A stretch of 64,000 nucleotides of DNA from Salinimicrobium xinjiangense DSM 19287 (lineage in GTDB: Bacteria; Bacteroidota; Bacteroidia; Flavobacteriales; Flavobacteriaceae): contig NZ_AUIG01000008.1 of assembly GCF_000423585.1 (NCBI RefSeq), positions 62,001-126,000 on the forward strand, in the 5' to 3' direction. The position numbers were made by a program, and so were the translations under genes. The notes under the pieces are model-generated. The model saw only the letters and a list, made by a program, of their open reading frames with translations. It did no database searches and was not told the DNA's origin. Shown here piece by piece: positions 1 to 64,000 of the stretch; the first letter of the stretch is position 1; the number at the start of each line of letters is the position of its first letter.

Positions 1-724
1 GTGGAAAAAAGAAGGTCGTATTAGAGGTCGTGAATTTGTTGGATCTACCATAGTCTCTACCCCAATGCTTCGGGTGGTGACTGAGAATTACGGAGTAAAG
101 TATAAAGAAGGTCTTACCGGCTTTAAATGGATCGCTAAGATGATCAAAGACAATCCCGGACTTGATTACGTAGGAGGTGGAGAAGAAAGTTTTGGATTCA
201 TGGTAGGAGATTTTGTGCGGGATAAAGATGCCACCACTTCTACCCTACTGGCATGTGAAATTGCTGCCGAGATGAAAGCCAGAGGCATTTCTTTTTATGG
301 AAAATTGCTTGAACTTTATGAGCAATATGGCCTTTATAAGGAAGAATTGATCTCTTTGGTAAAAAAAGGTATTGATGGTGCCGAGCAGATAAAGAATATG
401 ATGATAAGTCTGCGGGACAATCCGCTTAGCGAAATTGCCGGGGAAAAAGTTGTTCTTGTTGAAGATTACCAAAGTTCAAAAGCATTTAACTATGGCCTGA
501 CTGAAACCACTGTTGAAACTCTGGACATCCCAAAATCCAACGTTCTCATATACTATACAGAAAATGGAACTAAAGTGGCAGCACGACCAAGTGGGACAGA
601 ACCAAAGATTAAATTCTACATAAGTGTAAATGCTCCTCTGGATGACGTGCAGAACTATAAAAAAGTTGAGCAGGAACTTTCAGAAAAAATCGCAGGAATT
701 AAATCCGAGCTAAAACTGGCGTAA
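1..724 (+). CDS. Phosphoglucomutase/phosphomannomutase, C-terminal part (5' end outside window)
   Basis: This is the C-terminal ~240 residues of an alpha-D-phosphohexomutase, which interconverts hexose 1- and 6-phosphates through a phosphoserine in the cytoplasm. The reading frame is open from base 2 to the window edge, so the gene starts upstream. The sugar-binding loop GGGEESFGF and the C-terminal phosphate-binding loop RPSGTEPKIKFY are both visible, which places the fragment in domains 3 and 4. The catalytic serine lies outside the window. The long-form family (about 570 residues) is likely from the spacing between the two loops, but whether glucose or mannose is preferred cannot be told. 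The ABC exporter gene starts 10 bp after the stop, so the two are probably co-transcribed. Confidence 0.9.
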   Translation, partial: WKKEGRIRGREFVGSTIVSTPMLRVVTENYGVKYKEGLTGFKWIAKMIKDNPGLDYVGGGEESFGFMVGDFVRDKDATTSTLLACEIAAEMKARGISFYGKLLELYEQYGLYKEELISLVKKGIDGAEQIKNMMISLRDNPLSEIAGEKVVLVEDYQSSKAFNYGLTETTVETLDIPKSNVLIYYTENGTKVAARPSGTEPKIKFYISVNAPLDDVQNYKKVEQELSEKIAGIKSELKLA

Positions 725-734
725 GCCGCTCTTG

Positions 735-2558
735 ATGAATTATTTTAAAAAGATCCTAAGGTTCGCAATTCCGTATAAGCGATTTGCGGTCCTTAATATT
801 ATCTGTAATATTTTTTATGCACTTTTTAGCACTTTGTCATTTCTGGCGCTCATCCCGGTGATCCAGATACTTTTTGACAAGACAAAAAGAGTGGCAGTAG
901 AGCCAGAATGGGCAGGTTCGGGAAGCCTCAAAGATTATGTTATAGATTATTTCAATTTTCAGGTCACCCGTCGCGTCAATGAAGATGAAGTGACTGCCCT
1001 GCTTTTTGTCTGCGGGGTTGTAGTGATCCTTTTCTTTCTAAAGAACCTGTTTGGCTACCTGGCCGCCTTTTTCATCACCTTCCTTAGAAATGGTGTTCTT
1101 AGAGATGTTCGGGATGCTATCTATGATAAAATTCTGGCACTGCCGGTTTCCTATTTTTCTGAAAAACGAAAAGGAGATACAATTTCCCGGATCACGGCCG
1201 ATGTCAATGAGGTGCAAACATCTTTCCTTTCTATCCTCGAGCTTATTGTAAGGGAACCATTAACGATCATTTTCACCATCACTGCGATGTTGATCATGAG
1301 CCCTACCCTTACTTTATTTGTCTTTATTTTTCTTCCTATTTCGGGCTTTATTATTTCTCTCATCGGAAAAAAACTGAAGAGCCAGTCCAACCTTGCCCAG
1401 GAAGAAAACGGACATTTCCTGTCTTTGGTGGAAGAAACCCTCTCCAGCCTTAAAATTGTAAAAGGATTTAATGCTGAAGAAAAGTTCAGAAAGAAATTCA
1501 GAGATTCCACTCATCGTCTAAAGAGAATTCTGGATAGTCTCATCAACAGGCAAAATCTCGCTTCTCCTACCAGTGAATTCCTTGGGATCTTCGTAATTGT
1601 GATCATTCTTTGGTTTGGCGGAAATATGGTTCTGGTGGAAGGAACATTGGATGGCGCCACTTTTATCGCCTTTATGGGTCTGGCGTATAATATACTTACC
1701 CCGGCGAAGCAGATAAGCAAGGCAACCTACAGTGTAAAAAAAGGTGATGCGGCAGCAGAGAGGATCTTTCAGGTGCTGGAAACTGAAAGTACAATAGTGG
1801 ATGCTGAAAATGCAATTGACAAAACAGACTTTAGCGATGAAATTGAAATACAGAATATTTCCTTTAAGTACGAAGAGGAATACGTCCTGAAAAATTTCAG
1901 CATAAGCGTTCCCAAAGGATCAACCGTTGCTCTTGTAGGACAATCCGGAAGCGGGAAATCAACTATTGCTAACCTGGTTACCAGATTTTACGATGTCAAT
2001 GAAGGAGCCATCAAGATCGACGGGACCGACATTCGAAAAATATCCAAGAAATCCCTTCGCAGCCTCATGGGACTGGTAACCCAGGATTCCATCCTGTTCA
2101 ATGATACAGTGAGAAACAATGTAGGTTTAGGAAAGGATAATGCCACAGATGAGGAGATCATTGACGCCCTAAAGATCGCCAATGCGTGGGAATTTGTGAA
2201 GGATCTTCCATTAGGACTGGACACCAACATTGGGGACAGCGGAAACAAGTTAAGCGGCGGCCAAAAGCAAAGACTTTCTATTGCCAGAGCTGTGCTTAAA
2301 AACCCGCCTATTATGATTCTCGATGAAGCTACCTCGGCACTAGATACCGAAAGCGAAAGACTGGTGCAAAAAGCCCTGGAGAATATGATGAAGAACAGAA
2401 CTTCCATTGTTATTGCTCACCGACTTTCAACAATACAAAACGCAGATAAAATTGTGGTAATGCAAAGAGGACAGATCGTGGAACAGGGAAAGCATGAGGA
2501 GTTGCTGGCAAAAAAATCTACTTATCAGAAACTAGTAGAGATGCAATCTTTTGATTAA
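735..2558 (+). CDS. ABC exporter, fused permease and ATPase (MsbA-like)
   Basis: A 607-residue half-transporter of the type that flips lipids or exports drugs across the inner membrane as a homodimer. The N-terminal ~330 residues form a six-helix ABC exporter membrane domain. The ATPase domain follows with Walker A GQSGSGKST, signature LSGGQKQR, Walker B IMILDEATSALD and the switch histidine in IVIAHRLST. I start at ATG 735. An in-frame TTG at 732 is possible but has no support. The gene lies 10 bp downstream of the mutase. MsbA-type lipid A/core export is the usual role of such standalone genes in Bacteroidota, but nothing here fixes the substrate. Confidence 0.88.
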   Translation: MNYFKKILRFAIPYKRFAVLNIICNIFYALFSTLSFLALIPVIQILFDKTKRVAVEPEWAGSGSLKDYVIDYFNFQVTRRVNEDEVTALLFVCGVVVILFFLKNLFGYLAAFFITFLRNGVLRDVRDAIYDKILALPVSYFSEKRKGDTISRITADVNEVQTSFLSILELIVREPLTIIFTITAMLIMSPTLTLFVFIFLPISGFIISLIGKKLKSQSNLAQEENGHFLSLVEETLSSLKIVKGFNAEEKFRKKFRDSTHRLKRILDSLINRQNLASPTSEFLGIFVIVIILWFGGNMVLVEGTLDGATFIAFMGLAYNILTPAKQISKATYSVKKGDAAAERIFQVLETESTIVDAENAIDKTDFSDEIEIQNISFKYEEEYVLKNFSISVPKGSTVALVGQSGSGKSTIANLVTRFYDVNEGAIKIDGTDIRKISKKSLRSLMGLVTQDSILFNDTVRNNVGLGKDNATDEEIIDALKIANAWEFVKDLPLGLDTNIGDSGNKLSGGQKQRLSIARAVLKNPPIMILDEATSALDTESERLVQKALENMMKNRTSIVIAHRLSTIQNADKIVVMQRGQIVEQGKHEELLAKKSTYQKLVEMQSFD

Positions 2559-2570
2559 TTAAAGTATTCA

Positions 2571-2599
2571 AAAAGGGCATTTTTCAAATGCCTTTTTTT
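2571..2599 (+). terminator. Rho-independent terminator after the ABC exporter
   Basis: An A-rich left arm ending GGGCATTT pairs with AAATGCC plus a run of seven T, with one G-U pair. It lies 13 bp after the exporter stop codon. Confidence 0.75.
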
Positions 2600-2885
2600 A
2601 TTACAAAAGAAATCACAATATTAATTCAGAAATGCCCTGAAATGAAAAAAATGGATGAAGTAGGTTCACCCATTTTTCATAATCTTGCCGCCATTTTTGG
2701 GGCTAATGGAGACAAGATCTCCATCGTTTGGAGCAAAAAAGATCACTTTTTCACAATGTGAAGATACTACAAAAATCGATTCACACAAATTTTTTGTGTA
2801 CTTTATCTTGATTTTGTGTATTTCATCGACATTTTACCATCATATCCTTTATTTTCTCTTGCTGTTATTTCTACAGAATTCCTCC

Positions 2886-2893
2886 TATCTTTA
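2886..2893 (+). promoter_or_regulatory. Candidate -7 box for the ECF sigma operon
   Basis: TATCTTTA matches the Bacteroidota -7 consensus TAnnTTTG at all but the last base and lies about 30 bp before the GTG start. The nearest upstream TTG (2859-2861) is 24 bp away, longer than usual, so the -33 element is uncertain. Confidence 0.35.
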
Positions 2894-2921
2894 CCCGTTT
2901 TAAATTTCCGATTTTCATAAA

Positions 2922-3467
2922 GTGAATGCTTCCGAAGAAAAATTAGTACATCAACTGCAGGATCCTAAGTCCCGTAACGAAGCTTTTCGGGAGCTACTTC
3001 ATTTATACCAGGAAAGACTGTATTGGCAAATCCGGAACATTGTAAAAGATCATGATGATACAGATGATGTTCTTCAAAATACTTTCATCAAAATCTTCAG
3101 GAACATAGAGAAATTCAAAGGTGAAAGTCAGTTATTTTCCTGGATGTATCGTATTGCCACCAATGAGGCAATAAGTTTTATTAACAGCAGGGCAAAAAAA
3201 CAACAGGTAACTTCCGAAGAACTGCAGCAACAAATTATTGATAATCTGGAAAATGACGTTTATTTTGAAGGGGATGAAATTCAGCTAAAACTTCAGAAGG
3301 CCATAGCCAGCCTTCCCGATAAACAACAGCAGGTTTTCAACATGAAGTACTTTCAGGAATTGAAGTATAAAGAAATTTCAAATATCTTAGGAACTTCAGA
3401 AGGTGCTTTGAAGGCTTCTTACCATCATGCAACCAAAAAAATAGAAGAATTTTTAAAAAGCAATTAA
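2922..3467 (+). CDS. ECF-type RNA polymerase sigma factor
   Basis: A 181-residue alternative sigma factor of the extracytoplasmic-function type. Region 2 is visible around residues 25-90, with DDVLQNTFIKIF and the promoter-melting segment FSWMYRIATNEA. Region 4 is at about 125-178, with LPDKQQQVFNMKYF and the helix-turn-helix YKEISNILGTSEGALKASYHHA. The start is GTG at 2922, the first start codon after the in-frame stop at 2901. It heads a three-gene operon with a membrane protein 32 bp downstream and a small exported helical protein. That layout fits a cell-envelope stress module. The regulon cannot be read from the sequence. Confidence 0.9.
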   Translation: MNASEEKLVHQLQDPKSRNEAFRELLHLYQERLYWQIRNIVKDHDDTDDVLQNTFIKIFRNIEKFKGESQLFSWMYRIATNEAISFINSRAKKQQVTSEELQQQIIDNLENDVYFEGDEIQLKLQKAIASLPDKQQQVFNMKYFQELKYKEISNILGTSEGALKASYHHATKKIEEFLKSN

Positions 3468-3499
3468 ACCAATGTCACCAAATTCAGTCAAATAATTAA

Positions 3500-4012
3500 A
3501 TGAAAAAGAACGGGTTACCATATCAAAAAGATGCCGGCTTCAAAGTTCCCGAAGGTTACTTCGAAAATTTTGAGGATCGCATGATGACGCGCCTGACTTT
3601 TTCTGAAGGGGAGCTTGAAAAAAACCCTTTCCGGGTACCCGACAATTATTTTGATGAGCTGGAGAACAGGGTGATGAAAAATGTGGAAACAACGGACCAA
3701 AAAGCTAAGGTTATTCCACTTTACAAACATCCGGTGCTATATTACGCAGCCAGTGTGGCAGCGGTTCTGGCAATTCTATTTAGTTCAATGTTTTATAATG
3801 GATCGGGAGAACTGGATTTTGATGACCTTAATATCACCGCCATGGAAAATTACCTTCTTGAGTCCCTGGATCTCAATAACCCAAATAATACAGAGGTCGG
3901 AGAGTACATTTTTACTGCTTCGGCTAATAAGCCCAATATTGACAAAGAAGCCCTGCTCGAATATTTGAATGACCATATTGAAGAGCCGGCACTCCTACTT
4001 AATGAAGATTAA
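3500..4012 (+). CDS. Single-pass membrane protein, putative anti-sigma factor
   Basis: A 170-residue protein with no signal peptide and one membrane helix at about residues 79-98 (YYAASVAAVLAILFSSMFY), so the N-terminal ~75 residues should be cytoplasmic and the C-terminal ~70 periplasmic. Its place directly behind an ECF sigma gene suggests it holds the sigma factor at the membrane. No zinc-binding HxxxCxxC anti-sigma motif is present. Instead the cytoplasmic part carries two copies of a short repeat about 30 residues apart, FKVPEGYFENFEDRMM (14-29) and FRVPDNYFDELENRVM (44-59). The function is inferred from context only. The next gene starts one base after this stop codon. Confidence 0.65.
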   Translation: MKKNGLPYQKDAGFKVPEGYFENFEDRMMTRLTFSEGELEKNPFRVPDNYFDELENRVMKNVETTDQKAKVIPLYKHPVLYYAASVAAVLAILFSSMFYNGSGELDFDDLNITAMENYLLESLDLNNPNNTEVGEYIFTASANKPNIDKEALLEYLNDHIEEPALLLNED

Positions 4013-4013
4013 A

Positions 4014-4451
4014 ATGAAAAATTATTTAATTGCTATCCTATTTCTGCTCTTTGGTTTTACACTTTCGGCACAGGATAGATCTGAGCATCTCGAAAGAATA
4101 AAAGCTCTTAAGACAGCTCATATCACTGAAGGTCTAAATTTAACCGCAAAAGAAGCGCAGCAATTCTGGCCTGTTTATAATGAATTTGATGAGAAAAGAA
4201 GAGAGTTATATCGCCGTGAAAGATCCAAGGTGCAGAATGCAGAATGCCTGAGCGAAGAGAAAGCGCGCGCGCAACTGGAGGAATACGTGGAAATTGAGCG
4301 CGAAGATTACCTCTTAAAAAAGAAATATTACAACGACCTTAAGAAGATATTTACTGCACAGAGAATAATGCAGCTAAAACAGGTCGAAGATGAATTTAAT
4401 CAAAAGATGATGCGGGAATATCGGGCCCGGCAGGCATCAAACAAGTCATAA
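4014..4451 (+). CDS. Exported helical protein, Spy/CpxP-like candidate sensor of the sigma operon
   Basis: A 145-residue protein with a clear signal peptide (MKNYLIAILFLLFGFTLSAQ), followed by a charged, almost wholly alpha-helical mature part rich in Glu, Lys and Arg. It includes the segment LTAKEAQQFWPVYNEFDEKRRELY, which resembles LTxxQ-type Spy/CpxP proteins and the small proteins often found third in flavobacterial ECF operons. I chose ATG 4014 because the signal peptide begins there. An earlier in-frame ATG at 4002 overlaps the preceding stop. It probably acts in the periplasm as a chaperone or stress sensor for the adjacent anti-sigma protein. The role is inferred. Confidence 0.65.
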   Translation: MKNYLIAILFLLFGFTLSAQDRSEHLERIKALKTAHITEGLNLTAKEAQQFWPVYNEFDEKRRELYRRERSKVQNAECLSEEKARAQLEEYVEIEREDYLLKKKYYNDLKKIFTAQRIMQLKQVEDEFNQKMMREYRARQASNKS

Positions 4452-4476
4452 TTAAGTTTTTTGGTTGGTTAGTTGG

Positions 4477-4511
4477 AATGATCCGGTTGCTGTAAAAAGC
4501 GCCGGATCATT
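4477..4511. terminator. Bidirectional terminator between convergent genes
   Basis: A perfect 10-bp inverted repeat, AATGATCCGG and CCGGATCATT with a 15-base loop, lies between the convergent sigma operon and the BNR-repeat gene. Its right arm overlaps two bases of the latter's stop codon. Confidence 0.65.
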
Positions 4512-5529
4512 ACTTTAAAATAAGTTTTGCCAGCCTGTTCTTTCCGGCGGCATATGCAGTGCTGTCATTGACAAACCGGATGGTGTAAAAACCTTCATCT
4601 GAAAGTTTGTTCCAGGTTTTTCCCATATCGGCAGAGTAATAAATCCCCTGAAATCCTATTGCGATTATTTCTTTTCCTTCGCCACCGGGGACATAGCGAA
4701 TGCTACTCATGTACCCCGGATCCTCACCTTCGGCAATCAATTCCCATGTTCTTCCTCCGTCTTTGGTAATAGCCTTATTAGAACGGTTTTCCGCGGGTGC
4801 TGTATAATCCCCGCCTATGATGACACCATTTTGCTCATCATAAAAATCCAAAGAGTATCCTCCCTGGGTACTCTCTCCCTGAACAAGCGGAGTGTCAAAA
4901 ACTTCCCAGCTCTTCCCTTTGTCCGGAGTAAAAAATATCCTTGATTTCGCCCCTCCCGACAATATCCAGGCCTTATCCCCCTCTACTGCAATGTTGGAGT
5001 TGCTGGCTGCAAAAGCGGCTTCTCCCCCGGCAGCTTTAGGTAAATTATTACAGGAAAGTTTGTTCCAGGTTTGGCCGCCGTCGCGGGTAATTATTATCGA
5101 CAGACAATCTTCCACAGGATCACCCATGGCAATTCCTTCCTTATCATTCCAAAAGGTCATGGAGTCATAAAACACCTTCTCGTGCTCTTCCTTATAGACC
5201 AGTTCCAGTCCGCTGCCTCCGGTTTTAAATAGCAGCGCCGGATTCCCCACACTCAGTAGAAAAATATCTTCGGAAGTACCTGCTACCGCCCTGAATTCGG
5301 GATAAATGGAGTCATACTGCTGCCTTTGAACCCGCATCTGTCCGGGAGCCGAATTATAGATCCCGTAAGCTCCGTTAGAGCCTCCAAAAACAACGTCCTC
5401 CCCCATCACCTCTATGGCGCGGATGCTTATAGAATCTTCCAGAAGCATATCAATTTGGACTTGGGAAAATCTCGGTTCAGAATTACATCCGGTAATGGCT
5501 ATAAAAAGCCCTAAAATCAGTCGCTTCAT
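4510..5529 (-). CDS. BNR/Ycf48-like beta-propeller lipoprotein
   Basis: A 339-residue secreted lipoprotein with lipobox AITGC (Cys15). The mature part is a repeated beta-propeller with Asp-box/BNR signatures such as TRDGGQTWNKL, TPDKGKSWEVF, TKDGGRTWEL and SADMGKTWNKL. These are the hallmarks of sialidase-fold and Ycf48-like proteins. No sialidase catalytic residues are evident, so it is more likely a binding or assembly propeller, usually annotated as an oxidoreductase in flavobacteria without evidence. It is transcribed divergently from the RNA methyltransferase, and a perfect -7 box sits 18 bp before its start. Confidence 0.75.
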   Translation of the reverse strand: MKRLILGLFIAITGCNSEPRFSQVQIDMLLEDSISIRAIEVMGEDVVFGGSNGAYGIYNSAPGQMRVQRQQYDSIYPEFRAVAGTSEDIFLLSVGNPALLFKTGGSGLELVYKEEHEKVFYDSMTFWNDKEGIAMGDPVEDCLSIIITRDGGQTWNKLSCNNLPKAAGGEAAFAASNSNIAVEGDKAWILSGGAKSRIFFTPDKGKSWEVFDTPLVQGESTQGGYSLDFYDEQNGVIIGGDYTAPAENRSNKAITKDGGRTWELIAEGEDPGYMSSIRYVPGGEGKEIIAIGFQGIYYSADMGKTWNKLSDEGFYTIRFVNDSTAYAAGKNRLAKLILK

Positions 5530-5546
5530 CTAAGTTGTTTTGCCTC

Positions 5547-5554
5547 CAAAGATA
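5547..5554 (-). promoter_or_regulatory. -7 promoter box of the BNR lipoprotein gene
   Basis: Read on the minus strand this is TATCTTTG, a perfect TAnnTTTG box, ending 18 bp before the ATG at 5529. No good -33 element was found at the expected distance. Confidence 0.6.
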
Positions 5555-5577
5555 GATTTTCCGTAGTTTAAAAACCT

Positions 5578-5585
5578 TACCTTTG
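5578..5585 (+). promoter_or_regulatory. -7 promoter box of the RNA methyltransferase gene
   Basis: TACCTTTG is a perfect TAnnTTTG box ending 18 bp before the ATG at 5604. The facing box on the other strand is only 23 bp away, so the two promoters are back to back in a 74-bp gap. Confidence 0.6.
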
Positions 5586-5603
5586 CAGCTTTAAATAATT
5601 TTT

Positions 5604-6818
5604 ATGCGCTTATACAGAAACCTTGTCTTTGCAACCGTCGATGCCCTGGGAGAAATTTTCAATGAAGGAGAATACGCCGATAAGGTGATTGCAAAAACCT
5701 TAAAACGCGATAAACGCTGGGGCTCCCGTGACCGGAGTTTTATTGCCGAAACAACTTACGATATTGTACGCTGGAAACGCCTCTACTCTGAAATTGCCGA
5801 AGTAAAAGCGCCCTATTCCAGGGAAAATCTTTTCAGATTATTTGCTGTATGGGCGACCTTGAGAGGTATCGAAATACCGTCTGACTGGAAACAGATGGAA
5901 CCCGTACCTACCCGTCGCATCAAAGGAAAATTTGATGAATTGAGCAAGATCAGGAAGTTCCGGGAATCTGTGCCAGACTGGATGGATGAACTGGGAGTAA
6001 AGGAACTGGGCGAAGAGACCTGGGAAAAAGAGATCCATGCGCTCAACCAGCAGGCGCCGGTCGTACTTCGAACAAACACTCTTAAAACCACAAAAGAAAA
6101 GTTACAGCAAGAGCTTCAAAAAGAAGAAATTGAAACTGAATTTTTAAAAGGTTATCCCGATGCGCTTCAGCTTAAAGAAAGAGCGAATGTTTTCAAAACA
6201 GAAGCCTTTAAGAATGGCTTTTTTGAAGTGCAGGATGCATCCTCCCAATTAGTTTCAGAATTCCTTGAAGTGGAACCGGGAATGCGGGTGGTTGACACCT
6301 GTGCCGGGGCAGGAGGAAAATCCCTGCACCTGGCTGCTTTGATGGGTAATAAAGGTCAATTGATCGCTACAGATATTTACGAGAATAAACTTAAGGAGCT
6401 TAAACGCCGCGCCCGTCGCGCCGGAGCTCACAATATTGAGCCGCGGGTAATTGACTCCACAAAAGTAGTCAAGAAACTCTACGGCAGTGCAGATCGTGTA
6501 TTGATCGATGCACCATGTAGCGGCCTCGGAGTTCTAAGTCGCAACCCTGATGCTAAATGGAAACTGCAGCCGGAGTTTATTGAAACTTTAAAACAAACGC
6601 AGGAAGAAATTTTGAAGCAGTACTCAAAAATGGTGAAAGACGGCGGAAAGCTGGTCTATGCAACCTGTTCTGTTTTACCTTCAGAGAATGAAGGGCAAGT
6701 GAAGAAATTCCTTGCTTCCGAAGAAGGAAAGGATTTCAGCCTTGCAAAAGAACAGAAGATCCTCTCCAGCGAAACCGGCTTCGACGGCTTCTACATGGCC
6801 TTGCTGGAAAAAAAATAA
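5604..6818 (+). CDS. RsmB/NOP family RNA cytosine-5 methyltransferase
   Basis: A 404-residue S-adenosylmethionine-dependent enzyme that methylates cytosine C5 in rRNA or tRNA. The N-terminal ~200 residues are the NusB-like/RsmB recognition part. The Rossmann methyltransferase domain follows with DTCAGAGGKSLHLAA for SAM binding, DAPCSGLGVLSRNPD (Cys305) and the catalytic YATCSVLPSENE (Cys355). Both cysteines of the two-cysteine mechanism are in place. Length fits bacterial RsmB-like enzymes. It ends at a strong terminator before purL and is an independent core gene. The exact RNA target is not decidable from the sequence. Confidence 0.9.
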   Translation: MRLYRNLVFATVDALGEIFNEGEYADKVIAKTLKRDKRWGSRDRSFIAETTYDIVRWKRLYSEIAEVKAPYSRENLFRLFAVWATLRGIEIPSDWKQMEPVPTRRIKGKFDELSKIRKFRESVPDWMDELGVKELGEETWEKEIHALNQQAPVVLRTNTLKTTKEKLQQELQKEEIETEFLKGYPDALQLKERANVFKTEAFKNGFFEVQDASSQLVSEFLEVEPGMRVVDTCAGAGGKSLHLAALMGNKGQLIATDIYENKLKELKRRARRAGAHNIEPRVIDSTKVVKKLYGSADRVLIDAPCSGLGVLSRNPDAKWKLQPEFIETLKQTQEEILKQYSKMVKDGGKLVYATCSVLPSENEGQVKKFLASEEGKDFSLAKEQKILSSETGFDGFYMALLEKK

Positions 6819-6836
6819 GAAAAACACTCCTCAGAT

Positions 6837-6879
6837 AACAGGTCTCAAAAATGACATTTTTGAGACCTGTTATTTTTTT
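6837..6879 (+). terminator. Strong terminator after the RNA methyltransferase
   Basis: A perfect 17-bp inverted repeat around a single central A (arms 6837-6853 and 6855-6871) is followed by A and seven T. The core of the stem, AAAAATGACATTTTTGA, recurs just after purL at 10644-10660. Confidence 0.85.
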
Positions 6880-6922
6880 GCTTTTTTGTTTTTTACGTCG
6901 GAAGGAGTTCCTTCAAAAAATG

Positions 6923-6930
6923 TAAATTTG
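6923..6930 (+). promoter_or_regulatory. -7 promoter box of purL
   Basis: TAAATTTG is a perfect TAnnTTTG box 32 bp before the purL ATG at 6963. No riboswitch-like structure is apparent in the short leader. Confidence 0.55.
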
Positions 6931-6962
6931 TCTCCTTACAACAACACACTAAAACACAGAGA

Positions 6963-9900
6963 ATGATCCTGTTCTTCGGAAACAAGCCAAACAAGGTGTA
7001 TGCGGTTCAAACCCACAAGGCACTTTCGGCTGAAAACATCGTCAAATTAAACTGGCTCTTCGGAAACGCACAACATTTAGATAAATCTGCCCTGGCAGAT
7101 TTTTTTGTTGGTCCCCGTGCCGCCATGATCACCCCCTGGAGTACAAATGCCGTGGAGATCACCCAAAATATGGGAATTGAAGGCATCAGCCGTATTGAGG
7201 AATTCATTGAAGTCGATGATCACTACACCGGCTATGACCCTATGATCTCCCAAAAATACAACGGGCTGGATCAGGACATTTTCACTATAGATATCGAACC
7301 GGAACCTATAAAGGAAGTAGAGAATATCGCTGCTTACAACAACCAGGAAGGTTTGGCGCTTAACGACGAAGAGGTGGAATATCTCGAAGATCTTTCAAAA
7401 AGGATCGGCCGTAAGCTCACAGATTCTGAGGTTTTCGGATTCTCCCAGGTAAACTCAGAACATTGTCGTCACAAGATCTTTAACGGGATATTCGAGATCG
7501 ACGGAAAGCAGAAGCCTGTCTCTCTTTTTAAGCTGATAAGAAAAACTTCGGAAGAAAACCCGAATGAAATTGTTTCCGCGTATAAAGATAATGTGGCTTT
7601 TATTAAAGGTCCGGTTGTGGAGCAATTTGCACCGAAATCGGCCGATAAACCTGATTTCTACTACAAGAAAGATTTTGAATCGGTTATCTCCTTAAAAGCA
7701 GAAACCCATAATTTCCCTACTACTGTCGAACCTTTCAACGGAGCTGCCACCGGAAGCGGTGGGGAGATCCGCGACAGGCTTGCCGGCGGGAAAGGTTCAT
7801 TGCCATTGGCGGGAACTGCTGTATATATGACTTCTTATTCCAGGCTTGAAGAAAACCGGCCATGGGAAGACGCTTTTCCAGCCAGGCCGTGGCTGTATCA
7901 AACTCCAATGGACATCCTGATCAAAGCTTCCAACGGAGCTTCAGATTTCGGAAATAAATTCGGGCAGCCACTTATTGCAGGTTCTGTTCTTACATTTGAG
8001 CATTCTGAAAACAGACGAGCTTTAGGCTATGACAAGGTGATCATGCTGGCCGGCGGAATTGGCTACGCAAAAGCTGATCAGGCTATCAAGGGAGCGCCGA
8101 AAAAGGGAGATCAGATCGTTGTTTTGGGAGGAGAAAACTACCGGATTGGAATGGGAGGAGCAGCTGTTTCTTCGGCAGACACCGGGGAATTCAGCAGCGG
8201 AATTGAGCTCAATGCCGTCCAAAGATCCAATCCCGAAATGCAAAAACGTGCTGCCAATACCATTCGTGCAATGGTGGAAGCAGATCAAAACCCTATAGTT
8301 TCTATCCACGACCATGGTGCGGGCGGACATTTGAACTGCCTTAGCGAACTTGTGGAAGACACCGGCGGAAAGATCGACCTGGACAAGCTTCCGGTGGGAG
8401 ATCCAACACTTTCGGCTAAAGAGATCATCGGGAATGAATCCCAGGAAAGGATGGGGCTCATCATTTCTGAAACAGATCTTCGGCAAATGAAAAAGATCGC
8501 CGACCGGGAAAGGACTCCGCTCTACGCTGTGGGCCATGTGACCGAAGATCGAAACTTCACTTTCCAAAGTGAAAAATCGGGTGCGAAACCTATGGATCTC
8601 GCCTTGGGAGACATGTTTGGAAGTTCTCCGAAGACAATAATGAAAGACAAAACCGTTGAGCATACTTACGCAGAGGTGGAATATGCTCAGGGGAATTTGC
8701 ATAAATACCTGGAACAGGTGCTGCAACTTGAGGCAGTAGGTTCCAAAGACTGGTTGACCAATAAAGTCGATAGATGTGTTACCGGAAGGGTGGCAAAACA
8801 GCAAACTGCAGGTCCGCTTCAGTTGCCACTTAACAACTGCGGAGTGATGGCTCTGGATTACAAAGGAAAGGAAGGGGTTGCTACCTCGATTGGCCACTCC
8901 CCTGTTTCCGCCTTGATCGATCCTGTTGCGGGGTCAAGAAATTCCATTGCCGAAGCACTTACAAATATTGTTTGGGCACCCCTTGAAAAAGGCTTAAAAT
9001 CGGTTTCGCTTTCAGCTAACTGGATGTGGCCTTGTAACAATGAAGGGGAAGACGCAAGACTTTATGAGGCCGTGCAGGGAGTTTCAGATTTTGCGATCTC
9101 CCTCGGAATCAATGTGCCTACCGGGAAAGATTCTCTTTCAATGAAACAGCGTTATGAAGACGGAAACGTTTTGGCTCCGGGAACGGTGATCATTTCGGCA
9201 GCCGGACATTGTGACGACATTAAAAAAGTAGTCGAACCCGTACTTCAAAAAGACGGAGGCGCTATTTATTACATCAATTTTTCGCAGGACAGCTTTAAAC
9301 TCGGAGGTTCTTCTTTCGGACAAATTCTAAACAAAGTTGGATCTGCGACTCCAACTATTAAAGACAATAAGAAATTCGCCGCTGCTTTTAATGCAGTACA
9401 GGAATTGATCAGAAAAGATCTGATCCTTGCCGGCCACGATGTGTCCTCCGGCGGATTGATCACTACCCTTCTGGAAATGTGTTTCGCAGATGTGGACCTT
9501 GCAGCCGAATTGAATCTTATAAAGTTGGGAGAAAAAGACAGCGTGAAAGTGCTTTTTGCAGAAAACGCCGGAATCGTTTTTCAGGCAAAAGATGCTTCCG
9601 TAGAAAGCATTTTAAAGGAAAAAGGAATCGAGTTCTTTAGGATCGGAAAAGCGACTGAAGGCAAAACTTTAAAAATTAAGAACGGAGATCAAACGCTGAA
9701 GTTTGACATTCCGGCGCTTCGAGATACCTGGTCCAAAACTTCCTTCCTGCTCGATCAAAAGCAAAGCGGAAGAGATAATGCGGCCGAACGTTATAAGAAC
9801 TACGCCAAACAACCACTGCACTTCAGGTTTCCTGAAGGTTTTGCAGGAAAGCTACCTCTCGACTCCGCTCGAGGTGACAAGCCCAGGATTAAAGCGGCAA

Positions 9901-10634
9901 TCATCAGAGAAAAAGGATCGAATTCAGAAAGAGAAATGGCCTATGCCATGGACCTTGCGGGATTTGATGTGAAGGACGTGCATATGACCGACCTTATTTC
10001 CGGAAGAGAAACCCTTGAGGACATTAAATTCATTGCGGCCGTGGGCGGATTCTCAAATTCTGATGTTTTGGGAAGCGCCAAAGGATGGGCCGGTGCCTTT
10101 CTTTACAATGAGAAAGCGAAAGCTGCATTAGATAACTTCTTCGCAAGAGAGGATACATTATCTCTTGGAGTTTGTAATGGTTGTCAGCTATTCATGGAGC
10201 TAGGTCTTTTACATCCCGACCATGAGCAGAAGCCAAAAATGCTGCACAATGAATCCCATAAATTCGAATGTAATTTCACTTCCATGGAGATCGCAGAAAA
10301 TGACTCTGTGATGATGCATTCACTTTCAGGCACCAGGCTTGGGATTTGGGCAGCACATGGGGAAGGGAAATTCAGTTTCCCATACGAACTGGATCGTTAC
10401 AAGATCATTGGGACTTATGGTTATGAAACCTATCCTTCCAACCCGAATGGTTCTCATTACAACACTGCCATGATCGTAAGCGACAATGGCCGTCACCTGG
10501 CGATGATGCCCCACCTGGAAAGATCAACCTTCCCCTGGAACTGGGCACATTATCCCAAAGACAGGAATGACAAGATCACTCCGTGGATCCAGGCCTTTGT
10601 CAATGCAAGGGTATGGTTGGAGAAACAGAAATAA
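6963..10634 (+). CDS. purL: Phosphoribosylformylglycinamidine synthase, large single-chain type
   Basis: This 1223-residue enzyme performs the fourth step of purine synthesis, converting FGAR and glutamine to FGAM with ATP. It is the long fused form, with an N-terminal PurS-like part, two AIRS-type halves and a C-terminal glutamine amidotransferase. Visible landmarks are SQVNSEHCRHKIFNG and ETHNFPT in the first half, NVPTGKDSLSMKQ in the second, and the amidotransferase triad: Cys1071 in GVCNGCQLF, with His1184 and Glu1186 in PHLERSTFPW. The start is the only ATG before the family's N-terminal strand. The linker before the amidotransferase (around 9854-9882) is encoded by a sequence that looks like a dispersed intergenic repeat. 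Confidence 0.96.
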   Translation: MILFFGNKPNKVYAVQTHKALSAENIVKLNWLFGNAQHLDKSALADFFVGPRAAMITPWSTNAVEITQNMGIEGISRIEEFIEVDDHYTGYDPMISQKYNGLDQDIFTIDIEPEPIKEVENIAAYNNQEGLALNDEEVEYLEDLSKRIGRKLTDSEVFGFSQVNSEHCRHKIFNGIFEIDGKQKPVSLFKLIRKTSEENPNEIVSAYKDNVAFIKGPVVEQFAPKSADKPDFYYKKDFESVISLKAETHNFPTTVEPFNGAATGSGGEIRDRLAGGKGSLPLAGTAVYMTSYSRLEENRPWEDAFPARPWLYQTPMDILIKASNGASDFGNKFGQPLIAGSVLTFEHSENRRALGYDKVIMLAGGIGYAKADQAIKGAPKKGDQIVVLGGENYRIGMGGAAVSSADTGEFSSGIELNAVQRSNPEMQKRAANTIRAMVEADQNPIVSIHDHGAGGHLNCLSELVEDTGGKIDLDKLPVGDPTLSAKEIIGNESQERMGLIISETDLRQMKKIADRERTPLYAVGHVTEDRNFTFQSEKSGAKPMDLALGDMFGSSPKTIMKDKTVEHTYAEVEYAQGNLHKYLEQVLQLEAVGSKDWLTNKVDRCVTGRVAKQQTAGPLQLPLNNCGVMALDYKGKEGVATSIGHSPVSALIDPVAGSRNSIAEALTNIVWAPLEKGLKSVSLSANWMWPCNNEGEDARLYEAVQGVSDFAISLGINVPTGKDSLSMKQRYEDGNVLAPGTVIISAAGHCDDIKKVVEPVLQKDGGAIYYINFSQDSFKLGGSSFGQILNKVGSATPTIKDNKKFAAAFNAVQELIRKDLILAGHDVSSGGLITTLLEMCFADVDLAAELNLIKLGEKDSVKVLFAENAGIVFQAKDASVESILKEKGIEFFRIGKATEGKTLKIKNGDQTLKFDIPALRDTWSKTSFLLDQKQSGRDNAAERYKNYAKQPLHFRFPEGFAGKLPLDSARGDKPRIKAAIIREKGSNSEREMAYAMDLAGFDVKDVHMTDLISGRETLEDIKFIAAVGGFSNSDVLGSAKGWAGAFLYNEKAKAALDNFFAREDTLSLGVCNGCQLFMELGLLHPDHEQKPKMLHNESHKFECNFTSMEIAENDSVMMHSLSGTRLGIWAAHGEGKFSFPYELDRYKIIGTYGYETYPSNPNGSHYNTAMIVSDNGRHLAMMPHLERSTFPWNWAHYPKDRNDKITPWIQAFVNARVWLEKQK

Positions 10635-10659
10635 TTACCTCTTAAAAATGACATTTTTG

Positions 10660-10690
10660 AAGCTCCTGTCTTACAGCAGGAGCTTTTTAT
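10660..10690 (+). terminator. Terminator after purL
   Basis: Arms AAGCTCCTG (10660-10668) and CAGGAGCTT (10677-10685) pair perfectly, followed by a T-rich run. Confidence 0.8.
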
Positions 10691-10710
10691 TTTCCCAACA
10701 AATTCCGGAC

Positions 10711-10916
10711 AAAATCCGGGGTGAAAATGTTTCGCCCCTACAGGGCTCTATTCATTTGTTTTTTCCACTCTCCCCGGGTTAAAACCCGGGGCTATAAATG
10801 TGTCGCCCCTAAAGGGCTGTCTTCGGTTTACGCAGTAATCGCCGGATAAAATATGTCCGGATGCCTTTTTTCTTGATTCTACCCCGGGTTGAAACCTGTG
10901 TCTACAAATGGGTCAC
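10711..10916. repeat. Three degenerate copies of a GC-rich intergenic element
   Basis: The best copy at 10772-10818 reads CCCCGGGTTAAAACCCGGGG, then CTATAAATGTGTCGCCCCTA and AAGGGCT. It contains two small hairpins, CCCCGGGTT/AACCCGGGG and GCCCCT/AGGGCT. Copies at 10711-10747 and 10881-10916 are diverged. Elements of this type are common between genes of Bacteroidota. Confidence 0.7.
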
Positions 10917-10926
10917 AATAATTTTT

Positions 10927-10963
10927 CTGACCACTGATCACCGACCACTGACCACTGACCACT
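10927..10963. repeat. Short tandem repeat, unit about 8 bp (GACCACTG)
   Basis: Four to five imperfect units of (C)TGACCACTG-like sequence lie end to end: CTGACCACTGATCACC, then GACCACTGACCACTGACCACT. No coding role is seen. Confidence 0.7.
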
Positions 10964-11037
10964 TAAAAAAAGGCTTTCACCTTTTCATAACACCTGTGTA
11001 TCCTGATATTTCTTACCTTAAAAAGAAAAGCTGAATT

Positions 11038-12216
11038 ATGACAATTAAAGAAAAAGACGAAAAATTCTTTGGACGCGGGAATCCGCCGATGGATCTGGAA
11101 GTAGTAAAAGCTGAAGGCAGTTATGTTTTTGGTGCAGATGGGAAAAAATATGTGGATTTCCTGGGCGGTGCCGGAGTCGGCAATCTCGGCTGGGGAATAA
11201 AGGAGATTGAAGATGCCATAAAGAACGGCGACAGACCATCTTATATTTACCCCAATTTCTATTATAAGCCCTGGACAGAACTTGCGGAACTCCTGGCCGA
11301 ACTCACTCCAGGAAAACTTCAGAAGAGCTACAGAATGACCGGCGGCTCTGAAGCTGTGGAGGCAGCCCTGCAAATGGCTACCATGTATACCGGCAGGAAA
11401 AAAATTCTTTCCGTAGAAGGAAGTTATCACGGTAATACGATTGCTGCATTAAGTGTTGGCGCAACAAAAAAGCAGGAGAAGTTCCCAAATCTTCTCAGCG
11501 GTTGCGAAAAGATTCAGCCGCCACTAAACAAAGAAAAACTGAAAGAAGTAGAATCCCTTCTATCGGGAAAAGAGGTGGCAGCGGTGATCATGGAGCCAAT
11601 CATTATCAATATGGGAGTGGTAATTCCGGAAGATGAATTTATGTCGGGTTTAAATCGCATCTGTAAAGAAACCGGTACACTGCTCATCATGGATGAAGCC
11701 ATTACAGGATTTGGTCGCACCGGGAAAATGTTTGCAACAGAGCATTTTGATATTGAACCTGACATTTTATGTATGGCCAAAGCTATCACGGCAGGTCATG
11801 CTCCTATGGGCGCAGTCATCACTACCCCCGAAATAGATAAAAAAGTGGGCGGAGAGATAGGCTTATATTCTTCCTATGGCTGGCATCCCTTAGCCGTTGA
11901 CGCCTCCCTGGCGGCACTTAAATACCTGAAGTCGAACAGAGAAAGGCTTTTCAGAAATATTGAGCAAATAAGCAAGAGTTTTCAGGAAGAGATTTCCGAA
12001 ATCAATTTTCCTAAAGATCCTGAAATAAGAATTAAAGGAGCAGCGATTGGTATTGACCTTCAGGATGAAGAATATGCTTCAAATGTGAAAGAGAAAGCTT
12101 TAAAGGAGGGGTTGTTAATGAATACCGAAGGTTCTTCTCTCCTCTTCCTTCCAAATTTTCAAATGACCCGGGAAATTGTGCACGAAGGGATTAATTTATT
12201 AAAGAAGATCATTTAA
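11038..12216 (+). CDS. Class III PLP-dependent aminotransferase
   Basis: A 392-residue fold-type I aminotransferase of the acetylornithine/GABA/ornithine group, which moves an amino group from an omega-amine to 2-oxoglutarate or pyruvate. The PLP phosphate region MTGGSEAVEAALQMA, the ring-stacking YHGNTIAALS, the aspartate motif LLIMDEAITGFGRTGKMFA and the Schiff-base Lys248 in CMAKAITAGHAPMGA are all present. Length is normal. There is no arginine or lysine pathway gene beside it, so its substrate is open. It is 77 bp upstream of the acyl-CoA ligase and may be co-transcribed with it. Confidence 0.85.
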   Translation: MTIKEKDEKFFGRGNPPMDLEVVKAEGSYVFGADGKKYVDFLGGAGVGNLGWGIKEIEDAIKNGDRPSYIYPNFYYKPWTELAELLAELTPGKLQKSYRMTGGSEAVEAALQMATMYTGRKKILSVEGSYHGNTIAALSVGATKKQEKFPNLLSGCEKIQPPLNKEKLKEVESLLSGKEVAAVIMEPIIINMGVVIPEDEFMSGLNRICKETGTLLIMDEAITGFGRTGKMFATEHFDIEPDILCMAKAITAGHAPMGAVITTPEIDKKVGGEIGLYSSYGWHPLAVDASLAALKYLKSNRERLFRNIEQISKSFQEEISEINFPKDPEIRIKGAAIGIDLQDEEYASNVKEKALKEGLLMNTEGSSLLFLPNFQMTREIVHEGINLLKKII

Positions 12217-12293
12217 AATGACTATTATTAAAAAAAATTTGAAATAGATGCTTCTTTTGCTATTTTGCATGAGCTATTCTAACAAATCAATAA

Positions 12294-14069
12294 ATGATTG
12301 AAATAAAAAGATTATTCGATTTCCCCTATTTTCAGCTGGAAAATGCACCACTGGAAAAATCATTGGTTACCAAACGTAACGGCACCTGGGAGGCTCTCAC
12401 TACACAAGAATACATTGACAAAGCCAATGCGGTGAGCCGCGGCTTGCTTCGTCTCGGGATTCAACCGAATGACAAGATCGCAGTTATTTCTACGAATAAC
12501 CGCACAGAATGGAATGTTGTTGATATTGGTATCCTTCAGGTGGGCGCGCAGAACGTACCTATTTACCCCACGGTTTCTGAAGAAGATTATGAGTACGTGA
12601 TCAATCACAGTGAATCTATTTATTGTTTTGTCTCAGATAAAGAAATACTCGACAAGCTAAATACCATCCGTGGAAATACTCAGCTAAAGGGGGTTTATAC
12701 TTTCGATGAAATCGCCGGTGCAGATAATTGGAGCGAAATCCTGAAATTGGGTGAAGACACTTCCAATCAGGAGGAAGTTGAAGCGCGGAAAAACGCAGTA
12801 AAAGAAGATGATCTTGCCACCCTTATATATACTTCGGGAACAACAGGAAGACCTAAAGGAGTGATGCTTAGCCATAAGAACATTGTAAGTGATGTACTGC
12901 TAAGTTCTGAACGTGTACCATTTGACTTCGGAAGTTATGTGGCCCTGAGTTTTCTTCCGGTCTGTCACATTTTTGAGCGTATGATCCTGTACCTCTACCA
13001 GTATTACAGTGTGTCCATTCATTTTGCGGAGTCAATAGATATGATAAGTGACAACCTCAAGGAGGTAAAACCGCATGTAATTTCGGCTGTACCGCGACTG
13101 CTTGAAAAAGTTTATGATAAGATCATTGCAAAAGGTTCAACAGTTGGCGGAATAAAACAGAAATTATTCTTCTGGTCTGTGGAACTCGGTCTTAAATATG
13201 AGCCCTATGGTGCAAATGGCTGGTGGTATGAAACTCAGTTAAGTCTGGCCCGTAAACTGGTCTTTTCTAAATGGAAAGAAGGATTGGGGGGACGAATAGA
13301 ACTTATTGTTTCAGGAAGTGCAGCTCTGCAACCAAGGCTGGCGAGAGTTTTCGCTGCAGCGGGAATTCCTGTGATGGAAGGCTACGGACTTACTGAAACT
13401 TCTCCGGTAATCTCAGTAAATGATCAGCGAAACGGCGGATTTAAAATTGGAACCGTAGGAAGGGTGCTTAAAAATGTAGAGGTAAAGATTGCTGAAGACG
13501 GCGAAATACTTTGTAAAGGACCCAACGTGATGCAAGGTTATTATAAAGAACCCGAAAAAACTAAGGAGGTCATTAACGGAGATGGATTTTTCCACACCGG
13601 AGACATTGGAGAATTAGATGCCGATGGATTTTTGAAGATCACCGACAGGAAGAAGGAGATGTTCAAAACTTCCGGCGGAAAGTATGTTGCACCTCAGGTG
13701 ATTGAAAACCAACTGAAGCAATCCCGTTTTATTGCCGAACTTATGGTTATTGGAGAAGGGGAAAAAATGCCTGCAGCTCTAATTCAGCCAGACTTTGATT
13801 TTGTTCGGGAATGGGCAAAAAGAAAACACGTAGAAGTTGGTCCAAGTAATGCTGACCTGATCAATAATGAACAGGTAAAAGCCCGTATCCAGGAAGAAGT
13901 AGATTTCTACAACCAAAAATTCGGAAGCTGGGAAAAGATCAAAAAATTCGAACTCACTCCCGATGTATGGAGCATTGAAGGAGAACACCTTACTCCTACA
14001 ATGAAACTTAAACGCCGGAATATCATTAAGTTATACCAAAAATTGTATGATGGTATTTATGAGAAATAG
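12294..14069 (+). CDS. Long-chain fatty-acid--CoA ligase (AMP-forming)
   Basis: A 591-residue ANL-superfamily enzyme that activates fatty acids to acyl-CoA through an acyl-adenylate. The adenylation P-loop YTSGTTGRPKGVMLSH (around residues 178-193), the GYGLTETSP motif, HTGDIGELDADGFLKITDRKKE and the C-terminal lysine-bearing GGKYVAPQVIEN are present in order. The length and the C-terminal TPTMKLKRR segment fit the FAA1/FadD15-like long-chain group rather than acetyl-CoA synthetase. It is the last housekeeping gene before the xylan locus and ends at a strong terminator. Confidence 0.9.
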   Translation: MIEIKRLFDFPYFQLENAPLEKSLVTKRNGTWEALTTQEYIDKANAVSRGLLRLGIQPNDKIAVISTNNRTEWNVVDIGILQVGAQNVPIYPTVSEEDYEYVINHSESIYCFVSDKEILDKLNTIRGNTQLKGVYTFDEIAGADNWSEILKLGEDTSNQEEVEARKNAVKEDDLATLIYTSGTTGRPKGVMLSHKNIVSDVLLSSERVPFDFGSYVALSFLPVCHIFERMILYLYQYYSVSIHFAESIDMISDNLKEVKPHVISAVPRLLEKVYDKIIAKGSTVGGIKQKLFFWSVELGLKYEPYGANGWWYETQLSLARKLVFSKWKEGLGGRIELIVSGSAALQPRLARVFAAAGIPVMEGYGLTETSPVISVNDQRNGGFKIGTVGRVLKNVEVKIAEDGEILCKGPNVMQGYYKEPEKTKEVINGDGFFHTGDIGELDADGFLKITDRKKEMFKTSGGKYVAPQVIENQLKQSRFIAELMVIGEGEKMPAALIQPDFDFVREWAKRKHVEVGPSNADLINNEQVKARIQEEVDFYNQKFGSWEKIKKFELTPDVWSIEGEHLTPTMKLKRRNIIKLYQKLYDGIYEK

Positions 14070-14091
14070 GATATTTAAATAATTATGGAGT

Positions 14092-14126
14092 AAAAATGGC
14101 CGGGAAAAATTACCCGGCCATTTTTT
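14092..14126. terminator. Bidirectional terminator marking the edge of the xylan locus
   Basis: A-rich AAAAATGGCCGGG pairs with CCCGGCCATTTTTT (14113-14126) around an 8-base loop, with A and T runs on either side. It therefore serves both the acyl-CoA ligase and the convergent aldo/keto reductase operon. Confidence 0.85.
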
Positions 14127-14134
14127 GCAATCAT

Positions 14135-15121
14135 CTACCAGCGTTGATGAACTTCCTCCTTCACATAATCATCATAGATCTTGTTCATCTTCAGGATCTG
14201 CTCTTCAGTGAGTTCGGGCGTTTCCTCTACCGAGAGATTGGAAATTAAATGTTCTACTTTTGAAGCTCCGGGAATTACGGTACTCACCTCTTTTCTTCTC
14301 AGGATCCATTTTAAAGCCATAGGTGCAAGATTTTCTTTGTCAGGAAAAATGGACCTGAGTGCATTAGCTGCCTCTACTCCCCGATTGAAATTAACCCCGG
14401 CAAATGTTTCCCCCTTGTCAAATGCTTCCCCATTACGGTTAAAATTTCTGTGATCTTCGGGAGAAAAATGGGAGTCTTTACTAAATTTCCCGGTCAAAAG
14501 TCCGCTTGCTAAAGGAACTCTCACAATGATCCCAACATTCTTCTGCCGTGCGAGTGTAAAAAAGTTCTCCTGGGGCCGCTGGCGAAAAAGATTGTATATG
14601 ATCTGTACCGTAGAAACATTGTCATATTCAATGGCTTTGATCCCCTCCTCCACTTTCTCAACACTCACTCCCAGTTTATCTATTTTACCCTGCTGTTGGA
14701 GCCTGTCAAAGGTTTCGAAGATCTCGGGCCTGTAGTAAACATCGGTTGGCGGACAGTGCAACTGAATAAGATCAAGCCTTTCCAAACCGGAATTTTTCAA
14801 ACTGTCTTCAACGAATTTGGTGAGAATTTCAGGAGTATAACCCTCATTTGTATGAGGAGAAATTTTACGGCCGCATTTGGTAGCCACATAAACTTTTTCG
14901 GACCTGGATCTGACTACTCTTCCAACTGCAGCCTCACTGAGCCCGTCCTCATAAACATCTGCAGTATCAATAAAGTTTATCCCATTATCAATAGCAGTGT
15001 TTAAGATCTCTTCCGCTTTTTTATTGTCAAAGCCCGATCCCCATTTTCCCCCAACCTGCCAGGTTCCCAGGGAAATTTCAGAAATCTCAAATCCGGTTTT
15101 TCCTAAAATTCTATATTTCAT
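14135..15121 (-). CDS. Aldo/keto reductase, last gene of the alpha-glucuronidase operon
   Basis: A 328-residue NADPH-dependent oxidoreductase of the AKR superfamily, cytoplasmic. The catalytic tetrad can be read as Asp and Tyr in DTADVYEDGLSE, Lys in VATKCGRK and His in IQLHCPPTD. The cofactor segment STVIPGASKVEHL is near the C-terminus. The start ATG is 17 bp after the GH115 stop, so it is the last gene of the six-gene minus-strand operon. A role in reducing a sugar or a uronate-derived aldehyde is plausible from context. No substrate is proved. Confidence 0.85.
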   Translation of the reverse strand: MKYRILGKTGFEISEISLGTWQVGGKWGSGFDNKKAEEILNTAIDNGINFIDTADVYEDGLSEAAVGRVVRSRSEKVYVATKCGRKISPHTNEGYTPEILTKFVEDSLKNSGLERLDLIQLHCPPTDVYYRPEIFETFDRLQQQGKIDKLGVSVEKVEEGIKAIEYDNVSTVQIIYNLFRQRPQENFFTLARQKNVGIIVRVPLASGLLTGKFSKDSHFSPEDHRNFNRNGEAFDKGETFAGVNFNRGVEAANALRSIFPDKENLAPMALKWILRRKEVSTVIPGASKVEHLISNLSVEETPELTEEQILKMNKIYDDYVKEEVHQRW

Positions 15122-15138
15122 TACAATCTTATTTTATT

Positions 15139-17994
15139 CTATTCCACCTTCGCACTCTCAGGTGGTCCTAAATATGTCTCTTTTTCTTCACCGGTTTTTA
15201 TAAGGATCTTCTGTAGTACAATCCCAGATTCCATTGCCCACACCTTTAAAGTATGATTGCCCGGCTCAAGATTTATTTTGGTCTTTACTTTGGTAACATT
15301 ATTCGCTACAGAAGTATTCCAGTTGTCTTTGGTTTGCTCGTGCATGTTGATCACCTGAGGCTCCCTATCATCTATGGAGAAAGCAAATTTAAGACCTCCC
15401 TGATTTCTGAAATCCAGAGTCGGTGACAAATAAAAAACTACCTCAGCCTCGCCTCTACTTAAGTTATGAAATTTATAGGAAAGATGAGGGCTTTCTTTGG
15501 AGATTTCCTGTTGAACAGGCTCATCCGGAAAAGAAGTCATTGCAGATCCTGTTCTTCCAAGATTGGGAACCAGCTGCCAGCCACTACCATTTTTCTGATA
15601 GTTTTTTGTAAAGTTAGCGGCCTCTATAGAAATATAGCCGTTGCTTTCTACAAAACCCTTAATATCTTCCTTTACAGGATTATTGATTGGCACCTCTACT
15701 GTTATGCCAGCGCCCGTTCCTTTAATCCTGAAGGAGCCTTGACTTTGCCCTTTTGGAGCCTTCTCCCAATTTACACTTACCAAAAGTCTCTTTTGATCTT
15801 CAACAATACCTTTTTCTTCGGAAACCTCTATCCAGGACGATTTCTTCTGAATCTTGTACTGAAAAGGCTTTTGACCTTTATTAAATATCTCCACGTAATA
15901 CTCCTGATCATTAAAGGGATCAAAAACAGGTAAGCTGGTTACGGAAGCATCATCAATTTTCACATTTTTGGAACCCTGTGCCACTACTCCCATTTGGGCC
16001 TTTTCAGGAATATCTATCCTGTGAACTTCGGGCATGTTATTTTGATCGGGCTGTTGCCAGTAGGTATAACCAATGTGGGTTTGGGACATCATGTGATTCC
16101 ATTTGCCATCGGCCAATTCTGTGTGATATTGATCTGTGAGCTCAGCATCTTTATCGAAAAGCTCCTTTGTTTTGACAGCATATTTATTAGCCACTGCCCT
16201 GCCCTGCTCTGCATACAGATTGTTCTTTGCAGCCGAAACATACAACTCATTGAGGTTTGCCGATGCTTTGACAGGAAACAAGACAATCTGGAAATAGGCA
16301 TCTTTATATTCTTCAGGTATCTTTTTGTATATCGCTTCAGCCCGGTTTTCAAGATCCCGGTATTCTTTGACAACCCTCTCAGCTTCATTAAAATGGGTAA
16401 GGCTGTAAGTCTCCGGACTTAGTAATTCCGGTTTTCTACGACTATTGTACTTTGAATAAGTAAGAAGAATATCTGCAATTTCTTCGGAATATTCTTCCGG
16501 CAGCTGTCTCGCAGCCCAATCTTCAGTGTATCCCCTCAAATCCCTCGCTCCAATCTTTGTAGGATCCCAGGCATAGTCCAGAAAGAAGCTGGTGGGATAT
16601 TCCATGGGTTTTATATCTCCCACATTTACGATCCACAGCTCGTCTGCCCCGAATTCGTATGCCAGGTTCATTTGTTCCCAAACCCGGGAGATCTGGTTGG
16701 TATTGATCCATTTGTAATTTCTTGGACCTCCCACGTAATCGTAATGATAATAGATTCCGTAGCCTCCTTCCCGTGGCTTATCTTCAGGATTTGGCAACTT
16801 GCGAATATTCCCCCAGTTATCATCTGCTAATAACAGTGTCACATCATCGGGAACTCTCATTCCCTGATCGTAATAATCCTGAACCTCTTTATATAGTGCC
16901 CAAACCTGCGGAGTTTCTGCTGCCGGTTTTCCGGTCACTTCTGAAATGATTTCCCGCTGGTCTGCTACGATACGTTCCAGGAGCTCAATCGCCGTACCTT
17001 CGGTCATTGGTTCATCGCCGTCACCACGCATTCCAACTGTGACCACACTCTCATAATCCCCCATTCGTGCTATTCCCCCTCTCCAGAACTGCTGAAGCTT
17101 CTCCGGATTCGTATTATAATTCCACTCCCCTTCCCCAAAGCGCCTCCATTCGTCGTGCGCCCGCATTAGAGGTTCATGGTGGGAAGTTCCAATCACCATG
17201 CCGTATTCATCTGCCAGAACCGGGTTCTGAGGATCATCATCGTAAAAAGCTCTTCCCCACATCGCCGGCCACAGGTAGTTGCCCTGCATACGAAGAATGA
17301 GTTCGAATACATGCTCATAGAATCCGCTGGTAAATCCGCCGAAATTCTCTGTTGCCCAGCCTGCAAGAGCCGGGGCTTCATCGTTAATGAATATACCGCG
17401 ATATTTCACTTTTGGAGTGCCCTTTGTATGTGTCCCCGGCTGTACATAAAGAACATCCGATTTTTTTGCAGGAACATCGGCCCAATAATACCAGGGAGAA
17501 ACCCCGATTTCTTTGGAAACATCATACACGCCGAAAATAGTTCCGCGTTTGTCACTTCCCACGATCACCAGTGCCTGTTCCACCCCGGGAAGCGGATCTT
17601 GCACCACCTGGATAGCAAATGTTTCCCACTTTCCTTCTATTTCAGAAACTTTGATCTTATTATTCTGAACCAGTTGGTCAATAAGGCTGCTTTTACCCAA
17701 AGTTCCAATGATGACAGGTGTACCCGTAGAAACTTCAGCAGTGCGGTACAGTTCCGGAAACTTTCCTGTAACCCGCTCTATATCCTTTTGAAGATCTTCG
17801 GCTGCGCGATGAACGCCTTTAAAATCACCCTGGTCGATATAAATTGCAGCAGATTTGTCCGGGGAAACCAATGGGAAATAATCCCCTTTTTGAGAGGTAT
17901 AGATATACGATTCCTGTGCAAAAAGCGACGGACCTATTCCCAGTATAAGTAGAAAAAATATAATTTTACCTGAAGTATTGTTTGGGGGAATCAT
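15139..17994 (-). CDS. GH115 alpha-glucuronidase, secreted
   Basis: A 951-residue exported enzyme of family GH115, which removes (4-O-methyl)glucuronic acid from internal and terminal xylose residues of glucuronoxylan. A signal peptide (IIFFLLILGIGPSLFAQ) is followed by the N-terminal glucuronidase-like domain (AAEDLQKDIERVTGKFPEL, VIVGSDKRGTIFGVYDVSKE, SPWYYWADVPAKK), then the barrel segment KVKYRGIFINDEAP and the FGGFTSGFYEHVFELILRM region typical of the family. The C-terminal ~280 residues are beta-rich, as expected for the GH115 accessory domain. It is sandwiched between GH10 and an aldo/keto reductase in one operon, with only 14 bp to the GH10 stop. Confidence 0.9.
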   Translation of the reverse strand: MIPPNNTSGKIIFFLLILGIGPSLFAQESYIYTSQKGDYFPLVSPDKSAAIYIDQGDFKGVHRAAEDLQKDIERVTGKFPELYRTAEVSTGTPVIIGTLGKSSLIDQLVQNNKIKVSEIEGKWETFAIQVVQDPLPGVEQALVIVGSDKRGTIFGVYDVSKEIGVSPWYYWADVPAKKSDVLYVQPGTHTKGTPKVKYRGIFINDEAPALAGWATENFGGFTSGFYEHVFELILRMQGNYLWPAMWGRAFYDDDPQNPVLADEYGMVIGTSHHEPLMRAHDEWRRFGEGEWNYNTNPEKLQQFWRGGIARMGDYESVVTVGMRGDGDEPMTEGTAIELLERIVADQREIISEVTGKPAAETPQVWALYKEVQDYYDQGMRVPDDVTLLLADDNWGNIRKLPNPEDKPREGGYGIYYHYDYVGGPRNYKWINTNQISRVWEQMNLAYEFGADELWIVNVGDIKPMEYPTSFFLDYAWDPTKIGARDLRGYTEDWAARQLPEEYSEEIADILLTYSKYNSRRKPELLSPETYSLTHFNEAERVVKEYRDLENRAEAIYKKIPEEYKDAYFQIVLFPVKASANLNELYVSAAKNNLYAEQGRAVANKYAVKTKELFDKDAELTDQYHTELADGKWNHMMSQTHIGYTYWQQPDQNNMPEVHRIDIPEKAQMGVVAQGSKNVKIDDASVTSLPVFDPFNDQEYYVEIFNKGQKPFQYKIQKKSSWIEVSEEKGIVEDQKRLLVSVNWEKAPKGQSQGSFRIKGTGAGITVEVPINNPVKEDIKGFVESNGYISIEAANFTKNYQKNGSGWQLVPNLGRTGSAMTSFPDEPVQQEISKESPHLSYKFHNLSRGEAEVVFYLSPTLDFRNQGGLKFAFSIDDREPQVINMHEQTKDNWNTSVANNVTKVKTKINLEPGNHTLKVWAMESGIVLQKILIKTGEEKETYLGPPESAKVE

Positions 17995-18008
17995 CCTTTT
18001 TATTTTAA

Positions 18009-19157
18009 CTATTCTACTTCATTCTCACCCGCAAATTCTACAACTTTGTAATAGGCCTTTTTTCGCTGCATCTCCTCATCAAATAAAAGCGGATAATTCT
18101 TCCTGCCTTCCACCGGATAGTGGTCCAGCCAGGTATACTGGTCTGAAAGATTCCAGAAAGTCACTCCCGTTAAAACATCTTTGTAGTCTCTAAAAACCCT
18201 GAAGAACATTTCATAAGCTTCTATTTGCCGTTGTTCCAGCTCGGGTGTGAATTCATCCACATCCTCCGGTCTTCGCTCGCGCTGTTCTTTTTCCCACGGA
18301 TAGAGAGAAACATCCAGCTCGGTGATCTGAACGTCAAGACCTAAAGAGGAATACATGTCGAGCGCTTTCCTCAACTCCTCTTCTGAAGGACCATAAATCG
18401 ACCAGTGTCCCTGTATCCCTACACCGTCAATCGGCACATCCCGGTCAACAAGCATCTTGAGAAGCTTATAGATGCGATCTCGTTTTTCCGGAATAATGGC
18501 ATTATAGTCATTATAATATAGTTTTGCATCGGGATCAGCTGCACGGGCATACTCAAAAGCTTTAATTAGGAAATCTTCCCCTGCTATTTCATACCACTCA
18601 GAATTTCTCAATAACTCATCAGGATTATCAGCTATGGCTTCGTTGACCACATCCCAGGAATAGATCGTTCCTTTATAGCGGGTAACTACAGAATCTATAT
18701 GGGTTTTCATCCTGCTCAGCAATTCCTCTTTTGTAACTTTGCCTCCATCTTCAGTTTCAAAGATCCAGCCGCCGGTTTGCTGATGCCATACCAGGGCATG
18801 TCCTCTCATTTTGAGATCATTTTCACGTGCAAATTCCGCCATAGCATCTGCATATTCCCAGTTGAAGCGATCTTTCTCGGGGTGAATAGGTCCCATCTTC
18901 ATTACATTTTCGGGAGTTATGCTGTTGAATTCTTTTTTAAGAAGTTCCGCAGATTCCCCTTTTATAGTACCCGGTCCTACTGCAACTCCTATTGGAAAAT
19001 AATCTGAATAATAATCTTTAAGACCTTTTTCCTGTTGTTGTTCTTCTGTAGTTAAAGCTGCCTGTTCTTCATTCCCTGTCTGATTTTTACAACCGGTAAG
19101 GAGAGAAATTGAAAGCAGCAAAAAAGCTGATTTTTTAAGGATTCTTGAATGGATCAT
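18009..19157 (-). CDS. GH10 endo-1,4-beta-xylanase, lipoprotein
   Basis: A 382-residue family GH10 xylanase that cleaves the xylan backbone with retention. The start is ATG 19157, because it begins the lipoprotein signal ending in LLTGC (Cys23); a longer open frame overlaps the uxuA gene. GH10 signatures are visible: MRGHALVWHQQTGGW, the acid/base Glu173 in WDVVNEAI and the nucleophile Glu280 in ITELDVSLY. A Cys followed by KNQ suggests an outer-membrane or periplasm-facing lipoprotein. It lies 7 bp after uxuA and 14 bp before GH115, which suggests it makes short aldouronic acids for its GH67 and GH115 neighbours. Confidence 0.94.
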   Translation of the reverse strand: MIHSRILKKSAFLLLSISLLTGCKNQTGNEEQAALTTEEQQQEKGLKDYYSDYFPIGVAVGPGTIKGESAELLKKEFNSITPENVMKMGPIHPEKDRFNWEYADAMAEFARENDLKMRGHALVWHQQTGGWIFETEDGGKVTKEELLSRMKTHIDSVVTRYKGTIYSWDVVNEAIADNPDELLRNSEWYEIAGEDFLIKAFEYARAADPDAKLYYNDYNAIIPEKRDRIYKLLKMLVDRDVPIDGVGIQGHWSIYGPSEEELRKALDMYSSLGLDVQITELDVSLYPWEKEQRERRPEDVDEFTPELEQRQIEAYEMFFRVFRDYKDVLTGVTFWNLSDQYTWLDHYPVEGRKNYPLLFDEEMQRKKAYYKVVEFAGENEVE

Positions 19158-19164
19158 TTGTTGT

Positions 19165-20325
19165 TTATTTGAGGGTTTCCAGTATTCCGAGTTCGAGTCC
19201 GCGCAACTCGGCAAGACCTTTTAGGCGACCAATAAATGAGTAGCCGACATAATAATTTTTATCTTTTTCCATGGAATGCAAATAGCCATGATCTGGTCGC
19301 ATGGGAAGGGATTTTTGTGCAGATTGCTGCAGCTTCAGGATTCTCTTCATCACCTCTGTCATGGGGACATCACCATCTAAATGATCAGATTCCATAAACA
19401 CCCCTGAAGCTTCTTTTCTTACATTCCGCAGGTGCAAAAAGTGAATCCTGTCACTGAATTTATCAAAGATCTCCAGCACATCATTATTTGGATTCGCACC
19501 CAGTGAACCGGTACAATAGCATAGTCCGTTGGCGTTAGTTGCAACTTTACTGAAAATATACTCGAGATCCTCTTGTTTGCTCACTACTCTTGGGAGGCCT
19601 AAAACAGAAAACGGAGGATCATCGGGATGAATAGCCAGTTTCACGCCGCTTTCTTCTGCCACAGGCGCCACTTCCGAGAGGAAAGAAACAAGATTTTCCC
19701 TTAGATTTTCATCATTGATATGTTGATAGCTATCCAGCAGGTCTTTAATGATCTCAGGAGTAAAATTTTCCTTACTTCCCGGGAGACCAAGCAGGATGCT
19801 TTTGAAAAGTTGCTCTTTTTCTCCTGAGGAAAGCTTTTCCCCAAGCTCCTTTGCTTCAGCAATAGCCGCATCGGAATAATCTTTTTCTACATTCTTCCTT
19901 TTTAGCAGGAAAAGATCGAAAAAAGCAAAGGTTACCGGGTCATATCTCAATACCGTCGCACCTTCCTTATTTTCGAAATAATGATCTGTGCGGACCCAAT
20001 CCAGGATGGGCATAAAGTTGTAGGCAACTACTTCAATTCCGCATTTTCCGATATTTCGCAGGCTGATCTTGTAGTTTTCTATATACTGCTCATAATTTCC
20101 GGATCTCTTTTTTATATCCTCGTGTACCGGAAGGCTTTCTATCACGCTCCATTCGAGCCCGTGGTCTTCAATTTCTGCTTTCCTCTCTAAAATGGCATTT
20201 TCGGTCCAGATTTCTCCGACGGGTATTTCGTGCAGTGCAGTAACAATCCCGGTAATGCCGGCTTGTTTTAGTTCTTTCAGCGAGAGTACATCGTTAGGGC
20301 CGTACCAGCGCATTGTTTGAGTCAT
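19165..20325 (-). CDS. uxuA: D-mannonate dehydratase
   Basis: A 386-residue cytoplasmic enzyme that dehydrates D-mannonate to 2-keto-3-deoxygluconate in glucuronate catabolism. The N-terminus MTQTMRWYGPNDVLSL matches the family start (compare the WRWYGPND segment of the Escherichia coli enzyme), so I place the start at 20325. An in-frame ATG at 20334 adds three residues. The metal-binding segments LAIHPDDPPF, NGLCYCTGSLGANP, FLHLRNV and RPDHGYL are visible. It sits between the SDR and GH10, which ties uronate released by the glucuronidases directly to its breakdown. Confidence 0.95.
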   Translation of the reverse strand: MTQTMRWYGPNDVLSLKELKQAGITGIVTALHEIPVGEIWTENAILERKAEIEDHGLEWSVIESLPVHEDIKKRSGNYEQYIENYKISLRNIGKCGIEVVAYNFMPILDWVRTDHYFENKEGATVLRYDPVTFAFFDLFLLKRKNVEKDYSDAAIAEAKELGEKLSSGEKEQLFKSILLGLPGSKENFTPEIIKDLLDSYQHINDENLRENLVSFLSEVAPVAEESGVKLAIHPDDPPFSVLGLPRVVSKQEDLEYIFSKVATNANGLCYCTGSLGANPNNDVLEIFDKFSDRIHFLHLRNVRKEASGVFMESDHLDGDVPMTEVMKRILKLQQSAQKSLPMRPDHGYLHSMEKDKNYYVGYSFIGRLKGLAELRGLELGILETLK

Positions 20326-20335
20326 TTTATACATC

Positions 20336-21079
20336 TTAAAAGCCTATTGAGTTTCCACCATCTACCGGCAATACAGTTCCGGTAGTAAATTTTGATTCTG
20401 AAGTTGCAAAATAATAAATTGCATCTGCAACATCTGAAGGTTCTCCCAATCTACCCAAAGGAGTTCTTGAGAGCACCCTGTTTTTTCTCTCGGGATCATC
20501 GTTAAAAGCCTTGCTGGACATATTGGTTTTAATGAATCCCGGGGCTACCGCATTCACCCTGATCCCAAACTGCGCCAAATCTACAGCCATCGCACGTGTC
20601 ATTCCATCTATAGCAGTTTTACTGGCCGAATAGGCGATCACCTTCGGGATTCCATATTGAGCAGCCATAGAACTGATATTAATGATACTCCCTGAACCAT
20701 TTTCCTTCATCACCTTTACTACCTCCCTGCTCATGGCAAAAAGAGCCAGCACATTTGTGTGTAAAATGTTCTGGAATTCTTCATTGGTAACTTCGAAGAA
20801 TTCTTTTTTCATGTTGATCCCGGCATTGTTTACCAAGATATCAATTCTTCCTGCTTCCTGAGCGAGTTTCTCAATCGCTGCAGGTATTTCGTCCAGATTA
20901 TTAAGATCGAGAATGAAAGGTATGGCATTTGGCCCTAGTTCTTCGCAGGCTTTCAATGTTTTCTCCTCATTTCGTCCGTTTACATAAGTCTTAATTCCGT
21001 TGTCGCAGAATTTCTTTGCAGTTGCAAATCCTAATCCGGCGTTGGCACCGGTAACAATAGCTGTCAATTTATTTTCCAT
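20336..21079 (-). CDS. SDR oxidoreductase, probable D-mannonate oxidoreductase
   Basis: A 247-residue classical short-chain dehydrogenase. It has the NAD(P)-binding TGANAGLGFATAKKF, NNAGINM, the catalytic Ser in NISSMAA and YSASK, and the PGFIKTNM loop. Bacteroidota often lack the long UxuB and use an SDR to reduce fructuronate to mannonate. Because the gene directly precedes uxuA, with under 15 bp between them, that reaction is the best guess here. A 2-keto-3-deoxygluconate dehydrogenase (KduD-like) role is the main alternative. It is the second gene of the GH67-led operon. Confidence 0.8.
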   Translation of the reverse strand: MENKLTAIVTGANAGLGFATAKKFCDNGIKTYVNGRNEEKTLKACEELGPNAIPFILDLNNLDEIPAAIEKLAQEAGRIDILVNNAGINMKKEFFEVTNEEFQNILHTNVLALFAMSREVVKVMKENGSGSIINISSMAAQYGIPKVIAYSASKTAIDGMTRAMAVDLAQFGIRVNAVAPGFIKTNMSSKAFNDDPERKNRVLSRTPLGRLGEPSDVADAIYYFATSESKFTTGTVLPVDGGNSIGF

Positions 21080-21109
21080 AATTAATTGGGGGTACGTATA
21101 TCGTCTTTT

Positions 21110-23278
21110 TTAATGCCAGGCAGGACTTATGCCGGGAGCATAGGGAAATTTGAGGGACTGGTAATATTCCAGATCATGTTCGGGCTTAGGAATAAAATCT
21201 GGCAATTCCATTTTAGAGAACTGCTGAAAATACAACAGAACCGCGTCCCGCCACCATTTGGCTTCCTTCAGCTGAATTTGCAGCAGCATTTTAGTTTTTT
21301 CAAATTTTTGCCTGTCAACATATTTCTCCATTCTGTTCCAGGTCTCCACCATCTCTTCCACATCCTCAACACCTTCCTGATATTTTAAAGCGAGGTTGTA
21401 CCATAAAGTCTCTCCATTTTCCATCTCGTAATCCCAGGGCACGTGGTGAAACCAAAGCAGGTATTTCTCCGGAGTGGTTTCTATGGAATTGTACTTTTCC
21501 CTGAGGGGTTCGGCATATTGAGCAAGTGCATGGCTACCAGTTTGAGTTCGATCAAATCCAACCCCTACAGAGTCTGCCTTATGGTAATAAACGGGATTCC
21601 ATTCCGGCCGGTCCAAATCACTAACCCAGGGTCCCGGGCCATAGTGATGGCCGGTATCCATGATGTGATGCAGTCCCAGCGGAGTCATATAATTCACCAC
21701 CGCTTCCCGGGATTTTATCATCATATCACTCACCTCCTCTACAAATTCTTCTTCATTGCTAAAGGTCATCTGTAACCATTCCTCTGCAATTTCTTCGGAA
21801 TCCAAATAGGGATCCCAGGCCAATCTCCCAAAGCCATACCAGTTAGCCTGTCCAAAAGGATGTCCTGTCCAGTTTTTTTCTGTTCCTATATTGGCAACTC
21901 CGGCAATTCCGGTTAATTTTTTATTGGATAAAGTACCGTCAATGACTTTTGCAACTGTTGATCCTTCTCCCTTCACATAAGTATCTTCATCAAGTATCTC
22001 TTCAAACATTGTGGGCAGGTACACCAGGTGCGAACTAAATCCCAGATATTCCTGTGTGATTTGGAATTCCATCATCAACGGAGTGTTTGGCATAGCACCG
22101 AACATAGGATGGAAAGGTTCCCGTGGCTGAAAATCTATAGGTCCGTTCTTCACCTGAACCAGCACATTATCATGAAACTGGCCATCAAAAGGCACAAATT
22201 CGGTATACGCCTGTTTCGCCCGATCCTCGGGATCATGTTCTGAATAGACAAAGGCACGCCACATGACAATCCCATTGTGCGGCGCCAAAGCTTCGGCCAT
22301 CATATTTGCTCCATCGACGTGGGATCTTCCGTAGTTATTGGGCCCCGGCTGACCTTCAGAATTAGCTTTAACCAGAAATCCGCCGAAGTCCGGAATTTCA
22401 GCATATATTTCATCGGCTTTATTCTTCCACCATTGCCTTACTTCGGGATCTAATGGATCTGCAGTTTGAAGATCTCCCATTTCCACAGGTGCCGAAAAAC
22501 GCGCTGTTAAATAGACCTGAATCCCATAGGGGCGAAAAACTTCGGCTAAAGCTTTAACTTTTTCAATATAATGTGGAGAAAACACCAGGGAATTTGCATT
22601 CACATTGGTCAACACTGTACCGTTTATTCCTATGGACGCATTTGCGCGTGCGTAGTCGGTATACTGCGGCTTTATAAGGTCCGGAAGGTGATGCCAGTCC
22701 CAAATGGAAAAACCGGCATAACCGCGTTCTACGGTACGATCAAGATTATCCCAGTGATTTAAAACCCGTTTTTGGATCCTTGGAGAATCTACAATATGGA
22801 GATCACTTATATTATTATGTAGCTGAATTTCCCTGATAAACCTGAAAACTCCATACAACAATCCGGCATCAGACTGAGAGGTTATTACCGTTACCGGAGT
22901 GTTCCCAATCCGGATCCTCTTGATAATATAGCCTTCGGAATTGATCTTCGAAAGTTCCAGTTCTAACGAAGGAAGTACATACGGCGGAAGATTTTCTTTT
23001 GTCCCCAGCACAATATCATGCTCTCCAATGGCAACTGATTCCCGAATAGCCTCCTGGAAAAAACCTTCAAAAGCCATTTGCAGTTCTGATACAGCCACCT
23101 TAACAGTTTCCCCGGAACCAAACGGAACAATATTATTGATCTGCCGCAGATATTGACTCCTTATATCTTCTTTTTCAATAGCATCATATTGAAGCCAAAG
23201 ATCATAACCTTTTTGAGCGGAAAGAAAAAATGGGAGAAAGAAAAGAGAAAGATATAGGACTGATTTTTTGTAAACCAT
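21110..23278 (-). CDS. GH67 alpha-glucuronidase, exported
   Basis: A 722-residue family GH67 enzyme, which removes 4-O-methylglucuronate from the non-reducing end of xylo-oligosaccharides. A signal peptide (SVLYLSLFFLPFFLSAQ) points to the periplasm. The catalytic acid is Glu308 in VKANSEGQPGP, and the pair acting as base is Asp382 in NGPIDFQPREP and Glu404 in MEFQITQEYLG. The spacings (74 and 22 residues) are close to those of characterised GH67 enzymes. It is the first gene of a six-gene operon and is divergent from the GH3 beta-xylosidase, sharing a 175-bp control region that contains a palindromic operator. Confidence 0.94.
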   Translation of the reverse strand: MVYKKSVLYLSLFFLPFFLSAQKGYDLWLQYDAIEKEDIRSQYLRQINNIVPFGSGETVKVAVSELQMAFEGFFQEAIRESVAIGEHDIVLGTKENLPPYVLPSLELELSKINSEGYIIKRIRIGNTPVTVITSQSDAGLLYGVFRFIREIQLHNNISDLHIVDSPRIQKRVLNHWDNLDRTVERGYAGFSIWDWHHLPDLIKPQYTDYARANASIGINGTVLTNVNANSLVFSPHYIEKVKALAEVFRPYGIQVYLTARFSAPVEMGDLQTADPLDPEVRQWWKNKADEIYAEIPDFGGFLVKANSEGQPGPNNYGRSHVDGANMMAEALAPHNGIVMWRAFVYSEHDPEDRAKQAYTEFVPFDGQFHDNVLVQVKNGPIDFQPREPFHPMFGAMPNTPLMMEFQITQEYLGFSSHLVYLPTMFEEILDEDTYVKGEGSTVAKVIDGTLSNKKLTGIAGVANIGTEKNWTGHPFGQANWYGFGRLAWDPYLDSEEIAEEWLQMTFSNEEEFVEEVSDMMIKSREAVVNYMTPLGLHHIMDTGHHYGPGPWVSDLDRPEWNPVYYHKADSVGVGFDRTQTGSHALAQYAEPLREKYNSIETTPEKYLLWFHHVPWDYEMENGETLWYNLALKYQEGVEDVEEMVETWNRMEKYVDRQKFEKTKMLLQIQLKEAKWWRDAVLLYFQQFSKMELPDFIPKPEHDLEYYQSLKFPYAPGISPAWH

Positions 23279-23320
23279 ATTGGAGGAATTAGGTGGATAG
23301 AAGTAGTATCATTGGAATGC

Positions 23321-23351
23321 GAAAATTAGAAAAAAAAGCCCTGCCATCAAA
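23321..23351 (-). promoter_or_regulatory. Promoter of the GH67-uxuA-GH10-GH115 operon
   Basis: On the minus strand TTTG (23351-23348), a 19-bp spacer and TAATTTTC (23328-23321) match the Bacteroidota -33/-7 pattern with only the last base of the -7 box off. The operator palindrome lies about 10 bp upstream of the TTTG. Confidence 0.6.
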
Positions 23352-23358
23352 ATATTTT

Positions 23359-23374
23359 ACGCAATCGGTTGCGT
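23359..23374. promoter_or_regulatory. Palindromic operator in the divergent GH67/GH3 promoter region
   Basis: ACGCAATCGGTTGCGT has perfect 6-bp arms (ACGCAA and TTGCGT) around TCGG. It shares the core CAATCGRTTG with sites upstream of lacI and susC. The probable ligand is the LacI-family protein encoded at 26,027-27,091. Binding is inferred. Confidence 0.6.
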
Positions 23375-23384
23375 TTAATTTTAT

Positions 23385-23416
23385 TTTGTTCTTTCTTTGA
23401 TTAGACCATATTTTAA
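23385..23416 (+). promoter_or_regulatory. Candidate promoter of the GH3 beta-xylosidase
   Basis: TTTG (23385-23388), a 20-bp spacer and TATTTTAA (23409-23416) fit the pattern but with a weak -7 box. It begins 10 bp downstream of the operator palindrome. Confidence 0.4.
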
Positions 23417-23453
23417 AGAATGCCTGGGCAGGCAACAAAAAACACCTCATCAC

Positions 23454-25661
23454 ATGAAAATCTCTTTATTTCAGACGGTTCTTATATTATTTTTTCTGGG
23501 AACTACCCCCACCCTCACAGCCCAAGTCACCTCCGGATCAGAAAACTACCCTTTCCGGAATTCCAGCTTAAGTATGGAAGAAAGAATCCAGGATTTAATC
23601 AATCGATTGACCTTAGAGGAAAAGGCCTGGCAAATGATGCATAACAGTCCGGCAATAGAACGCTTAGACATTCCCGAGTACAACTGGTGGAATGAAGCTT
23701 TACACGGGGTTGGCAGATCTGGTGTCGCAACTGTTTTCCCCCAAGCTATAGGCATGGGAGCTACTTTTGATGAAGAATTGATCCTGCGGGTTGCTACAGC
23801 AATCTCAGATGAAGCCAGAGGAAACCATAACACTGCTGTGAAAAATGGGTACAGAAGACAATACAGCGGACTTACCTTCTGGACGCCGAATATCAATATT
23901 TTCAGAGATCCCAGATGGGGCCGCGGCCAGGAAACCTACGGGGAAGACCCTTATTTAACGGCACGATTGGGAACGGCCTTTGTCAAAGGGCTACAGGGTG
24001 ATGATCCAAAGTATTTAAAAACAGCCGCGGCTGCGAAACACTATGCAGTGCATAGCGGTCCCGAAAAATTGAGACATGAATTTAATGCCGAGGCTTCTCT
24101 GAAAGACATGTGGGAAACCTATCTTCCCGCCTTCCAGGCTTTGGTTGATGCCGATGTGGAAACTATTATGTGCGCCTACAATGCCACAAACGGTGAACCT
24201 TGTTGCGCCAACAAATATCTTTTACAGGATGTTCTTAGGGACAAATGGAATTTTAAGGGGCATATTGTAAGTGATTGCTGGGCTCTTGTTGATTTTTACG
24301 AAGGACACAAGGTGGTGGAAACACCTGAAGAAGCTGCGGCCCTGGGAATTAAAAGCGGAGTAAACTTAAATTGCGGCAGTGTTTATCCTTCTTTAGTAGA
24401 GGCAGTGAACCAGGGATTGGTCACAGAGGAAGAAATTGATAAACAATTGTCCGTCCTCTTAAAAACCAAATTCAAATTAGGCCTTTTAGACCCCGAAGAG
24501 AACAATCCTTATGCTCATCTTTCGGCAGAGAATATCAACACCGAAGAGCACAGGCAGCTGGCCAGGGAAGTTGCGCAGAAATCACTGGTGTTGCTAAAGA
24601 ATGACAATGTACTACCTCTTCGCAATGATCTGTCAAAATACTTTATTACAGGACCCAATGCCACCAGCATTGAAGTGCTCCTGGGAAATTATCACGGAGT
24701 CAATCCTAACCTGGTAACCATCCTGGAAGGGGTTGCAGCTGCTATTGAACCACAAAGTCAGTTACAGTACCGGCAGGGAACTTTGCTGAACAGGCCAAAT
24801 GCAAATCCGCAGGACTGGGCTTCTCCAAATGCCGGAAATTCTGATGCTACAATAGCTGTGCTGGGAATCTCGGGCGTACTTGAAGGGGAAGAAGGAGAAT
24901 CTATTGCCTCTGAGACTTTTGGAGACAGGCTTGACTACAACCTTCCTCAAAACCAGATCGACTATCTTAGAAAATTGAAAGAAGCTGCAGAAGAAAAACC
25001 GGTAGTTGCAGTAATCACCGGAGGAAGTCCCATGAATTTACAGGAAGTACATGAAATTGCAGATGCTGTTTTACTGGTATGGTATCCCGGTGAAGAAGGA
25101 GGAAATGCAGTTGCAGATGTCATTTTTGGAAAAATATCCCCTTCCGGAAGACTGCCAATCACCTTTCCAAGATCACTAGATGACCTTCCGCCGTATGAGG
25201 ATTACAACATGCAGGGAAGAACCTATAAATACATGAATGCCGAACCAATGTATCCTTTTGGATATGGTTTGAGCTATACCGATTTTGAATATTCAGACAT
25301 CAGTCTTTCTGATAAACGAATCAGGAAAGAAAATTCTCTGAAGGCAGCAATTACGGTTACTAATACGGGCAAAACCAAAGCCGGAGAGGTAGTGCAGTTG
25401 TATGTTTCAGATTTAAAGACTTCTGTAAGAGCTCCTAAATATCAGCTTTACGGGATTAAAAGAATAGAACTGGCACCCGGTGCTTCCGAAGAGGTCATAT
25501 TTGAGATCACTCCAGAAATGATGGAACTGGTGAACAATGAAGGCGAAAAAATTTTAGAATCAGGTGATTTCAAAGTTTATGTGGGAGGTTCAAGTCCGGG
25601 TAAAAGAAGTACCGAATTAGGCGTGCAAGAGTTAAAAGAAGCTATCTTTACTTTGAGATAA
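23454..25661 (+). CDS. GH3 beta-xylosidase, exported
   Basis: A 735-residue family GH3 glycosidase expected to release xylose from xylo-oligosaccharides. I start at ATG 23454, where the signal peptide MKISLFQTVLILFF begins; an in-frame start 57 bp upstream adds a charged tail. The TIM-barrel part includes WWNEALHGVGR and TFWTPNINIFRDPRWGRGQE. The nucleophile is Asp274 in IVSDCWALVDF. The alpha/beta sandwich follows, and then a C-terminal fibronectin type III-like domain (GEVVQLYVSD). The WWNEALHG and RDPRWGRGQETYGEDP motifs are those of the xylosidase/arabinosidase branch. It is divergent from GH67, so the two are likely co-controlled. Confidence 0.92.
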   Translation: MKISLFQTVLILFFLGTTPTLTAQVTSGSENYPFRNSSLSMEERIQDLINRLTLEEKAWQMMHNSPAIERLDIPEYNWWNEALHGVGRSGVATVFPQAIGMGATFDEELILRVATAISDEARGNHNTAVKNGYRRQYSGLTFWTPNINIFRDPRWGRGQETYGEDPYLTARLGTAFVKGLQGDDPKYLKTAAAAKHYAVHSGPEKLRHEFNAEASLKDMWETYLPAFQALVDADVETIMCAYNATNGEPCCANKYLLQDVLRDKWNFKGHIVSDCWALVDFYEGHKVVETPEEAAALGIKSGVNLNCGSVYPSLVEAVNQGLVTEEEIDKQLSVLLKTKFKLGLLDPEENNPYAHLSAENINTEEHRQLAREVAQKSLVLLKNDNVLPLRNDLSKYFITGPNATSIEVLLGNYHGVNPNLVTILEGVAAAIEPQSQLQYRQGTLLNRPNANPQDWASPNAGNSDATIAVLGISGVLEGEEGESIASETFGDRLDYNLPQNQIDYLRKLKEAAEEKPVVAVITGGSPMNLQEVHEIADAVLLVWYPGEEGGNAVADVIFGKISPSGRLPITFPRSLDDLPPYEDYNMQGRTYKYMNAEPMYPFGYGLSYTDFEYSDISLSDKRIRKENSLKAAITVTNTGKTKAGEVVQLYVSDLKTSVRAPKYQLYGIKRIELAPGASEEVIFEITPEMMELVNNEGEKILESGDFKVYVGGSSPGKRSTELGVQELKEAIFTLR

Positions 25662-26026
25662 ATGATTTGAGGGTGTGCTGATTTGAAAATTCTAACCATT
25701 GTTGTGCGGAAAAAGAATCTAGAGCGCTCCGCTTCTGGGATCTAAACCAAGACTTTTGAATAAGATACTGAAATTCAATGTTGTGAAATTATATTTTCAT
25801 TGGTAGAATACTTGAAATTTAAAGAACTAAAAACCACCCCCTCAAACTGATAGATAAGATCTATAATCAGCATTAGCGGGCTTTTTAAGAGGTTCCTTCT
25901 TTTTTCATCAGACAACAAAATTCTACCCTCGGCTGTAATATTTAATTAAAAGACAAGCCACCGACATTCTCTAGCGGCAATGCTAAAGTGCCCGAAATTT
26001 CAAAGCTGTTGGCCGGGAAAATAGAT
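25662..26026. other. 365-bp convergent gap between GH3 and lacI
   Basis: Neither strand has a start-to-stop frame that looks like a protein. I see no clear terminator hairpin, which is unusual between convergent genes, and no shared operator. It may be decayed coding DNA, but I cannot identify a parent. Confidence 0.5.
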
Positions 26027-27091
26027 CTAAACAATCGCCTTTTTGACAGGTATGCTTTCGTTGGTCTTTTTTAGGCTGGAATTTCTGATTATAACCTCCG
26101 TGTCCAACATAGTTATTTCAGAAACACTTGAACCAAGACTGGTTTTTGAGTGATCTAAAATTCTTTGAATTGACAGCTCGCCCATTTTACGGGCGGGGTG
26201 GGAAACCGTCGATAGGGATGGCTCCACAATAGATGCCACGGGATCATCATTAAAACCTATTACTGCAAGTTCTTCAGGTATTTTCACCCCTTCTTCCTTA
26301 GCGACTAAAATAGCTCCAACTGCAGCCGCATCATTGGCAGAAAATAATCCATCTGGCGAATTATCTATTTTAAGCAGCTTTCTCATAGCCTCTGTTCCCT
26401 CCTCCAAACTCATCGTTGGGAGATTTATGACTAACTCTGGATCAATTTTTATGTTGCTCTCCTCCAGGGCATCCAAATATCCTTTTTTTCTCATATTGTA
26501 GACATTAACATGCTGAGAACCTGCGAAATGAGCAATTTTTGTACAACCCTGATCTATGAGATGTTTCGTCGCCCGAAAGCCGGCTGCGTAATTGTCAATG
26601 ATTACCCTGTATGAATTAAAATCCTTTGGAACCCGATCAACAAACACAATAGGAATATCTTTTTCCTGAAATTGCCGAAAATGATCTGTACTAGTTGTTT
26701 CCATAGCAAGAGAAACAATTAACCCACCAATTCTACTATCATAAAGAGCCTTGGCATTTGTCACTTCATTATCATAGAGCTCATTGGACTGGCTTATAAT
26801 CACATTGTAACCAGCTTTTTTGGCTGCATCTTCAACACCACTGATCAAAGTTGACATGAAAGGGCTATTGATCCTGGCCACCATTATGCCGATTGTCTTG
26901 CTTTTATTACTACGGAGACTCGCAGCTACTGAATTGGGACGATAGCCCAGTTCATTCGCTACCTTCTGAATTTCCTTGATTGTTTTTTTGCCGATACTCT
27001 TGTGGTTGTTGAGGGCTCTGGAAATCGTTGAAGGAGAATAATTTAACTCTTTGGCTAAATCATAAATGGTAACTTCCTTTTTTCTTTTCAT
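26027..27091 (-). CDS. LacI-family transcriptional regulator
   Basis: A 354-residue DNA-binding repressor or activator. The N-terminal helix-turn-helix with hinge is clear (VTIYDLAKELNYSPSTISRALNN, then ELGYRPNSVAASLRS). A periplasmic-binding-protein-like sugar-sensing domain follows from about residue 60, beginning KTIGIMVARINSPFMSTLI. The start is ATG 27091; the longer frame would start at a TTG. A perfect CAATCGATTG palindrome lies 90 bp upstream and similar sites lie at the GH67/GH3 and susC promoters. It is therefore the likely master regulator of the xylan genes and of itself. The ligand, perhaps a xylo-oligosaccharide or a uronate, is unknown. Confidence 0.92.
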   Translation of the reverse strand: MKRKKEVTIYDLAKELNYSPSTISRALNNHKSIGKKTIKEIQKVANELGYRPNSVAASLRSNKSKTIGIMVARINSPFMSTLISGVEDAAKKAGYNVIISQSNELYDNEVTNAKALYDSRIGGLIVSLAMETTSTDHFRQFQEKDIPIVFVDRVPKDFNSYRVIIDNYAAGFRATKHLIDQGCTKIAHFAGSQHVNVYNMRKKGYLDALEESNIKIDPELVINLPTMSLEEGTEAMRKLLKIDNSPDGLFSANDAAAVGAILVAKEEGVKIPEELAVIGFNDDPVASIVEPSLSTVSHPARKMGELSIQRILDHSKTSLGSSVSEITMLDTEVIIRNSSLKKTNESIPVKKAIV

Positions 27092-27180
27092 TATTAACTG
27101 TTGAGGAGACAATGGAGGTATAAACCATCCCGACTAACTAATGTACAAAACTGCCGGATTAAATCCTCAAACCATTCAAA

Positions 27181-27190
27181 CAATCGATTG
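27181..27190. promoter_or_regulatory. CAATCGATTG operator upstream of lacI
   Basis: A perfect 10-bp palindrome lies between the lacI start (27091) and the Nudix regulator stop (27233). It matches the susC-distal and in-GH3 copies exactly and the GH67/GH3 site with one change, which suggests autoregulation by the LacI protein. Confidence 0.6.
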
Positions 27191-27232
27191 CTTTATAGAA
27201 ATTATGAACAGAAAAAATAATTCCTTACCTGC

Positions 27233-27949
27233 CTAAAATTCGAAATTGAACCCTCTTTTTGTTAACCTGTTGTAAATTTCTTCATCAAAGCTGTAAAGTT
27301 TAGCGGCCCTATGGGAAACTCCTACCTGCTTTTCATTCAGGTCGCGGAGAAGCTTCATCTTCAGGATCTTTCTTCGGAAATTTGGTTTGTCCATTTCCAC
27401 TCCCAAAATTTCTTCATACAGATGCATCAATTCCAGCAGCGTAAATTTTTCAGGTAAAAGATTGAAGCCTATGGGTGCCTGGCGAATGCGGTTGCGTAAA
27501 TGTCCCAAACTGTAATTGAGGATCTCGTTGTGATCATATATAAGTTTCGGAATATCCTTCATTTTAAACCACCCAACTTCCGAAGCTGTAAAACCTGCCT
27601 TGATTCGATAATTCTCCCGCTTCACCAATGCATAATATCCTATTGTTATAACTCTGTACAAAGGAAAGCGATCTGGATCACCAAAGGCTTTGAGCTGCTC
27701 CAGAAATATTTCGTCGAGTCCCGTTAACTCACGGAGTAAACGATAGGCCGCCGCGTCAATGCCTTCCTTTTTTTTAATCCACCCTCCAGGCAGACCCCAT
27801 TTTCCTTTGCTTATCCCCTCTGCATGTTTCACCAACAGAACCTCAAGGCTTCCTTCCTGAAATCCAAAGATTACACAGTCAATGGTTATTGACTCCATAG
27901 CGTCGGCCTCAAAAGTTTCAGCCCTATTTTTTATGATTTCCTTATCCAT
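27233..27949 (-). CDS. Nudix-fold transcriptional regulator of pentose metabolism (AraR/NrtR type)
   Basis: A 238-residue regulator with an N-terminal Nudix hydrolase fold (ITIDCVIFGFQEGSLEVLLV, KGKWGLPGGWIKKKEG) and a C-terminal winged-helix domain (LLELMHLYEEILG, NFRRKILKM). The Nudix box has degenerated to RELTGL where active enzymes keep REUxEE, so hydrolase activity is unlikely. Nudix-derived sugar regulators of this kind, such as Bacteroides thetaiotaomicron AraR, control pentose genes in Bacteroidota. It is divergent from the xylose operon, so I infer a xylose regulator (XylR-like). A candidate 20-bp site lies in the xylE promoter spacer. Confidence 0.85.
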   Translation of the reverse strand: MDKEIIKNRAETFEADAMESITIDCVIFGFQEGSLEVLLVKHAEGISKGKWGLPGGWIKKKEGIDAAAYRLLRELTGLDEIFLEQLKAFGDPDRFPLYRVITIGYYALVKRENYRIKAGFTASEVGWFKMKDIPKLIYDHNEILNYSLGHLRNRIRQAPIGFNLLPEKFTLLELMHLYEEILGVEMDKPNFRRKILKMKLLRDLNEKQVGVSHRAAKLYSFDEEIYNRLTKRGFNFEF

Positions 27950-27960
27950 TAGAGGAAAAA

Positions 27961-27980
27961 TTATTTTGTTGCTAAAATAA
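27961..27980. promoter_or_regulatory. Inverted repeat in front of the Nudix regulator gene
   Basis: TTATTTT (27961-27967) and AAAATAA (27974-27980) pair perfectly across GTTGCT, 11 bp before the regulator's ATG. The right part overlaps TTGCTAAAATAAAA (27969-27982), which recurs with one change as TTGCTAAAGTAAAA at 28037-28050. Confidence 0.4.
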
Positions 27981-28064
27981 AAGGGATCAGCATAGTGAAA
28001 AGTTCATAAATACTCAAGAATATATTCCCATATAAATTGCTAAAGTAAAAATTAATATTTAAAC

Positions 28065-28095
28065 TTGTAGTCATAAAAACTATAAGATATTTTTA
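28065..28095 (+). promoter_or_regulatory. xylE promoter with embedded 20-bp operator
   Basis: TTG (28065-28067) and TATTTTTA (28088-28095) are spaced exactly 20 bp apart. The spacer is the motif TAGTCATAAAAACTATAAGA, whose core is an inverted repeat TAGT-N7-ACTA. A repressor here would block polymerase. An 18/20 copy lies upstream of the transaldolase gene. Confidence 0.6.
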
Positions 28096-28107
28096 ACACT
28101 TCAATAG

Positions 28108-29721
28108 ATGGCGACAGTAACAACAAGTAAAAAGAGCGTTTATCTCATAACAGTAGTAGCGAGCTTAGGCGGCTTGCTCTTTGGATATGACACTGCAGTA
28201 ATTTCAGGCGCCGTTGGAGCCCTTGAGAATTATTTCATTTTTACGCTCGAAAACGATTCGGTTTTTGCAGCAAAAAGTATTTTTCAATTCAAGGTGATCC
28301 TGAGTATTTGTGTCCTGGCCATTGTCCTGCTATTCAGCTCTTTCATCCTCAAGTTTTTTAAAAGAAGTAAAGCGTATATAATTATTGCTCTATTTTTCCT
28401 CTTAGGAGGAGCTCTATATTATTTCCAGTTTCTTGCATTACCCGATGTCCTTACAGAAAACCTTCGGAATTCTATTCTCGGTTTCATGATTAGTAGTGCC
28501 CTGGTTGGTTGTATAATTGGAGCTTCTTTTGGAGACAACATTGCTAATTCTATTGGCCGCCGAAACGGACTTATTATAGCCGCTTTTCTTTTCCTGGTTT
28601 CCGCAGTTGGTTCCGCTTATCCTGAAGTAATGGATATCTTCCCCGGAAATAATCTTTCTGCCTTTATTATTTACAGGATAATAGGAGGAATTGGGGTTGG
28701 TCTCGCCAGTATGCTTGCACCTATGTACATTGCCGAAATGGCTCCTGCAGACATTCGCGGAAAGCTGGTTTCCTTTAACCAGTTCGCGATTGTTACGGGT
28801 ATGCTTGTGGTTTATTTTGTGAATTATTTTATTGTAAGGGGACAGACTGAGGACTGGATCAATACAGAAGGATGGCGTCTCATGTTCCTTTCTGAGGCAA
28901 TTCCTGCAGTCCTTTTCTTCATTTTCCTCCTTATGGTACCAAAAACTCCAAGATTCCAAACAATGAAAGGAAAAGAGGAAAATGCTATGAAGGTGCTTAC
29001 GAAACTGAACGGACCGGAAAGGGCAGCTCAGATCTTACAGGAAATTAAAGCCTCATTTAGCCGCACCAGGTCCCACTGGCTCTCCTTTGGCTGGACTGTA
29101 GTCGTTATCGGTATCCTTTTATCTATATTTCAGCAGTTCGTGGGAATTAATGTAGTGCTTTATTACGCCCCTGAGATCTTCCGGGGAATGGGAATGGAGA
29201 CAGACGCTTCCATGCTCCAAACTATAATCGTTGGAGCCATTAATATGCTCTTTACTGTGCTCGCTATCATGACGGTGGACAAGTTCGGTCGAAAAAAATT
29301 AATGATGATAGGAAGTGCTGTTATGGCGATAAGCATGATTGGCCTTGGATTTACCCTTTATTGGGAAGTGGAAGGTTTACCTGCCCTACTACTTATGCTG
29401 CTGTACATCGCTGCTTTTGCAATGTCATGGGGACCTGTTGTGTGGGTACTGCTTTCCGAAATTTTCCCCAACAAAATACGGGGTGTGATGGCTGTAGCCG
29501 TTGCTGTACAATGGCTGGCAAACCTCATCGTTTCCTGGACCTTCCCAATGATGAACAACAACGAAGCTCTTGTAGAAAGTTTCAATCATGGGTTCTCCTA
29601 CTGGATCTACGGTGTAATGGCAATCCTTTCGGGCTTGTTCATCTGGAAATATGTACCTGAAACTAAAGGAAGAACACTCGAAGACATGGAAAACATATGG
29701 ATTCGCAAAAAACAAGATTAA
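28108..29721 (+). CDS. xylE: Xylose:proton symporter, MFS sugar-porter family
   Basis: A 537-residue inner-membrane sugar transporter. Sugar-porter signatures are clear: LLFGYDTAVISGAVGAL in helix 1, FVIYRIIGGIGVGLA-like IIYRIIGGIGVGLASM, PADIRGKLVSFNQFAIVTG, QQFVGINVVLYYAPEIF and the C-terminal PETKGRTLEDME. The similarity to XylE is strong around RGKLVSFNQ and YRIIGGIGVGLASM. Compared with the ~490-residue E. coli protein it carries about 70 extra residues after helix 1, with two further predicted helices at about 62-84 and 90-111. It is the first gene of xylE-xylB-xylA, and xylulokinase starts one base after its stop. Confidence 0.92.
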   Translation: MATVTTSKKSVYLITVVASLGGLLFGYDTAVISGAVGALENYFIFTLENDSVFAAKSIFQFKVILSICVLAIVLLFSSFILKFFKRSKAYIIIALFFLLGGALYYFQFLALPDVLTENLRNSILGFMISSALVGCIIGASFGDNIANSIGRRNGLIIAAFLFLVSAVGSAYPEVMDIFPGNNLSAFIIYRIIGGIGVGLASMLAPMYIAEMAPADIRGKLVSFNQFAIVTGMLVVYFVNYFIVRGQTEDWINTEGWRLMFLSEAIPAVLFFIFLLMVPKTPRFQTMKGKEENAMKVLTKLNGPERAAQILQEIKASFSRTRSHWLSFGWTVVVIGILLSIFQQFVGINVVLYYAPEIFRGMGMETDASMLQTIIVGAINMLFTVLAIMTVDKFGRKKLMMIGSAVMAISMIGLGFTLYWEVEGLPALLLMLLYIAAFAMSWGPVVWVLLSEIFPNKIRGVMAVAVAVQWLANLIVSWTFPMMNNNEALVESFNHGFSYWIYGVMAILSGLFIWKYVPETKGRTLEDMENIWIRKKQD

Positions 29722-29722
29722 T

Positions 29723-31216
29723 ATGTATTTTTTAGGAATTGACTTGGGAAGCTCCTCGATAAAGCTATCCCTGTTGGATGCCGAAAAAGGAAAAATCATT
29801 GGTTCTGTAACCGCTCCAGATTTTGAAATGGAGATGATCGCGCCGAAGTTCGGATGGGCTGAACAGCATCCCGATAAGTGGTGGGAATATGTGCGCCAGG
29901 GAATTGGCGAGTTAAGAAAAAAAGGTCTGGATATAAAAAAGATCAAGGGGATCGGTATTGCTTACCAGATGCACGGGTTGGTCCTGACAGATGAAAACCT
30001 GGAGCCGGTAAGGCCTTCGATCATCTGGTGTGATAGCCGGGCAGCAGAAATAGGAAATGCAGCCTGCGAAGAAATAGGGCTGGAGAACTGCCAAAAGCAG
30101 ATCCTGGGCAGCCCCGGAAATTTTACTGCATCCAAGCTAAAGTGGGTAAAAGAAAATGAGCCGCAAGTATTCGCTAAAGCGAAATACATGATGTTGCCGG
30201 GAGATTACATAGCTGCAAAATTGTCTGGAGTACCTCAAACTACTACATCCGGGCTTTCTGAAGCTGCATTGTGGAACTTTTCAGAAGGAAAACTGGCTAC
30301 CGGAATACTTGAAAAGATGGGGCTTCCACAGGAGGTTGTACCCGAGATAGTCCCGACTTTTGGACACCAGGCAAAAGTTCTCCCTGATGTCGCGAATGAG
30401 TTAGGGCTAAACAGTGATGTGGAAATAACCTATCGTGCAGGAGACCAGCCAAATAATGCTTTATCATTAAACGTGCTTAATCCGGGAGAAATTGCTACAA
30501 CCGCGGGCACTTCGGCAGTGATCTACGCAGTAACCGATAAAGATCTCTACGACAAGAACAGCAGAATAAACACATTTCTGCACGTAAGTAATACCCCCGA
30601 AGAAAAGCGCAACGGTTTACTGGGCATAATTAACGGTTCCGGAATACTTTACCAATGGTTACGAAAGGTAGTTTCAGTTGGCAACCAGGAGCTACTTTCT
30701 TATGATGTTCTTAACCGCGAAGCTGCAAAAGTGGAACCCGGCAGTGAAAACCTAAGGTTTTACCCTTTCGGTAACGGTGTGGAAAGGATTTTTAATAATA
30801 AACAGGCAAATTCGGGCATTGAAAATCTAAACTTCAATATTCATCAACCCCCGCATTTGATCCGTTCAGCCTGTGAAGGAATTGTCTTTGCGATGAACTA
30901 TGGCTTTGATGTCATAAAATCATTGGGTACATCTGGAGAAGTAGTACGCGCCGGGAAAGGAAATCTTTTTCTAAGTCCGGTCTTCAGGGAAATTTTCTGC
31001 AACACTACCCAGGCAAAGCTGGAGCTTTATAACACTTCCGGAGCTGAAGGGGCAGCCAGGGGCGCCGCCTATGGGTTTGGCTATTACGACAGTTTAAAAG
31101 ATGCGTTGGGCGAACTGGAGTGCATAGAAACTTTAGAACCAAAAAAAGAATTGTCCGCGAGATATCAGGACATATATGAACAATGGAAAATGAACATTAA
31201 AATAGATAAAGATTAA
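29723..31216 (+). CDS. xylB: Xylulokinase
   Basis: A 497-residue FGGY-family kinase that phosphorylates D-xylulose to D-xylulose 5-phosphate. The start is ATG 29723, one base after the xylE stop, where the phosphate-1 loop [15 protein letters not shown] begins; a longer frame runs back into xylE. The family landmarks [19 protein letters not shown], the base-containing GDQPNNALS and the C-terminal [16 protein letters not shown] are in place. Xylose isomerase starts 2 bp after its stop. The tight packing indicates one transcript of transport, phosphorylation and isomerisation. Confidence 0.95.
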
Positions 31217-31218
31217 TT

Positions 31219-32535
31219 ATGAGTACAAGTAAATTCTTTAAAGGCATTGACCAAATAAAATTTGAAGGACGGGAGAGTGACAATCCTTTAGCCTTTAAAT
31301 GGTATGACGAAAATAAGGTGGTTGCAGGTAAAACCCTGAAAGAACATTTGAGGTTCGCAACTGCCTACTGGCACACGTTCAACAACACCGGAGCAGATCC
31401 TTTTGGTCCCGGTACCGAAACCTTTGCATGGGATAAGAGCAACGATCCTATTACTCGTGCAAAAGATAAGATGGACGCTGCATTTGAATTCATGACAAAG
31501 CTGGGTACGCCATTCTACTGCTTCCATGATGTGGATGTAGTGGATGAAGCTCCAACTTTGGCCGAATTTGAGAAAAGGATCCACACAATGGTGGACTACG
31601 CCAAAGAGAAGCAAAAAGAAAGCGGAATAAAACTTCTTTGGGGAACATCCAATCTTTTCAGTAATCCCCGTTACATGAATGGTGCTGCCACCAATCCGAA
31701 CTTCGATGTTTTGGCATATGCAGGCGCACAGGCAAAGATCGCCCTGGATGCAACTATAGCACTGGGTGGAGAAAATTATGTGTTCTGGGGTGGCCGTGAA
31801 GGTTACATGAGTCTTTTGAATACAGACATGAAAAGGGAATTGGATCACCTTGGAAGATTTTTGAACACCTGTAAAGATTATGCAAGAAAGCAAGGCTTTA
31901 AAGGCAACTTCTTTATCGAACCAAAGCCTATGGAACCAACAAAGCATCAGTATGACTACGATGCAGCCACTTCTCTGCGTTTCATCCAACAATACGGACT
32001 AGAAAAAGACTTCAAACTGAACCTTGAGGTAAACCACGGAACCCTTGCGGGTCATACTTTTGAACATGAGCTTCAGGTAGCTGTTGATGCCGGAATGCTG
32101 GGCAGCATAGATGCGAACAGAGGAGATTATCAAAACGGATGGGATACAGATCAATTCCCTATTGACCTTTTTGAAATTACCCAGGCCATGTTGATCATCC
32201 TCGAAGGAGGCGGAATCCAGGGTGGAGGTATTAATTTCGATGCTAAAGTCCGTCGTAACTCTACCGATCTTGAAGACAAATTCATTGCACACATTGCAGG
32301 AATGGATGTTTTTGCAAGAGGACTTATTTGTGCCAATAACATTCTTGAAAACACTAAGTATAACAAGATCCGTAAAGATCGTTATGCTTCCTTTGATTCA
32401 GGTAATGGAGCAAAATTTGAAAACGGAGAGCTGACTCTTGAAGATCTGAGCAAGATTGCACGTGAAAACGGAGAACCAAAGCAAATAAGCGGAAAACAGG
32501 AATTACTGGAACAAATTGTAGCCAATTCGTACTAG
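31219..32535 (+). CDS. xylA: Xylose isomerase
   Basis: A 438-residue class II xylose isomerase, converting D-xylose to D-xylulose with two divalent metals in the cytoplasm. The proton-shuttle segment [10 protein letters not shown], the metal ligands in [35 protein letters not shown] and [20 protein letters not shown], and the C-terminal [12 protein letters not shown] are all present. The length fits the long class II form of Bacteroidota. It is the last gene of the xylE-xylB-xylA unit and is followed by two hairpins before the next xylan-degrading genes. Confidence 0.97.
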
Positions 32536-32558
32536 AGCATTCCCGATAATAAATTTAA

Positions 32559-32584
32559 AAAGCCGGAGTCTCAACTCCGGCTTT
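32559..32584 (+). terminator. First of two tandem hairpins after xylA
   Basis: Arms AAAGCCGGAGT (32559-32569) and ACTCCGGCTTT (32574-32584) form a perfect 11-bp stem with a CTCA loop. The T tract is short. Confidence 0.7.
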
Positions 32585-32587
32585 CCT

Positions 32588-32615
32588 AAAACCTTAGCCA
32601 TGAGGGCAAGGTTTT
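32588..32615 (+). terminator. Second tandem hairpin after xylA
   Basis: AAAACCTT and AAGGTTTT (8 bp) plus inner GCC/GGC pair around ATGAG, with a one-base bulge. It is 3 bp after the first hairpin and could be a second terminator or an attenuator between xylA and the GH43 gene. Confidence 0.6.
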
Positions 32616-32642
32616 ATATTCACTTTTAAACAATTTTTTCTA

Positions 32643-33776
32643 ATGGAATTTAAACATTTAAGATTTCCAAAAACTGCAGTTCTGATGCTGTCCATTCTTG
32701 TAGTTTCAGCATGCAAAAACGAAAACAACAGGGAAGAAGTCCAGGAAGATACTGCCGCGGCAAACGATACTTTGCCTGAGTTTGCATCTGAACCTCTTGT
32801 CACAGATAATTACACAGCAGATCCTTCTGCTCATGTTTTTGAAGGGAAGATTTATGTATATCCCTCACATGACTGGGATTCCGGAATTCCCGAAGATGAT
32901 ACAGGCGCACATTTCAACATGAAAGACTATCATGTTTATTCTATGGACAGTGTAGGAGGTCCGGTGACAGATCACGGTGTTGTGCTGGATGTTAAGGACG
33001 TGCCCTGGGCCAGCAGACAAATGTGGGCTCCAGATGCTGCGGAAAAAGATGGAAAATACTACCTGTATTTTCCTGCAAAGGACGAAAACGACATTTTCAG
33101 AATTGGGGTGGCCGTTGGCGACTCCCCTGCAGGTCCCTTCACTCCTCAACCTGAACCTATTGCTAAAAGCTATAGTATAGATCCGGCGGTTTATAAGGAT
33201 ACAGACGGTAAATATTACATGTACGTGGGAGGAATCTGGGGAGGCCAGCTTCAGCGTTATCGCGATAATGAATATCGAGGTGAGGAAGACGTATACCCTG
33301 CAGATGATGAACCTGCTCTCATGCCGAAAATTGCGCGAATGAGTGATGACATGTTAGGATTTGCTGAAGAGTTACGTGATGTTCAAATCCTGGATCAGGA
33401 AGGGAATCCTATTACTACCGGAGACAATGAAAGAAGATTTTTTGAAGCCGCGTGGGTACATAAGTACAATGACACCTATTACTTCTCCTACTCTACCGGT
33501 GACACTCATAATATAGCATATGCCACCGGTGATAGTCCATACGGTCCCTTCACTTATCAGGGGGTTATTTTGGAGCCGGTTCTGGGATGGACCAATCACC
33601 ATTCAATAGTAGAACATAACGGGGAGTGGTACCTGTTTTACCACGACAGTTCTCTCTCTGGAGGTAAAACCTATCTTAGAAGTATGAAAGTGGCTAAACT
33701 TGAGTACAACGAAGACGGTACTATAAAGACTATTAGTTCTTTTAAAGATGAAAATCCTGACGTGGTTGCTAATTAG
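32643..33776 (+). CDS. GH43 glycosidase, lipoprotein
   Basis: A 377-residue family GH43 enzyme, probably a beta-xylosidase or arabinofuranosidase that trims xylo-oligosaccharides. The lipobox is VVSAC (Cys24). The five-bladed propeller is marked by the catalytic base Asp60 in TADPSAHVFEGKIY, the pKa-modulating Asp in SIDPAVYKDTDGKYY and the catalytic acid Glu in RRFFEAAWVHKYNDTYY. The YPSHD and MWAPDAAEKDGKYYLYF motifs are close to the GH43 encoded at 50,795. It is 107 bp downstream of xylA with two hairpins between, and 11 bp upstream of the esterase, so the last two genes form a unit that may be partly uncoupled from xylEBA. Confidence 0.88.
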   Translation: MEFKHLRFPKTAVLMLSILVVSACKNENNREEVQEDTAAANDTLPEFASEPLVTDNYTADPSAHVFEGKIYVYPSHDWDSGIPEDDTGAHFNMKDYHVYSMDSVGGPVTDHGVVLDVKDVPWASRQMWAPDAAEKDGKYYLYFPAKDENDIFRIGVAVGDSPAGPFTPQPEPIAKSYSIDPAVYKDTDGKYYMYVGGIWGGQLQRYRDNEYRGEEDVYPADDEPALMPKIARMSDDMLGFAEELRDVQILDQEGNPITTGDNERRFFEAAWVHKYNDTYYFSYSTGDTHNIAYATGDSPYGPFTYQGVILEPVLGWTNHHSIVEHNGEWYLFYHDSSLSGGKTYLRSMKVAKLEYNEDGTIKTISSFKDENPDVVAN

Positions 33777-33787
33777 ACCTCTCTAAA

Positions 33788-35719
33788 ATGTCAAAATTCA
33801 GACTCTTTCTTACCGCAGTAATTTTCTGCAGTTATTCCTTATCTGTTTCCGGGCAGGTAAAATTACCGAAGCTTATTAATGATGGAATGGTACTGCAGCG
33901 GGAAGCAGAAGTTAAACTATGGGGATGGGCTTCTGCCAAGGAGCCTGTTTCCATTTCTTTTCTAAACCAGGAGTACAACACCACGGCGAATAGTAGTGGT
34001 GAATGGTCTGTTTCTCTTAAAGGACTAAAGGCAGGTGGGCCATACACTATGGACATCACAGGCAGCAACAAAATTCAGCTTAAGGATGTTTATATTGGAG
34101 ATGTGTGGCTGGCTTCGGGACAATCGAACATGGAATTGTCCATGGGAAGAGTGGAACCTTTATATGCCGATGAGATAGCCAATGCTTCCAATCCCAAACT
34201 GCGATTTTTTGAAGTGCCCAAGACTTACCATTTTGAAGAAGCCAGGCAGGAACTGGAGGCTGGAAAATGGGAAGCTGTAACTCCTGAAAATATCAGACAA
34301 TTTTCGGCTGTTGCTTATTTCTTTGCCAAAGATCTTTATGATCAATACCAGGTTCCCATTGGAATTATCAATTCCAGTCTCGGAGGTTCGCCTGCAGAAG
34401 CCTGGATGAGCGAAGAAGCCTTAAAAGATTTTCCTGCACATTATGCTGAGGCAATGCAGTACAAAAATCCTGAATACAGAGATAGCATTCAGAAGAATGA
34501 TACTCAAAGAATAGGAAACTGGCACCAGAAGGCTGTCCAGGAAGACATTGGAATACCAAACAAGTGGAAAGAGACAAATGTCAATACTGCCGACTGGAAT
34601 ACTATGGAAATTCCGGGCTATTGGGTCGATAATGAATTGGGGCCTAAAAATGGAGTCGTCTGGTTCAGAAAAACAATTGAAATTCCGCAAGAACTGGCGA
34701 AGCAAACCCCAAAGTTGTTAATGGGAAGGATTGTCGATGCCGATTCAGTTTTTATCAACGGCAGCTTTGTAGGAAATACAACCTACCAGTACCCTCCGCG
34801 GAGATATTCTGTACCTGCAGATGTCCTGAAGCCGGGAAAAAATACCATCAGCATAAGGATCACCAACGAAAGCGGAAGAGGAGGTTTTGTTACAGACAAG
34901 CCTTATAAGCTCATTTTTGACGACTCAGAAATTGACCTGACAGGAGAATGGAAATACAAGTTGGGAGTAGAAATGCCTTCTTTAAGGGGACAAACATTTA
35001 TAAGATGGAAACCTTTGGGCCTATACAATGCAATGATTAATCCTCTTACAGAATGTACTTTGAAAGGTGTTATCTGGTATCAGGGGGAATCTAATGCAGA
35101 CTCTCCCGTTGAATATGAGACCCTTTTCCCTGCTCTTATTACAGACTGGCGGGACCAATGGGAGCAACCAAAACTTCCTTTCCTGTTTGTACAACTGGCA
35201 AACTTTATGGAAAGCCGGGATGAACCGGGAGACAGCAACTGGGCAAGACTCCGTGATTCGCAGTTAAAAACTTTGTCCCTGCCCAAAACCGGAATGGCAG
35301 TTACTATAGATGTGGGCGAATGGAACGATATTCATCCCTTAAATAAAAAAGCGGTTGGACATCGCCTTGCACAGGCAGCACGAAAAGTTGCCTATGATGA
35401 AAAAATCGTTAGCGGCGGACCTCTCTACGAATCCTTTACCCGGAAAAAGGATACTATAGTAATAAATTTCAGGGAGGTCGGAAGAGGTTTGGTGACGAAG
35501 GACGGTGACAAACTTCGGCAATTCAGTATAGCAGGAGAAGATGGAAAATTCTACTGGGCCAATGCCGAAATAAGGGGTGACAAAGTAATAGTGTATAGTC
35601 CTAAGGTGAAAAATCCTGTTGCCGTACGCTACGCCTGGGCAGATAATCCCGAAGGGGCCAATCTATTCAATAAGAATGGATTTCCTGCCTCTCCTTTCAG
35701 GACAGACGATTGGGAGTAA
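33788..35719 (+). CDS. SASA-family carbohydrate acetylesterase with inserted jelly-roll domain
   Basis: A 643-residue exported esterase of the sialate-O-acetylesterase type (signal peptide ending SLSVSGQ). The SGNH catalytic serine is Ser113 in ASGQSNMELSMG, the third block is WYQGESNADSP, and Asp514/His516 lie in DIHPLNKKAVGHRLA. Between residues ~235 and ~395 a beta-rich stretch (KETNVNTADWNTMEIPG, VVWFRKTIEIPQE) resembles the sugar-binding jelly-roll of GH2 enzymes. In a xylan locus the natural role is removal of acetyl groups from xylan. The family name reflects another substrate and should not be taken literally. It follows GH43 by 11 bp. Confidence 0.85.
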   Translation: MSKFRLFLTAVIFCSYSLSVSGQVKLPKLINDGMVLQREAEVKLWGWASAKEPVSISFLNQEYNTTANSSGEWSVSLKGLKAGGPYTMDITGSNKIQLKDVYIGDVWLASGQSNMELSMGRVEPLYADEIANASNPKLRFFEVPKTYHFEEARQELEAGKWEAVTPENIRQFSAVAYFFAKDLYDQYQVPIGIINSSLGGSPAEAWMSEEALKDFPAHYAEAMQYKNPEYRDSIQKNDTQRIGNWHQKAVQEDIGIPNKWKETNVNTADWNTMEIPGYWVDNELGPKNGVVWFRKTIEIPQELAKQTPKLLMGRIVDADSVFINGSFVGNTTYQYPPRRYSVPADVLKPGKNTISIRITNESGRGGFVTDKPYKLIFDDSEIDLTGEWKYKLGVEMPSLRGQTFIRWKPLGLYNAMINPLTECTLKGVIWYQGESNADSPVEYETLFPALITDWRDQWEQPKLPFLFVQLANFMESRDEPGDSNWARLRDSQLKTLSLPKTGMAVTIDVGEWNDIHPLNKKAVGHRLAQAARKVAYDEKIVSGGPLYESFTRKKDTIVINFREVGRGLVTKDGDKLRQFSIAGEDGKFYWANAEIRGDKVIVYSPKVKNPVAVRYAWADNPEGANLFNKNGFPASPFRTDDWE

Positions 35720-35949
35720 GGATAAAAACTTTGAGAGAATTTTCATTGTATTTATACTGGAAAATAATCTATAAGTTTTCATTTGCTTAGAAGAATAGGA
35801 TATATTGAAGGAGAGTCTCACGATAGTGAATTAAAAGGATCCACCGAACTCAAAGCTATCTCTAAAGTTCTATTTTTAAAGCTTAAAAAAATACGCTGAC
35901 AAGATTTCCCTGTCCTCCACAAGCTGATAAATTTGTAATCTCTTTGCTT

Positions 35950-38900
35950 ATGACCTGGCAAGTATATTTCAGAAGTTCTTTTTTCGATGACTGCAGGCAA
36001 TTGGCTGCACGCGTTGGCAGTTCTATTCTTTCTGATTTTCAGCAAGTGTTCCCTTTTCTTCTTTTCATTATTCTGTCCCTAAGCCATTCTCCGACCTCGG
36101 CCCAGAACAAACAGTTTCAAAAATATCAGTTCAAGGAACTAAAAAAAATACCTACACAAAGAGCTGTGGCCAGTATTTCTCAAGACCAACAGGGATTTAT
36201 CTGGATGGGCACCAATGGCCTCGGACTTAACAGGTACAACGGTCTGGATTACACCTCTTATCAATTTATCGAGAATGACAGTACAAGTTTAAACAATTCT
36301 CTTATCCACGTCACCTTTGTAGATACACAAAACCGGTTATGGGTAGGTACAGAAAGGGGACTGGAGCTTTACAATAGAGACCAGAATAATTTTATCCATA
36401 TCAACCTGTTGGGGGAAGCAGAAAATGCAGGCAAGGCAGTACATGCGATCCTGGAAATGAAAAATGGGGACATTCTGGTGGGCACCCATCAACACGGATT
36501 ATATAGAATTGATTCTTCAAGCCGTGAAACTTCAAGTATCAGAATAGAAGCTGCCGACGAAATAAGGAACTTCTTAATAAACGATATTGCCCATTTTGAC
36601 AATAGAATCCTTCTGGGGACCAACAGAGGTTTATATGAATATTCCGAGGATAGTAAAATAGTTGCTCCCCTCGACTTTATGACAGCTAATGGGAAGCAAC
36701 AGATCAGTGCCCATATTCAAACCACAGAAGTAGACGGCAGAGGTTCAATTTGGTTAGGCACCACAACAAACGGCTTGTATAAAATCGATGGTAACGAAAA
36801 TGGGCGCTATGCCATAGAACATCTTCCTATCACCTCCAAAAGGATACTGTCACTGCTCTCTACCCCTAGAAAGACGATCTTATGTGGTACCGAAAACGAT
36901 GGAATGTTCGAAATAGACAGGAAAGGAAATATTCTAAACCACTATCTCAACAATAAAAATGACGACAACGGAATAAAATCAAATTCAATATGGTCGTTGT
37001 TTTTAGATGATCAGGAACGTATATGGATTGGTTACTACAATAATGGTGTAGGTGTCTACGACGAGCTATACGACAAATTTGCCGACATAGAGAGTAAATC
37101 GAACAATCCTAATTCCCTGGAATCCAGTTCTGTTACGGGTATCATCAAGGATGAGAAAGGGAGATTATGGATTGGTATGGATGGTGGTGGTATTGATATA
37201 TATAATCCTGTTTCAGGTAAGTTTACACATTTATTGAACAATGAGAATGAAATTGCAAATGGATTGGATTCTCCAGATGTTCAAACGCTTTTTATGGACA
37301 GCAAGGGAAATATATGGGTTGGAACCTGGGACTATGGAATTTATTTCCTGGAGAAAGGATCTAAGTCCTTCAGAAATTTTTCTGTTCAAAACACCGGTGG
37401 TGAAATAGATTCCAATCGCATTCTCAGCTTTTCTGAAGATTCCAGTGGTACTATATGGATCGGAACTTTTTCCAGGGGTATTCATTCTTTTCATCCCCGG
37501 AAAGAAAAATTTACTATCTACGACGAGGAACCTTTCATTCAGGAAAGAATCAATTTTAGTGATGTAAGGCGGGTCTATGTGGATAGTCGGGATAATATAT
37601 GGATAGGTGGAAGTGCCGGACTTTTCAAAATAAAAATGGTAAATGGGAAAGTTGATCTCGAAGTTCTTTCTCAAAGATTTTACAAAGATGCCGGTGAGCA
37701 ATCCTATAGAAGTCAGATTCTGGATATTTACGAAGATTCTTCTCAAAACATATGGATAGGAACAGATGGTCTGGGGCTTTGTAAGTATGATATGAAGAAA
37801 GACTCCTTTTCCTGGATAGAACCAGAAACTGGTTTTAATAAAGTGACGGTATCTTCTATCATTCAGGATGATAGTGGTGCGATTTGGGTAGCCGGCAATA
37901 ATGGCATCTCAAAATTGGACAGGGAGATGAACACACTTAAAAATTTCTCCATCAGTGACGGGCTTCTAAGTGATGACTTTAATAATAGTAGTGTCTATAA
38001 AGATCAGAGTGGAACAATCTACTTTGGCTCTTACGAAGGGGTCAATTATTTTAATCCCGAGAACCTTACGTTCAATAAGAATCCCTCGCATGTTTATTTA
38101 ACCGACTTCAAAGTATTTAACAAGTCAATTAATCCAAACCAGAAAAACTCTCCTCTGGAAAAGGTTATATCCCAAACAGACGAAATCTCCCTTGATCATT
38201 CACAGTCTGTGTTTACCATTGATTTTGCCTCAATAGACTTCACAAGACCAGAAAAAATTCAGTTTGCATATTATCTTGAAGGTTTTGAAGATAACTGGAA
38301 TTATGTACAAAGCAGCCGAAGTGCTACTTACACAAACCTTCCTCCAGGAAGTTACACCTTTAAGGTAAAAGCAACCAATAGTGATGGTTTATGGGAAGCT
38401 GAACCTACAATACTAAATATTATTATACAAAAACCCTGGTGGTTTACAAATGTTGCACTTCTATCTTATGTCTTAGTGTTTCTTCTGATATGTTATGTCA
38501 TACTCCGCTTTTTCAATTCACGTCTTAATAGCAAACGTGCTATTGAACAGGAGAGGACACGACACCTTCAGGAGGAGGCTCTTAATGATAAAAAAATTCA
38601 GTTCTTCACGAATATATCCCATGAATTCAGAACACCGCTTACACTAATTCTTAGCCCGCTACAGGATATTCTGGAAAACAAGAGCCTTCCGGAAAAATTA
38701 AAGGGAAAGGTCAAAATTATCAACAAAAATACCATACGACTTAAAAGGCTGATTGATGAGTTGATGGATTTCAGAAAACTTCAGTTTGAAAAAATTCCGC
38801 TAAAGATCTCTCCTTTTGATATTAATGAGCTGCTTTATGAAATAACCGGATACTTTGTAGAAGAGGCACAGCAACGCAATATCGCAGTATCAATAGATAC

Positions 38901-40161
38901 AGATCGAGATATTATAATTGCTTGGGCCGATAGAGATAAACTTGAAAAGATCCTTTTCAATATACTTTCAAATGCATTCAAGAGCACACCAAACAACGGG
39001 ATTATCACAGTGACCACGAAAAGGGAAATGCATATTTTTAAACTTATAGAAAGCCAAAGCCCATTAAAAGCCTTTGAAATTAGCATTGAAGATACAGGAA
39101 AGGGAATACAAGCTGATGAGCTGCATAAAATATTTGATCGTTTTTATCAAATAAAAGACCGCAATGACCAATATTACAGCGGAACAGGAATAGGTCTTGA
39201 GGTTGTAAGGAGTTTTATCGAGTTACACCGGGGAGATATTGAGGTAGAAAGTGAATTGGGTGTGGGAACTAAATTCAGGATCTTACTTCCTATGGACAAG
39301 GATTTTTATGATCCTGCTGAAATAAAAGATCCCGAAATCATAATGGTGCAGCCTGAAACAGAGTTACAGAAGAGCAACTCTATTGAATTGAGTACAAAAA
39401 AACAGGACAAAAAGACATTACTAATTGTAGAAGATAACACAGAGCTTAGATCATATATTAAACAAGAATTGAGTTCTGATTATAAAGTTGTTGTAGCCGA
39501 AAATGGGCAGGAAGGGATGGAAAAAGCAAAAAAATATTTACCAGATGTTATTATTACCGACGTAATAATGCCTGTAATGCATGGATATGATTTTTGCTCC
39601 TCCTTAAAGAAAGACTTGAAAACCAGTCATATTCCTGTACTTATGTTAACCGCAAAGGCCCAAACCGATGACTGGGTAGAAGGATTGGAAGCGGGAGCAG
39701 ATGTCTATCTAAACAAACCATTCGAAATGAAAGTCATGCGATCTCAATTGAGACAACTAGTTGCCAACAGATCGCTTTTATATTCCAAATACATGGGAGA
39801 CTTCAACAAAACTGAAGTTGATTCCCACGCCACTTCCCTGGATCAACAATTTATCCTGGAAATTATTAGGTATACCAAGGAAAACATTAAGGAAACAAAT
39901 TTAAATGTAGAAAAACTTGCTGATGAGTTCAATCTTAGCAGGAGTCAGCTTTACAGGAAAATAAAGACCTTAACGGGACTTACTGCAAATGAGCTAATAC
40001 GTAAAATACGGCTCGAACGAGCTAAAGAACTCCTGGAAGAGCCCAGTGCTCCTTCTGTAAGTGAAATAAGTTACCACGTTGGTTTTTCTTCACCTTCTTA
40101 TTTCTCAAAATGCTTTAAAACTCATTTTGGGGTCCTTCCCACAGAAATTAAGGACGAGTAA
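35950..40161 (+). CDS. Hybrid two-component system sensor/regulator of the xylan locus
   Basis: A 1403-residue one-protein signalling system spanning the inner membrane. A long N-terminal lead ends in a signal/anchor helix at ~35-50. About 14 propeller repeats (such as DQQGFIWMGTNGLGLNRYN, KGNIWVGTWDYGIY) and a Y_Y_Y domain near residue 780 (LPPGSYTFKVKATN) make the periplasmic sensor. A membrane helix at ~826-852 leads to the kinase with phospho-His891 in ISHEFRTP and an ATPase with GTGIGLEVV (~1077). A receiver follows with Asp1204 in DVIITDVIMP, and an AraC-type DNA-binding end (~1315-1403). I use ATG 35950; a TTG lies two codons upstream. Such sensors bind an oligosaccharide and activate the adjacent susCD-like operon. 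Confidence 0.94.
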   Translation: MTWQVYFRSSFFDDCRQLAARVGSSILSDFQQVFPFLLFIILSLSHSPTSAQNKQFQKYQFKELKKIPTQRAVASISQDQQGFIWMGTNGLGLNRYNGLDYTSYQFIENDSTSLNNSLIHVTFVDTQNRLWVGTERGLELYNRDQNNFIHINLLGEAENAGKAVHAILEMKNGDILVGTHQHGLYRIDSSSRETSSIRIEAADEIRNFLINDIAHFDNRILLGTNRGLYEYSEDSKIVAPLDFMTANGKQQISAHIQTTEVDGRGSIWLGTTTNGLYKIDGNENGRYAIEHLPITSKRILSLLSTPRKTILCGTENDGMFEIDRKGNILNHYLNNKNDDNGIKSNSIWSLFLDDQERIWIGYYNNGVGVYDELYDKFADIESKSNNPNSLESSSVTGIIKDEKGRLWIGMDGGGIDIYNPVSGKFTHLLNNENEIANGLDSPDVQTLFMDSKGNIWVGTWDYGIYFLEKGSKSFRNFSVQNTGGEIDSNRILSFSEDSSGTIWIGTFSRGIHSFHPRKEKFTIYDEEPFIQERINFSDVRRVYVDSRDNIWIGGSAGLFKIKMVNGKVDLEVLSQRFYKDAGEQSYRSQILDIYEDSSQNIWIGTDGLGLCKYDMKKDSFSWIEPETGFNKVTVSSIIQDDSGAIWVAGNNGISKLDREMNTLKNFSISDGLLSDDFNNSSVYKDQSGTIYFGSYEGVNYFNPENLTFNKNPSHVYLTDFKVFNKSINPNQKNSPLEKVISQTDEISLDHSQSVFTIDFASIDFTRPEKIQFAYYLEGFEDNWNYVQSSRSATYTNLPPGSYTFKVKATNSDGLWEAEPTILNIIIQKPWWFTNVALLSYVLVFLLICYVILRFFNSRLNSKRAIEQERTRHLQEEALNDKKIQFFTNISHEFRTPLTLILSPLQDILENKSLPEKLKGKVKIINKNTIRLKRLIDELMDFRKLQFEKIPLKISPFDINELLYEITGYFVEEAQQRNIAVSIDTDRDIIIAWADRDKLEKILFNILSNAFKSTPNNGIITVTTKREMHIFKLIESQSPLKAFEISIEDTGKGIQADELHKIFDRFYQIKDRNDQYYSGTGIGLEVVRSFIELHRGDIEVESELGVGTKFRILLPMDKDFYDPAEIKDPEIIMVQPETELQKSNSIELSTKKQDKKTLLIVEDNTELRSYIKQELSSDYKVVVAENGQEGMEKAKKYLPDVIITDVIMPVMHGYDFCSSLKKDLKTSHIPVLMLTAKAQTDDWVEGLEAGADVYLNKPFEMKVMRSQLRQLVANRSLLYSKYMGDFNKTEVDSHATSLDQQFILEIIRYTKENIKETNLNVEKLADEFNLSRSQLYRKIKTLTGLTANELIRKIRLERAKELLEEPSAPSVSEISYHVGFSSPSYFSKCFKTHFGVLPTEIKDE

Positions 40162-40237
40162 CTTTGAAAAATCCAAGCAGGTAAGATTTTTAATTTTTAT
40201 ATGGGCTAAAAATGACAACCGTGTTGTAACATTAGAA

Positions 40238-40272
40238 AATAAAAAACCGGGCTGGAAACCCGGTTTTTTATT
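40238..40272. terminator. Bidirectional terminator between the sensor and the GH10/CBM gene
   Basis: AATAAAAAACCGGG pairs perfectly with CCCGGTTTTTTATT around a 7-base loop. A and T runs on both sides suit the two convergent genes. Confidence 0.85.
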
Positions 40273-40296
40273 TTTTTATTATGGCTAATTCAAAAT

Positions 40297-42480
40297 CTAA
40301 TAGTCCAGATCTCCTGTGAAATCTTCACTTACATCACGACCGGCCAAACCGTCGGCCACTCCTTTATAAGCGTGCTTTCTTTGGTAATTTGCATCCCATA
40401 AGTTAGGGGATTCATTCGGTAACCAGAATTCATGTTCCTTTTCGTGGTCTGAAACACCCCATATTGTGATCCCATATCGCTGAGCAGCTGGGATGTATTC
40501 TCTATAAGAATCAAAGATAAACTGGTACATAGCTGCCTGATCGGCTAACTGCGCAGCCGTTGGAGAAGCCGTTCCCAGCCTCACATCCAACTCAGAAACT
40601 TTAATGATCTTACCGGTGGCTGCCAGTTTCTGGAACATTTCAACAATGTTTTCTCTACTTGTGTTCAAGGAAACGTGCATTTGGGTTCCTATTCCATCTA
40701 CAGTTGCTCCCTGACTTTCTATGTAGTTCACATACTCGATCAATCCATCTAATTTTGCCATACTGGCCTCAAGATTGTAGTCATTGATGAAAAGAACATC
40801 TGATGGCTCTGCGTTTTCCCGAGCCAGTTTAAAGGCCGTTACAGCATAATCCTTACCCAGATATTTAACCCAGTAGAAGTCGTCACTCGCAGGATCTGTT
40901 ACATTTCCATCACGAAGCGAACCACCCTCTCTCATCGGTTCGTTCACCACATCCCAAGCAGTTACTTCAGATGTATAACGGGTAACCATCTTCGTGATCC
41001 AATCTTCCATGGCAGCACCAATAACTTCGGCTTTCTCTTGATCGGACATCTCAACTATAACCGGGGGAGATCCTGCGGCTACTTCACCAGAAGTCAATAC
41101 TACATCATCAATGTGGATCGTCGCTGCTGTCTGTCCAAAATCGAAGACAAATTTATTACGATCTGCCGTAGTTGCGGTAACGGTTCTTACTACCTGTTGC
41201 CAGTTGGTTCCAACTTCAATACCGCCGGAATAATCGGCTGCATAATCGGGATTTTGTAACTGAAATTGAATAGTAGCGGGTACATCTGCTTTGACGTAAA
41301 AAGAAACAGTATATTCGCTTCCCTGCTCCAGTGGCTCGTTTAAAGTATAAACCTGTTGCGCCTCCCATAACTGGGCTTCAGTAGGGTTTGTTAGAACCAT
41401 TGCATAAGTACTGTTATAACCTTCTCCTGCCGCAGAAACAGATCGTGTGGATTCATTTCCCCAGCCGCCCCAGCCATCCAGAGTACCATTTTCAAAATCA
41501 CCGTTAGCTATAAGATTAACTACTTCGGCTTCAGCATCAAGGTCCACTACGCTAAAGCTATCTACATCAATATAATAAGTTACACCCGGCAAATACCCTA
41601 GATCTAATGACATCCCAAAGCTTGTTCCGGTAAAGTCACTAACAGTGAACTTTACCTCCTGCCACTGGGAAGTAGTCTCAAAAGCTTCAGTGTACTCACC
41701 ACCGGTAGCGTACCAGTCCTGCCATGGATAATTGTTGGCTAGTCCGCTAAAGGATACACGCCCCTTTCCAGGCTGATCTGATCTTATATAAAATGATACT
41801 TCATAATCATTACCTGACACAACAGGAACCTGCGGACTTGCCAATTGTAGATCCCAGGCATTTGCAGCACCTGAACCTGCCACCAGCTGAATGGCTTTTG
41901 CGTTATCTCCCAGACCTTCACCGTCCACCACTGTTATACCATCACCCGGATTGTTTCTTGCCCAGCCGGTAAAGCTACCATCCTGCAATCCCGTTATGTC
42001 CAATGCATTTGAACCACTCGATCCCGGAATTACTGTGGGAGCTATAAGACTGTTTAAATAGCTTGCATTTTGATTAGCATGCCATACAAGTGTGTGTCCA
42101 TAAACATCAATACCGGCTTCATTTGTCATCGCGATAAAAGCGTCAACAGGGGCAAAATTGATCTCTCCCTGAGAGTTTACCATGGCTCCGTGCTTCATGG
42201 CGTAACCTACAGTAACTTCATCAAAGTTTTCGTTTACAATATTTCTGTAAACCTCGTCATTCATGTAAAGGTCCATTCCTATGCCAGCGCCCAGAACGTA
42301 ATCTGCATAAGTTTTTAATGGTTCATACCTTTCGATCTTTTCAGCAAGCTCCAAAGGAAGCTCTGCCGTTGTCACTTTCTGTTCTTCAGGTCTTTCTTCC
42401 CATTCCATGATCTCCCGTTCACAAGACGGAAAAAGTAGAGAGCAAAGAAGGAAAACTGATATTGCTTTTATTTGTTTCAT
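40297..42480 (-). CDS. GH10 endo-xylanase with tandem CBM insertion, lipoprotein
   Basis: A 727-residue surface xylanase, lipobox FPSC (Cys20). The GH10 barrel starts at about residue 45 and is interrupted after GHTLVWHANQNASYL (~128-142) by about 330 residues of beta-sandwich. The insert holds two CBM4/9-like modules, one beginning ITGLQDGSFTGWARNNPGDG and a second with IANGDFENGTLDGWGGWG. The barrel resumes before the acid/base Glu514 in WDVVNEPM and the nucleophile Glu630 in VSELDVRLG. This architecture is typical of the outer-membrane GH10 that goes with SusCD systems for xylan. It is the last gene of the susC-susD-SGBP-GH10 operon, 17 bp after the SGBP stop. Confidence 0.93.
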   Translation of the reverse strand: MKQIKAISVFLLCSLLFPSCEREIMEWEERPEEQKVTTAELPLELAEKIERYEPLKTYADYVLGAGIGMDLYMNDEVYRNIVNENFDEVTVGYAMKHGAMVNSQGEINFAPVDAFIAMTNEAGIDVYGHTLVWHANQNASYLNSLIAPTVIPGSSGSNALDITGLQDGSFTGWARNNPGDGITVVDGEGLGDNAKAIQLVAGSGAANAWDLQLASPQVPVVSGNDYEVSFYIRSDQPGKGRVSFSGLANNYPWQDWYATGGEYTEAFETTSQWQEVKFTVSDFTGTSFGMSLDLGYLPGVTYYIDVDSFSVVDLDAEAEVVNLIANGDFENGTLDGWGGWGNESTRSVSAAGEGYNSTYAMVLTNPTEAQLWEAQQVYTLNEPLEQGSEYTVSFYVKADVPATIQFQLQNPDYAADYSGGIEVGTNWQQVVRTVTATTADRNKFVFDFGQTAATIHIDDVVLTSGEVAAGSPPVIVEMSDQEKAEVIGAAMEDWITKMVTRYTSEVTAWDVVNEPMREGGSLRDGNVTDPASDDFYWVKYLGKDYAVTAFKLARENAEPSDVLFINDYNLEASMAKLDGLIEYVNYIESQGATVDGIGTQMHVSLNTSRENIVEMFQKLAATGKIIKVSELDVRLGTASPTAAQLADQAAMYQFIFDSYREYIPAAQRYGITIWGVSDHEKEHEFWLPNESPNLWDANYQRKHAYKGVADGLAGRDVSEDFTGDLDY

Positions 42481-42497
42481 CTTTCTAATTTTTTAGG

Positions 42498-43862
42498 TTA
42501 TTCAGGAAAATCTGTAACTGTTGGAGTTGCCAGAGAAACAATTCTCCAGTTATCTGTATAGACCTGAACAGAAGTTTCTGAAGAAGGGAATTCCACATCA
42601 GTGCCATATTCCGGAAGCTGATTTAGATTAAAATCAGAGTTCTCAAAGAAGATCCCAAAGTTTTTGTAAGTAGCAGATTCCCGATACTGTAAAACATCTC
42701 CAAAAGTATAATCGCCTCCATCATTGAACATGTAGAAATCTGTAAGAGGAATGGTGACCGTAGTCCATTCTTGGGTTTCAAAGGGTACCACCTCGCCATC
42801 AACAATCCATGGCACATAATTATACACTCCTCCGCTCCATTCGCCACCGTTAAAATTGTTTATCAACATAATTTTCAGAAATCCCGAACCGGCCCAAGCT
42901 TCAGGAACAAAAACGTCGAATTGAAAAGCCACCTCATCCAAAGGAGTATCTGCCGGAATCATAGGAGTAAGCTGTGAACGCCAGTTTTCCTCACCTGATG
43001 TCCAGACTTCAGACAAACGATTTTTCCCGCCAGCAAATGTTGCACCATCGGCAGGACCATGAGGCACATAGTTCCCTTGGGAAACATGCCCTTCACCAAG
43101 CGACTCAGATTTAAGATCCTCACTGGTAATATTAGTTCCCCATTCTCCCATAGTTCCTTTTCCATCAAAGTTTAAAATAACGCCTTGTTCGACGTTAAAG
43201 AAAGCAGGAGAATAAGCTACTCCGTTTGCAGTTTCAACATATATTGATCCACCGGCTTCAGATATTCCTTCGGGAACAGTTACTGTAAAGAATTCACCAT
43301 CTTCCTCGTCGTAGGAGATTCCCTGAATTACCTCAATATCTCCCGGAAATACTACTCTGCTAACCTCCACCAATCCTGTTCCATACACGGTAATTTCTTC
43401 TCCCGCCTTAGGCAAAGTGTGCGAAACGCTGCTAATAGTAGGTGCCGAAGATCGTATCTCGAAGTTAATTGTTGTTTCAGTATTATCTTTTACCAGACGA
43501 ATAGTATTACGTACGTCTTCCTCAGCCTCGGAAACAGGAGTATCCTGGGAAACACGTATGAGCATGGAGTTGTCGGAAACATATACCGGATTAAAATGTG
43601 TGGGATAGCCATTGATATAAACCCTTTTAACCCCTGTAAATCCGGAACCTTCAAGACGCAACAGTTGACCCAGGCGGGCAAAGTCCACTTCTCTGTCTGG
43701 CACGCTTGAATCGACATCCTGAAGATATACCGCATTAACAGTTATATCACTTCCGTCAACCTCATCGTCACTGGAACAGGCTGTAAAGAACAATCCGAAA
43801 AGGAAGATTCCCATTACAGAGATCCGGCTCCAGTATGTTTTTTTTAAAATATTATCCTTCAT
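42498..43862 (-). CDS. Surface glycan-binding protein, lipoprotein (SGBP, SusE/F position)
   Basis: A 454-residue outer-surface lipoprotein (lipobox FFTACS, Cys29) with no catalytic motif. Tandem IPT/TIG-like beta domains can be read in the N-terminal half: LLRLEGSGFTGVKRVYINGYP and PKAGEEITVYGTGLVEVSRVVFPG. The C-terminal ~230 residues form a xylan/xyloglucan-binding type domain rich in Trp and Tyr. Its position third in the susC-susD operon is where surface glycan-binding proteins sit. It should hold xylan near the transporter for GH10. The ligand is inferred from the neighbouring enzymes. Confidence 0.88.
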   Translation of the reverse strand: MKDNILKKTYWSRISVMGIFLFGLFFTACSSDDEVDGSDITVNAVYLQDVDSSVPDREVDFARLGQLLRLEGSGFTGVKRVYINGYPTHFNPVYVSDNSMLIRVSQDTPVSEAEEDVRNTIRLVKDNTETTINFEIRSSAPTISSVSHTLPKAGEEITVYGTGLVEVSRVVFPGDIEVIQGISYDEEDGEFFTVTVPEGISEAGGSIYVETANGVAYSPAFFNVEQGVILNFDGKGTMGEWGTNITSEDLKSESLGEGHVSQGNYVPHGPADGATFAGGKNRLSEVWTSGEENWRSQLTPMIPADTPLDEVAFQFDVFVPEAWAGSGFLKIMLINNFNGGEWSGGVYNYVPWIVDGEVVPFETQEWTTVTIPLTDFYMFNDGGDYTFGDVLQYRESATYKNFGIFFENSDFNLNQLPEYGTDVEFPSSETSVQVYTDNWRIVSLATPTVTDFPE

Positions 43863-43898
43863 CTTATAATTGATTTAATTTTTGATATCAGATTTACA

Positions 43899-45530
43899 TT
43901 AGAACAGTTCATCAGTTATTCTCTCTTCAGTGAATTCATAGGGTACAGGAGCTTCTCGAAGTAAAGGATTTTGTACTACCTCAGATTCTGGATATGGTAA
44001 GAAGAAAATACTTGGATCTGGATCTGCAACAGCTCGTGTACCCGCGTCAACAGTTTCATCTATAGTTACTGTATTTGTTGCAGCGTTATAAGTAAAGGGA
44101 ATTATTACAGCTCTTTCCTGGTTATCTATGTAGTTAATCACTTCCTGTTGCTCATAATACGACCATCTTACCAGGTCATACCAAAATTGCCCTTCTAAAG
44201 CCAACTCAACTCTCCTCTCGTGTAAAATATCTTCAAAGTTAAGACTGGATTTAGGTTCCAGGCCTGCTCTTTCACGAAGTTCATTGACGTACATCAAAGC
44301 TGTAGCATCACTTGTTGAGGAATTATTGCCGAGTACTGCTTCAGCATAATTGAGGTAAACTTCTCCCAATCTTAACATATAAGTATTCAACCCTGAATTC
44401 ATCCTGGAAATAGCCGGATTGTCTTTATTGGAACCTACAACACCTTTTTTCACGTTTACATAGGTGTTTTCATGTTCCACAAGGTAACCACCATTGGCTT
44501 TATTTATTTCCGGATAAAAATCTCCATCTGCCATCCATGTAGCTTTGCGACGCTTGTCATTTCTTTCATATTCCAACAGGACATCATAAGTAGCACGTGT
44601 CCAGGCTCCCCAGGCGGCATCATCCCCGGTAATTTCCGATCCCAAAGCAAAATATGCCTGATGGGTATTATTAGCACCCCACTCTGCATTTGGCACCCAT
44701 TGAAGTGCAAACATTGATTCCTGATTGTTATTATTCTCTATTTTAAACAGGTCAGCATAATTGTTCATAAGTGCATAAGGGCCTTCATTTATAGCTTTTG
44801 CCGCTGCCATTTTCGCCAGGTCAAGAAGTTCCTGATTTCTTGAACCACTGTTGGGACCATCATGGAGACCGGAATATGAAAGGTACACACGTGACAACAT
44901 TCCATAGGCGGCATACCTCGTTAAACGGCCGGCCTGCCCTGCCTGCTCGGGAAGATATTTTGCTGCATATTCGAGATCTCTTAGAGCAAATTCAAAGACA
45001 TCATTTCTTGGCCTTTTTGGCACAAGTGGATTACTGATTATTTCCGCCTGACTGGTAGTTATAATAGCATCACCCCATAAAGAAGCTATGTACCAGTAAG
45101 CAACACCTCTCATAAAGCGTGCTTCTGCCATATAGCGGTTCTTTATCTCTTCATCAACGCTACTTCCCTGAATGGCAGAAATAGTATTATTTGACTGCTG
45201 AATGACCACGTAGAAGGATCTCCAGGCTTCCACCAGAGGACCTGTTAACCCGGTTTCGGTAAGGTCGCTAAAAGGATAGATGTAATCTGAATAAGGAGCA
45301 AACAGATTATACGACCGTCCATCTCCTAATCCAAAATAAAACTTGTCATTAAAGGAATGCCAAACTCTATTATATAACGGAGCTGTAGCCGCCCGGAAAT
45401 CTTGTTCAGAGGTGAAGAAATTTTCTTTCGCTATTTGATCGTTTGGTTCTACATCCAGGCTACAACTGTAAGAGCCAATGAAGAAGCTTCCTACAAAAAG
45501 TGTTTGAAATATTTTTTTCATATTCATCAC
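43899..45530 (-). CDS. SusD/RagB-family nutrient-binding outer-membrane lipoprotein
   Basis: A 543-residue SusD-like protein, the lid that binds oligosaccharides over the SusC barrel. The lipoprotein Cys23 is in GSYSCSLDVEP. SusD hallmarks are NFFTSEQDFRAATAPLYNRVW near the N-terminus, the TPR-type helices with EARFMRGVAYWYIASLWGDA, and the C-terminal LNFEDILHERRVELALEGQFWYDLVRW. It begins 9 bp after susC stops and forms the transport complex with it. The xylo-oligosaccharide ligand is inferred from the locus. Confidence 0.95.
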   Translation of the reverse strand: MMNMKKIFQTLFVGSFFIGSYSCSLDVEPNDQIAKENFFTSEQDFRAATAPLYNRVWHSFNDKFYFGLGDGRSYNLFAPYSDYIYPFSDLTETGLTGPLVEAWRSFYVVIQQSNNTISAIQGSSVDEEIKNRYMAEARFMRGVAYWYIASLWGDAIITTSQAEIISNPLVPKRPRNDVFEFALRDLEYAAKYLPEQAGQAGRLTRYAAYGMLSRVYLSYSGLHDGPNSGSRNQELLDLAKMAAAKAINEGPYALMNNYADLFKIENNNNQESMFALQWVPNAEWGANNTHQAYFALGSEITGDDAAWGAWTRATYDVLLEYERNDKRRKATWMADGDFYPEINKANGGYLVEHENTYVNVKKGVVGSNKDNPAISRMNSGLNTYMLRLGEVYLNYAEAVLGNNSSTSDATALMYVNELRERAGLEPKSSLNFEDILHERRVELALEGQFWYDLVRWSYYEQQEVINYIDNQERAVIIPFTYNAATNTVTIDETVDAGTRAVADPDPSIFFLPYPESEVVQNPLLREAPVPYEFTEERITDELF

Positions 45531-45539
45531 AGTATTTTT

Positions 45540-48500
45540 TTAAAAATTCAAGTTTAAGCCAACGGTATAAATTCGTGGCGAAGGATATCGCCCATTATCA
45601 ATTCCTGTAAGAAGTGCATCCTGATTTATGGCTCCTATTTCAGGATCAAAACCGGAGTAGTTCGTAAAGGTGTGGACATTCTGTAAATTAGTATAGATCT
45701 TAAAATTATCAAGACCAATTCTCTCCACCCAATCTGTCGGGAATCTGTATCCAAAGGAGATATTCTGAATTCGCAGATAAGAACCATCTTCTAAAAATCT
45801 ATCACTAAACCTGAAATTAGAAGTGGAGGCCGCCGAAGAAGCAGCAATTCTCGGCATACGAGGATCTCCACCTATAATTTCCACATTGCGATAGTCATTC
45901 GGTCCATTGGGATCAATTAACGCTAACTCGGCATATCCTAAAGCAGATCTTAGTAAGTTAGTATTTTCCCTCGGATTTTCTAAGAACCTCCTTTGATAGT
46001 TTACCACTTCATTTCCGTAAACACCAGACAATTGAACATTGAGATCAAAACCTTTGTATCTAAAAGAATTTCCAATTCCAAAAGTAAAATCCGGATGAGG
46101 GTTGCCTATGTAATCACGATCTTGTTCATTGATTACACCATCGTTGTTCATATCCTTGAACCTGTAATCTCCAATCCAAACACCGTTCTCTCCGATTTCC
46201 ATTCCTTCCGGCAGAGCCGTGGGCACTATTTCACCTGCCTCATTCCTATAGTAGAAATCTGTAGCTTCTTCAAACCGGCCAATAACCTTGTACCCATAAA
46301 ACTGACCAATGGGTTTACCTACTGCCGTTCTGGTAACAATGGTTATGTCCGATCCCTCTTGAAGGGTCCGGTTCAAAATTCCTGTTTCGGTTGCTAAAGC
46401 CAGAACTTCATTCCTGTTTAGTGTAAAAACAAGATTTGATCTCCAGGCGAAATCATCTGAATCCACGTTAACGGTGTTTAGTGTAAATTCAACTCCTTTG
46501 TTTTCGAGAGAACCAATATTCACATAAGGAGCAGAGGTTGCACCTACACCAGATGTTCCTGAATAATCGGGATATGGTGCAAGGAGTAACAGATCTTCTG
46601 TCTTCTTATAATAAACATCTGCAATAAATTCTAAACGATTATTAAACATGTTAAGGTCTAAACCAAGGTTACTTGAGTAGGTAGTCTCCCACTGTAGATC
46701 CGGGTTCGCAGTATTAGCGGCCAACAGCCCTGCTCCAAAGGGAGTGGGATATGCAGCATAAATGGAGGTAAATGCATAGTTAGGAACACTCTGGTTTCCA
46801 ACAGCACCATATCCTAGGCGCAATTTCAAATTATTGATAGTATTGTTATCGGCGAGGAATTCTTCATTCGAAATTCTCCAGGCTAGCGCTGCAGAGGGAA
46901 ACCATCCCCATCTGTTTTCTTCCGCAAATTTCGAAGAGCCATCGTATCTCAAAGTGGCAGTTAGTAAATATCTGTCATCAAATGAGTAAAAAGCTCTTGT
47001 AAAATAGGAATTAAGCGAACTTTTAAAGCTGGCGTTAGAATTCCTCGCAGTAGTAGCATCACCCGCATTTAAATCTGTTGCACCATTTGTTAGGTAACCT
47101 GTGCGGTAACCATACAGACTTTCCCAGAAAGACTCCTGATATTCCTGTCCAAAAATGGCATTTACACTGTGAATTCCAAAAGTGCGATCATAGGTAAGAA
47201 CATTACGAAAGTTATAGTACTTACTGAAGTTTTTGGACCTGCTACCTTCCCTGACATCATTTACAATTGCTCCGAATGTATAGGAAGGATTAAAAGTGTA
47301 ACCATTTGACATTCCATAATCAATGGAATACTCAGATCTTAATTTAAGACCTTTAATGATTTCCAGTTCCGCGTAAGTATTCGCTCTGATATTTGCGTTT
47401 TCGTTGCGATTCTCCCTGATACTAGCTAAACCTACCGGATTGTTTTGTACAAATTCATCTGTGATAGGACCATCAAAAGAACCTTCAGCATTTCGTACGG
47501 CGACATTAGGCGTCTGCTTTAAGGCGGTGAGGATCAGGGCCTGATCAGAGAATGTTGTGTTCTGATTTATGTTACTGAAAGCAAAGTTAATTCCTGTTTT
47601 GAGGTATTCTTTAACCTGCGTATCAAACAAACCTCTTAGGTTCAATCGATCAAAAGAGGACCCCAACGCGATCCCTTCCTGGTCTAAATAACCAACACTC
47701 ATGGAATAGCTGTTTCTCTCATTTCCTCCCGAAACTGAAAGGTTATAGCTTTGCATCATGGCTCTGTCAAACATTTCCTCCTGCCAATCGGTCCCATCTC
47801 CCAGTAGGTCGGGGCGTATAAAGAATGGATCCTGCTGAACAATACCCAGATCTGCTCTTGTATTTTTGTGTATAGCATACTCCTGAAGATTTAGCATATC
47901 CAGTTTATTAGGCAATTCCTGAAATCCGGTATAGCTGTCAAAGTTAACTCTCATCTCTCCAGCCTGTCCTCTTTTGGTGGTAATAAGAATAACCCCGTTT
48001 GCCGCTCTAGAACCATAAATAGCCGTGGCAGAAGCATCTTTTAAGATATCAATTGAAGCAATATCAGATGGGTTAATAGAGGCAAAGGCATTTTGACCAC
48101 CTTGCCCTGTATTACTATCCACTATAACTCCATCTATAACAAAAATTGGTTCGTTAGATCCGGTGATGGAGCTTATCCCTCGTATACGAATAGAAGAACT
48201 TCCTCCGGGAGCTCCACTGTTTTGCTGTATTTGCACCCCTGCAGCACGTCCCTGCAGAACTTGATCGACCGTTGTGGGAATTGACTCCTCCAGAGCCTCG
48301 CTGGAAACGGAGACCATTGCACCCGTGACATCACTTCGTTTCATTGTACCATACCCAACTACCACAACTTCATCTAAGGTTGAAACGTCTGGTATTAAGG
48401 TAACATTGATTTCCGACTGATTATTAACAGGAATTTCTTCTGTAACAAAACCAACGTAACTATAAACCAGTACCCCATTTGCTGGAACGTCGGTTATAAT

Positions 48501-48713
48501 GTAATTACCGTCAAAATCTGTAATCACTCCATTAGTAGTTCCCTTTAATAGTACAGTCACTCCTGGTAACGGACCACTTTCATCAGTGACGGTTCCTGTA
48601 ACTGTTGTGGTCTGCGCGAAGGCAGTAAAACTAATTAGGCTCAAAAGAAGAAAGATGGAAACACTTCGAATCTTAGAGCGTAATTCGCTGATTAAAAGAT
48701 TTGTCATTGTCAA
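45540..48713 (-). CDS. SusC/RagA-family TonB-linked outer-membrane transporter
   Basis: A 1057-residue TonB-dependent transporter for oligosaccharides. A signal peptide (ISFTAFAQ) is followed by a carboxypeptidase-regulatory-like domain (VTGTVTDESGPLPGVTVLLKG). The TonB box region (VVVVGYGTMKRSDVTGA) comes next, then the plug (LQGRAAGVQIQQNSGAPGG, IRIRGISSITGSNEPIFVIDG, then the YGSRAANGVILITTK segment). A long beta-barrel ends in the aromatic residue F. It heads the four-gene operon. A promoter with a LacI-type palindrome overlapping its start point lies about 95 bp upstream, and a second copy is 540 bp further up. Confidence 0.96.
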   Translation of the reverse strand: MTMTNLLISELRSKIRSVSIFLLLSLISFTAFAQTTTVTGTVTDESGPLPGVTVLLKGTTNGVITDFDGNYIITDVPANGVLVYSYVGFVTEEIPVNNQSEINVTLIPDVSTLDEVVVVGYGTMKRSDVTGAMVSVSSEALEESIPTTVDQVLQGRAAGVQIQQNSGAPGGSSSIRIRGISSITGSNEPIFVIDGVIVDSNTGQGGQNAFASINPSDIASIDILKDASATAIYGSRAANGVILITTKRGQAGEMRVNFDSYTGFQELPNKLDMLNLQEYAIHKNTRADLGIVQQDPFFIRPDLLGDGTDWQEEMFDRAMMQSYNLSVSGGNERNSYSMSVGYLDQEGIALGSSFDRLNLRGLFDTQVKEYLKTGINFAFSNINQNTTFSDQALILTALKQTPNVAVRNAEGSFDGPITDEFVQNNPVGLASIRENRNENANIRANTYAELEIIKGLKLRSEYSIDYGMSNGYTFNPSYTFGAIVNDVREGSRSKNFSKYYNFRNVLTYDRTFGIHSVNAIFGQEYQESFWESLYGYRTGYLTNGATDLNAGDATTARNSNASFKSSLNSYFTRAFYSFDDRYLLTATLRYDGSSKFAEENRWGWFPSAALAWRISNEEFLADNNTINNLKLRLGYGAVGNQSVPNYAFTSIYAAYPTPFGAGLLAANTANPDLQWETTYSSNLGLDLNMFNNRLEFIADVYYKKTEDLLLLAPYPDYSGTSGVGATSAPYVNIGSLENKGVEFTLNTVNVDSDDFAWRSNLVFTLNRNEVLALATETGILNRTLQEGSDITIVTRTAVGKPIGQFYGYKVIGRFEEATDFYYRNEAGEIVPTALPEGMEIGENGVWIGDYRFKDMNNDGVINEQDRDYIGNPHPDFTFGIGNSFRYKGFDLNVQLSGVYGNEVVNYQRRFLENPRENTNLLRSALGYAELALIDPNGPNDYRNVEIIGGDPRMPRIAASSAASTSNFRFSDRFLEDGSYLRIQNISFGYRFPTDWVERIGLDNFKIYTNLQNVHTFTNYSGFDPEIGAINQDALLTGIDNGRYPSPRIYTVGLNLNF

Positions 48714-48791
48714 GTTTTATTTAATAATAAATTGTAAAAAAAAGTTAGTTGGTAATTTGGAAAAATTGCAATCCTTTTTACTGATTTTACG

Positions 48792-48801
48792 AAATCGATT
48801 G
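48792..48801. promoter_or_regulatory. Proximal LacI-type operator at susC
   Basis: AAATCGATTG lies within a larger inverted repeat GAAATC-GATT-GATTTC (48791-48806), just downstream of the candidate -7 box. It therefore overlaps the expected transcription start, a repressing position. Confidence 0.55.
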
Positions 48802-48807
48802 ATTTCC

Positions 48808-48835
48808 TAAAGGTAAGTTAAAAAGTCTAAACAAA
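48808..48835 (-). promoter_or_regulatory. Candidate susC promoter
   Basis: Minus-strand TACCTTTA (48815-48808) is one base off the TAnnTTTG consensus. A TTTG (48835-48832) lies 16 bp upstream, shorter than the usual ~19, so the -33 call is weak. Confidence 0.45.
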
Positions 48836-49330
48836 TATATTTTTAGATCAAGAAAATGACTAACATTTTTGTTGCAACTTTCTATAAATTTTGAAGCATT
48901 TCCTACTAAATACCGCTATTGTGGTCCATAAAAAGATGTTGTCTGAGTATGTCTTTAAAGTGCTATCTCTTTTTAACACAAATCAGGAGAAAAAGCCTGT
49001 TCATTAAGATCCATCTCCACTTATTTTACTTAAGCTTCATTGATTTCAGATGTTGATTAACAGCATAGTCCCTCTAAAAGATAAATAAGAGTTATTGAAG
49101 AATGGTTGGAATTGACTCAAGGGAAGAAAAGACCTCAGTGTAGAAGACCATAATCTGAATTAAGTTTTTTTTCAGCCTTTCAAATGAGAAAATTAGAAGC
49201 AATGAAATGGTTAGCCACTCTTCTGTAGCCTCTCAATAGTTGAATTAAAAGCTCACTATCTATTTTATAGCGCGCCGGCGGTTAATATGTAAAGGTTTAA
49301 AATTCTTTTAAGAAAAAAACTGCATCTAGT

Positions 49331-49340
49331 CAATCGATTG
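49331..49340. promoter_or_regulatory. Distal CAATCGATTG site upstream of susC
   Basis: A perfect copy of the palindrome, about 540 bp upstream of the proximal susC site and downstream of the GH43 gene. It could be an auxiliary operator for DNA looping. Confidence 0.5.
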
Positions 49341-49644
49341 CACGCTGAAAATGGAACTTTCCACAGTTATTATTCTGCTGAATTTGATCTGCTGCTGAAA
49401 GTGCAATATTTTCCGAATAACCTGAATAACCACTGGGATTTGCACATAACTAATTGATAAGAATTGAAAACTCTCTGCAATTAAAGGTCAGGCAAAGAAT
49501 TTCAATTGATGACCCTTACCTGAACAGCAGCGGTGCAAAGAAATTAAGGTTGTGCCGCCACCAGGAACCATGAGTTGTCTCGGCAGGACTCACAAAAGAT
49601 TTCTCTTTTTAATTCCGTTCCGATTTCTTTCCAATTAATGAGAT

Positions 49645-50613
49645 CTATTCCACAGCTTCCACCCCTTCTTCCGTTAGCTCTACCTTTTGAATAGTACCAT
49701 CTTCATTGTAATGCATATAATCTACAGCAATAGAACGACGATAGCTGCCTCCGGTAGGTAAAACTCCATTATGGTAAAAGAAATAATCCTTTCCTTTATA
49801 TTCAATAATCCCTGGATGTATTGTAAAACTGTTAGGAGCGCTGTCTGCGAGTATTCCCTGATACTCCCAGGGGCCTTCGGGACTGTTTGAGGTCGCATAT
49901 TCTATTCTTTCACGCTCTTCTCCCTGGCTGGCATATATTAAATAATACAGGTCATTCCTTTTGTATACCCATGGTCCCTCAATAAAGTTCTTTGGATTGA
50001 AATACCGAATAGGACCATCTAACTCGACCATATTATCTTTTAATTTGACCATTTTAAGACTTCCATTGCCCCAATACATATATGCCTGTCCATCATCATC
50101 TACAAACACTGAAGGATCTATATCATCCCACCCGTGGGGATTATCTGTGGTCATCTCATTATAAATTAAGGCCTCTCCCCTTGCATCCTTAAACGGTCCT
50201 AAAGGACTGTCAGCTACTGCTACCCCTATTGCTGCACCACCATCACTCCTGTCGTCGTCTTTATGAAAGGTCGAGACATAAAAATAGAATTTCCCATCCC
50301 TTTCTTCAACCTCGGCGGCATAGGCATCACCGATAGCCCAGGAAAAATCCTTAGGCGACAGTTTGGAACCGTGATTAATCCAGTTTTTCATGTCTATAGT
50401 AGAAAAAACCAACCAGTCTTTCATTTCGTAATTGTTTGACGCAACCGATGCTGTATCGTGACTCGTGTACAGGTATAAGGTATCATCATGTACAAGCGGT
50501 GCAGGATCTGCAGTAAAAACCTCATTAATAATGGGATTTTGAGCTTCCGACTGCTGGGGGGCAAGCGCTAACCCAATTCCTACCAACGCCAGCATTTTAA
50601 TTTTTAGATCCAT
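49645..50613 (-). CDS. GH43 glycosidase, exported
   Basis: A 322-residue single-domain GH43 enzyme, likely a beta-xylosidase or alpha-L-arabinofuranosidase. The signal peptide ends near QQSEAQ. The base Asp lies in FTADPAPLVHDDTLYLYTSHD, the middle Asp in DDIDPSVFVDDDGQAYMYW, and the catalytic acid in NFIEGPWVYKRNDLYYLIYA. It lacks the CBM6 and C-terminal domains of its two larger neighbours. It is the last gene of the minus-strand enzyme cluster, 181 bp after the GH43-CBM6 gene. No terminator hairpin was recognised after its stop. Confidence 0.88.
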   Translation of the reverse strand: MDLKIKMLALVGIGLALAPQQSEAQNPIINEVFTADPAPLVHDDTLYLYTSHDTASVASNNYEMKDWLVFSTIDMKNWINHGSKLSPKDFSWAIGDAYAAEVEERDGKFYFYVSTFHKDDDRSDGGAAIGVAVADSPLGPFKDARGEALIYNEMTTDNPHGWDDIDPSVFVDDDGQAYMYWGNGSLKMVKLKDNMVELDGPIRYFNPKNFIEGPWVYKRNDLYYLIYASQGEERERIEYATSNSPEGPWEYQGILADSAPNSFTIHPGIIEYKGKDYFFYHNGVLPTGGSYRRSIAVDYMHYNEDGTIQKVELTEEGVEAVE

Positions 50614-50794
50614 CGTTGTATAATTTGTTGTTTATAATCCTTTAAATTCATTACTCATACAGCGTTTCATGTCAGGCTCGCTCAATTGCTCCTTGTTTTC
50701 TCCGATTGCGTCTCAAAGAGGATTCTAAACATTGGCAGACATGACCTGAATCCGAACAAATTTTTCCCTTTAACGTGAATTTCAGCACTTCTAT

Positions 50795-52168
50795 TTATTT
50801 TTCAAATTGAACCCAATCCACCTCAACTCCGTCACCACTTATTAGTTGCACTATAAGATCCTGAACAGCTGTTGCTCCATTTTTAACCGGAGCCGTGAAA
50901 ACATCCCATTCTCCGCCTTTTTGAATGGTGACTTCGGAAAATCCCCGATCATCCTGTCCTGCCAGTTTTAAAGCTACAGCACCTCCAGACAGAGATCTCG
51001 CTCTTATTTTAACTTTTCCAGGACCTTCTATACCCAGATCAACCTGGTTATATCTTACCCAGGCATTGGGTTTATTTAAAACCACCTTCCATCCCTTAAA
51101 TGGATCAAGTCTGTCTAAAAAAACTGAAGCAGCTCCATAGTTGCTTTTGGAGCTATAGCGGTCGATCTGAATTTTGGCAGTGGCCGAAGTAGTTCCAATC
51201 CCTCGTTTGGTTGGAATAACTTTTCTAATATCTCCATTCTCTTCAAAGAATAAGATATCAGCCCGAATGGACCTGTTCTTGTCAAAATCTGGCGAAAGAT
51301 CATTATCGTGATAGAACAGGTACCATTGATCCTTATAATTAACTATTGAATGATGATTGGTCCAGGTACCGGAAGCGGATTCATCCATAATAACACCTTT
51401 GTGCCTGAAAGGGCCCATTGGATTATCCGACGTTCCATATTCCAGCCTTTCAGTATTATTGGCCACGTGCGGATAGGTCATATAATAAGTTCCGTTTCGT
51501 TCAAACACAAAAGGTCCTTCAATATGCCCTTTTTGAGGAATCTCCTCGAAAGTCTTAATTTCTGAGTCCAGCTCCAGCATATTATCCTTAAGTTTCACAC
51601 CATAGATTTCACCTCGGGACCAGTACAGATAAGCCTGCCCATCTTTATCTATAAAAACGTTGGGATCTATCCCTTCCACCCCTTTAATATGGTTTGGCTG
51701 CGGAGTATAGGGTCCGTCAGGTTTATCGGCGATTGCTACCCCGATGGAAAACCCCTTCTCCCCGGCTCCGGCGCCTTTGATTCTGGTTGGGAAATAGAAG
51801 TAGTATTTTCCATTTTTGGATACCGCATCTGGCGCCCACATACTGTAGGCTTCAGGGTCTGCCCAAGATACGTCTTTCTGATCCAGAATTTTTCCGTGGT
51901 CTGTCCAGTCTGTTAAGTTGTCAGAAGAAAACACGTGGTAATCGGCCATATTAAACCATTCGGCACGCCCTTCTCCTTCCGGAGGGACAATATCATGAGA
52001 GGGAAATACATATAGCCTTCCATTAAAAACTCTGGCCGTAGGATCTGCAGTAAACTGATCCATGATCAAAGGATTTTGTGCCCATGCCGGAAATGCCATA
52101 AAAGCAGCAAATAAACACAGAAGCAGGTTCAAATTGTTCTGCTTTATGAAAGTTTTGGTCATTATCAT
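50795..52168 (-). CDS. GH43 glycosidase with C-terminal CBM6, exported
   Basis: A 457-residue enzyme with a signal peptide ending AFPAWAQ. The GH43 propeller fills residues ~30-325, with the base Asp in FTADPTARVFNGRLYVFPSHD, a middle Asp in EGIDPNVFIDKDGQAYLYW and the acid Glu in GHIEGPFVFERNGTYYMTY. The last ~125 residues (IQIDRYSSKSNYGAASVFLD up to VEVDWVQFEK) match a family 6 carbohydrate-binding module, which typically binds xylan chain ends. Two start codons lie 6 bp apart (52168, 52162); I give the longer. It is 52 bp downstream of the GH10 stop. Confidence 0.9.
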   Translation of the reverse strand: MIMTKTFIKQNNLNLLLCLFAAFMAFPAWAQNPLIMDQFTADPTARVFNGRLYVFPSHDIVPPEGEGRAEWFNMADYHVFSSDNLTDWTDHGKILDQKDVSWADPEAYSMWAPDAVSKNGKYYFYFPTRIKGAGAGEKGFSIGVAIADKPDGPYTPQPNHIKGVEGIDPNVFIDKDGQAYLYWSRGEIYGVKLKDNMLELDSEIKTFEEIPQKGHIEGPFVFERNGTYYMTYPHVANNTERLEYGTSDNPMGPFRHKGVIMDESASGTWTNHHSIVNYKDQWYLFYHDNDLSPDFDKNRSIRADILFFEENGDIRKVIPTKRGIGTTSATAKIQIDRYSSKSNYGAASVFLDRLDPFKGWKVVLNKPNAWVRYNQVDLGIEGPGKVKIRARSLSGGAVALKLAGQDDRGFSEVTIQKGGEWDVFTAPVKNGATAVQDLIVQLISGDGVEVDWVQFEK

Positions 52169-52220
52169 CTTTAGAAAATTGCTTTGCGAATTGCTTTTTT
52201 TTGAAAGTATATATAAGCCT

Positions 52221-53384
52221 TTAGCGATTGTTTTTTGTCAACTTAATTATCTCCTGCACCACTGGTTTTGCATAATTCTGCCTGTCAAAAAGCAGTGGAT
52301 AATCTGTCCTCCCTTTTACCGGAAAATTGTTTTTCCATGAATTCCCGTCATTTACACCCCACAGCGTTACACGGGAGATCTTATCCTGATGTTTCAGGAA
52401 AAGTTTGAAAAAATCAACATATCTCGTGGTGAATTGTTGCTGAACACCGTCGGGCAAACTATCTGGAAATGGGTTCATTTTATCTTCATATTCGAAGTTT
52501 TGTGAGATTTCAGCGCCGGCATCACCCCAGGGAGACGGCAGAACGCTCAGATCAAGTTCAGAAATTACAACTTTGCCCAAAGCTCCAAAGGCTTCTATGC
52601 TTTTTTCAAATTCATTTATCTCGGGATAATTCAGCCCGATATGCCCCTGCATTCCTATCCCGTGAACCGGAACTCCCTCCTGCTGAAGCTGTTTCACCAT
52701 TTTGACCACTCCTAAACGTTTCCGCGGATTTGCCATTGAATAGTCATTGTAGTAAAGCTCTGCTTCAGGATCTGCCTCATGAGCATACTGAAAAGCCAGT
52801 TTTACAAAATCCTCCCCAAGGATTTCAAAGAATTTGCTCTGTCGGTAACTACCATCATCCTCAATAGCTTCGTTCACCACATCCCATGAATGCACCCGTC
52901 CCTCGTAGCGTGCAACCACAGTATAGATGTGGTCCTTCATTCGCTGCTTAAGGACTTCAGGAGAAATTGTTTTCCCTTCGTCATCAACAAAAAACCAGTC
53001 CGGGGCCTGCGAATGCCAGATTAAGGTATGCCCATGAACATGCATATCGTGCTGTTCCCCAAACTCCACGAATCGATCTGCCAGGGCAAAATTGAACTCC
53101 CCTTCCCGCGGCTGAATTCTGGAGCTCTTCATGACATTTTCAGCAACAATTGCGTTGAAGTGCTGCTTTACAATTTCTATTGCTTCAGGTTCCTTCCCGG
53201 CAAGCTGCCACCTATTCAAAGCTGTCCCAATAAGAAATTTATCTTTATAGGCATCCTTCAAATGAACATCAGTAACCTGTTTAACAGTGTCTCTTTCTTT
53301 TGCCGCGCAACCATGCGCCAATACTAAATTGAAGCAAAGGCAGAAAGCGGAAAGTAGGAGCTTTTTATAATTCATTAACTTCAT
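52221..53384 (-). CDS. GH10 endo-1,4-beta-xylanase, lipoprotein
   Basis: A 387-residue GH10 xylanase, the third in the window. I start at ATG 53384, 7 bp after the aldo/keto reductase stop; a longer frame overlaps that gene. The lipobox region is [12 protein letters not shown] (Cys26). GH10 motifs are [17 protein letters not shown], acid/base Glu172 in [12 protein letters not shown] and nucleophile Glu276 in [12 protein letters not shown]. Unlike the enzyme in the susCD operon it has no binding-module insert. It probably trims imported xylo-oligosaccharides in the periplasm or at the surface with the neighbouring GH43 proteins. Confidence 0.93.
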
Positions 53385-53391
53385 AATCAAC

Positions 53392-54240
53392 CTAATTATT
53401 TTCAAAATGATCCATGAAATCATCGGGATGTGCTCCTGTTCGCTCTTCCCGGTCCAGGGCATTTATTTTGCACATATCTTCTTCGGAAATCTTAAAATCA
53501 AAAACATCTGCATTTTCAAAAATCCGCTCCCGGTGAACACTTTTGGGAATGGTTACCACTCCTTTCTGAAGGTTCCATCGAATAATCAATTGTGCGACGG
53601 ACTTTTTATATTTCTCTGCCAGGTCTTTCAATGTATCAATTTTGAAAACTCCGCCCCTCATCAACGGAGACCAGGATTCATACTGAATATTATTTTTCTT
53701 GCAAAAGTCAAGCAATGGCTGCTGGACCAGCCTTGGATGAAACTCATTCTGAACGACCGCAGGTACTACATCTGAATTCTCCACAACATCAATTAAATGG
53801 TGTTGTAGAAAGTTCGATACTCCTATAGCTTTAACCCTTCCCTCTTTGTATAATTTCTCAAGAGCTTTCCAGGTTTCGAGATACTTTCCCGGCACCGGCC
53901 AGTGGATCAGGTAAAGATCTACATAATTCATATTTAACTCCTTCAGAGAGTTATCAAAAGCAGCTAGAGTCTGTTCATACCCCTGATCATCATTCCACAC
54001 TTTTGTAGTAATAAAAATCTCTTCCCGTGGAACGCCCGAAGTTCTTATCGCTTCTCCAACGCCTCTTTCATTCTCATAAAAGGAAGCTGTATCGATATGC
54101 CGGTAACCGGCCTCAAGAGCATGCTGGATGGAATCAACCACTTCGCGACCTTCTTTGGCTTTATAAACCCCCAGCCCCAAAACAGGCATGTCGACGCCAT
54201 TGTTAAGTTTTGTAGTTCCGTTAATATCTGTAATCTTCAT
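53392..54240 (-). CDS. Aldo/keto reductase (AKR, 2,5-diketogluconate-reductase type)
   Basis: A 282-residue cytoplasmic NADPH-dependent reductase. Asp and Tyr are in [16 protein letters not shown], the Lys in [14 protein letters not shown] and the His in [14 protein letters not shown]. The [17 protein letters not shown] cofactor clamp is near the C-terminus. Length is normal for the AKR5-like branch. It sits in the xylanase/GH43 string, 7 bp before GH10, so reduction of a pentose, uronate or released aldehyde is likely, but the substrate is unknown. Upstream lies a 114-bp tandem repeat instead of a normal intergenic sequence. Confidence 0.85.
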
Positions 54241-54256
54241 AATCTTTTTTTACCAA

Positions 54257-54370
54257 CTCCATCACTCCTTCACTTCGTTACTTCATCACTCCATCACTCA
54301 GTCACTTCATCACATCATCACATCATCACTTCATCACTTCATCACATCATCACTTCATCACTTCATCACT
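54257..54370. repeat. Tandem 8-bp repeat (TTCATCAC / ATCATCAC)
   Basis: About 14 imperfect units of TTCATCAC-type sequence run between the mutarotase and aldo/keto reductase genes. The unit is most regular from 54,304 to 54,370. The array supplies the last codons and the stop of the mutarotase gene on the minus strand (stop at 54358-54360). It is a simple-sequence array, not CRISPR. Confidence 0.9.
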
Positions 54371-55554
54371 GAAAATTTAAAACTTGTTTTACTGGAATAT
54401 TTCTCTCCTGACTCCAGTACTACCGAAGGAAAGTTTTTCTGATTCGGAGAATCCGGGTAATGCTGTGTTTCAAAGCAGAAACCTGTTCTCTTTTCATAAT
54501 TTCCGTTGCCATACTGCAGGGGAAGTGTTCCATCGAGGAAATTTCCTGTATAGAGTTGCATTCCGGGTTCAGTGGTGAATACTTCCAGTTGTCTTCCCGA
54601 TGCCGGGTGAACTGCCGAAGCGGCGAAACGCATCCCGCTGTCCTGCTCATTTATCACCCAGGTATGGTCATAGCCATTGGCGATTAACAGTTGTTCGTGA
54701 GCAGCATTAATTTCTTTTCCTAATGATTTGGACTGCCTGAAATCAAAAGGAGTACCTGCAACAGATTGCAGCTCCCCTGTTGGAATTAGGCTATCATTAA
54801 CAGGCACAAATTCATCTGCATTTATCTGAACCTTATGATCCAGGATGGTGTTGGAAAAATCTCCCGATAAATTAAAGTAGGAATGTTGAGTAAGGTTGAC
54901 CACTGTCTTCCTGTCTGTGGTCGCTTCATATTCCACATCCAAAGAATTATCGTCATTCAGGGTATAGGTGACGAGCGTCTCAAGTCGGCCGGGATAACCT
55001 TCTTCCATATGTTCACTGACATAGGACAGGACCAGCCTGTTCTCTTTTGAAGTATCCTCTACAGTCCAAACCACCTTGTCAAATCCTTTGTCCCCACCGT
55101 GTAAATGATTTTCTCCATTGTTCCGGGCGAGCGTATATTCCTGTCCGTCCAGAGAGAATTTACCTTCTGCAATTCTATTCCCATAACGACCGATTATTGC
55201 CCCAAAAAAGGGGTTTTCCTCAACATATTGCTCCAGATTATCAAATCCCAAAACCACATCTTCAAAATTTCCTGCTTTATCGGGCACTTTAAGAGAAGTA
55301 ATACGCCCCCCGTAGGTGATGATCTTTACCTCCATCCCCTGTTCATTTTTCAGGATAAACTTTTCCACCTGCTCTCCTTCAGGAGTTGCTCCAAATATTG
55401 TTCTTTTCATTGCTAATTGTTCTTTTTGAGCTGAAGCTTTGTCTTCCGGGGTTTCTTCATGACTATTTTTACACTGGACGAAAACCAGGGCAAAAAATAT
55501 AATCCCAAATTTTATGACACTTCCATTTGCTCTTCTCATGCTGAAACTTTTCAA
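54358..55554 (-). CDS. Galactose mutarotase (aldose 1-epimerase), lipoprotein
   Basis: A 398-residue aldose 1-epimerase that interconverts alpha and beta anomers of free sugars, here plausibly xylose, arabinose or other released monomers. A lipobox ALVFVQC (Cys28) predicts export, which is common for Bacteroidota polysaccharide loci. The substrate-binding His is in NHLHGGDKGFDKVVW, a second catalytic His in LTQHSYFNLSGD and the Glu in TTEPGMQLYTGNFLDG. A second in-frame ATG (55539) could also start it. Its last codons lie inside a tandem repeat, so the C-terminus may vary between strains. It is 24 bp downstream of the GH43 stop. Confidence 0.9.
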   Translation of the reverse strand: MKSFSMRRANGSVIKFGIIFFALVFVQCKNSHEETPEDKASAQKEQLAMKRTIFGATPEGEQVEKFILKNEQGMEVKIITYGGRITSLKVPDKAGNFEDVVLGFDNLEQYVEENPFFGAIIGRYGNRIAEGKFSLDGQEYTLARNNGENHLHGGDKGFDKVVWTVEDTSKENRLVLSYVSEHMEEGYPGRLETLVTYTLNDDNSLDVEYEATTDRKTVVNLTQHSYFNLSGDFSNTILDHKVQINADEFVPVNDSLIPTGELQSVAGTPFDFRQSKSLGKEINAAHEQLLIANGYDHTWVINEQDSGMRFAASAVHPASGRQLEVFTTEPGMQLYTGNFLDGTLPLQYGNGNYEKRTGFCFETQHYPDSPNQKNFPSVVLESGEKYSSKTSFKFSVMK

Positions 55555-55578
55555 TTCTCAAAGTTGAACTACAAGATG

Positions 55579-57279
55579 TTAATCACCTTTGCGGTTCTTG
55601 TATACTTCATCATTGCCTGAATATTCAAACCAGTCGAAAGCAGCCTTATTGTCAGAAGCTTCTCCCTGAGAAGTTGTGTACATTCCAAGATTGGTTCCTA
55701 CGAAGCCACCTGCGACCCTGGTGCTCAAATATTTTCCTTCGAGTTCGCCGCCGAGGTTGATCCAATCTGAATCTGTTTTGAAGTAAAACCTGTAAGTATC
55801 CTCGTCAAATTCCACCATAAACTCTATTGTCTTATCTGAAGCAGAAAGCTTTTCACTGGCCAACAATTCAGCTCCATTCTCAGATCCTTTGAACAGCTGC
55901 ACCACAGGAGAGTTTCCTTCATAGGATTTAGCTATAAAGTAAAAATGAGATTCATTCTGAAAAGCGATCAATCCGGCTTTTTCATTTGGTTTTTTGGTGT
56001 CAAATTCCATTGAAACTGATGCCTCGCCCGTTAAATGCTGCTGCCTATGTGCAATAAAGCTCGGATTCGAAGTTCCGGAAACAGTTTCGGGCCTGGTCTT
56101 CATCACCAGGTGTCCCGGACTCTCTTTCAGATCATACCAATTCTCCTTCGGATTCCGCAGGAATAGCCAGTGCAGGTCAAGTTCTTCCTCTTCAAACTGC
56201 TTGGTGAACTCAAAATTCCCATTCAGAGGAAAAAGATCTTCATTAATGCTCACTCCTTCCGGAAGCGGATATTCATATTTTATCTCCTCTCCTCCCAGGT
56301 CAAAGATGGGCCAGTCGTTTTCCCATTTTACAGGGGTTAAGAAAGTTTCTCTTCCAGTGTTGTAATAGTCACCTTCATAAGGACGTACTGCCAGAAAAAC
56401 TCCGTACCAGTCCCCGTTTGGATGCTGAACAATATCTGCATGTCCTGCGGAAGTAATAGGATTTTCACGATCGGGATCCAGGTGCCTTTGCGTTAAAATT
56501 GGGTTGTCTTTATAAGGAATAAATTCATCGTCTATATCTCTGTTCCTGTAGATCATTTCTGAATGGTTCACCGCGGTTCCTCCTTCTGCAGTCATGAGGT
56601 AGTAATAACCGTTAAGTTTGTAGATCCTGGGTCCTTCTGCCCAAACAGGCTTAGTACTTATATCCACTCCGCCATTGACCAAAATACGATCCTCTCCCAT
56701 CGTCTTCAGGTTTTCCTTGTGGAATTCCATCATTCTTATAGTACGGTGGCCATCGTATAAAGGCTTGTTATTCGGAGGATCACTGTTATACACGATGTAG
56801 GATTTCTCTTCGTCAAAAAACAGCCCGGGATCAATTCCAATTACCTCCGGCAACCAGACAGGATCGCTCCATGGTCCTGCAGGATCTTTAGCCGTGACTA
56901 CGAAATTACCTTTCCCGTCTACCACTGTACAGGTCACATAGAAAATTCCATTGTCATAGCTAATGTCGGGTGCAAAAATGGCCCGGGAGGTTCCAAAACC
57001 ATGCAGATCAATTTGATCGGGGCGGTCAATCACATTCCCTATCTGCTTCCAGTTGACCAGATCTGTGCTGTGAAACACCGGGATGCCGGGATAGAAAGCA
57101 AAAGTGGAATGCACCATATAAAAATTCCCGTTGCCGTCATCTGTTATTGCGGGATCGGGATACCAGCCTGCCAGAATGGGATTTTTAAAGGTCTCCTGGG
57201 CACCGGCGGAAAAATTAAATCCGATCAGTGCCAACAGCACTATTAAAAAGCAGTGTCGAAATTGTGGTGTGAAATTCAT
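55579..57279 (-). CDS. GH43 beta-xylosidase with C-terminal concanavalin-like domain
   Basis: A 566-residue exported GH43 enzyme (signal ending NFSAGAQ). The propeller begins with the base Asp in LAGWYPDPAITDDGNGNFYMV. It continues with the middle Asp in GIDPGLFFDEEKSYIVYN and the acid Glu in PVWAEGPRIYKLNGYYYL. From about residue 365 a beta-sandwich domain (NGNFEFTKQFEEEELDLHWLFL, PSFIAHRQQHLTGEASVSMEF) matches the C-terminal domain of GH43 xylosidases, which shapes the active site. Length is as expected for beta-xylosidase/arabinofuranosidase proteins. It is followed by the mutarotase and preceded by a 179-bp gap separating it from the transketolase genes. Confidence 0.92.
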   Translation of the reverse strand: MNFTPQFRHCFLIVLLALIGFNFSAGAQETFKNPILAGWYPDPAITDDGNGNFYMVHSTFAFYPGIPVFHSTDLVNWKQIGNVIDRPDQIDLHGFGTSRAIFAPDISYDNGIFYVTCTVVDGKGNFVVTAKDPAGPWSDPVWLPEVIGIDPGLFFDEEKSYIVYNSDPPNNKPLYDGHRTIRMMEFHKENLKTMGEDRILVNGGVDISTKPVWAEGPRIYKLNGYYYLMTAEGGTAVNHSEMIYRNRDIDDEFIPYKDNPILTQRHLDPDRENPITSAGHADIVQHPNGDWYGVFLAVRPYEGDYYNTGRETFLTPVKWENDWPIFDLGGEEIKYEYPLPEGVSINEDLFPLNGNFEFTKQFEEEELDLHWLFLRNPKENWYDLKESPGHLVMKTRPETVSGTSNPSFIAHRQQHLTGEASVSMEFDTKKPNEKAGLIAFQNESHFYFIAKSYEGNSPVVQLFKGSENGAELLASEKLSASDKTIEFMVEFDEDTYRFYFKTDSDWINLGGELEGKYLSTRVAGGFVGTNLGMYTTSQGEASDNKAAFDWFEYSGNDEVYKNRKGD

Positions 57280-57458
57280 ATTATTGAGATGTTTTATTAG
57301 TCATTCCGGAAGCACATCAGCTGCTTCTCCTCTGAACATTTTATTGTTAGAATCATATTTTCTGCTGAAAAAATTTCCGGAAGACATACCTCTCAAAAAG
57401 GGAATTTTTTGGCTTCCTTTTTTCTTCAGTAGAAACACAGATCATTAGAGTTTCGGTT

Positions 57459-58412
57459 TTATTTCCTGCCGAGCACCTTTTCCGAAGCTTTTATAATAGC
57501 TTCAGCATTCAAACCATACTTTTCCATAAGCTGCCCGGGAGTTCCGCTTTCCCCAAAGGTATCTTGTGTAGCCACGAATTCCTGTGGAGCAGGATGATTC
57601 TTCACCAGGACGCGTGCGACGCTTTCGCCAAGACCTCCCAGGTAATTGTGCTCCTCTGCTGTCACCACACAACCTGTTTTCTTTACAGATTTTAGAATTG
57701 CTTCTTCGTCCAGGGGTTTAATAGTATGGATGTTGATCACATCACAGGAAATCCCCTGTTCTTCAAGTTTCTCTGCCGCCTGAATTGCTTCCCAAACGAG
57801 GTGTCCGGTGGCGATAATTGTCACATCACTTCCTTTCAGCAAATGAACTGCCTTACCTATTTCAAACTTCTGTTCTTCAGGGGTAAAATTTGCCACTTTT
57901 GGGCGGCCAAATCTTAAATAGACCGGCCCCTCATGCTCTGCAATGGCAAGCGTTGCTGCTTTGGTCTGATTGTAATCACAGGTGTTAATGACTGTCATCC
58001 CCGGTAGCATCTTCATAAGCCCGATGTCCTCGAGGATTTGGTGAGTCGCACCGTCTTCACCGAGAGTGACTCCGGAATGAGATGCACAAATCTTCACGTT
58101 CTTATCTGAATAGGCAACACTTTGCCTTATCTGGTCATAGACCCTGCCCGTCGCAAAATTGGCAAATGTACCTGCGAAGGGGATTTTCCCTCCAATGGTA
58201 AGCCCGGCAGCAATCCCGATCATATTAGCTTCGGCAATTCCTACCTGGAAAAACCTTTCAGGATTTTCATCTATGAAATCCTGCATTTTCAGCGAACCTA
58301 CCAGATCTGCACAAAGTGCAACGACATTAGGATTTTTTCTCCCCAGTTCTGTAAGTCCGGCTCCAAATCCGGAGCGCGTATCTTTTTTTCCTGTATCTGT
58401 ATATTTCTTCAT
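57459..58412 (-). CDS. Transketolase, C-terminal subunit
   Basis: A 317-residue protein corresponding to the pyrimidine-binding and C-terminal domains of a split transketolase. The catalytic Glu-containing stretch is in [25 protein letters not shown], followed by [20 protein letters not shown] and the [22 protein letters not shown] segment. It pairs with the N-terminal subunit 106 bp upstream. The enzyme moves two-carbon units between pentose and hexose phosphates, so it links xylulose 5-phosphate to glycolysis. The intervening gap contains two inverted GC-rich repeat copies. Confidence 0.93.
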
Positions 58413-58413
58413 A

Positions 58414-58516
58414 AGCCTCCCCCGGTCCCTCCAGCGGAGGGGAGATGGGGCGTGTTTAAATGTTAAAATTCTTCATTATTGAAGTTCAAGCTCCTCCCTT
58501 CGGGGAGGCTGGGTGG
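58414..58516. repeat. Two inverted GC-rich hairpin elements between transketolase subunit genes
   Basis: One at 58,414-58,452 has CCCTCC-AGC-GGAGGG and one at 58,488-58,516 has CCTCCC-TTCG-GGGAGG. The two copies are in opposite orientation (the first ends in GATGGGG, the second in GGGTGGGC). They look like dispersed Bacteroidota elements. Confidence 0.7.
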
Positions 58517-58518
58517 GC

Positions 58519-59367
58519 CTAAAAGTCCCCCAAAGTCTCAGGGTTCTGCGCCAGAGCCTTTTCCAGTTGTTCGTCATTTGGAGCCACTCCGTGCCACTTG
58601 TGACTTCCCATCATAAAGTCTACACCATGACCCATTTCTGTGTTCATGATGATGCAAACCGGTTTTCCTTTACCTGTACGGCTCTTTGCCTCTTTTAGAC
58701 CGTCGATTACCTGCTTCAGGTCATTCCCGTTTTCGATTTCCAGGACATCCCACCCAAAGGCTTTGAATTTCTCTACCAGATTTCCCATAGGCAATACATC
58801 ATCTGTAGACCCATCGATCTGCTGATGGTTTCTGTCTACTGTAGATATGAGATTATCCACCTTTTTACCGGCAGCATACATAATGGCCTCCCAGTTCTGT
58901 CCTTCCTGCAACTCTCCATCCCCATGTAAAGTATATACTATTTGAGGATCCTTATTCAGCTTTTTAGCCTGCGCAGCCCCAAGAGCTACGGACATTCCCT
59001 GGCCAAGTGAGCCCGAAGCTACTCTAACTCCCGGTAATCCTTCGTGAGTAGTTGGATGCCCCTGCAGCCTGGAATTAATTAGTCTGAATGTGCTTAATTC
59101 CTCTACAGGAAAATACCCGCTGCGAGCGAGCACGCTATAAAAAACCGGAGAGATATGACCATTGGAAAGAAAGAATAAATCTTCTCCAATCCCGTCCATG
59201 TCAAATCCTTCTTTACGAACCATCACTTCCTGATAGAGTACGGTAAAAAATTCTGTACAACCAAGGGAACCTCCTGGATGACCGGAATTCACCTTGTGCA
59301 CCTGCCGTAAAATATCCCTTCGCACCTGTGACGCAAAGGCTTCAAGTTTCTTAATTTCCATAATCAT
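58519..59367 (-). CDS. Transketolase, N-terminal subunit
   Basis: A 282-residue thiamine-diphosphate-binding half of the split transketolase. The TPP-binding motif is HGDGELQEGQNWEAIMYAAG, and the dimer/TPP segments NSGHPGGSLGCTEFFTVLYQE and GSLGQGMSVALGAA are present. A single His-rich AHKWHGVAP-like stretch near the C-terminus (GSHKWHGVAPN) closes the active site. It needs the downstream C-terminal subunit. Either of two ATG codons (59367, 59361) may start it. The transaldolase gene lies directly upstream, so three pentose-phosphate proteins are on one transcript. Confidence 0.93.
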   Translation of the reverse strand: MIMEIKKLEAFASQVRRDILRQVHKVNSGHPGGSLGCTEFFTVLYQEVMVRKEGFDMDGIGEDLFFLSNGHISPVFYSVLARSGYFPVEELSTFRLINSRLQGHPTTHEGLPGVRVASGSLGQGMSVALGAAQAKKLNKDPQIVYTLHGDGELQEGQNWEAIMYAAGKKVDNLISTVDRNHQQIDGSTDDVLPMGNLVEKFKAFGWDVLEIENGNDLKQVIDGLKEAKSRTGKGKPVCIIMNTEMGHGVDFMMGSHKWHGVAPNDEQLEKALAQNPETLGDF

Positions 59368-59373
59368 TTTAAT

Positions 59374-60021
59374 TTAAGATTTAGCATCCTGTAAGAATTT
59401 TTCCAACCCGCTATCGGTCAACGGATGCTTTAAAAGGCCATCAATGGAAGACAAAGGACCTGTCATTACATCTGCTCCAATTTTCGCACAATTCACCACG
59501 TGCATGGTGTGCCTTATCGAGGCAGCAAGAATTTGAGTCTCGAATTCGTAGTTATCATAGATCTGGCGGATCTCTGCTATCAACTGCAGCCCGTCTGTAG
59601 AAATATCATCCAGTCTTCCCAGAAAAGGTGAAACATAAGTAGCTCCTGCCTTAGCTGCGAGCAGGGCCTGGCCTGCAGAAAAGACGAGCGTACAGTTTGT
59701 CCTTATCCCCTGATCTGAAAAATATTTGATTGCTTTTATCCCTTCCCGTATCATTGGTACCTTTACCACGATCTGTGGATGCAGCTCTGCCAGTTCTTCG
59801 CCTTCTTTTACTATTTCATCAAAGTCTGTTGCAATTACTTCCGCAGAGACATCTCCCTCCACTATTTCACAGATCTTCAGGTAATGCTTCAGGATATTAT
59901 CTTTTCCCCTGATTCCTTCTTTTGCCATTAGGGAGGGGTTAGTGGTTACACCATCAAGAACACCTAATTCCTGTGCCTCTCTGATATCATCCAGGTTGGC
60001 GGTGTCAATAAAAAATTTCAT
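59374..60021 (-). CDS. tal: Transaldolase (small FSA/TalC-type)
   Basis: A 215-residue class I transaldolase, which transfers a dihydroxyacetone unit between pentose and hexose phosphates. I start at ATG 60021, where the family N-terminus [16 protein letters not shown] begins; the longer frame is spurious. The Schiff-base lysine is Lys87 in [11 protein letters not shown], followed by [28 protein letters not shown]. It is the first gene of the operon tal, transketolase N and C. A 20-bp motif shared with the xylE promoter lies 26 bp upstream, which suggests joint control with xylose uptake. Confidence 0.93.
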
Positions 60022-60047
60022 AAGAAAATAATTTAATAAATTTCTAA

Positions 60048-60067
60048 TAGTCATATTAACTATAAGA
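60048..60067. promoter_or_regulatory. Candidate Nudix-regulator operator upstream of tal
   Basis: TAGTCATATTAACTATAAGA matches the site in the xylE promoter at 18 of 20 positions. The core is an inverted repeat ATAGT-N7-ACTAT. It sits 26 bp upstream of the transaldolase ATG on the opposite strand and 231 bp upstream of the CE2-like gene. Confidence 0.6.
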
Positions 60068-60298
60068 CAATAATATGAAATTTTTCTGAAAGTTAAAAGA
60101 CATTTATCCGGTATTTAAAGGTTTGATAATTGAAAAATTAACTTGATATGGGGCAATAAAAAAAATCAAATCCAGACTAAAAACTGCGGGATAAATACCA
60201 CATTCATTTTACCGGCATTTTTAAACACGAAATCCTTGCAGATATAAGCAGGATCTGTAGGAAAGACGTAAATTAGAGTTTCAAAAAAGAAATAAATA

Positions 60299-61378
60299 AT
60301 GCGCCTTATTTTTTATTGCCTCTCTGCTCTATTGTTGATCAGCTGCAAATCTGAACAACTTCCTCAAGATCAATTTTTTGAAGATGATAATGCTAAATTC
60401 CTCTATTCGGGCAGGACGCTGAATACAGCAGAAGGAACGAAACTCGTTACTTCTGCGGCCTCGGTGAGAACCAATGTTTATGGAGATACTGTAACCGTAT
60501 TCCTCAAAAGTGAGAATGAACAACACCATTATGTGGCGGTAGAATTGAATGATGATCATCTCGGCAGATTCAGAATATTAAAAGATACCCTGAAATTCGC
60601 TTTAAAAAAGGACACGTTAAATTCCCTGGTCATCTACAAAGAAACCGAAGCAGCCAACGGGGAACTAATATTTAATGGACTACGGGCACAGCAAATAGAA
60701 ATGCCTGAAGAGAATAAGCGGGCAAAAATTGAATTTATCGGAGATTCCATCACCTGTGGTATGGGGGCAGATACCAGTGAAACGGGCTGTGATGAAGGTG
60801 AATGGTATGATCAACATTCAGCCTATTTTGCTTACGGCCCAAGAGTAGCAAGAGCGCTTGAGGTGGATTTTGAATTAAACTGCGTATCGGGCATGGGTAT
60901 TTACCGCAACTGGAATGATGAAGATCAACCTGTCATGGCGGAGGTATATCCATATCTTCACCTAAACGGAAATCACGGGAAAAGAGCTGTTGTAGACAAG
61001 GACAATCCGCCACACATCGTCAGTATAGCCTTGGGCACTAACGACTTTTCCAAAGGTGACGGAGTAAAAGAACGTGCTCTTTTCAATTCTGAAACTTTTA
61101 TAGATAATTATACCGCTTTTATAGGATCCATTCTAAAAATTTATCCGGAGACAAAAATAGCCCTTATTACCAGCCCTATGATTTCAAAGGAAGATGGAGA
61201 ATTACTTGCAGAGACTTTAAAGGAAATCAGAGACAATTTTAAAGATCATCATATTGAAATTTTTACATTCCAACAAAATTATACCCGGGGATGCGGATCA
61301 CATCCCAGTTTAGAGGACCATGCAATGATGGCTGAAGAAATGATCCCCTTCTACCAGGAACTTCTTAAAAAAACATAG
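60299..61378 (+). CDS. CE2-like carbohydrate acetylesterase, lipoprotein
   Basis: A 359-residue lipoprotein (LLLISC, Cys16) with a beta-rich N-terminal domain (residues ~30-135) and an SGNH hydrolase domain. Motifs are Ser150 in FIGDSITCGMG, GTNDFS and His335 in CGSHPSLEDHAMM. The usual DxxH aspartate near the His is not obvious, which fits the Ser-His dyad described for CE2 enzymes. Such esterases release acetyl groups from xylan and other hemicellulose. It begins the plus-strand group at the right edge, divergent from transaldolase, with the shared motif between them. Confidence 0.85.
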   Translation: MRLIFYCLSALLLISCKSEQLPQDQFFEDDNAKFLYSGRTLNTAEGTKLVTSAASVRTNVYGDTVTVFLKSENEQHHYVAVELNDDHLGRFRILKDTLKFALKKDTLNSLVIYKETEAANGELIFNGLRAQQIEMPEENKRAKIEFIGDSITCGMGADTSETGCDEGEWYDQHSAYFAYGPRVARALEVDFELNCVSGMGIYRNWNDEDQPVMAEVYPYLHLNGNHGKRAVVDKDNPPHIVSIALGTNDFSKGDGVKERALFNSETFIDNYTAFIGSILKIYPETKIALITSPMISKEDGELLAETLKEIRDNFKDHHIEIFTFQQNYTRGCGSHPSLEDHAMMAEEMIPFYQELLKKT

Positions 61379-61379
61379 A

Positions 61380-62375
61380 ATGAGTACTTATGAAGCGGCC
61401 GATGACCGCTATGAAAAAATGGAATACCGGCGTTGTGGAAAGAGCGGCATTAATCTACCCCTGCTTTCTCTTGGTTTATGGCATAACTTTGGAGATACCA
61501 CCAGCTTTGAAAATTCAAGACAATTACTCCGTACCGCCTTTGACAACGGGATCACCCACTTTGATCTGGCTAATAATTACGGGCCACCATATGGATCGGC
61601 AGAAACAAACTTCGGAAAGATCTTTAAGGAAGATTTCAAGCCTTACCGGGATGAACTCCTGATTTCTACTAAAGCCGGCTGGGATATGTGGCCGGGACCT
61701 TACGGCAACTTTGGTTCCCGTAAATATCTAATCGCCAGTCTTGATCAATCCCTGCAAAGGATGGGACTGGATTATGTTGACATTTTTTATCACCACCGGC
61801 CAGATCCTGACACTCCCCTTGAGGAGACTATGGGGGCATTGGACCAGATCGTAAGGCAGGGGAAAGCTTTGTACGTAGGTATCTCTCAATATTCTGCCGG
61901 ACAAACTGCTAAGGCAGCAGATATCCTTCGAAGCATGGGAACTCCTATCCTGATACATCAGCCCCGCTACAATATGCTCGACAGATGGGTGGAAGATGGG
62001 CTTCTTGATACGCTTGAAAGAGAAGGTTTGGGAAGTATTGTGTTCTCACCCCTGGAACAGGGAATTCTCACCTCAAAATATCTTAAAGGGATTCCGGAAG
62101 ATTCCCGAGCAGCAATTGAAGGTGGGTACCTCGACCAGAACAATTTAACACCACAGCTTCTGGAGCAGGTAAAAGAACTAAACGAAATAGCTGCAAATCG
62201 GGGTCAATCTCTTGCGCAAATGGCCATTGCCTGGCTGTTAAAGGATAAGAGGGTAACTTCTGTTCTAATTGGAGTAAGCCGTATATCTCAATTAGAAGAT
62301 AATATAGCAGGATTAAAAAACCTGCACTTCGAAAAGCAAGAGCTGGAAAGGATAGAAGCTATTTTAAAGAAATAG
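61380..62375 (+). CDS. Aldo/keto reductase (glyceraldehyde 3-phosphate reductase-like, YghZ type)
   Basis: A 331-residue enzyme of the AKR14/KCNAB-like group. Asp and Tyr occur in HFDLANNYGPPYGSAE, Lys in ISTKAGWDMWPGPYG and His in IFYHHRPDPDTPLEETMG. The N-terminal MEYRRCGKSGINLPLLSLG and the GWDMWPGPYG loop are characteristic of YghZ, which reduces L-glyceraldehyde 3-phosphate and other aldehydes. It starts one base after the CE2-like stop, and its last 12 bp overlap the convergent UxaE gene. Its role in the xylan context is not established. Confidence 0.85.
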   Translation: MSTYEAADDRYEKMEYRRCGKSGINLPLLSLGLWHNFGDTTSFENSRQLLRTAFDNGITHFDLANNYGPPYGSAETNFGKIFKEDFKPYRDELLISTKAGWDMWPGPYGNFGSRKYLIASLDQSLQRMGLDYVDIFYHHRPDPDTPLEETMGALDQIVRQGKALYVGISQYSAGQTAKAADILRSMGTPILIHQPRYNMLDRWVEDGLLDTLEREGLGSIVFSPLEQGILTSKYLKGIPEDSRAAIEGGYLDQNNLTPQLLEQVKELNEIAANRGQSLAQMAIAWLLKDKRVTSVLIGVSRISQLEDNIAGLKNLHFEKQELERIEAILKK

Positions 62376-63602
62376 AGGCGCTAAATGTTTTCGGTACAGA
62401 TTATCAGTAACATTTTCTTCGATCTGTGCTCTATACCTCTCTAAAAGGGGATAAAACTGCTCCCCTTTTTCTGCCGCTATTTTATAAGCAGTATGAAGCA
62501 ACTGCCTGAAATGAGGGTTGTAGTCATGTGAATTCTGCTCATGACGGAGCGCGGCTGCAAATTCTTTTCCGGAAGAGAGATCTTCCGGAGCCGGAAGTTG
62601 TGATCTTTCTATTGCTAAAACTGACTTATAATTTTCCGTCAGTTCATCATAGCGATCCAATGCCTCCCTGTATAGGTCCATACTGAAATTAAAACCTTCT
62701 CCTTCATTTTCAGCCAGTCCTATAAGTTCTTCAAGCCAGGTGGTACCGGCGGTTTTTAGATGAAGACCTGCATCGTGCTTTTTAATTAATCTGTTGATTA
62801 CCCGGTAAAGTGAAAATTTATCACTCCCGGTATGTACGCTTAGTTTTAGATCCTTTGGAAGATCAAATTCCTCAACAGCAAATTTCAGCACGAATAAATC
62901 TTCCTCAAATTCCTTTTCAAATCGAGAAATATCACCCACATAATCCACTCCCTTATAGAAGTTGCCGGCAAACTTGGGTGCAATAGTGTTTACAGGTACA
63001 TTGTAATAGGATAAAGCTGCAAGGATAAAGAAAAGTTCCACAGGAGACTGGGAATTTTCCACCTCATCTATAGAAACTTCAATATGTATTTTCTCTTTCT
63101 TGTTCTTTTCAATGTAGGAGTAAACCTCACCGGCATTCTTAATCGCTAAAAGAAACTTATCCAGCATTTCCCGAAGATGGGTTTTAGAAATCTGCATCTT
63201 ATGTTCTATACCGGGAATATTCAACTCTCCCGTATAATCTTTAAAATAAGAAAGAAAATTTTCCTCTTCAGTTGCAGGTGCTTTTTTGCCTATAAATTCG
63301 GCTACATCAATAGTAAAGAAATTGCTCACCGGAAGAAAAGGATCGACAGTTTTAAAATTTATATGGTCTGCATCAACAAAATATGGCTCTTTGAAATCTG
63401 CGGCCTCCACTGCTCTGTCCGCTTCTTCTCTCAGACTTTCCGGACTGCTGCCAACAGTCTCGTGTTCCCGTGCAGACTTATTCCAAACCGGGGTCACCTC
63501 CACTCCCTCCTGTTGGATTCTAATAATGGAATTTAGTTGAGCCCTGCCCTCTTTCCCGAACCTGTCTCCTAATCCAAAAGAATATTTTCCTAATCTGCCC
63601 AT
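62364..63602 (-). CDS. uxaE: Tagaturonate/fructuronate epimerase (UxaE-like)
   Basis: A 412-residue protein resembling the UxaE family, which interconverts D-tagaturonate and D-fructuronate at C4 and connects galacturonate with glucuronate breakdown. The N-terminal GKYSFGLGDRFG and the central metal-site segments HIEVSIDEVENSQSP, APKFAGNFYKGVDYVGD and LSVHTGSDKFSLYRVINRL are as expected. It follows an incoming SDR gene by 11 bp, so it forms a uronate operon that continues out of the window. The family assignment is from memory of motifs, not a search. Confidence 0.75.
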   Translation of the reverse strand: MGRLGKYSFGLGDRFGKEGRAQLNSIIRIQQEGVEVTPVWNKSAREHETVGSSPESLREEADRAVEAADFKEPYFVDADHINFKTVDPFLPVSNFFTIDVAEFIGKKAPATEEENFLSYFKDYTGELNIPGIEHKMQISKTHLREMLDKFLLAIKNAGEVYSYIEKNKKEKIHIEVSIDEVENSQSPVELFFILAALSYYNVPVNTIAPKFAGNFYKGVDYVGDISRFEKEFEEDLFVLKFAVEEFDLPKDLKLSVHTGSDKFSLYRVINRLIKKHDAGLHLKTAGTTWLEELIGLAENEGEGFNFSMDLYREALDRYDELTENYKSVLAIERSQLPAPEDLSSGKEFAAALRHEQNSHDYNPHFRQLLHTAYKIAAEKGEQFYPLLERYRAQIEENVTDNLYRKHLAPLFL

Positions 63603-63613
63603 TTTCTTACTTT

Positions 63614-64000
63614 TTATACTCCACTAAAAGCGCCAAATCCGCCGTCTACAGCTACAACTGTTCCGGTAACGAATGATGATGCATCTCCCGCCAGCCAGTT
63701 GGCTGCCCCCTGAAGTTCTTCGGGTTTTCCAAATCTTTTCATGGGTGTTTGGCCAACAATTGTTTCTCCCCGGGAAGTTAGGCTTCCATCGTCATTCAGC
63801 AAAAGATCGCGATTTTGCTCCCCAATGAAAAATCCAGGGGCAATGGCATTAACCCTTATTCCGTCTCCGTATTTTTGAGCCATCTCTACAGCAAGCCATT
63901 TGGTGAAGTTATCAACTGCCGCCTTTGCGGCAGAATATCCCAGAACTCTGGTAAGTGCCCGCTGTGCAGCAAGGGAAGAGATGTTAATAATACTCCCCTT
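63614..64000 (-). CDS. SDR oxidoreductase, C-terminal part (5' end outside window)
   Basis: The C-terminal ~128 residues of a short-chain dehydrogenase. The frame continues upstream past the window edge. Near the edge the catalytic Ser is in NISSLAAQR and the Tyr/Lys pair in GYSAAKAAVDNFTKW. Then come the GIRVNAIAPGFFIGEQNRDLL loop, the KRFGKPEELQGAANWLA helix and the FVTGTVVAVDGGFGAFSGV tail. It precedes UxaE by 11 bp, so a uronate reductase (D-mannonate oxidoreductase-type SDR) is the likely function. The SDR at 20,336 is a second, different copy. Confidence 0.8.
   Translation of the reverse strand, partial: KGSIINISSLAAQRALTRVLGYSAAKAAVDNFTKWLAVEMAQKYGDGIRVNAIAPGFFIGEQNRDLLLNDDGSLTSRGETIVGQTPMKRFGKPEELQGAANWLAGDASSFVTGTVVAVDGGFGAFSGV

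Follow-up and report, generated by a model that had tools for sequence, protein, structure and literature searches.

We identified two palindromic elements, one upstream of a xylose operon (xylE-xylB-xylA) and one upstream of a second transaldolase-transketolase gene set (tal-tktN-tktC), which are very probably binding sites for XylR, a predicted regulator of the NrtR family. In the model that we favor, with a probability of about 0.85, a XylR dimer would repress both operons and a pentose signal would release it, and xylose uptake would probably be induced jointly with spare enzymes of the pentose-phosphate pathway. We infer XylR binding, repression and the role of xylose as the inducer, the latter because of the gene content. 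All positions (Table 1) refer to the window, which is the complete 64-kb stretch of DNA analyzed and part of a genome of 3.76 Mb in 45 contigs. Genes of the GH67, GH3, GH43 and esterase types, as identified by profile matches, also surround the sites.

Table 1. Predicted regulatory elements and genes, with window positions.
Feature	Position	Strand	Remarks
Operator 1 (predicted)	28063..28087	.	Palindrome ACTTGTAGT-N7-ACTATAAGA, before xylE-xylB-xylA; homologous site at 93/94 close regulator orthologs
Predicted -33 element (TTG) of xylE	28037..28039	+	TTG in 87/88 homologous promoters
Predicted -7 box TAAACTTG of xylE	28060..28067	+	Overlaps left arm of operator 1; TA in 86/88
Operator 2 (predicted)	60043..60067	.	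Palindrome TCTAATAGT-N7-ACTATAAGA, before tal-tktN-tktC; site in 4/4 genus genomes with second tal copy
Candidate -7 box TATTATTG of tal	60068..60075	-	Abuts operator 2; weaker than at xylE
LacI-family regulator gene beside xylR	26027..27112	-	PF00356; counterpart in 3/80 regulator loci
xylR, NrtR-family regulator, Nudix-like domain and winged helix, 238 aa	27233..27949	-	PF21906, PF19368, PF00293; AraR 5bs6
xylE, xylose-type MFS transporter	28108..29721	+	NF007484 above cut-off
xylB, xylulokinase-type FGGY kinase	29723..31216	+	TIGR01312 best match, below its cut-off
xylA, xylose isomerase	31219..32535	+	TIGR02630 above cut-off
Aldo/keto reductase gene	53392..54240	-	PF00248; order kept in G102, G109
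Aldose 1-epimerase gene	54358..55554	-	PF01263; order kept in G102, G109
GH43 beta-xylosidase-type gene	55579..57279	-	PF04616, PF17851; order kept in G102, G109
tktC, C-terminal transketolase half	57459..58412	-	PF02779, PF02780
tktN, N-terminal transketolase half	58519..59367	-	PF00456
tal, second copy	59374..60021	-	PF00923

Two palindromic elements and their expected frequency

The sequence-only reading had started from two 20-mers at positions 28068-28087 and 60048-60067, and we verified on the plus strand that they are identical at 18 of 20 positions and that both contain TAGT-N7-ACTA, of which there is no third exact copy in the 64-kb window. This core alone carries little information, since 12 copies with one mismatch are present in the window, as compared to 16 expected. 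The shared element is longer than 20 bp and corresponds to a 25-bp palindrome, TCTWRTAGT-N7-ACTAYWAGA, with one mismatch at positions 28063-28087 and none at positions 60043-60067. With at most three mismatches, three matches were obtained in the window, as compared to 0.20 expected. In the whole genome, the 25-bp palindrome was recovered at 17 places, of which only these two have fewer than two mismatches and the others have two or three, and the reversed control at 64 places.

The estimate that such a match is very unlikely to arise by chance was overstated. Separate pairs of 18/20 or better numbered 7-15 in each of five Markov copies of the window (40 observed). When the intergenic DNA was modeled in the same way, 34 of 100 copies had at least one such pair; the xyl/tal pair is missing from the observed intergenic list, since operator 2 falls within the longer of the two tal frames that are possible. 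Since the Markov copies hold such pairs, the 18/20 match alone cannot exclude chance. It is the conservation of the sites that settles the question against chance as their sole explanation.

For comparisons across the family we used a 23-bp consensus, CTTRTRGT-N7-ACYAYAAG. Four places in the genome match it with at most one mismatch, so that the mismatch count by itself cannot single out the tal site. The xyl site (no mismatch) and the tal site (one) precede pentose operons. The other two, with one mismatch each, are located inside xylE and on contig 13, the latter 11 nt upstream of a frame of 160 aa for which NCBIfam gave no match.

Conservation of the site at the xyl locus

We examined 80 loci that encode close relatives of the regulator. 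In 79 of them, a site with at most three mismatches to the 25-mer is located near the start of the regulator gene or upstream of it; the remaining locus (L055) has a site with four mismatches. The regulator genes from all loci were also classified, after removal of duplicates, by the residue aligned with Arg180 of AraR, and a site was scored if the 23-bp consensus was matched with at most one mismatch within 500 bp. A site was identified upstream of 93 of the 94 Pro/Ser-type regulator genes (tandem second copies excluded), of none of the 77 tandem second copies, which have the first copy as their upstream DNA, and of none of the 55 Arg-type genes, which are more distant relatives. The sole Pro/Ser exception (L133) is without the site and, as judged by eye, without a recognized xyl gene among the neighboring frames. 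The 94 Pro/Ser loci are not independent, since the proteins form a single clade (support 0.988), mostly from Flavobacterium. Site agreement also extends to Salinimicrobium, Gillisia, Galbibacter and L232, a locus from another family in which the regulator has 55% identity. The closest named relative is the regulator of Salinimicrobium terrae (88% identical).

In a set of 100 genomes from the family, the site (tighter pattern, at most three mismatches) was found in three of the four with a regulator of at least 70% identity, and one of the other 96 (G088) has a match at three mismatches although it is without the regulator. Loss of the motif from orthologous promoters had been named in advance as an observation that would speak against a shared operator; the orthologous promoters retain it, both at nearly all close regulator loci and at all second tal copies (see below).

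The LacI-family regulator encoded beside xylR would be another candidate for binding the motif, and the two genes remain neighbors in several Salinimicrobium loci. With flanks of up to 6 kb, however, a counterpart was detected in only 3 of the 80 regulator loci, as compared to 79 with the site, and both the spacing of the site and the correlation with the recognition helix described below favor an NrtR-type protein. We consider binding by the LacI-family protein highly improbable.

Promoter geometry

The flavobacterial -7 box has been described as TAnnTTTG at -12 to -5 in Flavobacterium psychrophilum (PMC9723704). We aligned 88 homologous promoters that were selected by the site form [AC]TTGTRGTC, and the TTG end of the -7 box is thus part of the selection. 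TTG is located 19-21 bp before the eight-base box in 87 of them, with a spacer of 20 bp in 78, and the box starts with TA, in register, in 86. Transcription of xylE is predicted to start near position 28072, such that operator 1 would span about -9 to +16. With the -7 box and the predicted start both lying partly or wholly under the operator, this placement fits a repressor.

It had been proposed that the first motif exactly fills the spacer between the -33 and -7 boxes of xylE, in which case it could be a part of the promoter or the site of an activator. TTG, the 20-mer and TATTTTTA do stand in succession in the window, but the downstream box is present in only 3 of the 88 promoters, as compared to 87 with the upstream TTG at 19-21 bp. 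Moreover, the distance from the end of the site to the ATG is 5 nt in L055 and 13 nt in L183 and L185, which is hardly enough to accommodate a -7 box as well as a leader. The spacer proposal is therefore very unlikely, and the motif instead overlaps the predicted upstream -7 box and start.

At tal, inspection by eye identified a -7-like box that abuts the operator, TATTATTG in G000 and G108, and TATATTGC and TATCTTGC in G102 and G109, while no clear -33 element was seen in these four genomes.

The regulator belongs to the NrtR family

The winged helix of XylR is matched by PF21906 (93.1 bits, cut-off 27) and PF19368 (57.2 bits, cut-off 23.8), and the N-terminal Nudix-like domain by PF00293 (42.4 bits). 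The Nudix signature is impaired in that two of the signature glutamates are leucines, as seen by eye against the published signature (PMC4666351). The best relative in the PDB is AraR (5bs6, E-value 1.1e-47), and the score against the NCBIfam NrtR model is 132.6 bits, below its cut-off of 400 bits. Judged by its sequence, XylR is a member of the NrtR family, with a winged helix, an impaired Nudix-like domain and a palindromic predicted operator upstream of linked genes.

In AraR numbering, the DNA-contact residues Asp178, Lys179, Asn181, Arg183 and Arg205 are kept, and the changes are Arg180 to Pro, Lys184 to Arg and Lys204 to His. The set of six DNA contacts of the AraR subgroup (Lys179, Arg180, Asn181, Lys184, Lys204, Arg205) is thus incomplete, with three of six kept. 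Of the residues in the sugar pocket, Arg86 and His131 are retained, and His takes the place of Arg34 and Trp that of Phe49, which also makes the arabinose hydrogen-bonding set of the AraR subgroup (Arg34, Arg86, His131) incomplete. An NrtR-type paralog is encoded on contig 1 of the same genome; its recognition helix reads DARN, as compared to DKPN in XylR.

The type of recognition helix follows the type of site

We sorted the loci by regulator residues 178-181 in AraR numbering. In the DKRN group (n = 32), GTGT-N7-ACAC was found as an exact match in 17 loci and with at most one mismatch in 28, and TRGT-N7-ACYA as an exact match in none. The DKPN and DKSN loci (n = 94) showed the opposite pattern, with TRGT-N7-ACYA exact in 93, and GTGT-N7-ACAC exact in none and with at most one mismatch in two. 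The remaining 32 loci have exact matches to GTGT-N7-ACAC in two and to TRGT-N7-ACYA in three; they include seven DTRN proteins, of which six have TRGT-N7-ACYA with at most one mismatch, a result that is unexplained. In the shuffle control, exact matches occurred in 0.1-1.7 loci per group, and TRGT-N7-ACYA at one mismatch in 28-33 loci.

The best argument for the regulator as the binder is that the type of site tracks the type of its helix, a correlation that rests on one evolutionary event. The helix type goes with the operator and not with the sugar, as indicated by L284, where an Arg-type regulator is located beside xylB-xylA with two GTGT-N7-ACAC sites. A switch in recognition may be envisaged, in which Arg180 of the AraR type intercalates and reads GTGT-N7-ACAC, the Pro/Ser clade reads TRGT-N7-ACYA with the inner GT...AC kept, and the spare tal-tkt set of Salinimicrobium was recruited through an operator of the new type; we regard the odds for this scenario as even.

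The tal-tkt branch

The genome contains two tal genes, the copy in the window and one on contig 17. A second tal copy is present in 4 of 12 genomes of the genus, all of which are among the seven with a close regulator, and in all four cases the transketolase halves follow behind it. Each of these four copies has the site, with one mismatch and 22-41 nt before the start codon, as compared to none of the 11 housekeeping tal upstream regions, in which the best matches have 5-7 mismatches. The tal site is known from this one genus, where it occurs in two promoter types with different flanks (G000/G108 and G102/G109).

One may also suppose that the xyl site is a XylR operator, but that the tal site resembles it by chance or is bound by the NrtR-type paralog on contig 1. 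Pairs at 18/20 are common by chance, the consensus with one mismatch is matched elsewhere in the genome, and the paralog exists. However, the presence of the site in all second copies, in two promoters with unlike flanks, and in none of the housekeeping copies argues against a chance match, and the DARN helix, which is not DKPN, argues against the paralog as the binder. This possibility has very little weight as compared to XylR binding at both sites.

The tal protein belongs to the transaldolase/fructose-6-phosphate aldolase family (PF00923). It is likely a transaldolase, which falls short of proof because a relative with 80% identity passes fsa_talC_mipB, an NCBIfam model that carries the name fructose-6-phosphate aldolase. 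In G102 and G109, genes for GH43, an aldose epimerase and an aldo/keto reductase continue closely on the same strand after the tkt halves. The window retains this gene order, with a gap of 179 bp after tktC as compared to about 52 bp in G109, and the GH43, aldose 1-epimerase and aldo/keto reductase genes are perhaps in the same operon as tal-tkt.

As a separate observation, genes for a transketolase, tal, another NrtR-type protein and a ribulokinase are co-directional in G061, and G071 is alike. The association of the NrtR-type family with tal and tkt thus extends to an arabinose context.

Proposed control of the two operons

We propose that a XylR dimer would contact the inverted half-sites TRGT...ACYA via its winged helices and cover the -7 box and the start at both promoters, such that xylE-xylB-xylA and tal-tktN-tktC would be off without inducer. 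The signal would be a pentose, most likely xylose, which would occupy the Nudix-like pocket, whereupon the dimer would leave the DNA. Release by the sugar, the manner in which arabinose acts on AraR (PMC4666351), is the likely inducing step. The uptake, isomerization and phosphorylation of xylose would then be turned on, as would the transaldolase-type and transketolase enzymes of the second set, which would carry xylulose 5-phosphate onward.

A wider regulon was not apparent among 22 genomes searched at one mismatch, which gave 1-4 matches each, as compared to 1-6 for the reversed control. Six extra matches (L272, L273, L274, L275, L277 and L278) were inspected by ORF starts, and L275 and L278 also by an NCBIfam scan; none precedes a recognized pentose gene. 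The match in L275, flanked by a GH43-like gene and a sensor-like gene, may be real.

Comparison with known NrtR-type regulators

AraR of Bacteroides thetaiotaomicron (BT0354; PDB 5bs6, 5dd4, 5ddg, 5deq) is a member of the same family with a Nudix-like sugar domain and a winged helix. In the crystal with DNA, its operator consists of GTGT, 7 bp and ACAC, with Arg180 inserted between base pairs, and arabinose is the effector to which AraR responds by releasing the DNA (PMC4666351). AraR and XylR have the palindromic 4-N7-4 operator spacing and the control of a pentose operon in common, as predicted for XylR, but AraR combines GTGT-N7-ACAC with an intercalating Arg180 and a pocket with Arg34 and Phe49, whereas XylR combines TRGT-N7-ACYA with Pro and a pocket with His and Trp.

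The Bacteroides XylR (BT0791) is a predicted NrtR-type xylose regulator (PMC3878776, PMC4666351). By its published description, it resembles the XylR studied here in its family, its location beside xylB-xylA-xylE and its predicted xylose regulon; neither tal nor tkt is named in the available part of that description. The XylR of PMC12125979 belongs to a different family, of the LacI/AraC type. NrtR proper, an ADP-ribose-responsive regulator of NAD metabolism (e.g., Shewanella, PDB 3gz5/3gz6), has the two-domain architecture and the impaired Nudix signature in common with XylR, but the match is weaker (E-value 2e-22, as compared to 1.1e-47 for AraR) and its targets are NAD genes.

With AraR and the predicted Bacteroides XylR in print, sugar-responsive regulation by NrtR proteins is known in kind. 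The pentose regulon of a Nudix-type regulator suggested by the sequence-only reading is therefore not new as a sugar regulon, but it gains support as a predicted link between xyl and tal-tkt through a shared site, for which the NrtR family membership, the AraR-like spacing and the conservation of the site argue. The literature searched, with most subscription papers and all supplements outside it, contained no description of an NrtR-type operator for xylose genes in flavobacteria, of a tal-tkt branch in its regulon or of a correlation of helix and operator.

These results extend sugar sensing by NrtR regulators beyond the Bacteroides of the gut to flavobacteria, for which they define a predicted operator, and suggest that a pentose-phosphate module has probably become part of the xylose circuit. 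Position 180 provides a testable predictor of the operator type at the level of a single residue, in a family for which the structure of a protein-DNA complex has been solved.

Operator arrangement and related regulator loci

Upstream of xylE at three of the compared loci (L134, L184 and L089), the main predicted operator is directly followed by a second, partly matching site, and such a site also lies immediately after the main one at L020 and L037. These partial sites suggest tandem operators, resembling those described for AraR, the arabinose regulator of Bacteroides thetaiotaomicron. The regulator gene is duplicated in tandem at most of the Flavobacterium loci: directly behind the first gene lies another, approximately 63–72% identical to the regulator in the window, and 77 such second copies were counted.

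Two further sites deviate from the operator consensus at one position. The sensor-like gene near the site in genome G030 matches the hybrid two-component gene in the window at 27%, and a GH43-like gene precedes this site. The 160-aa frame near the site in the strain's own genome gave no match in an NCBIfam search, and this site is possibly a further target or a chance occurrence.

Features with coordinates
Location	Coordinates	Feature
L020	6001-7453	Tandem regulator genes
L275 (G030)	2085-2107	Site at one mismatch, ~125 bp before sensor-like gene
L278 (own genome, contig 13)	20397-20419	Site at one mismatch, 11 nt before 160-aa frame
Window	54256-54351	Short imperfect tandem repeats, CATCACTT type, between aldo/keto reductase and aldose epimerase genes

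NrtR-type loci with DTRN, DSRN, DRRN or DARN helices (e.g., L187, L196) mostly lack both exact operator types, and TRGT-N7-ACYA was found within one mismatch at six of the seven DTRN loci. The regulators with these helices may recognize a different operator. In genomes G061 (L279) and G071 (L294), genes for transketolase, transaldolase, an NrtR-type regulator (41–42% identical) and ribulokinase share one orientation, and this group is an arabinose counterpart of the tal-tkt link.
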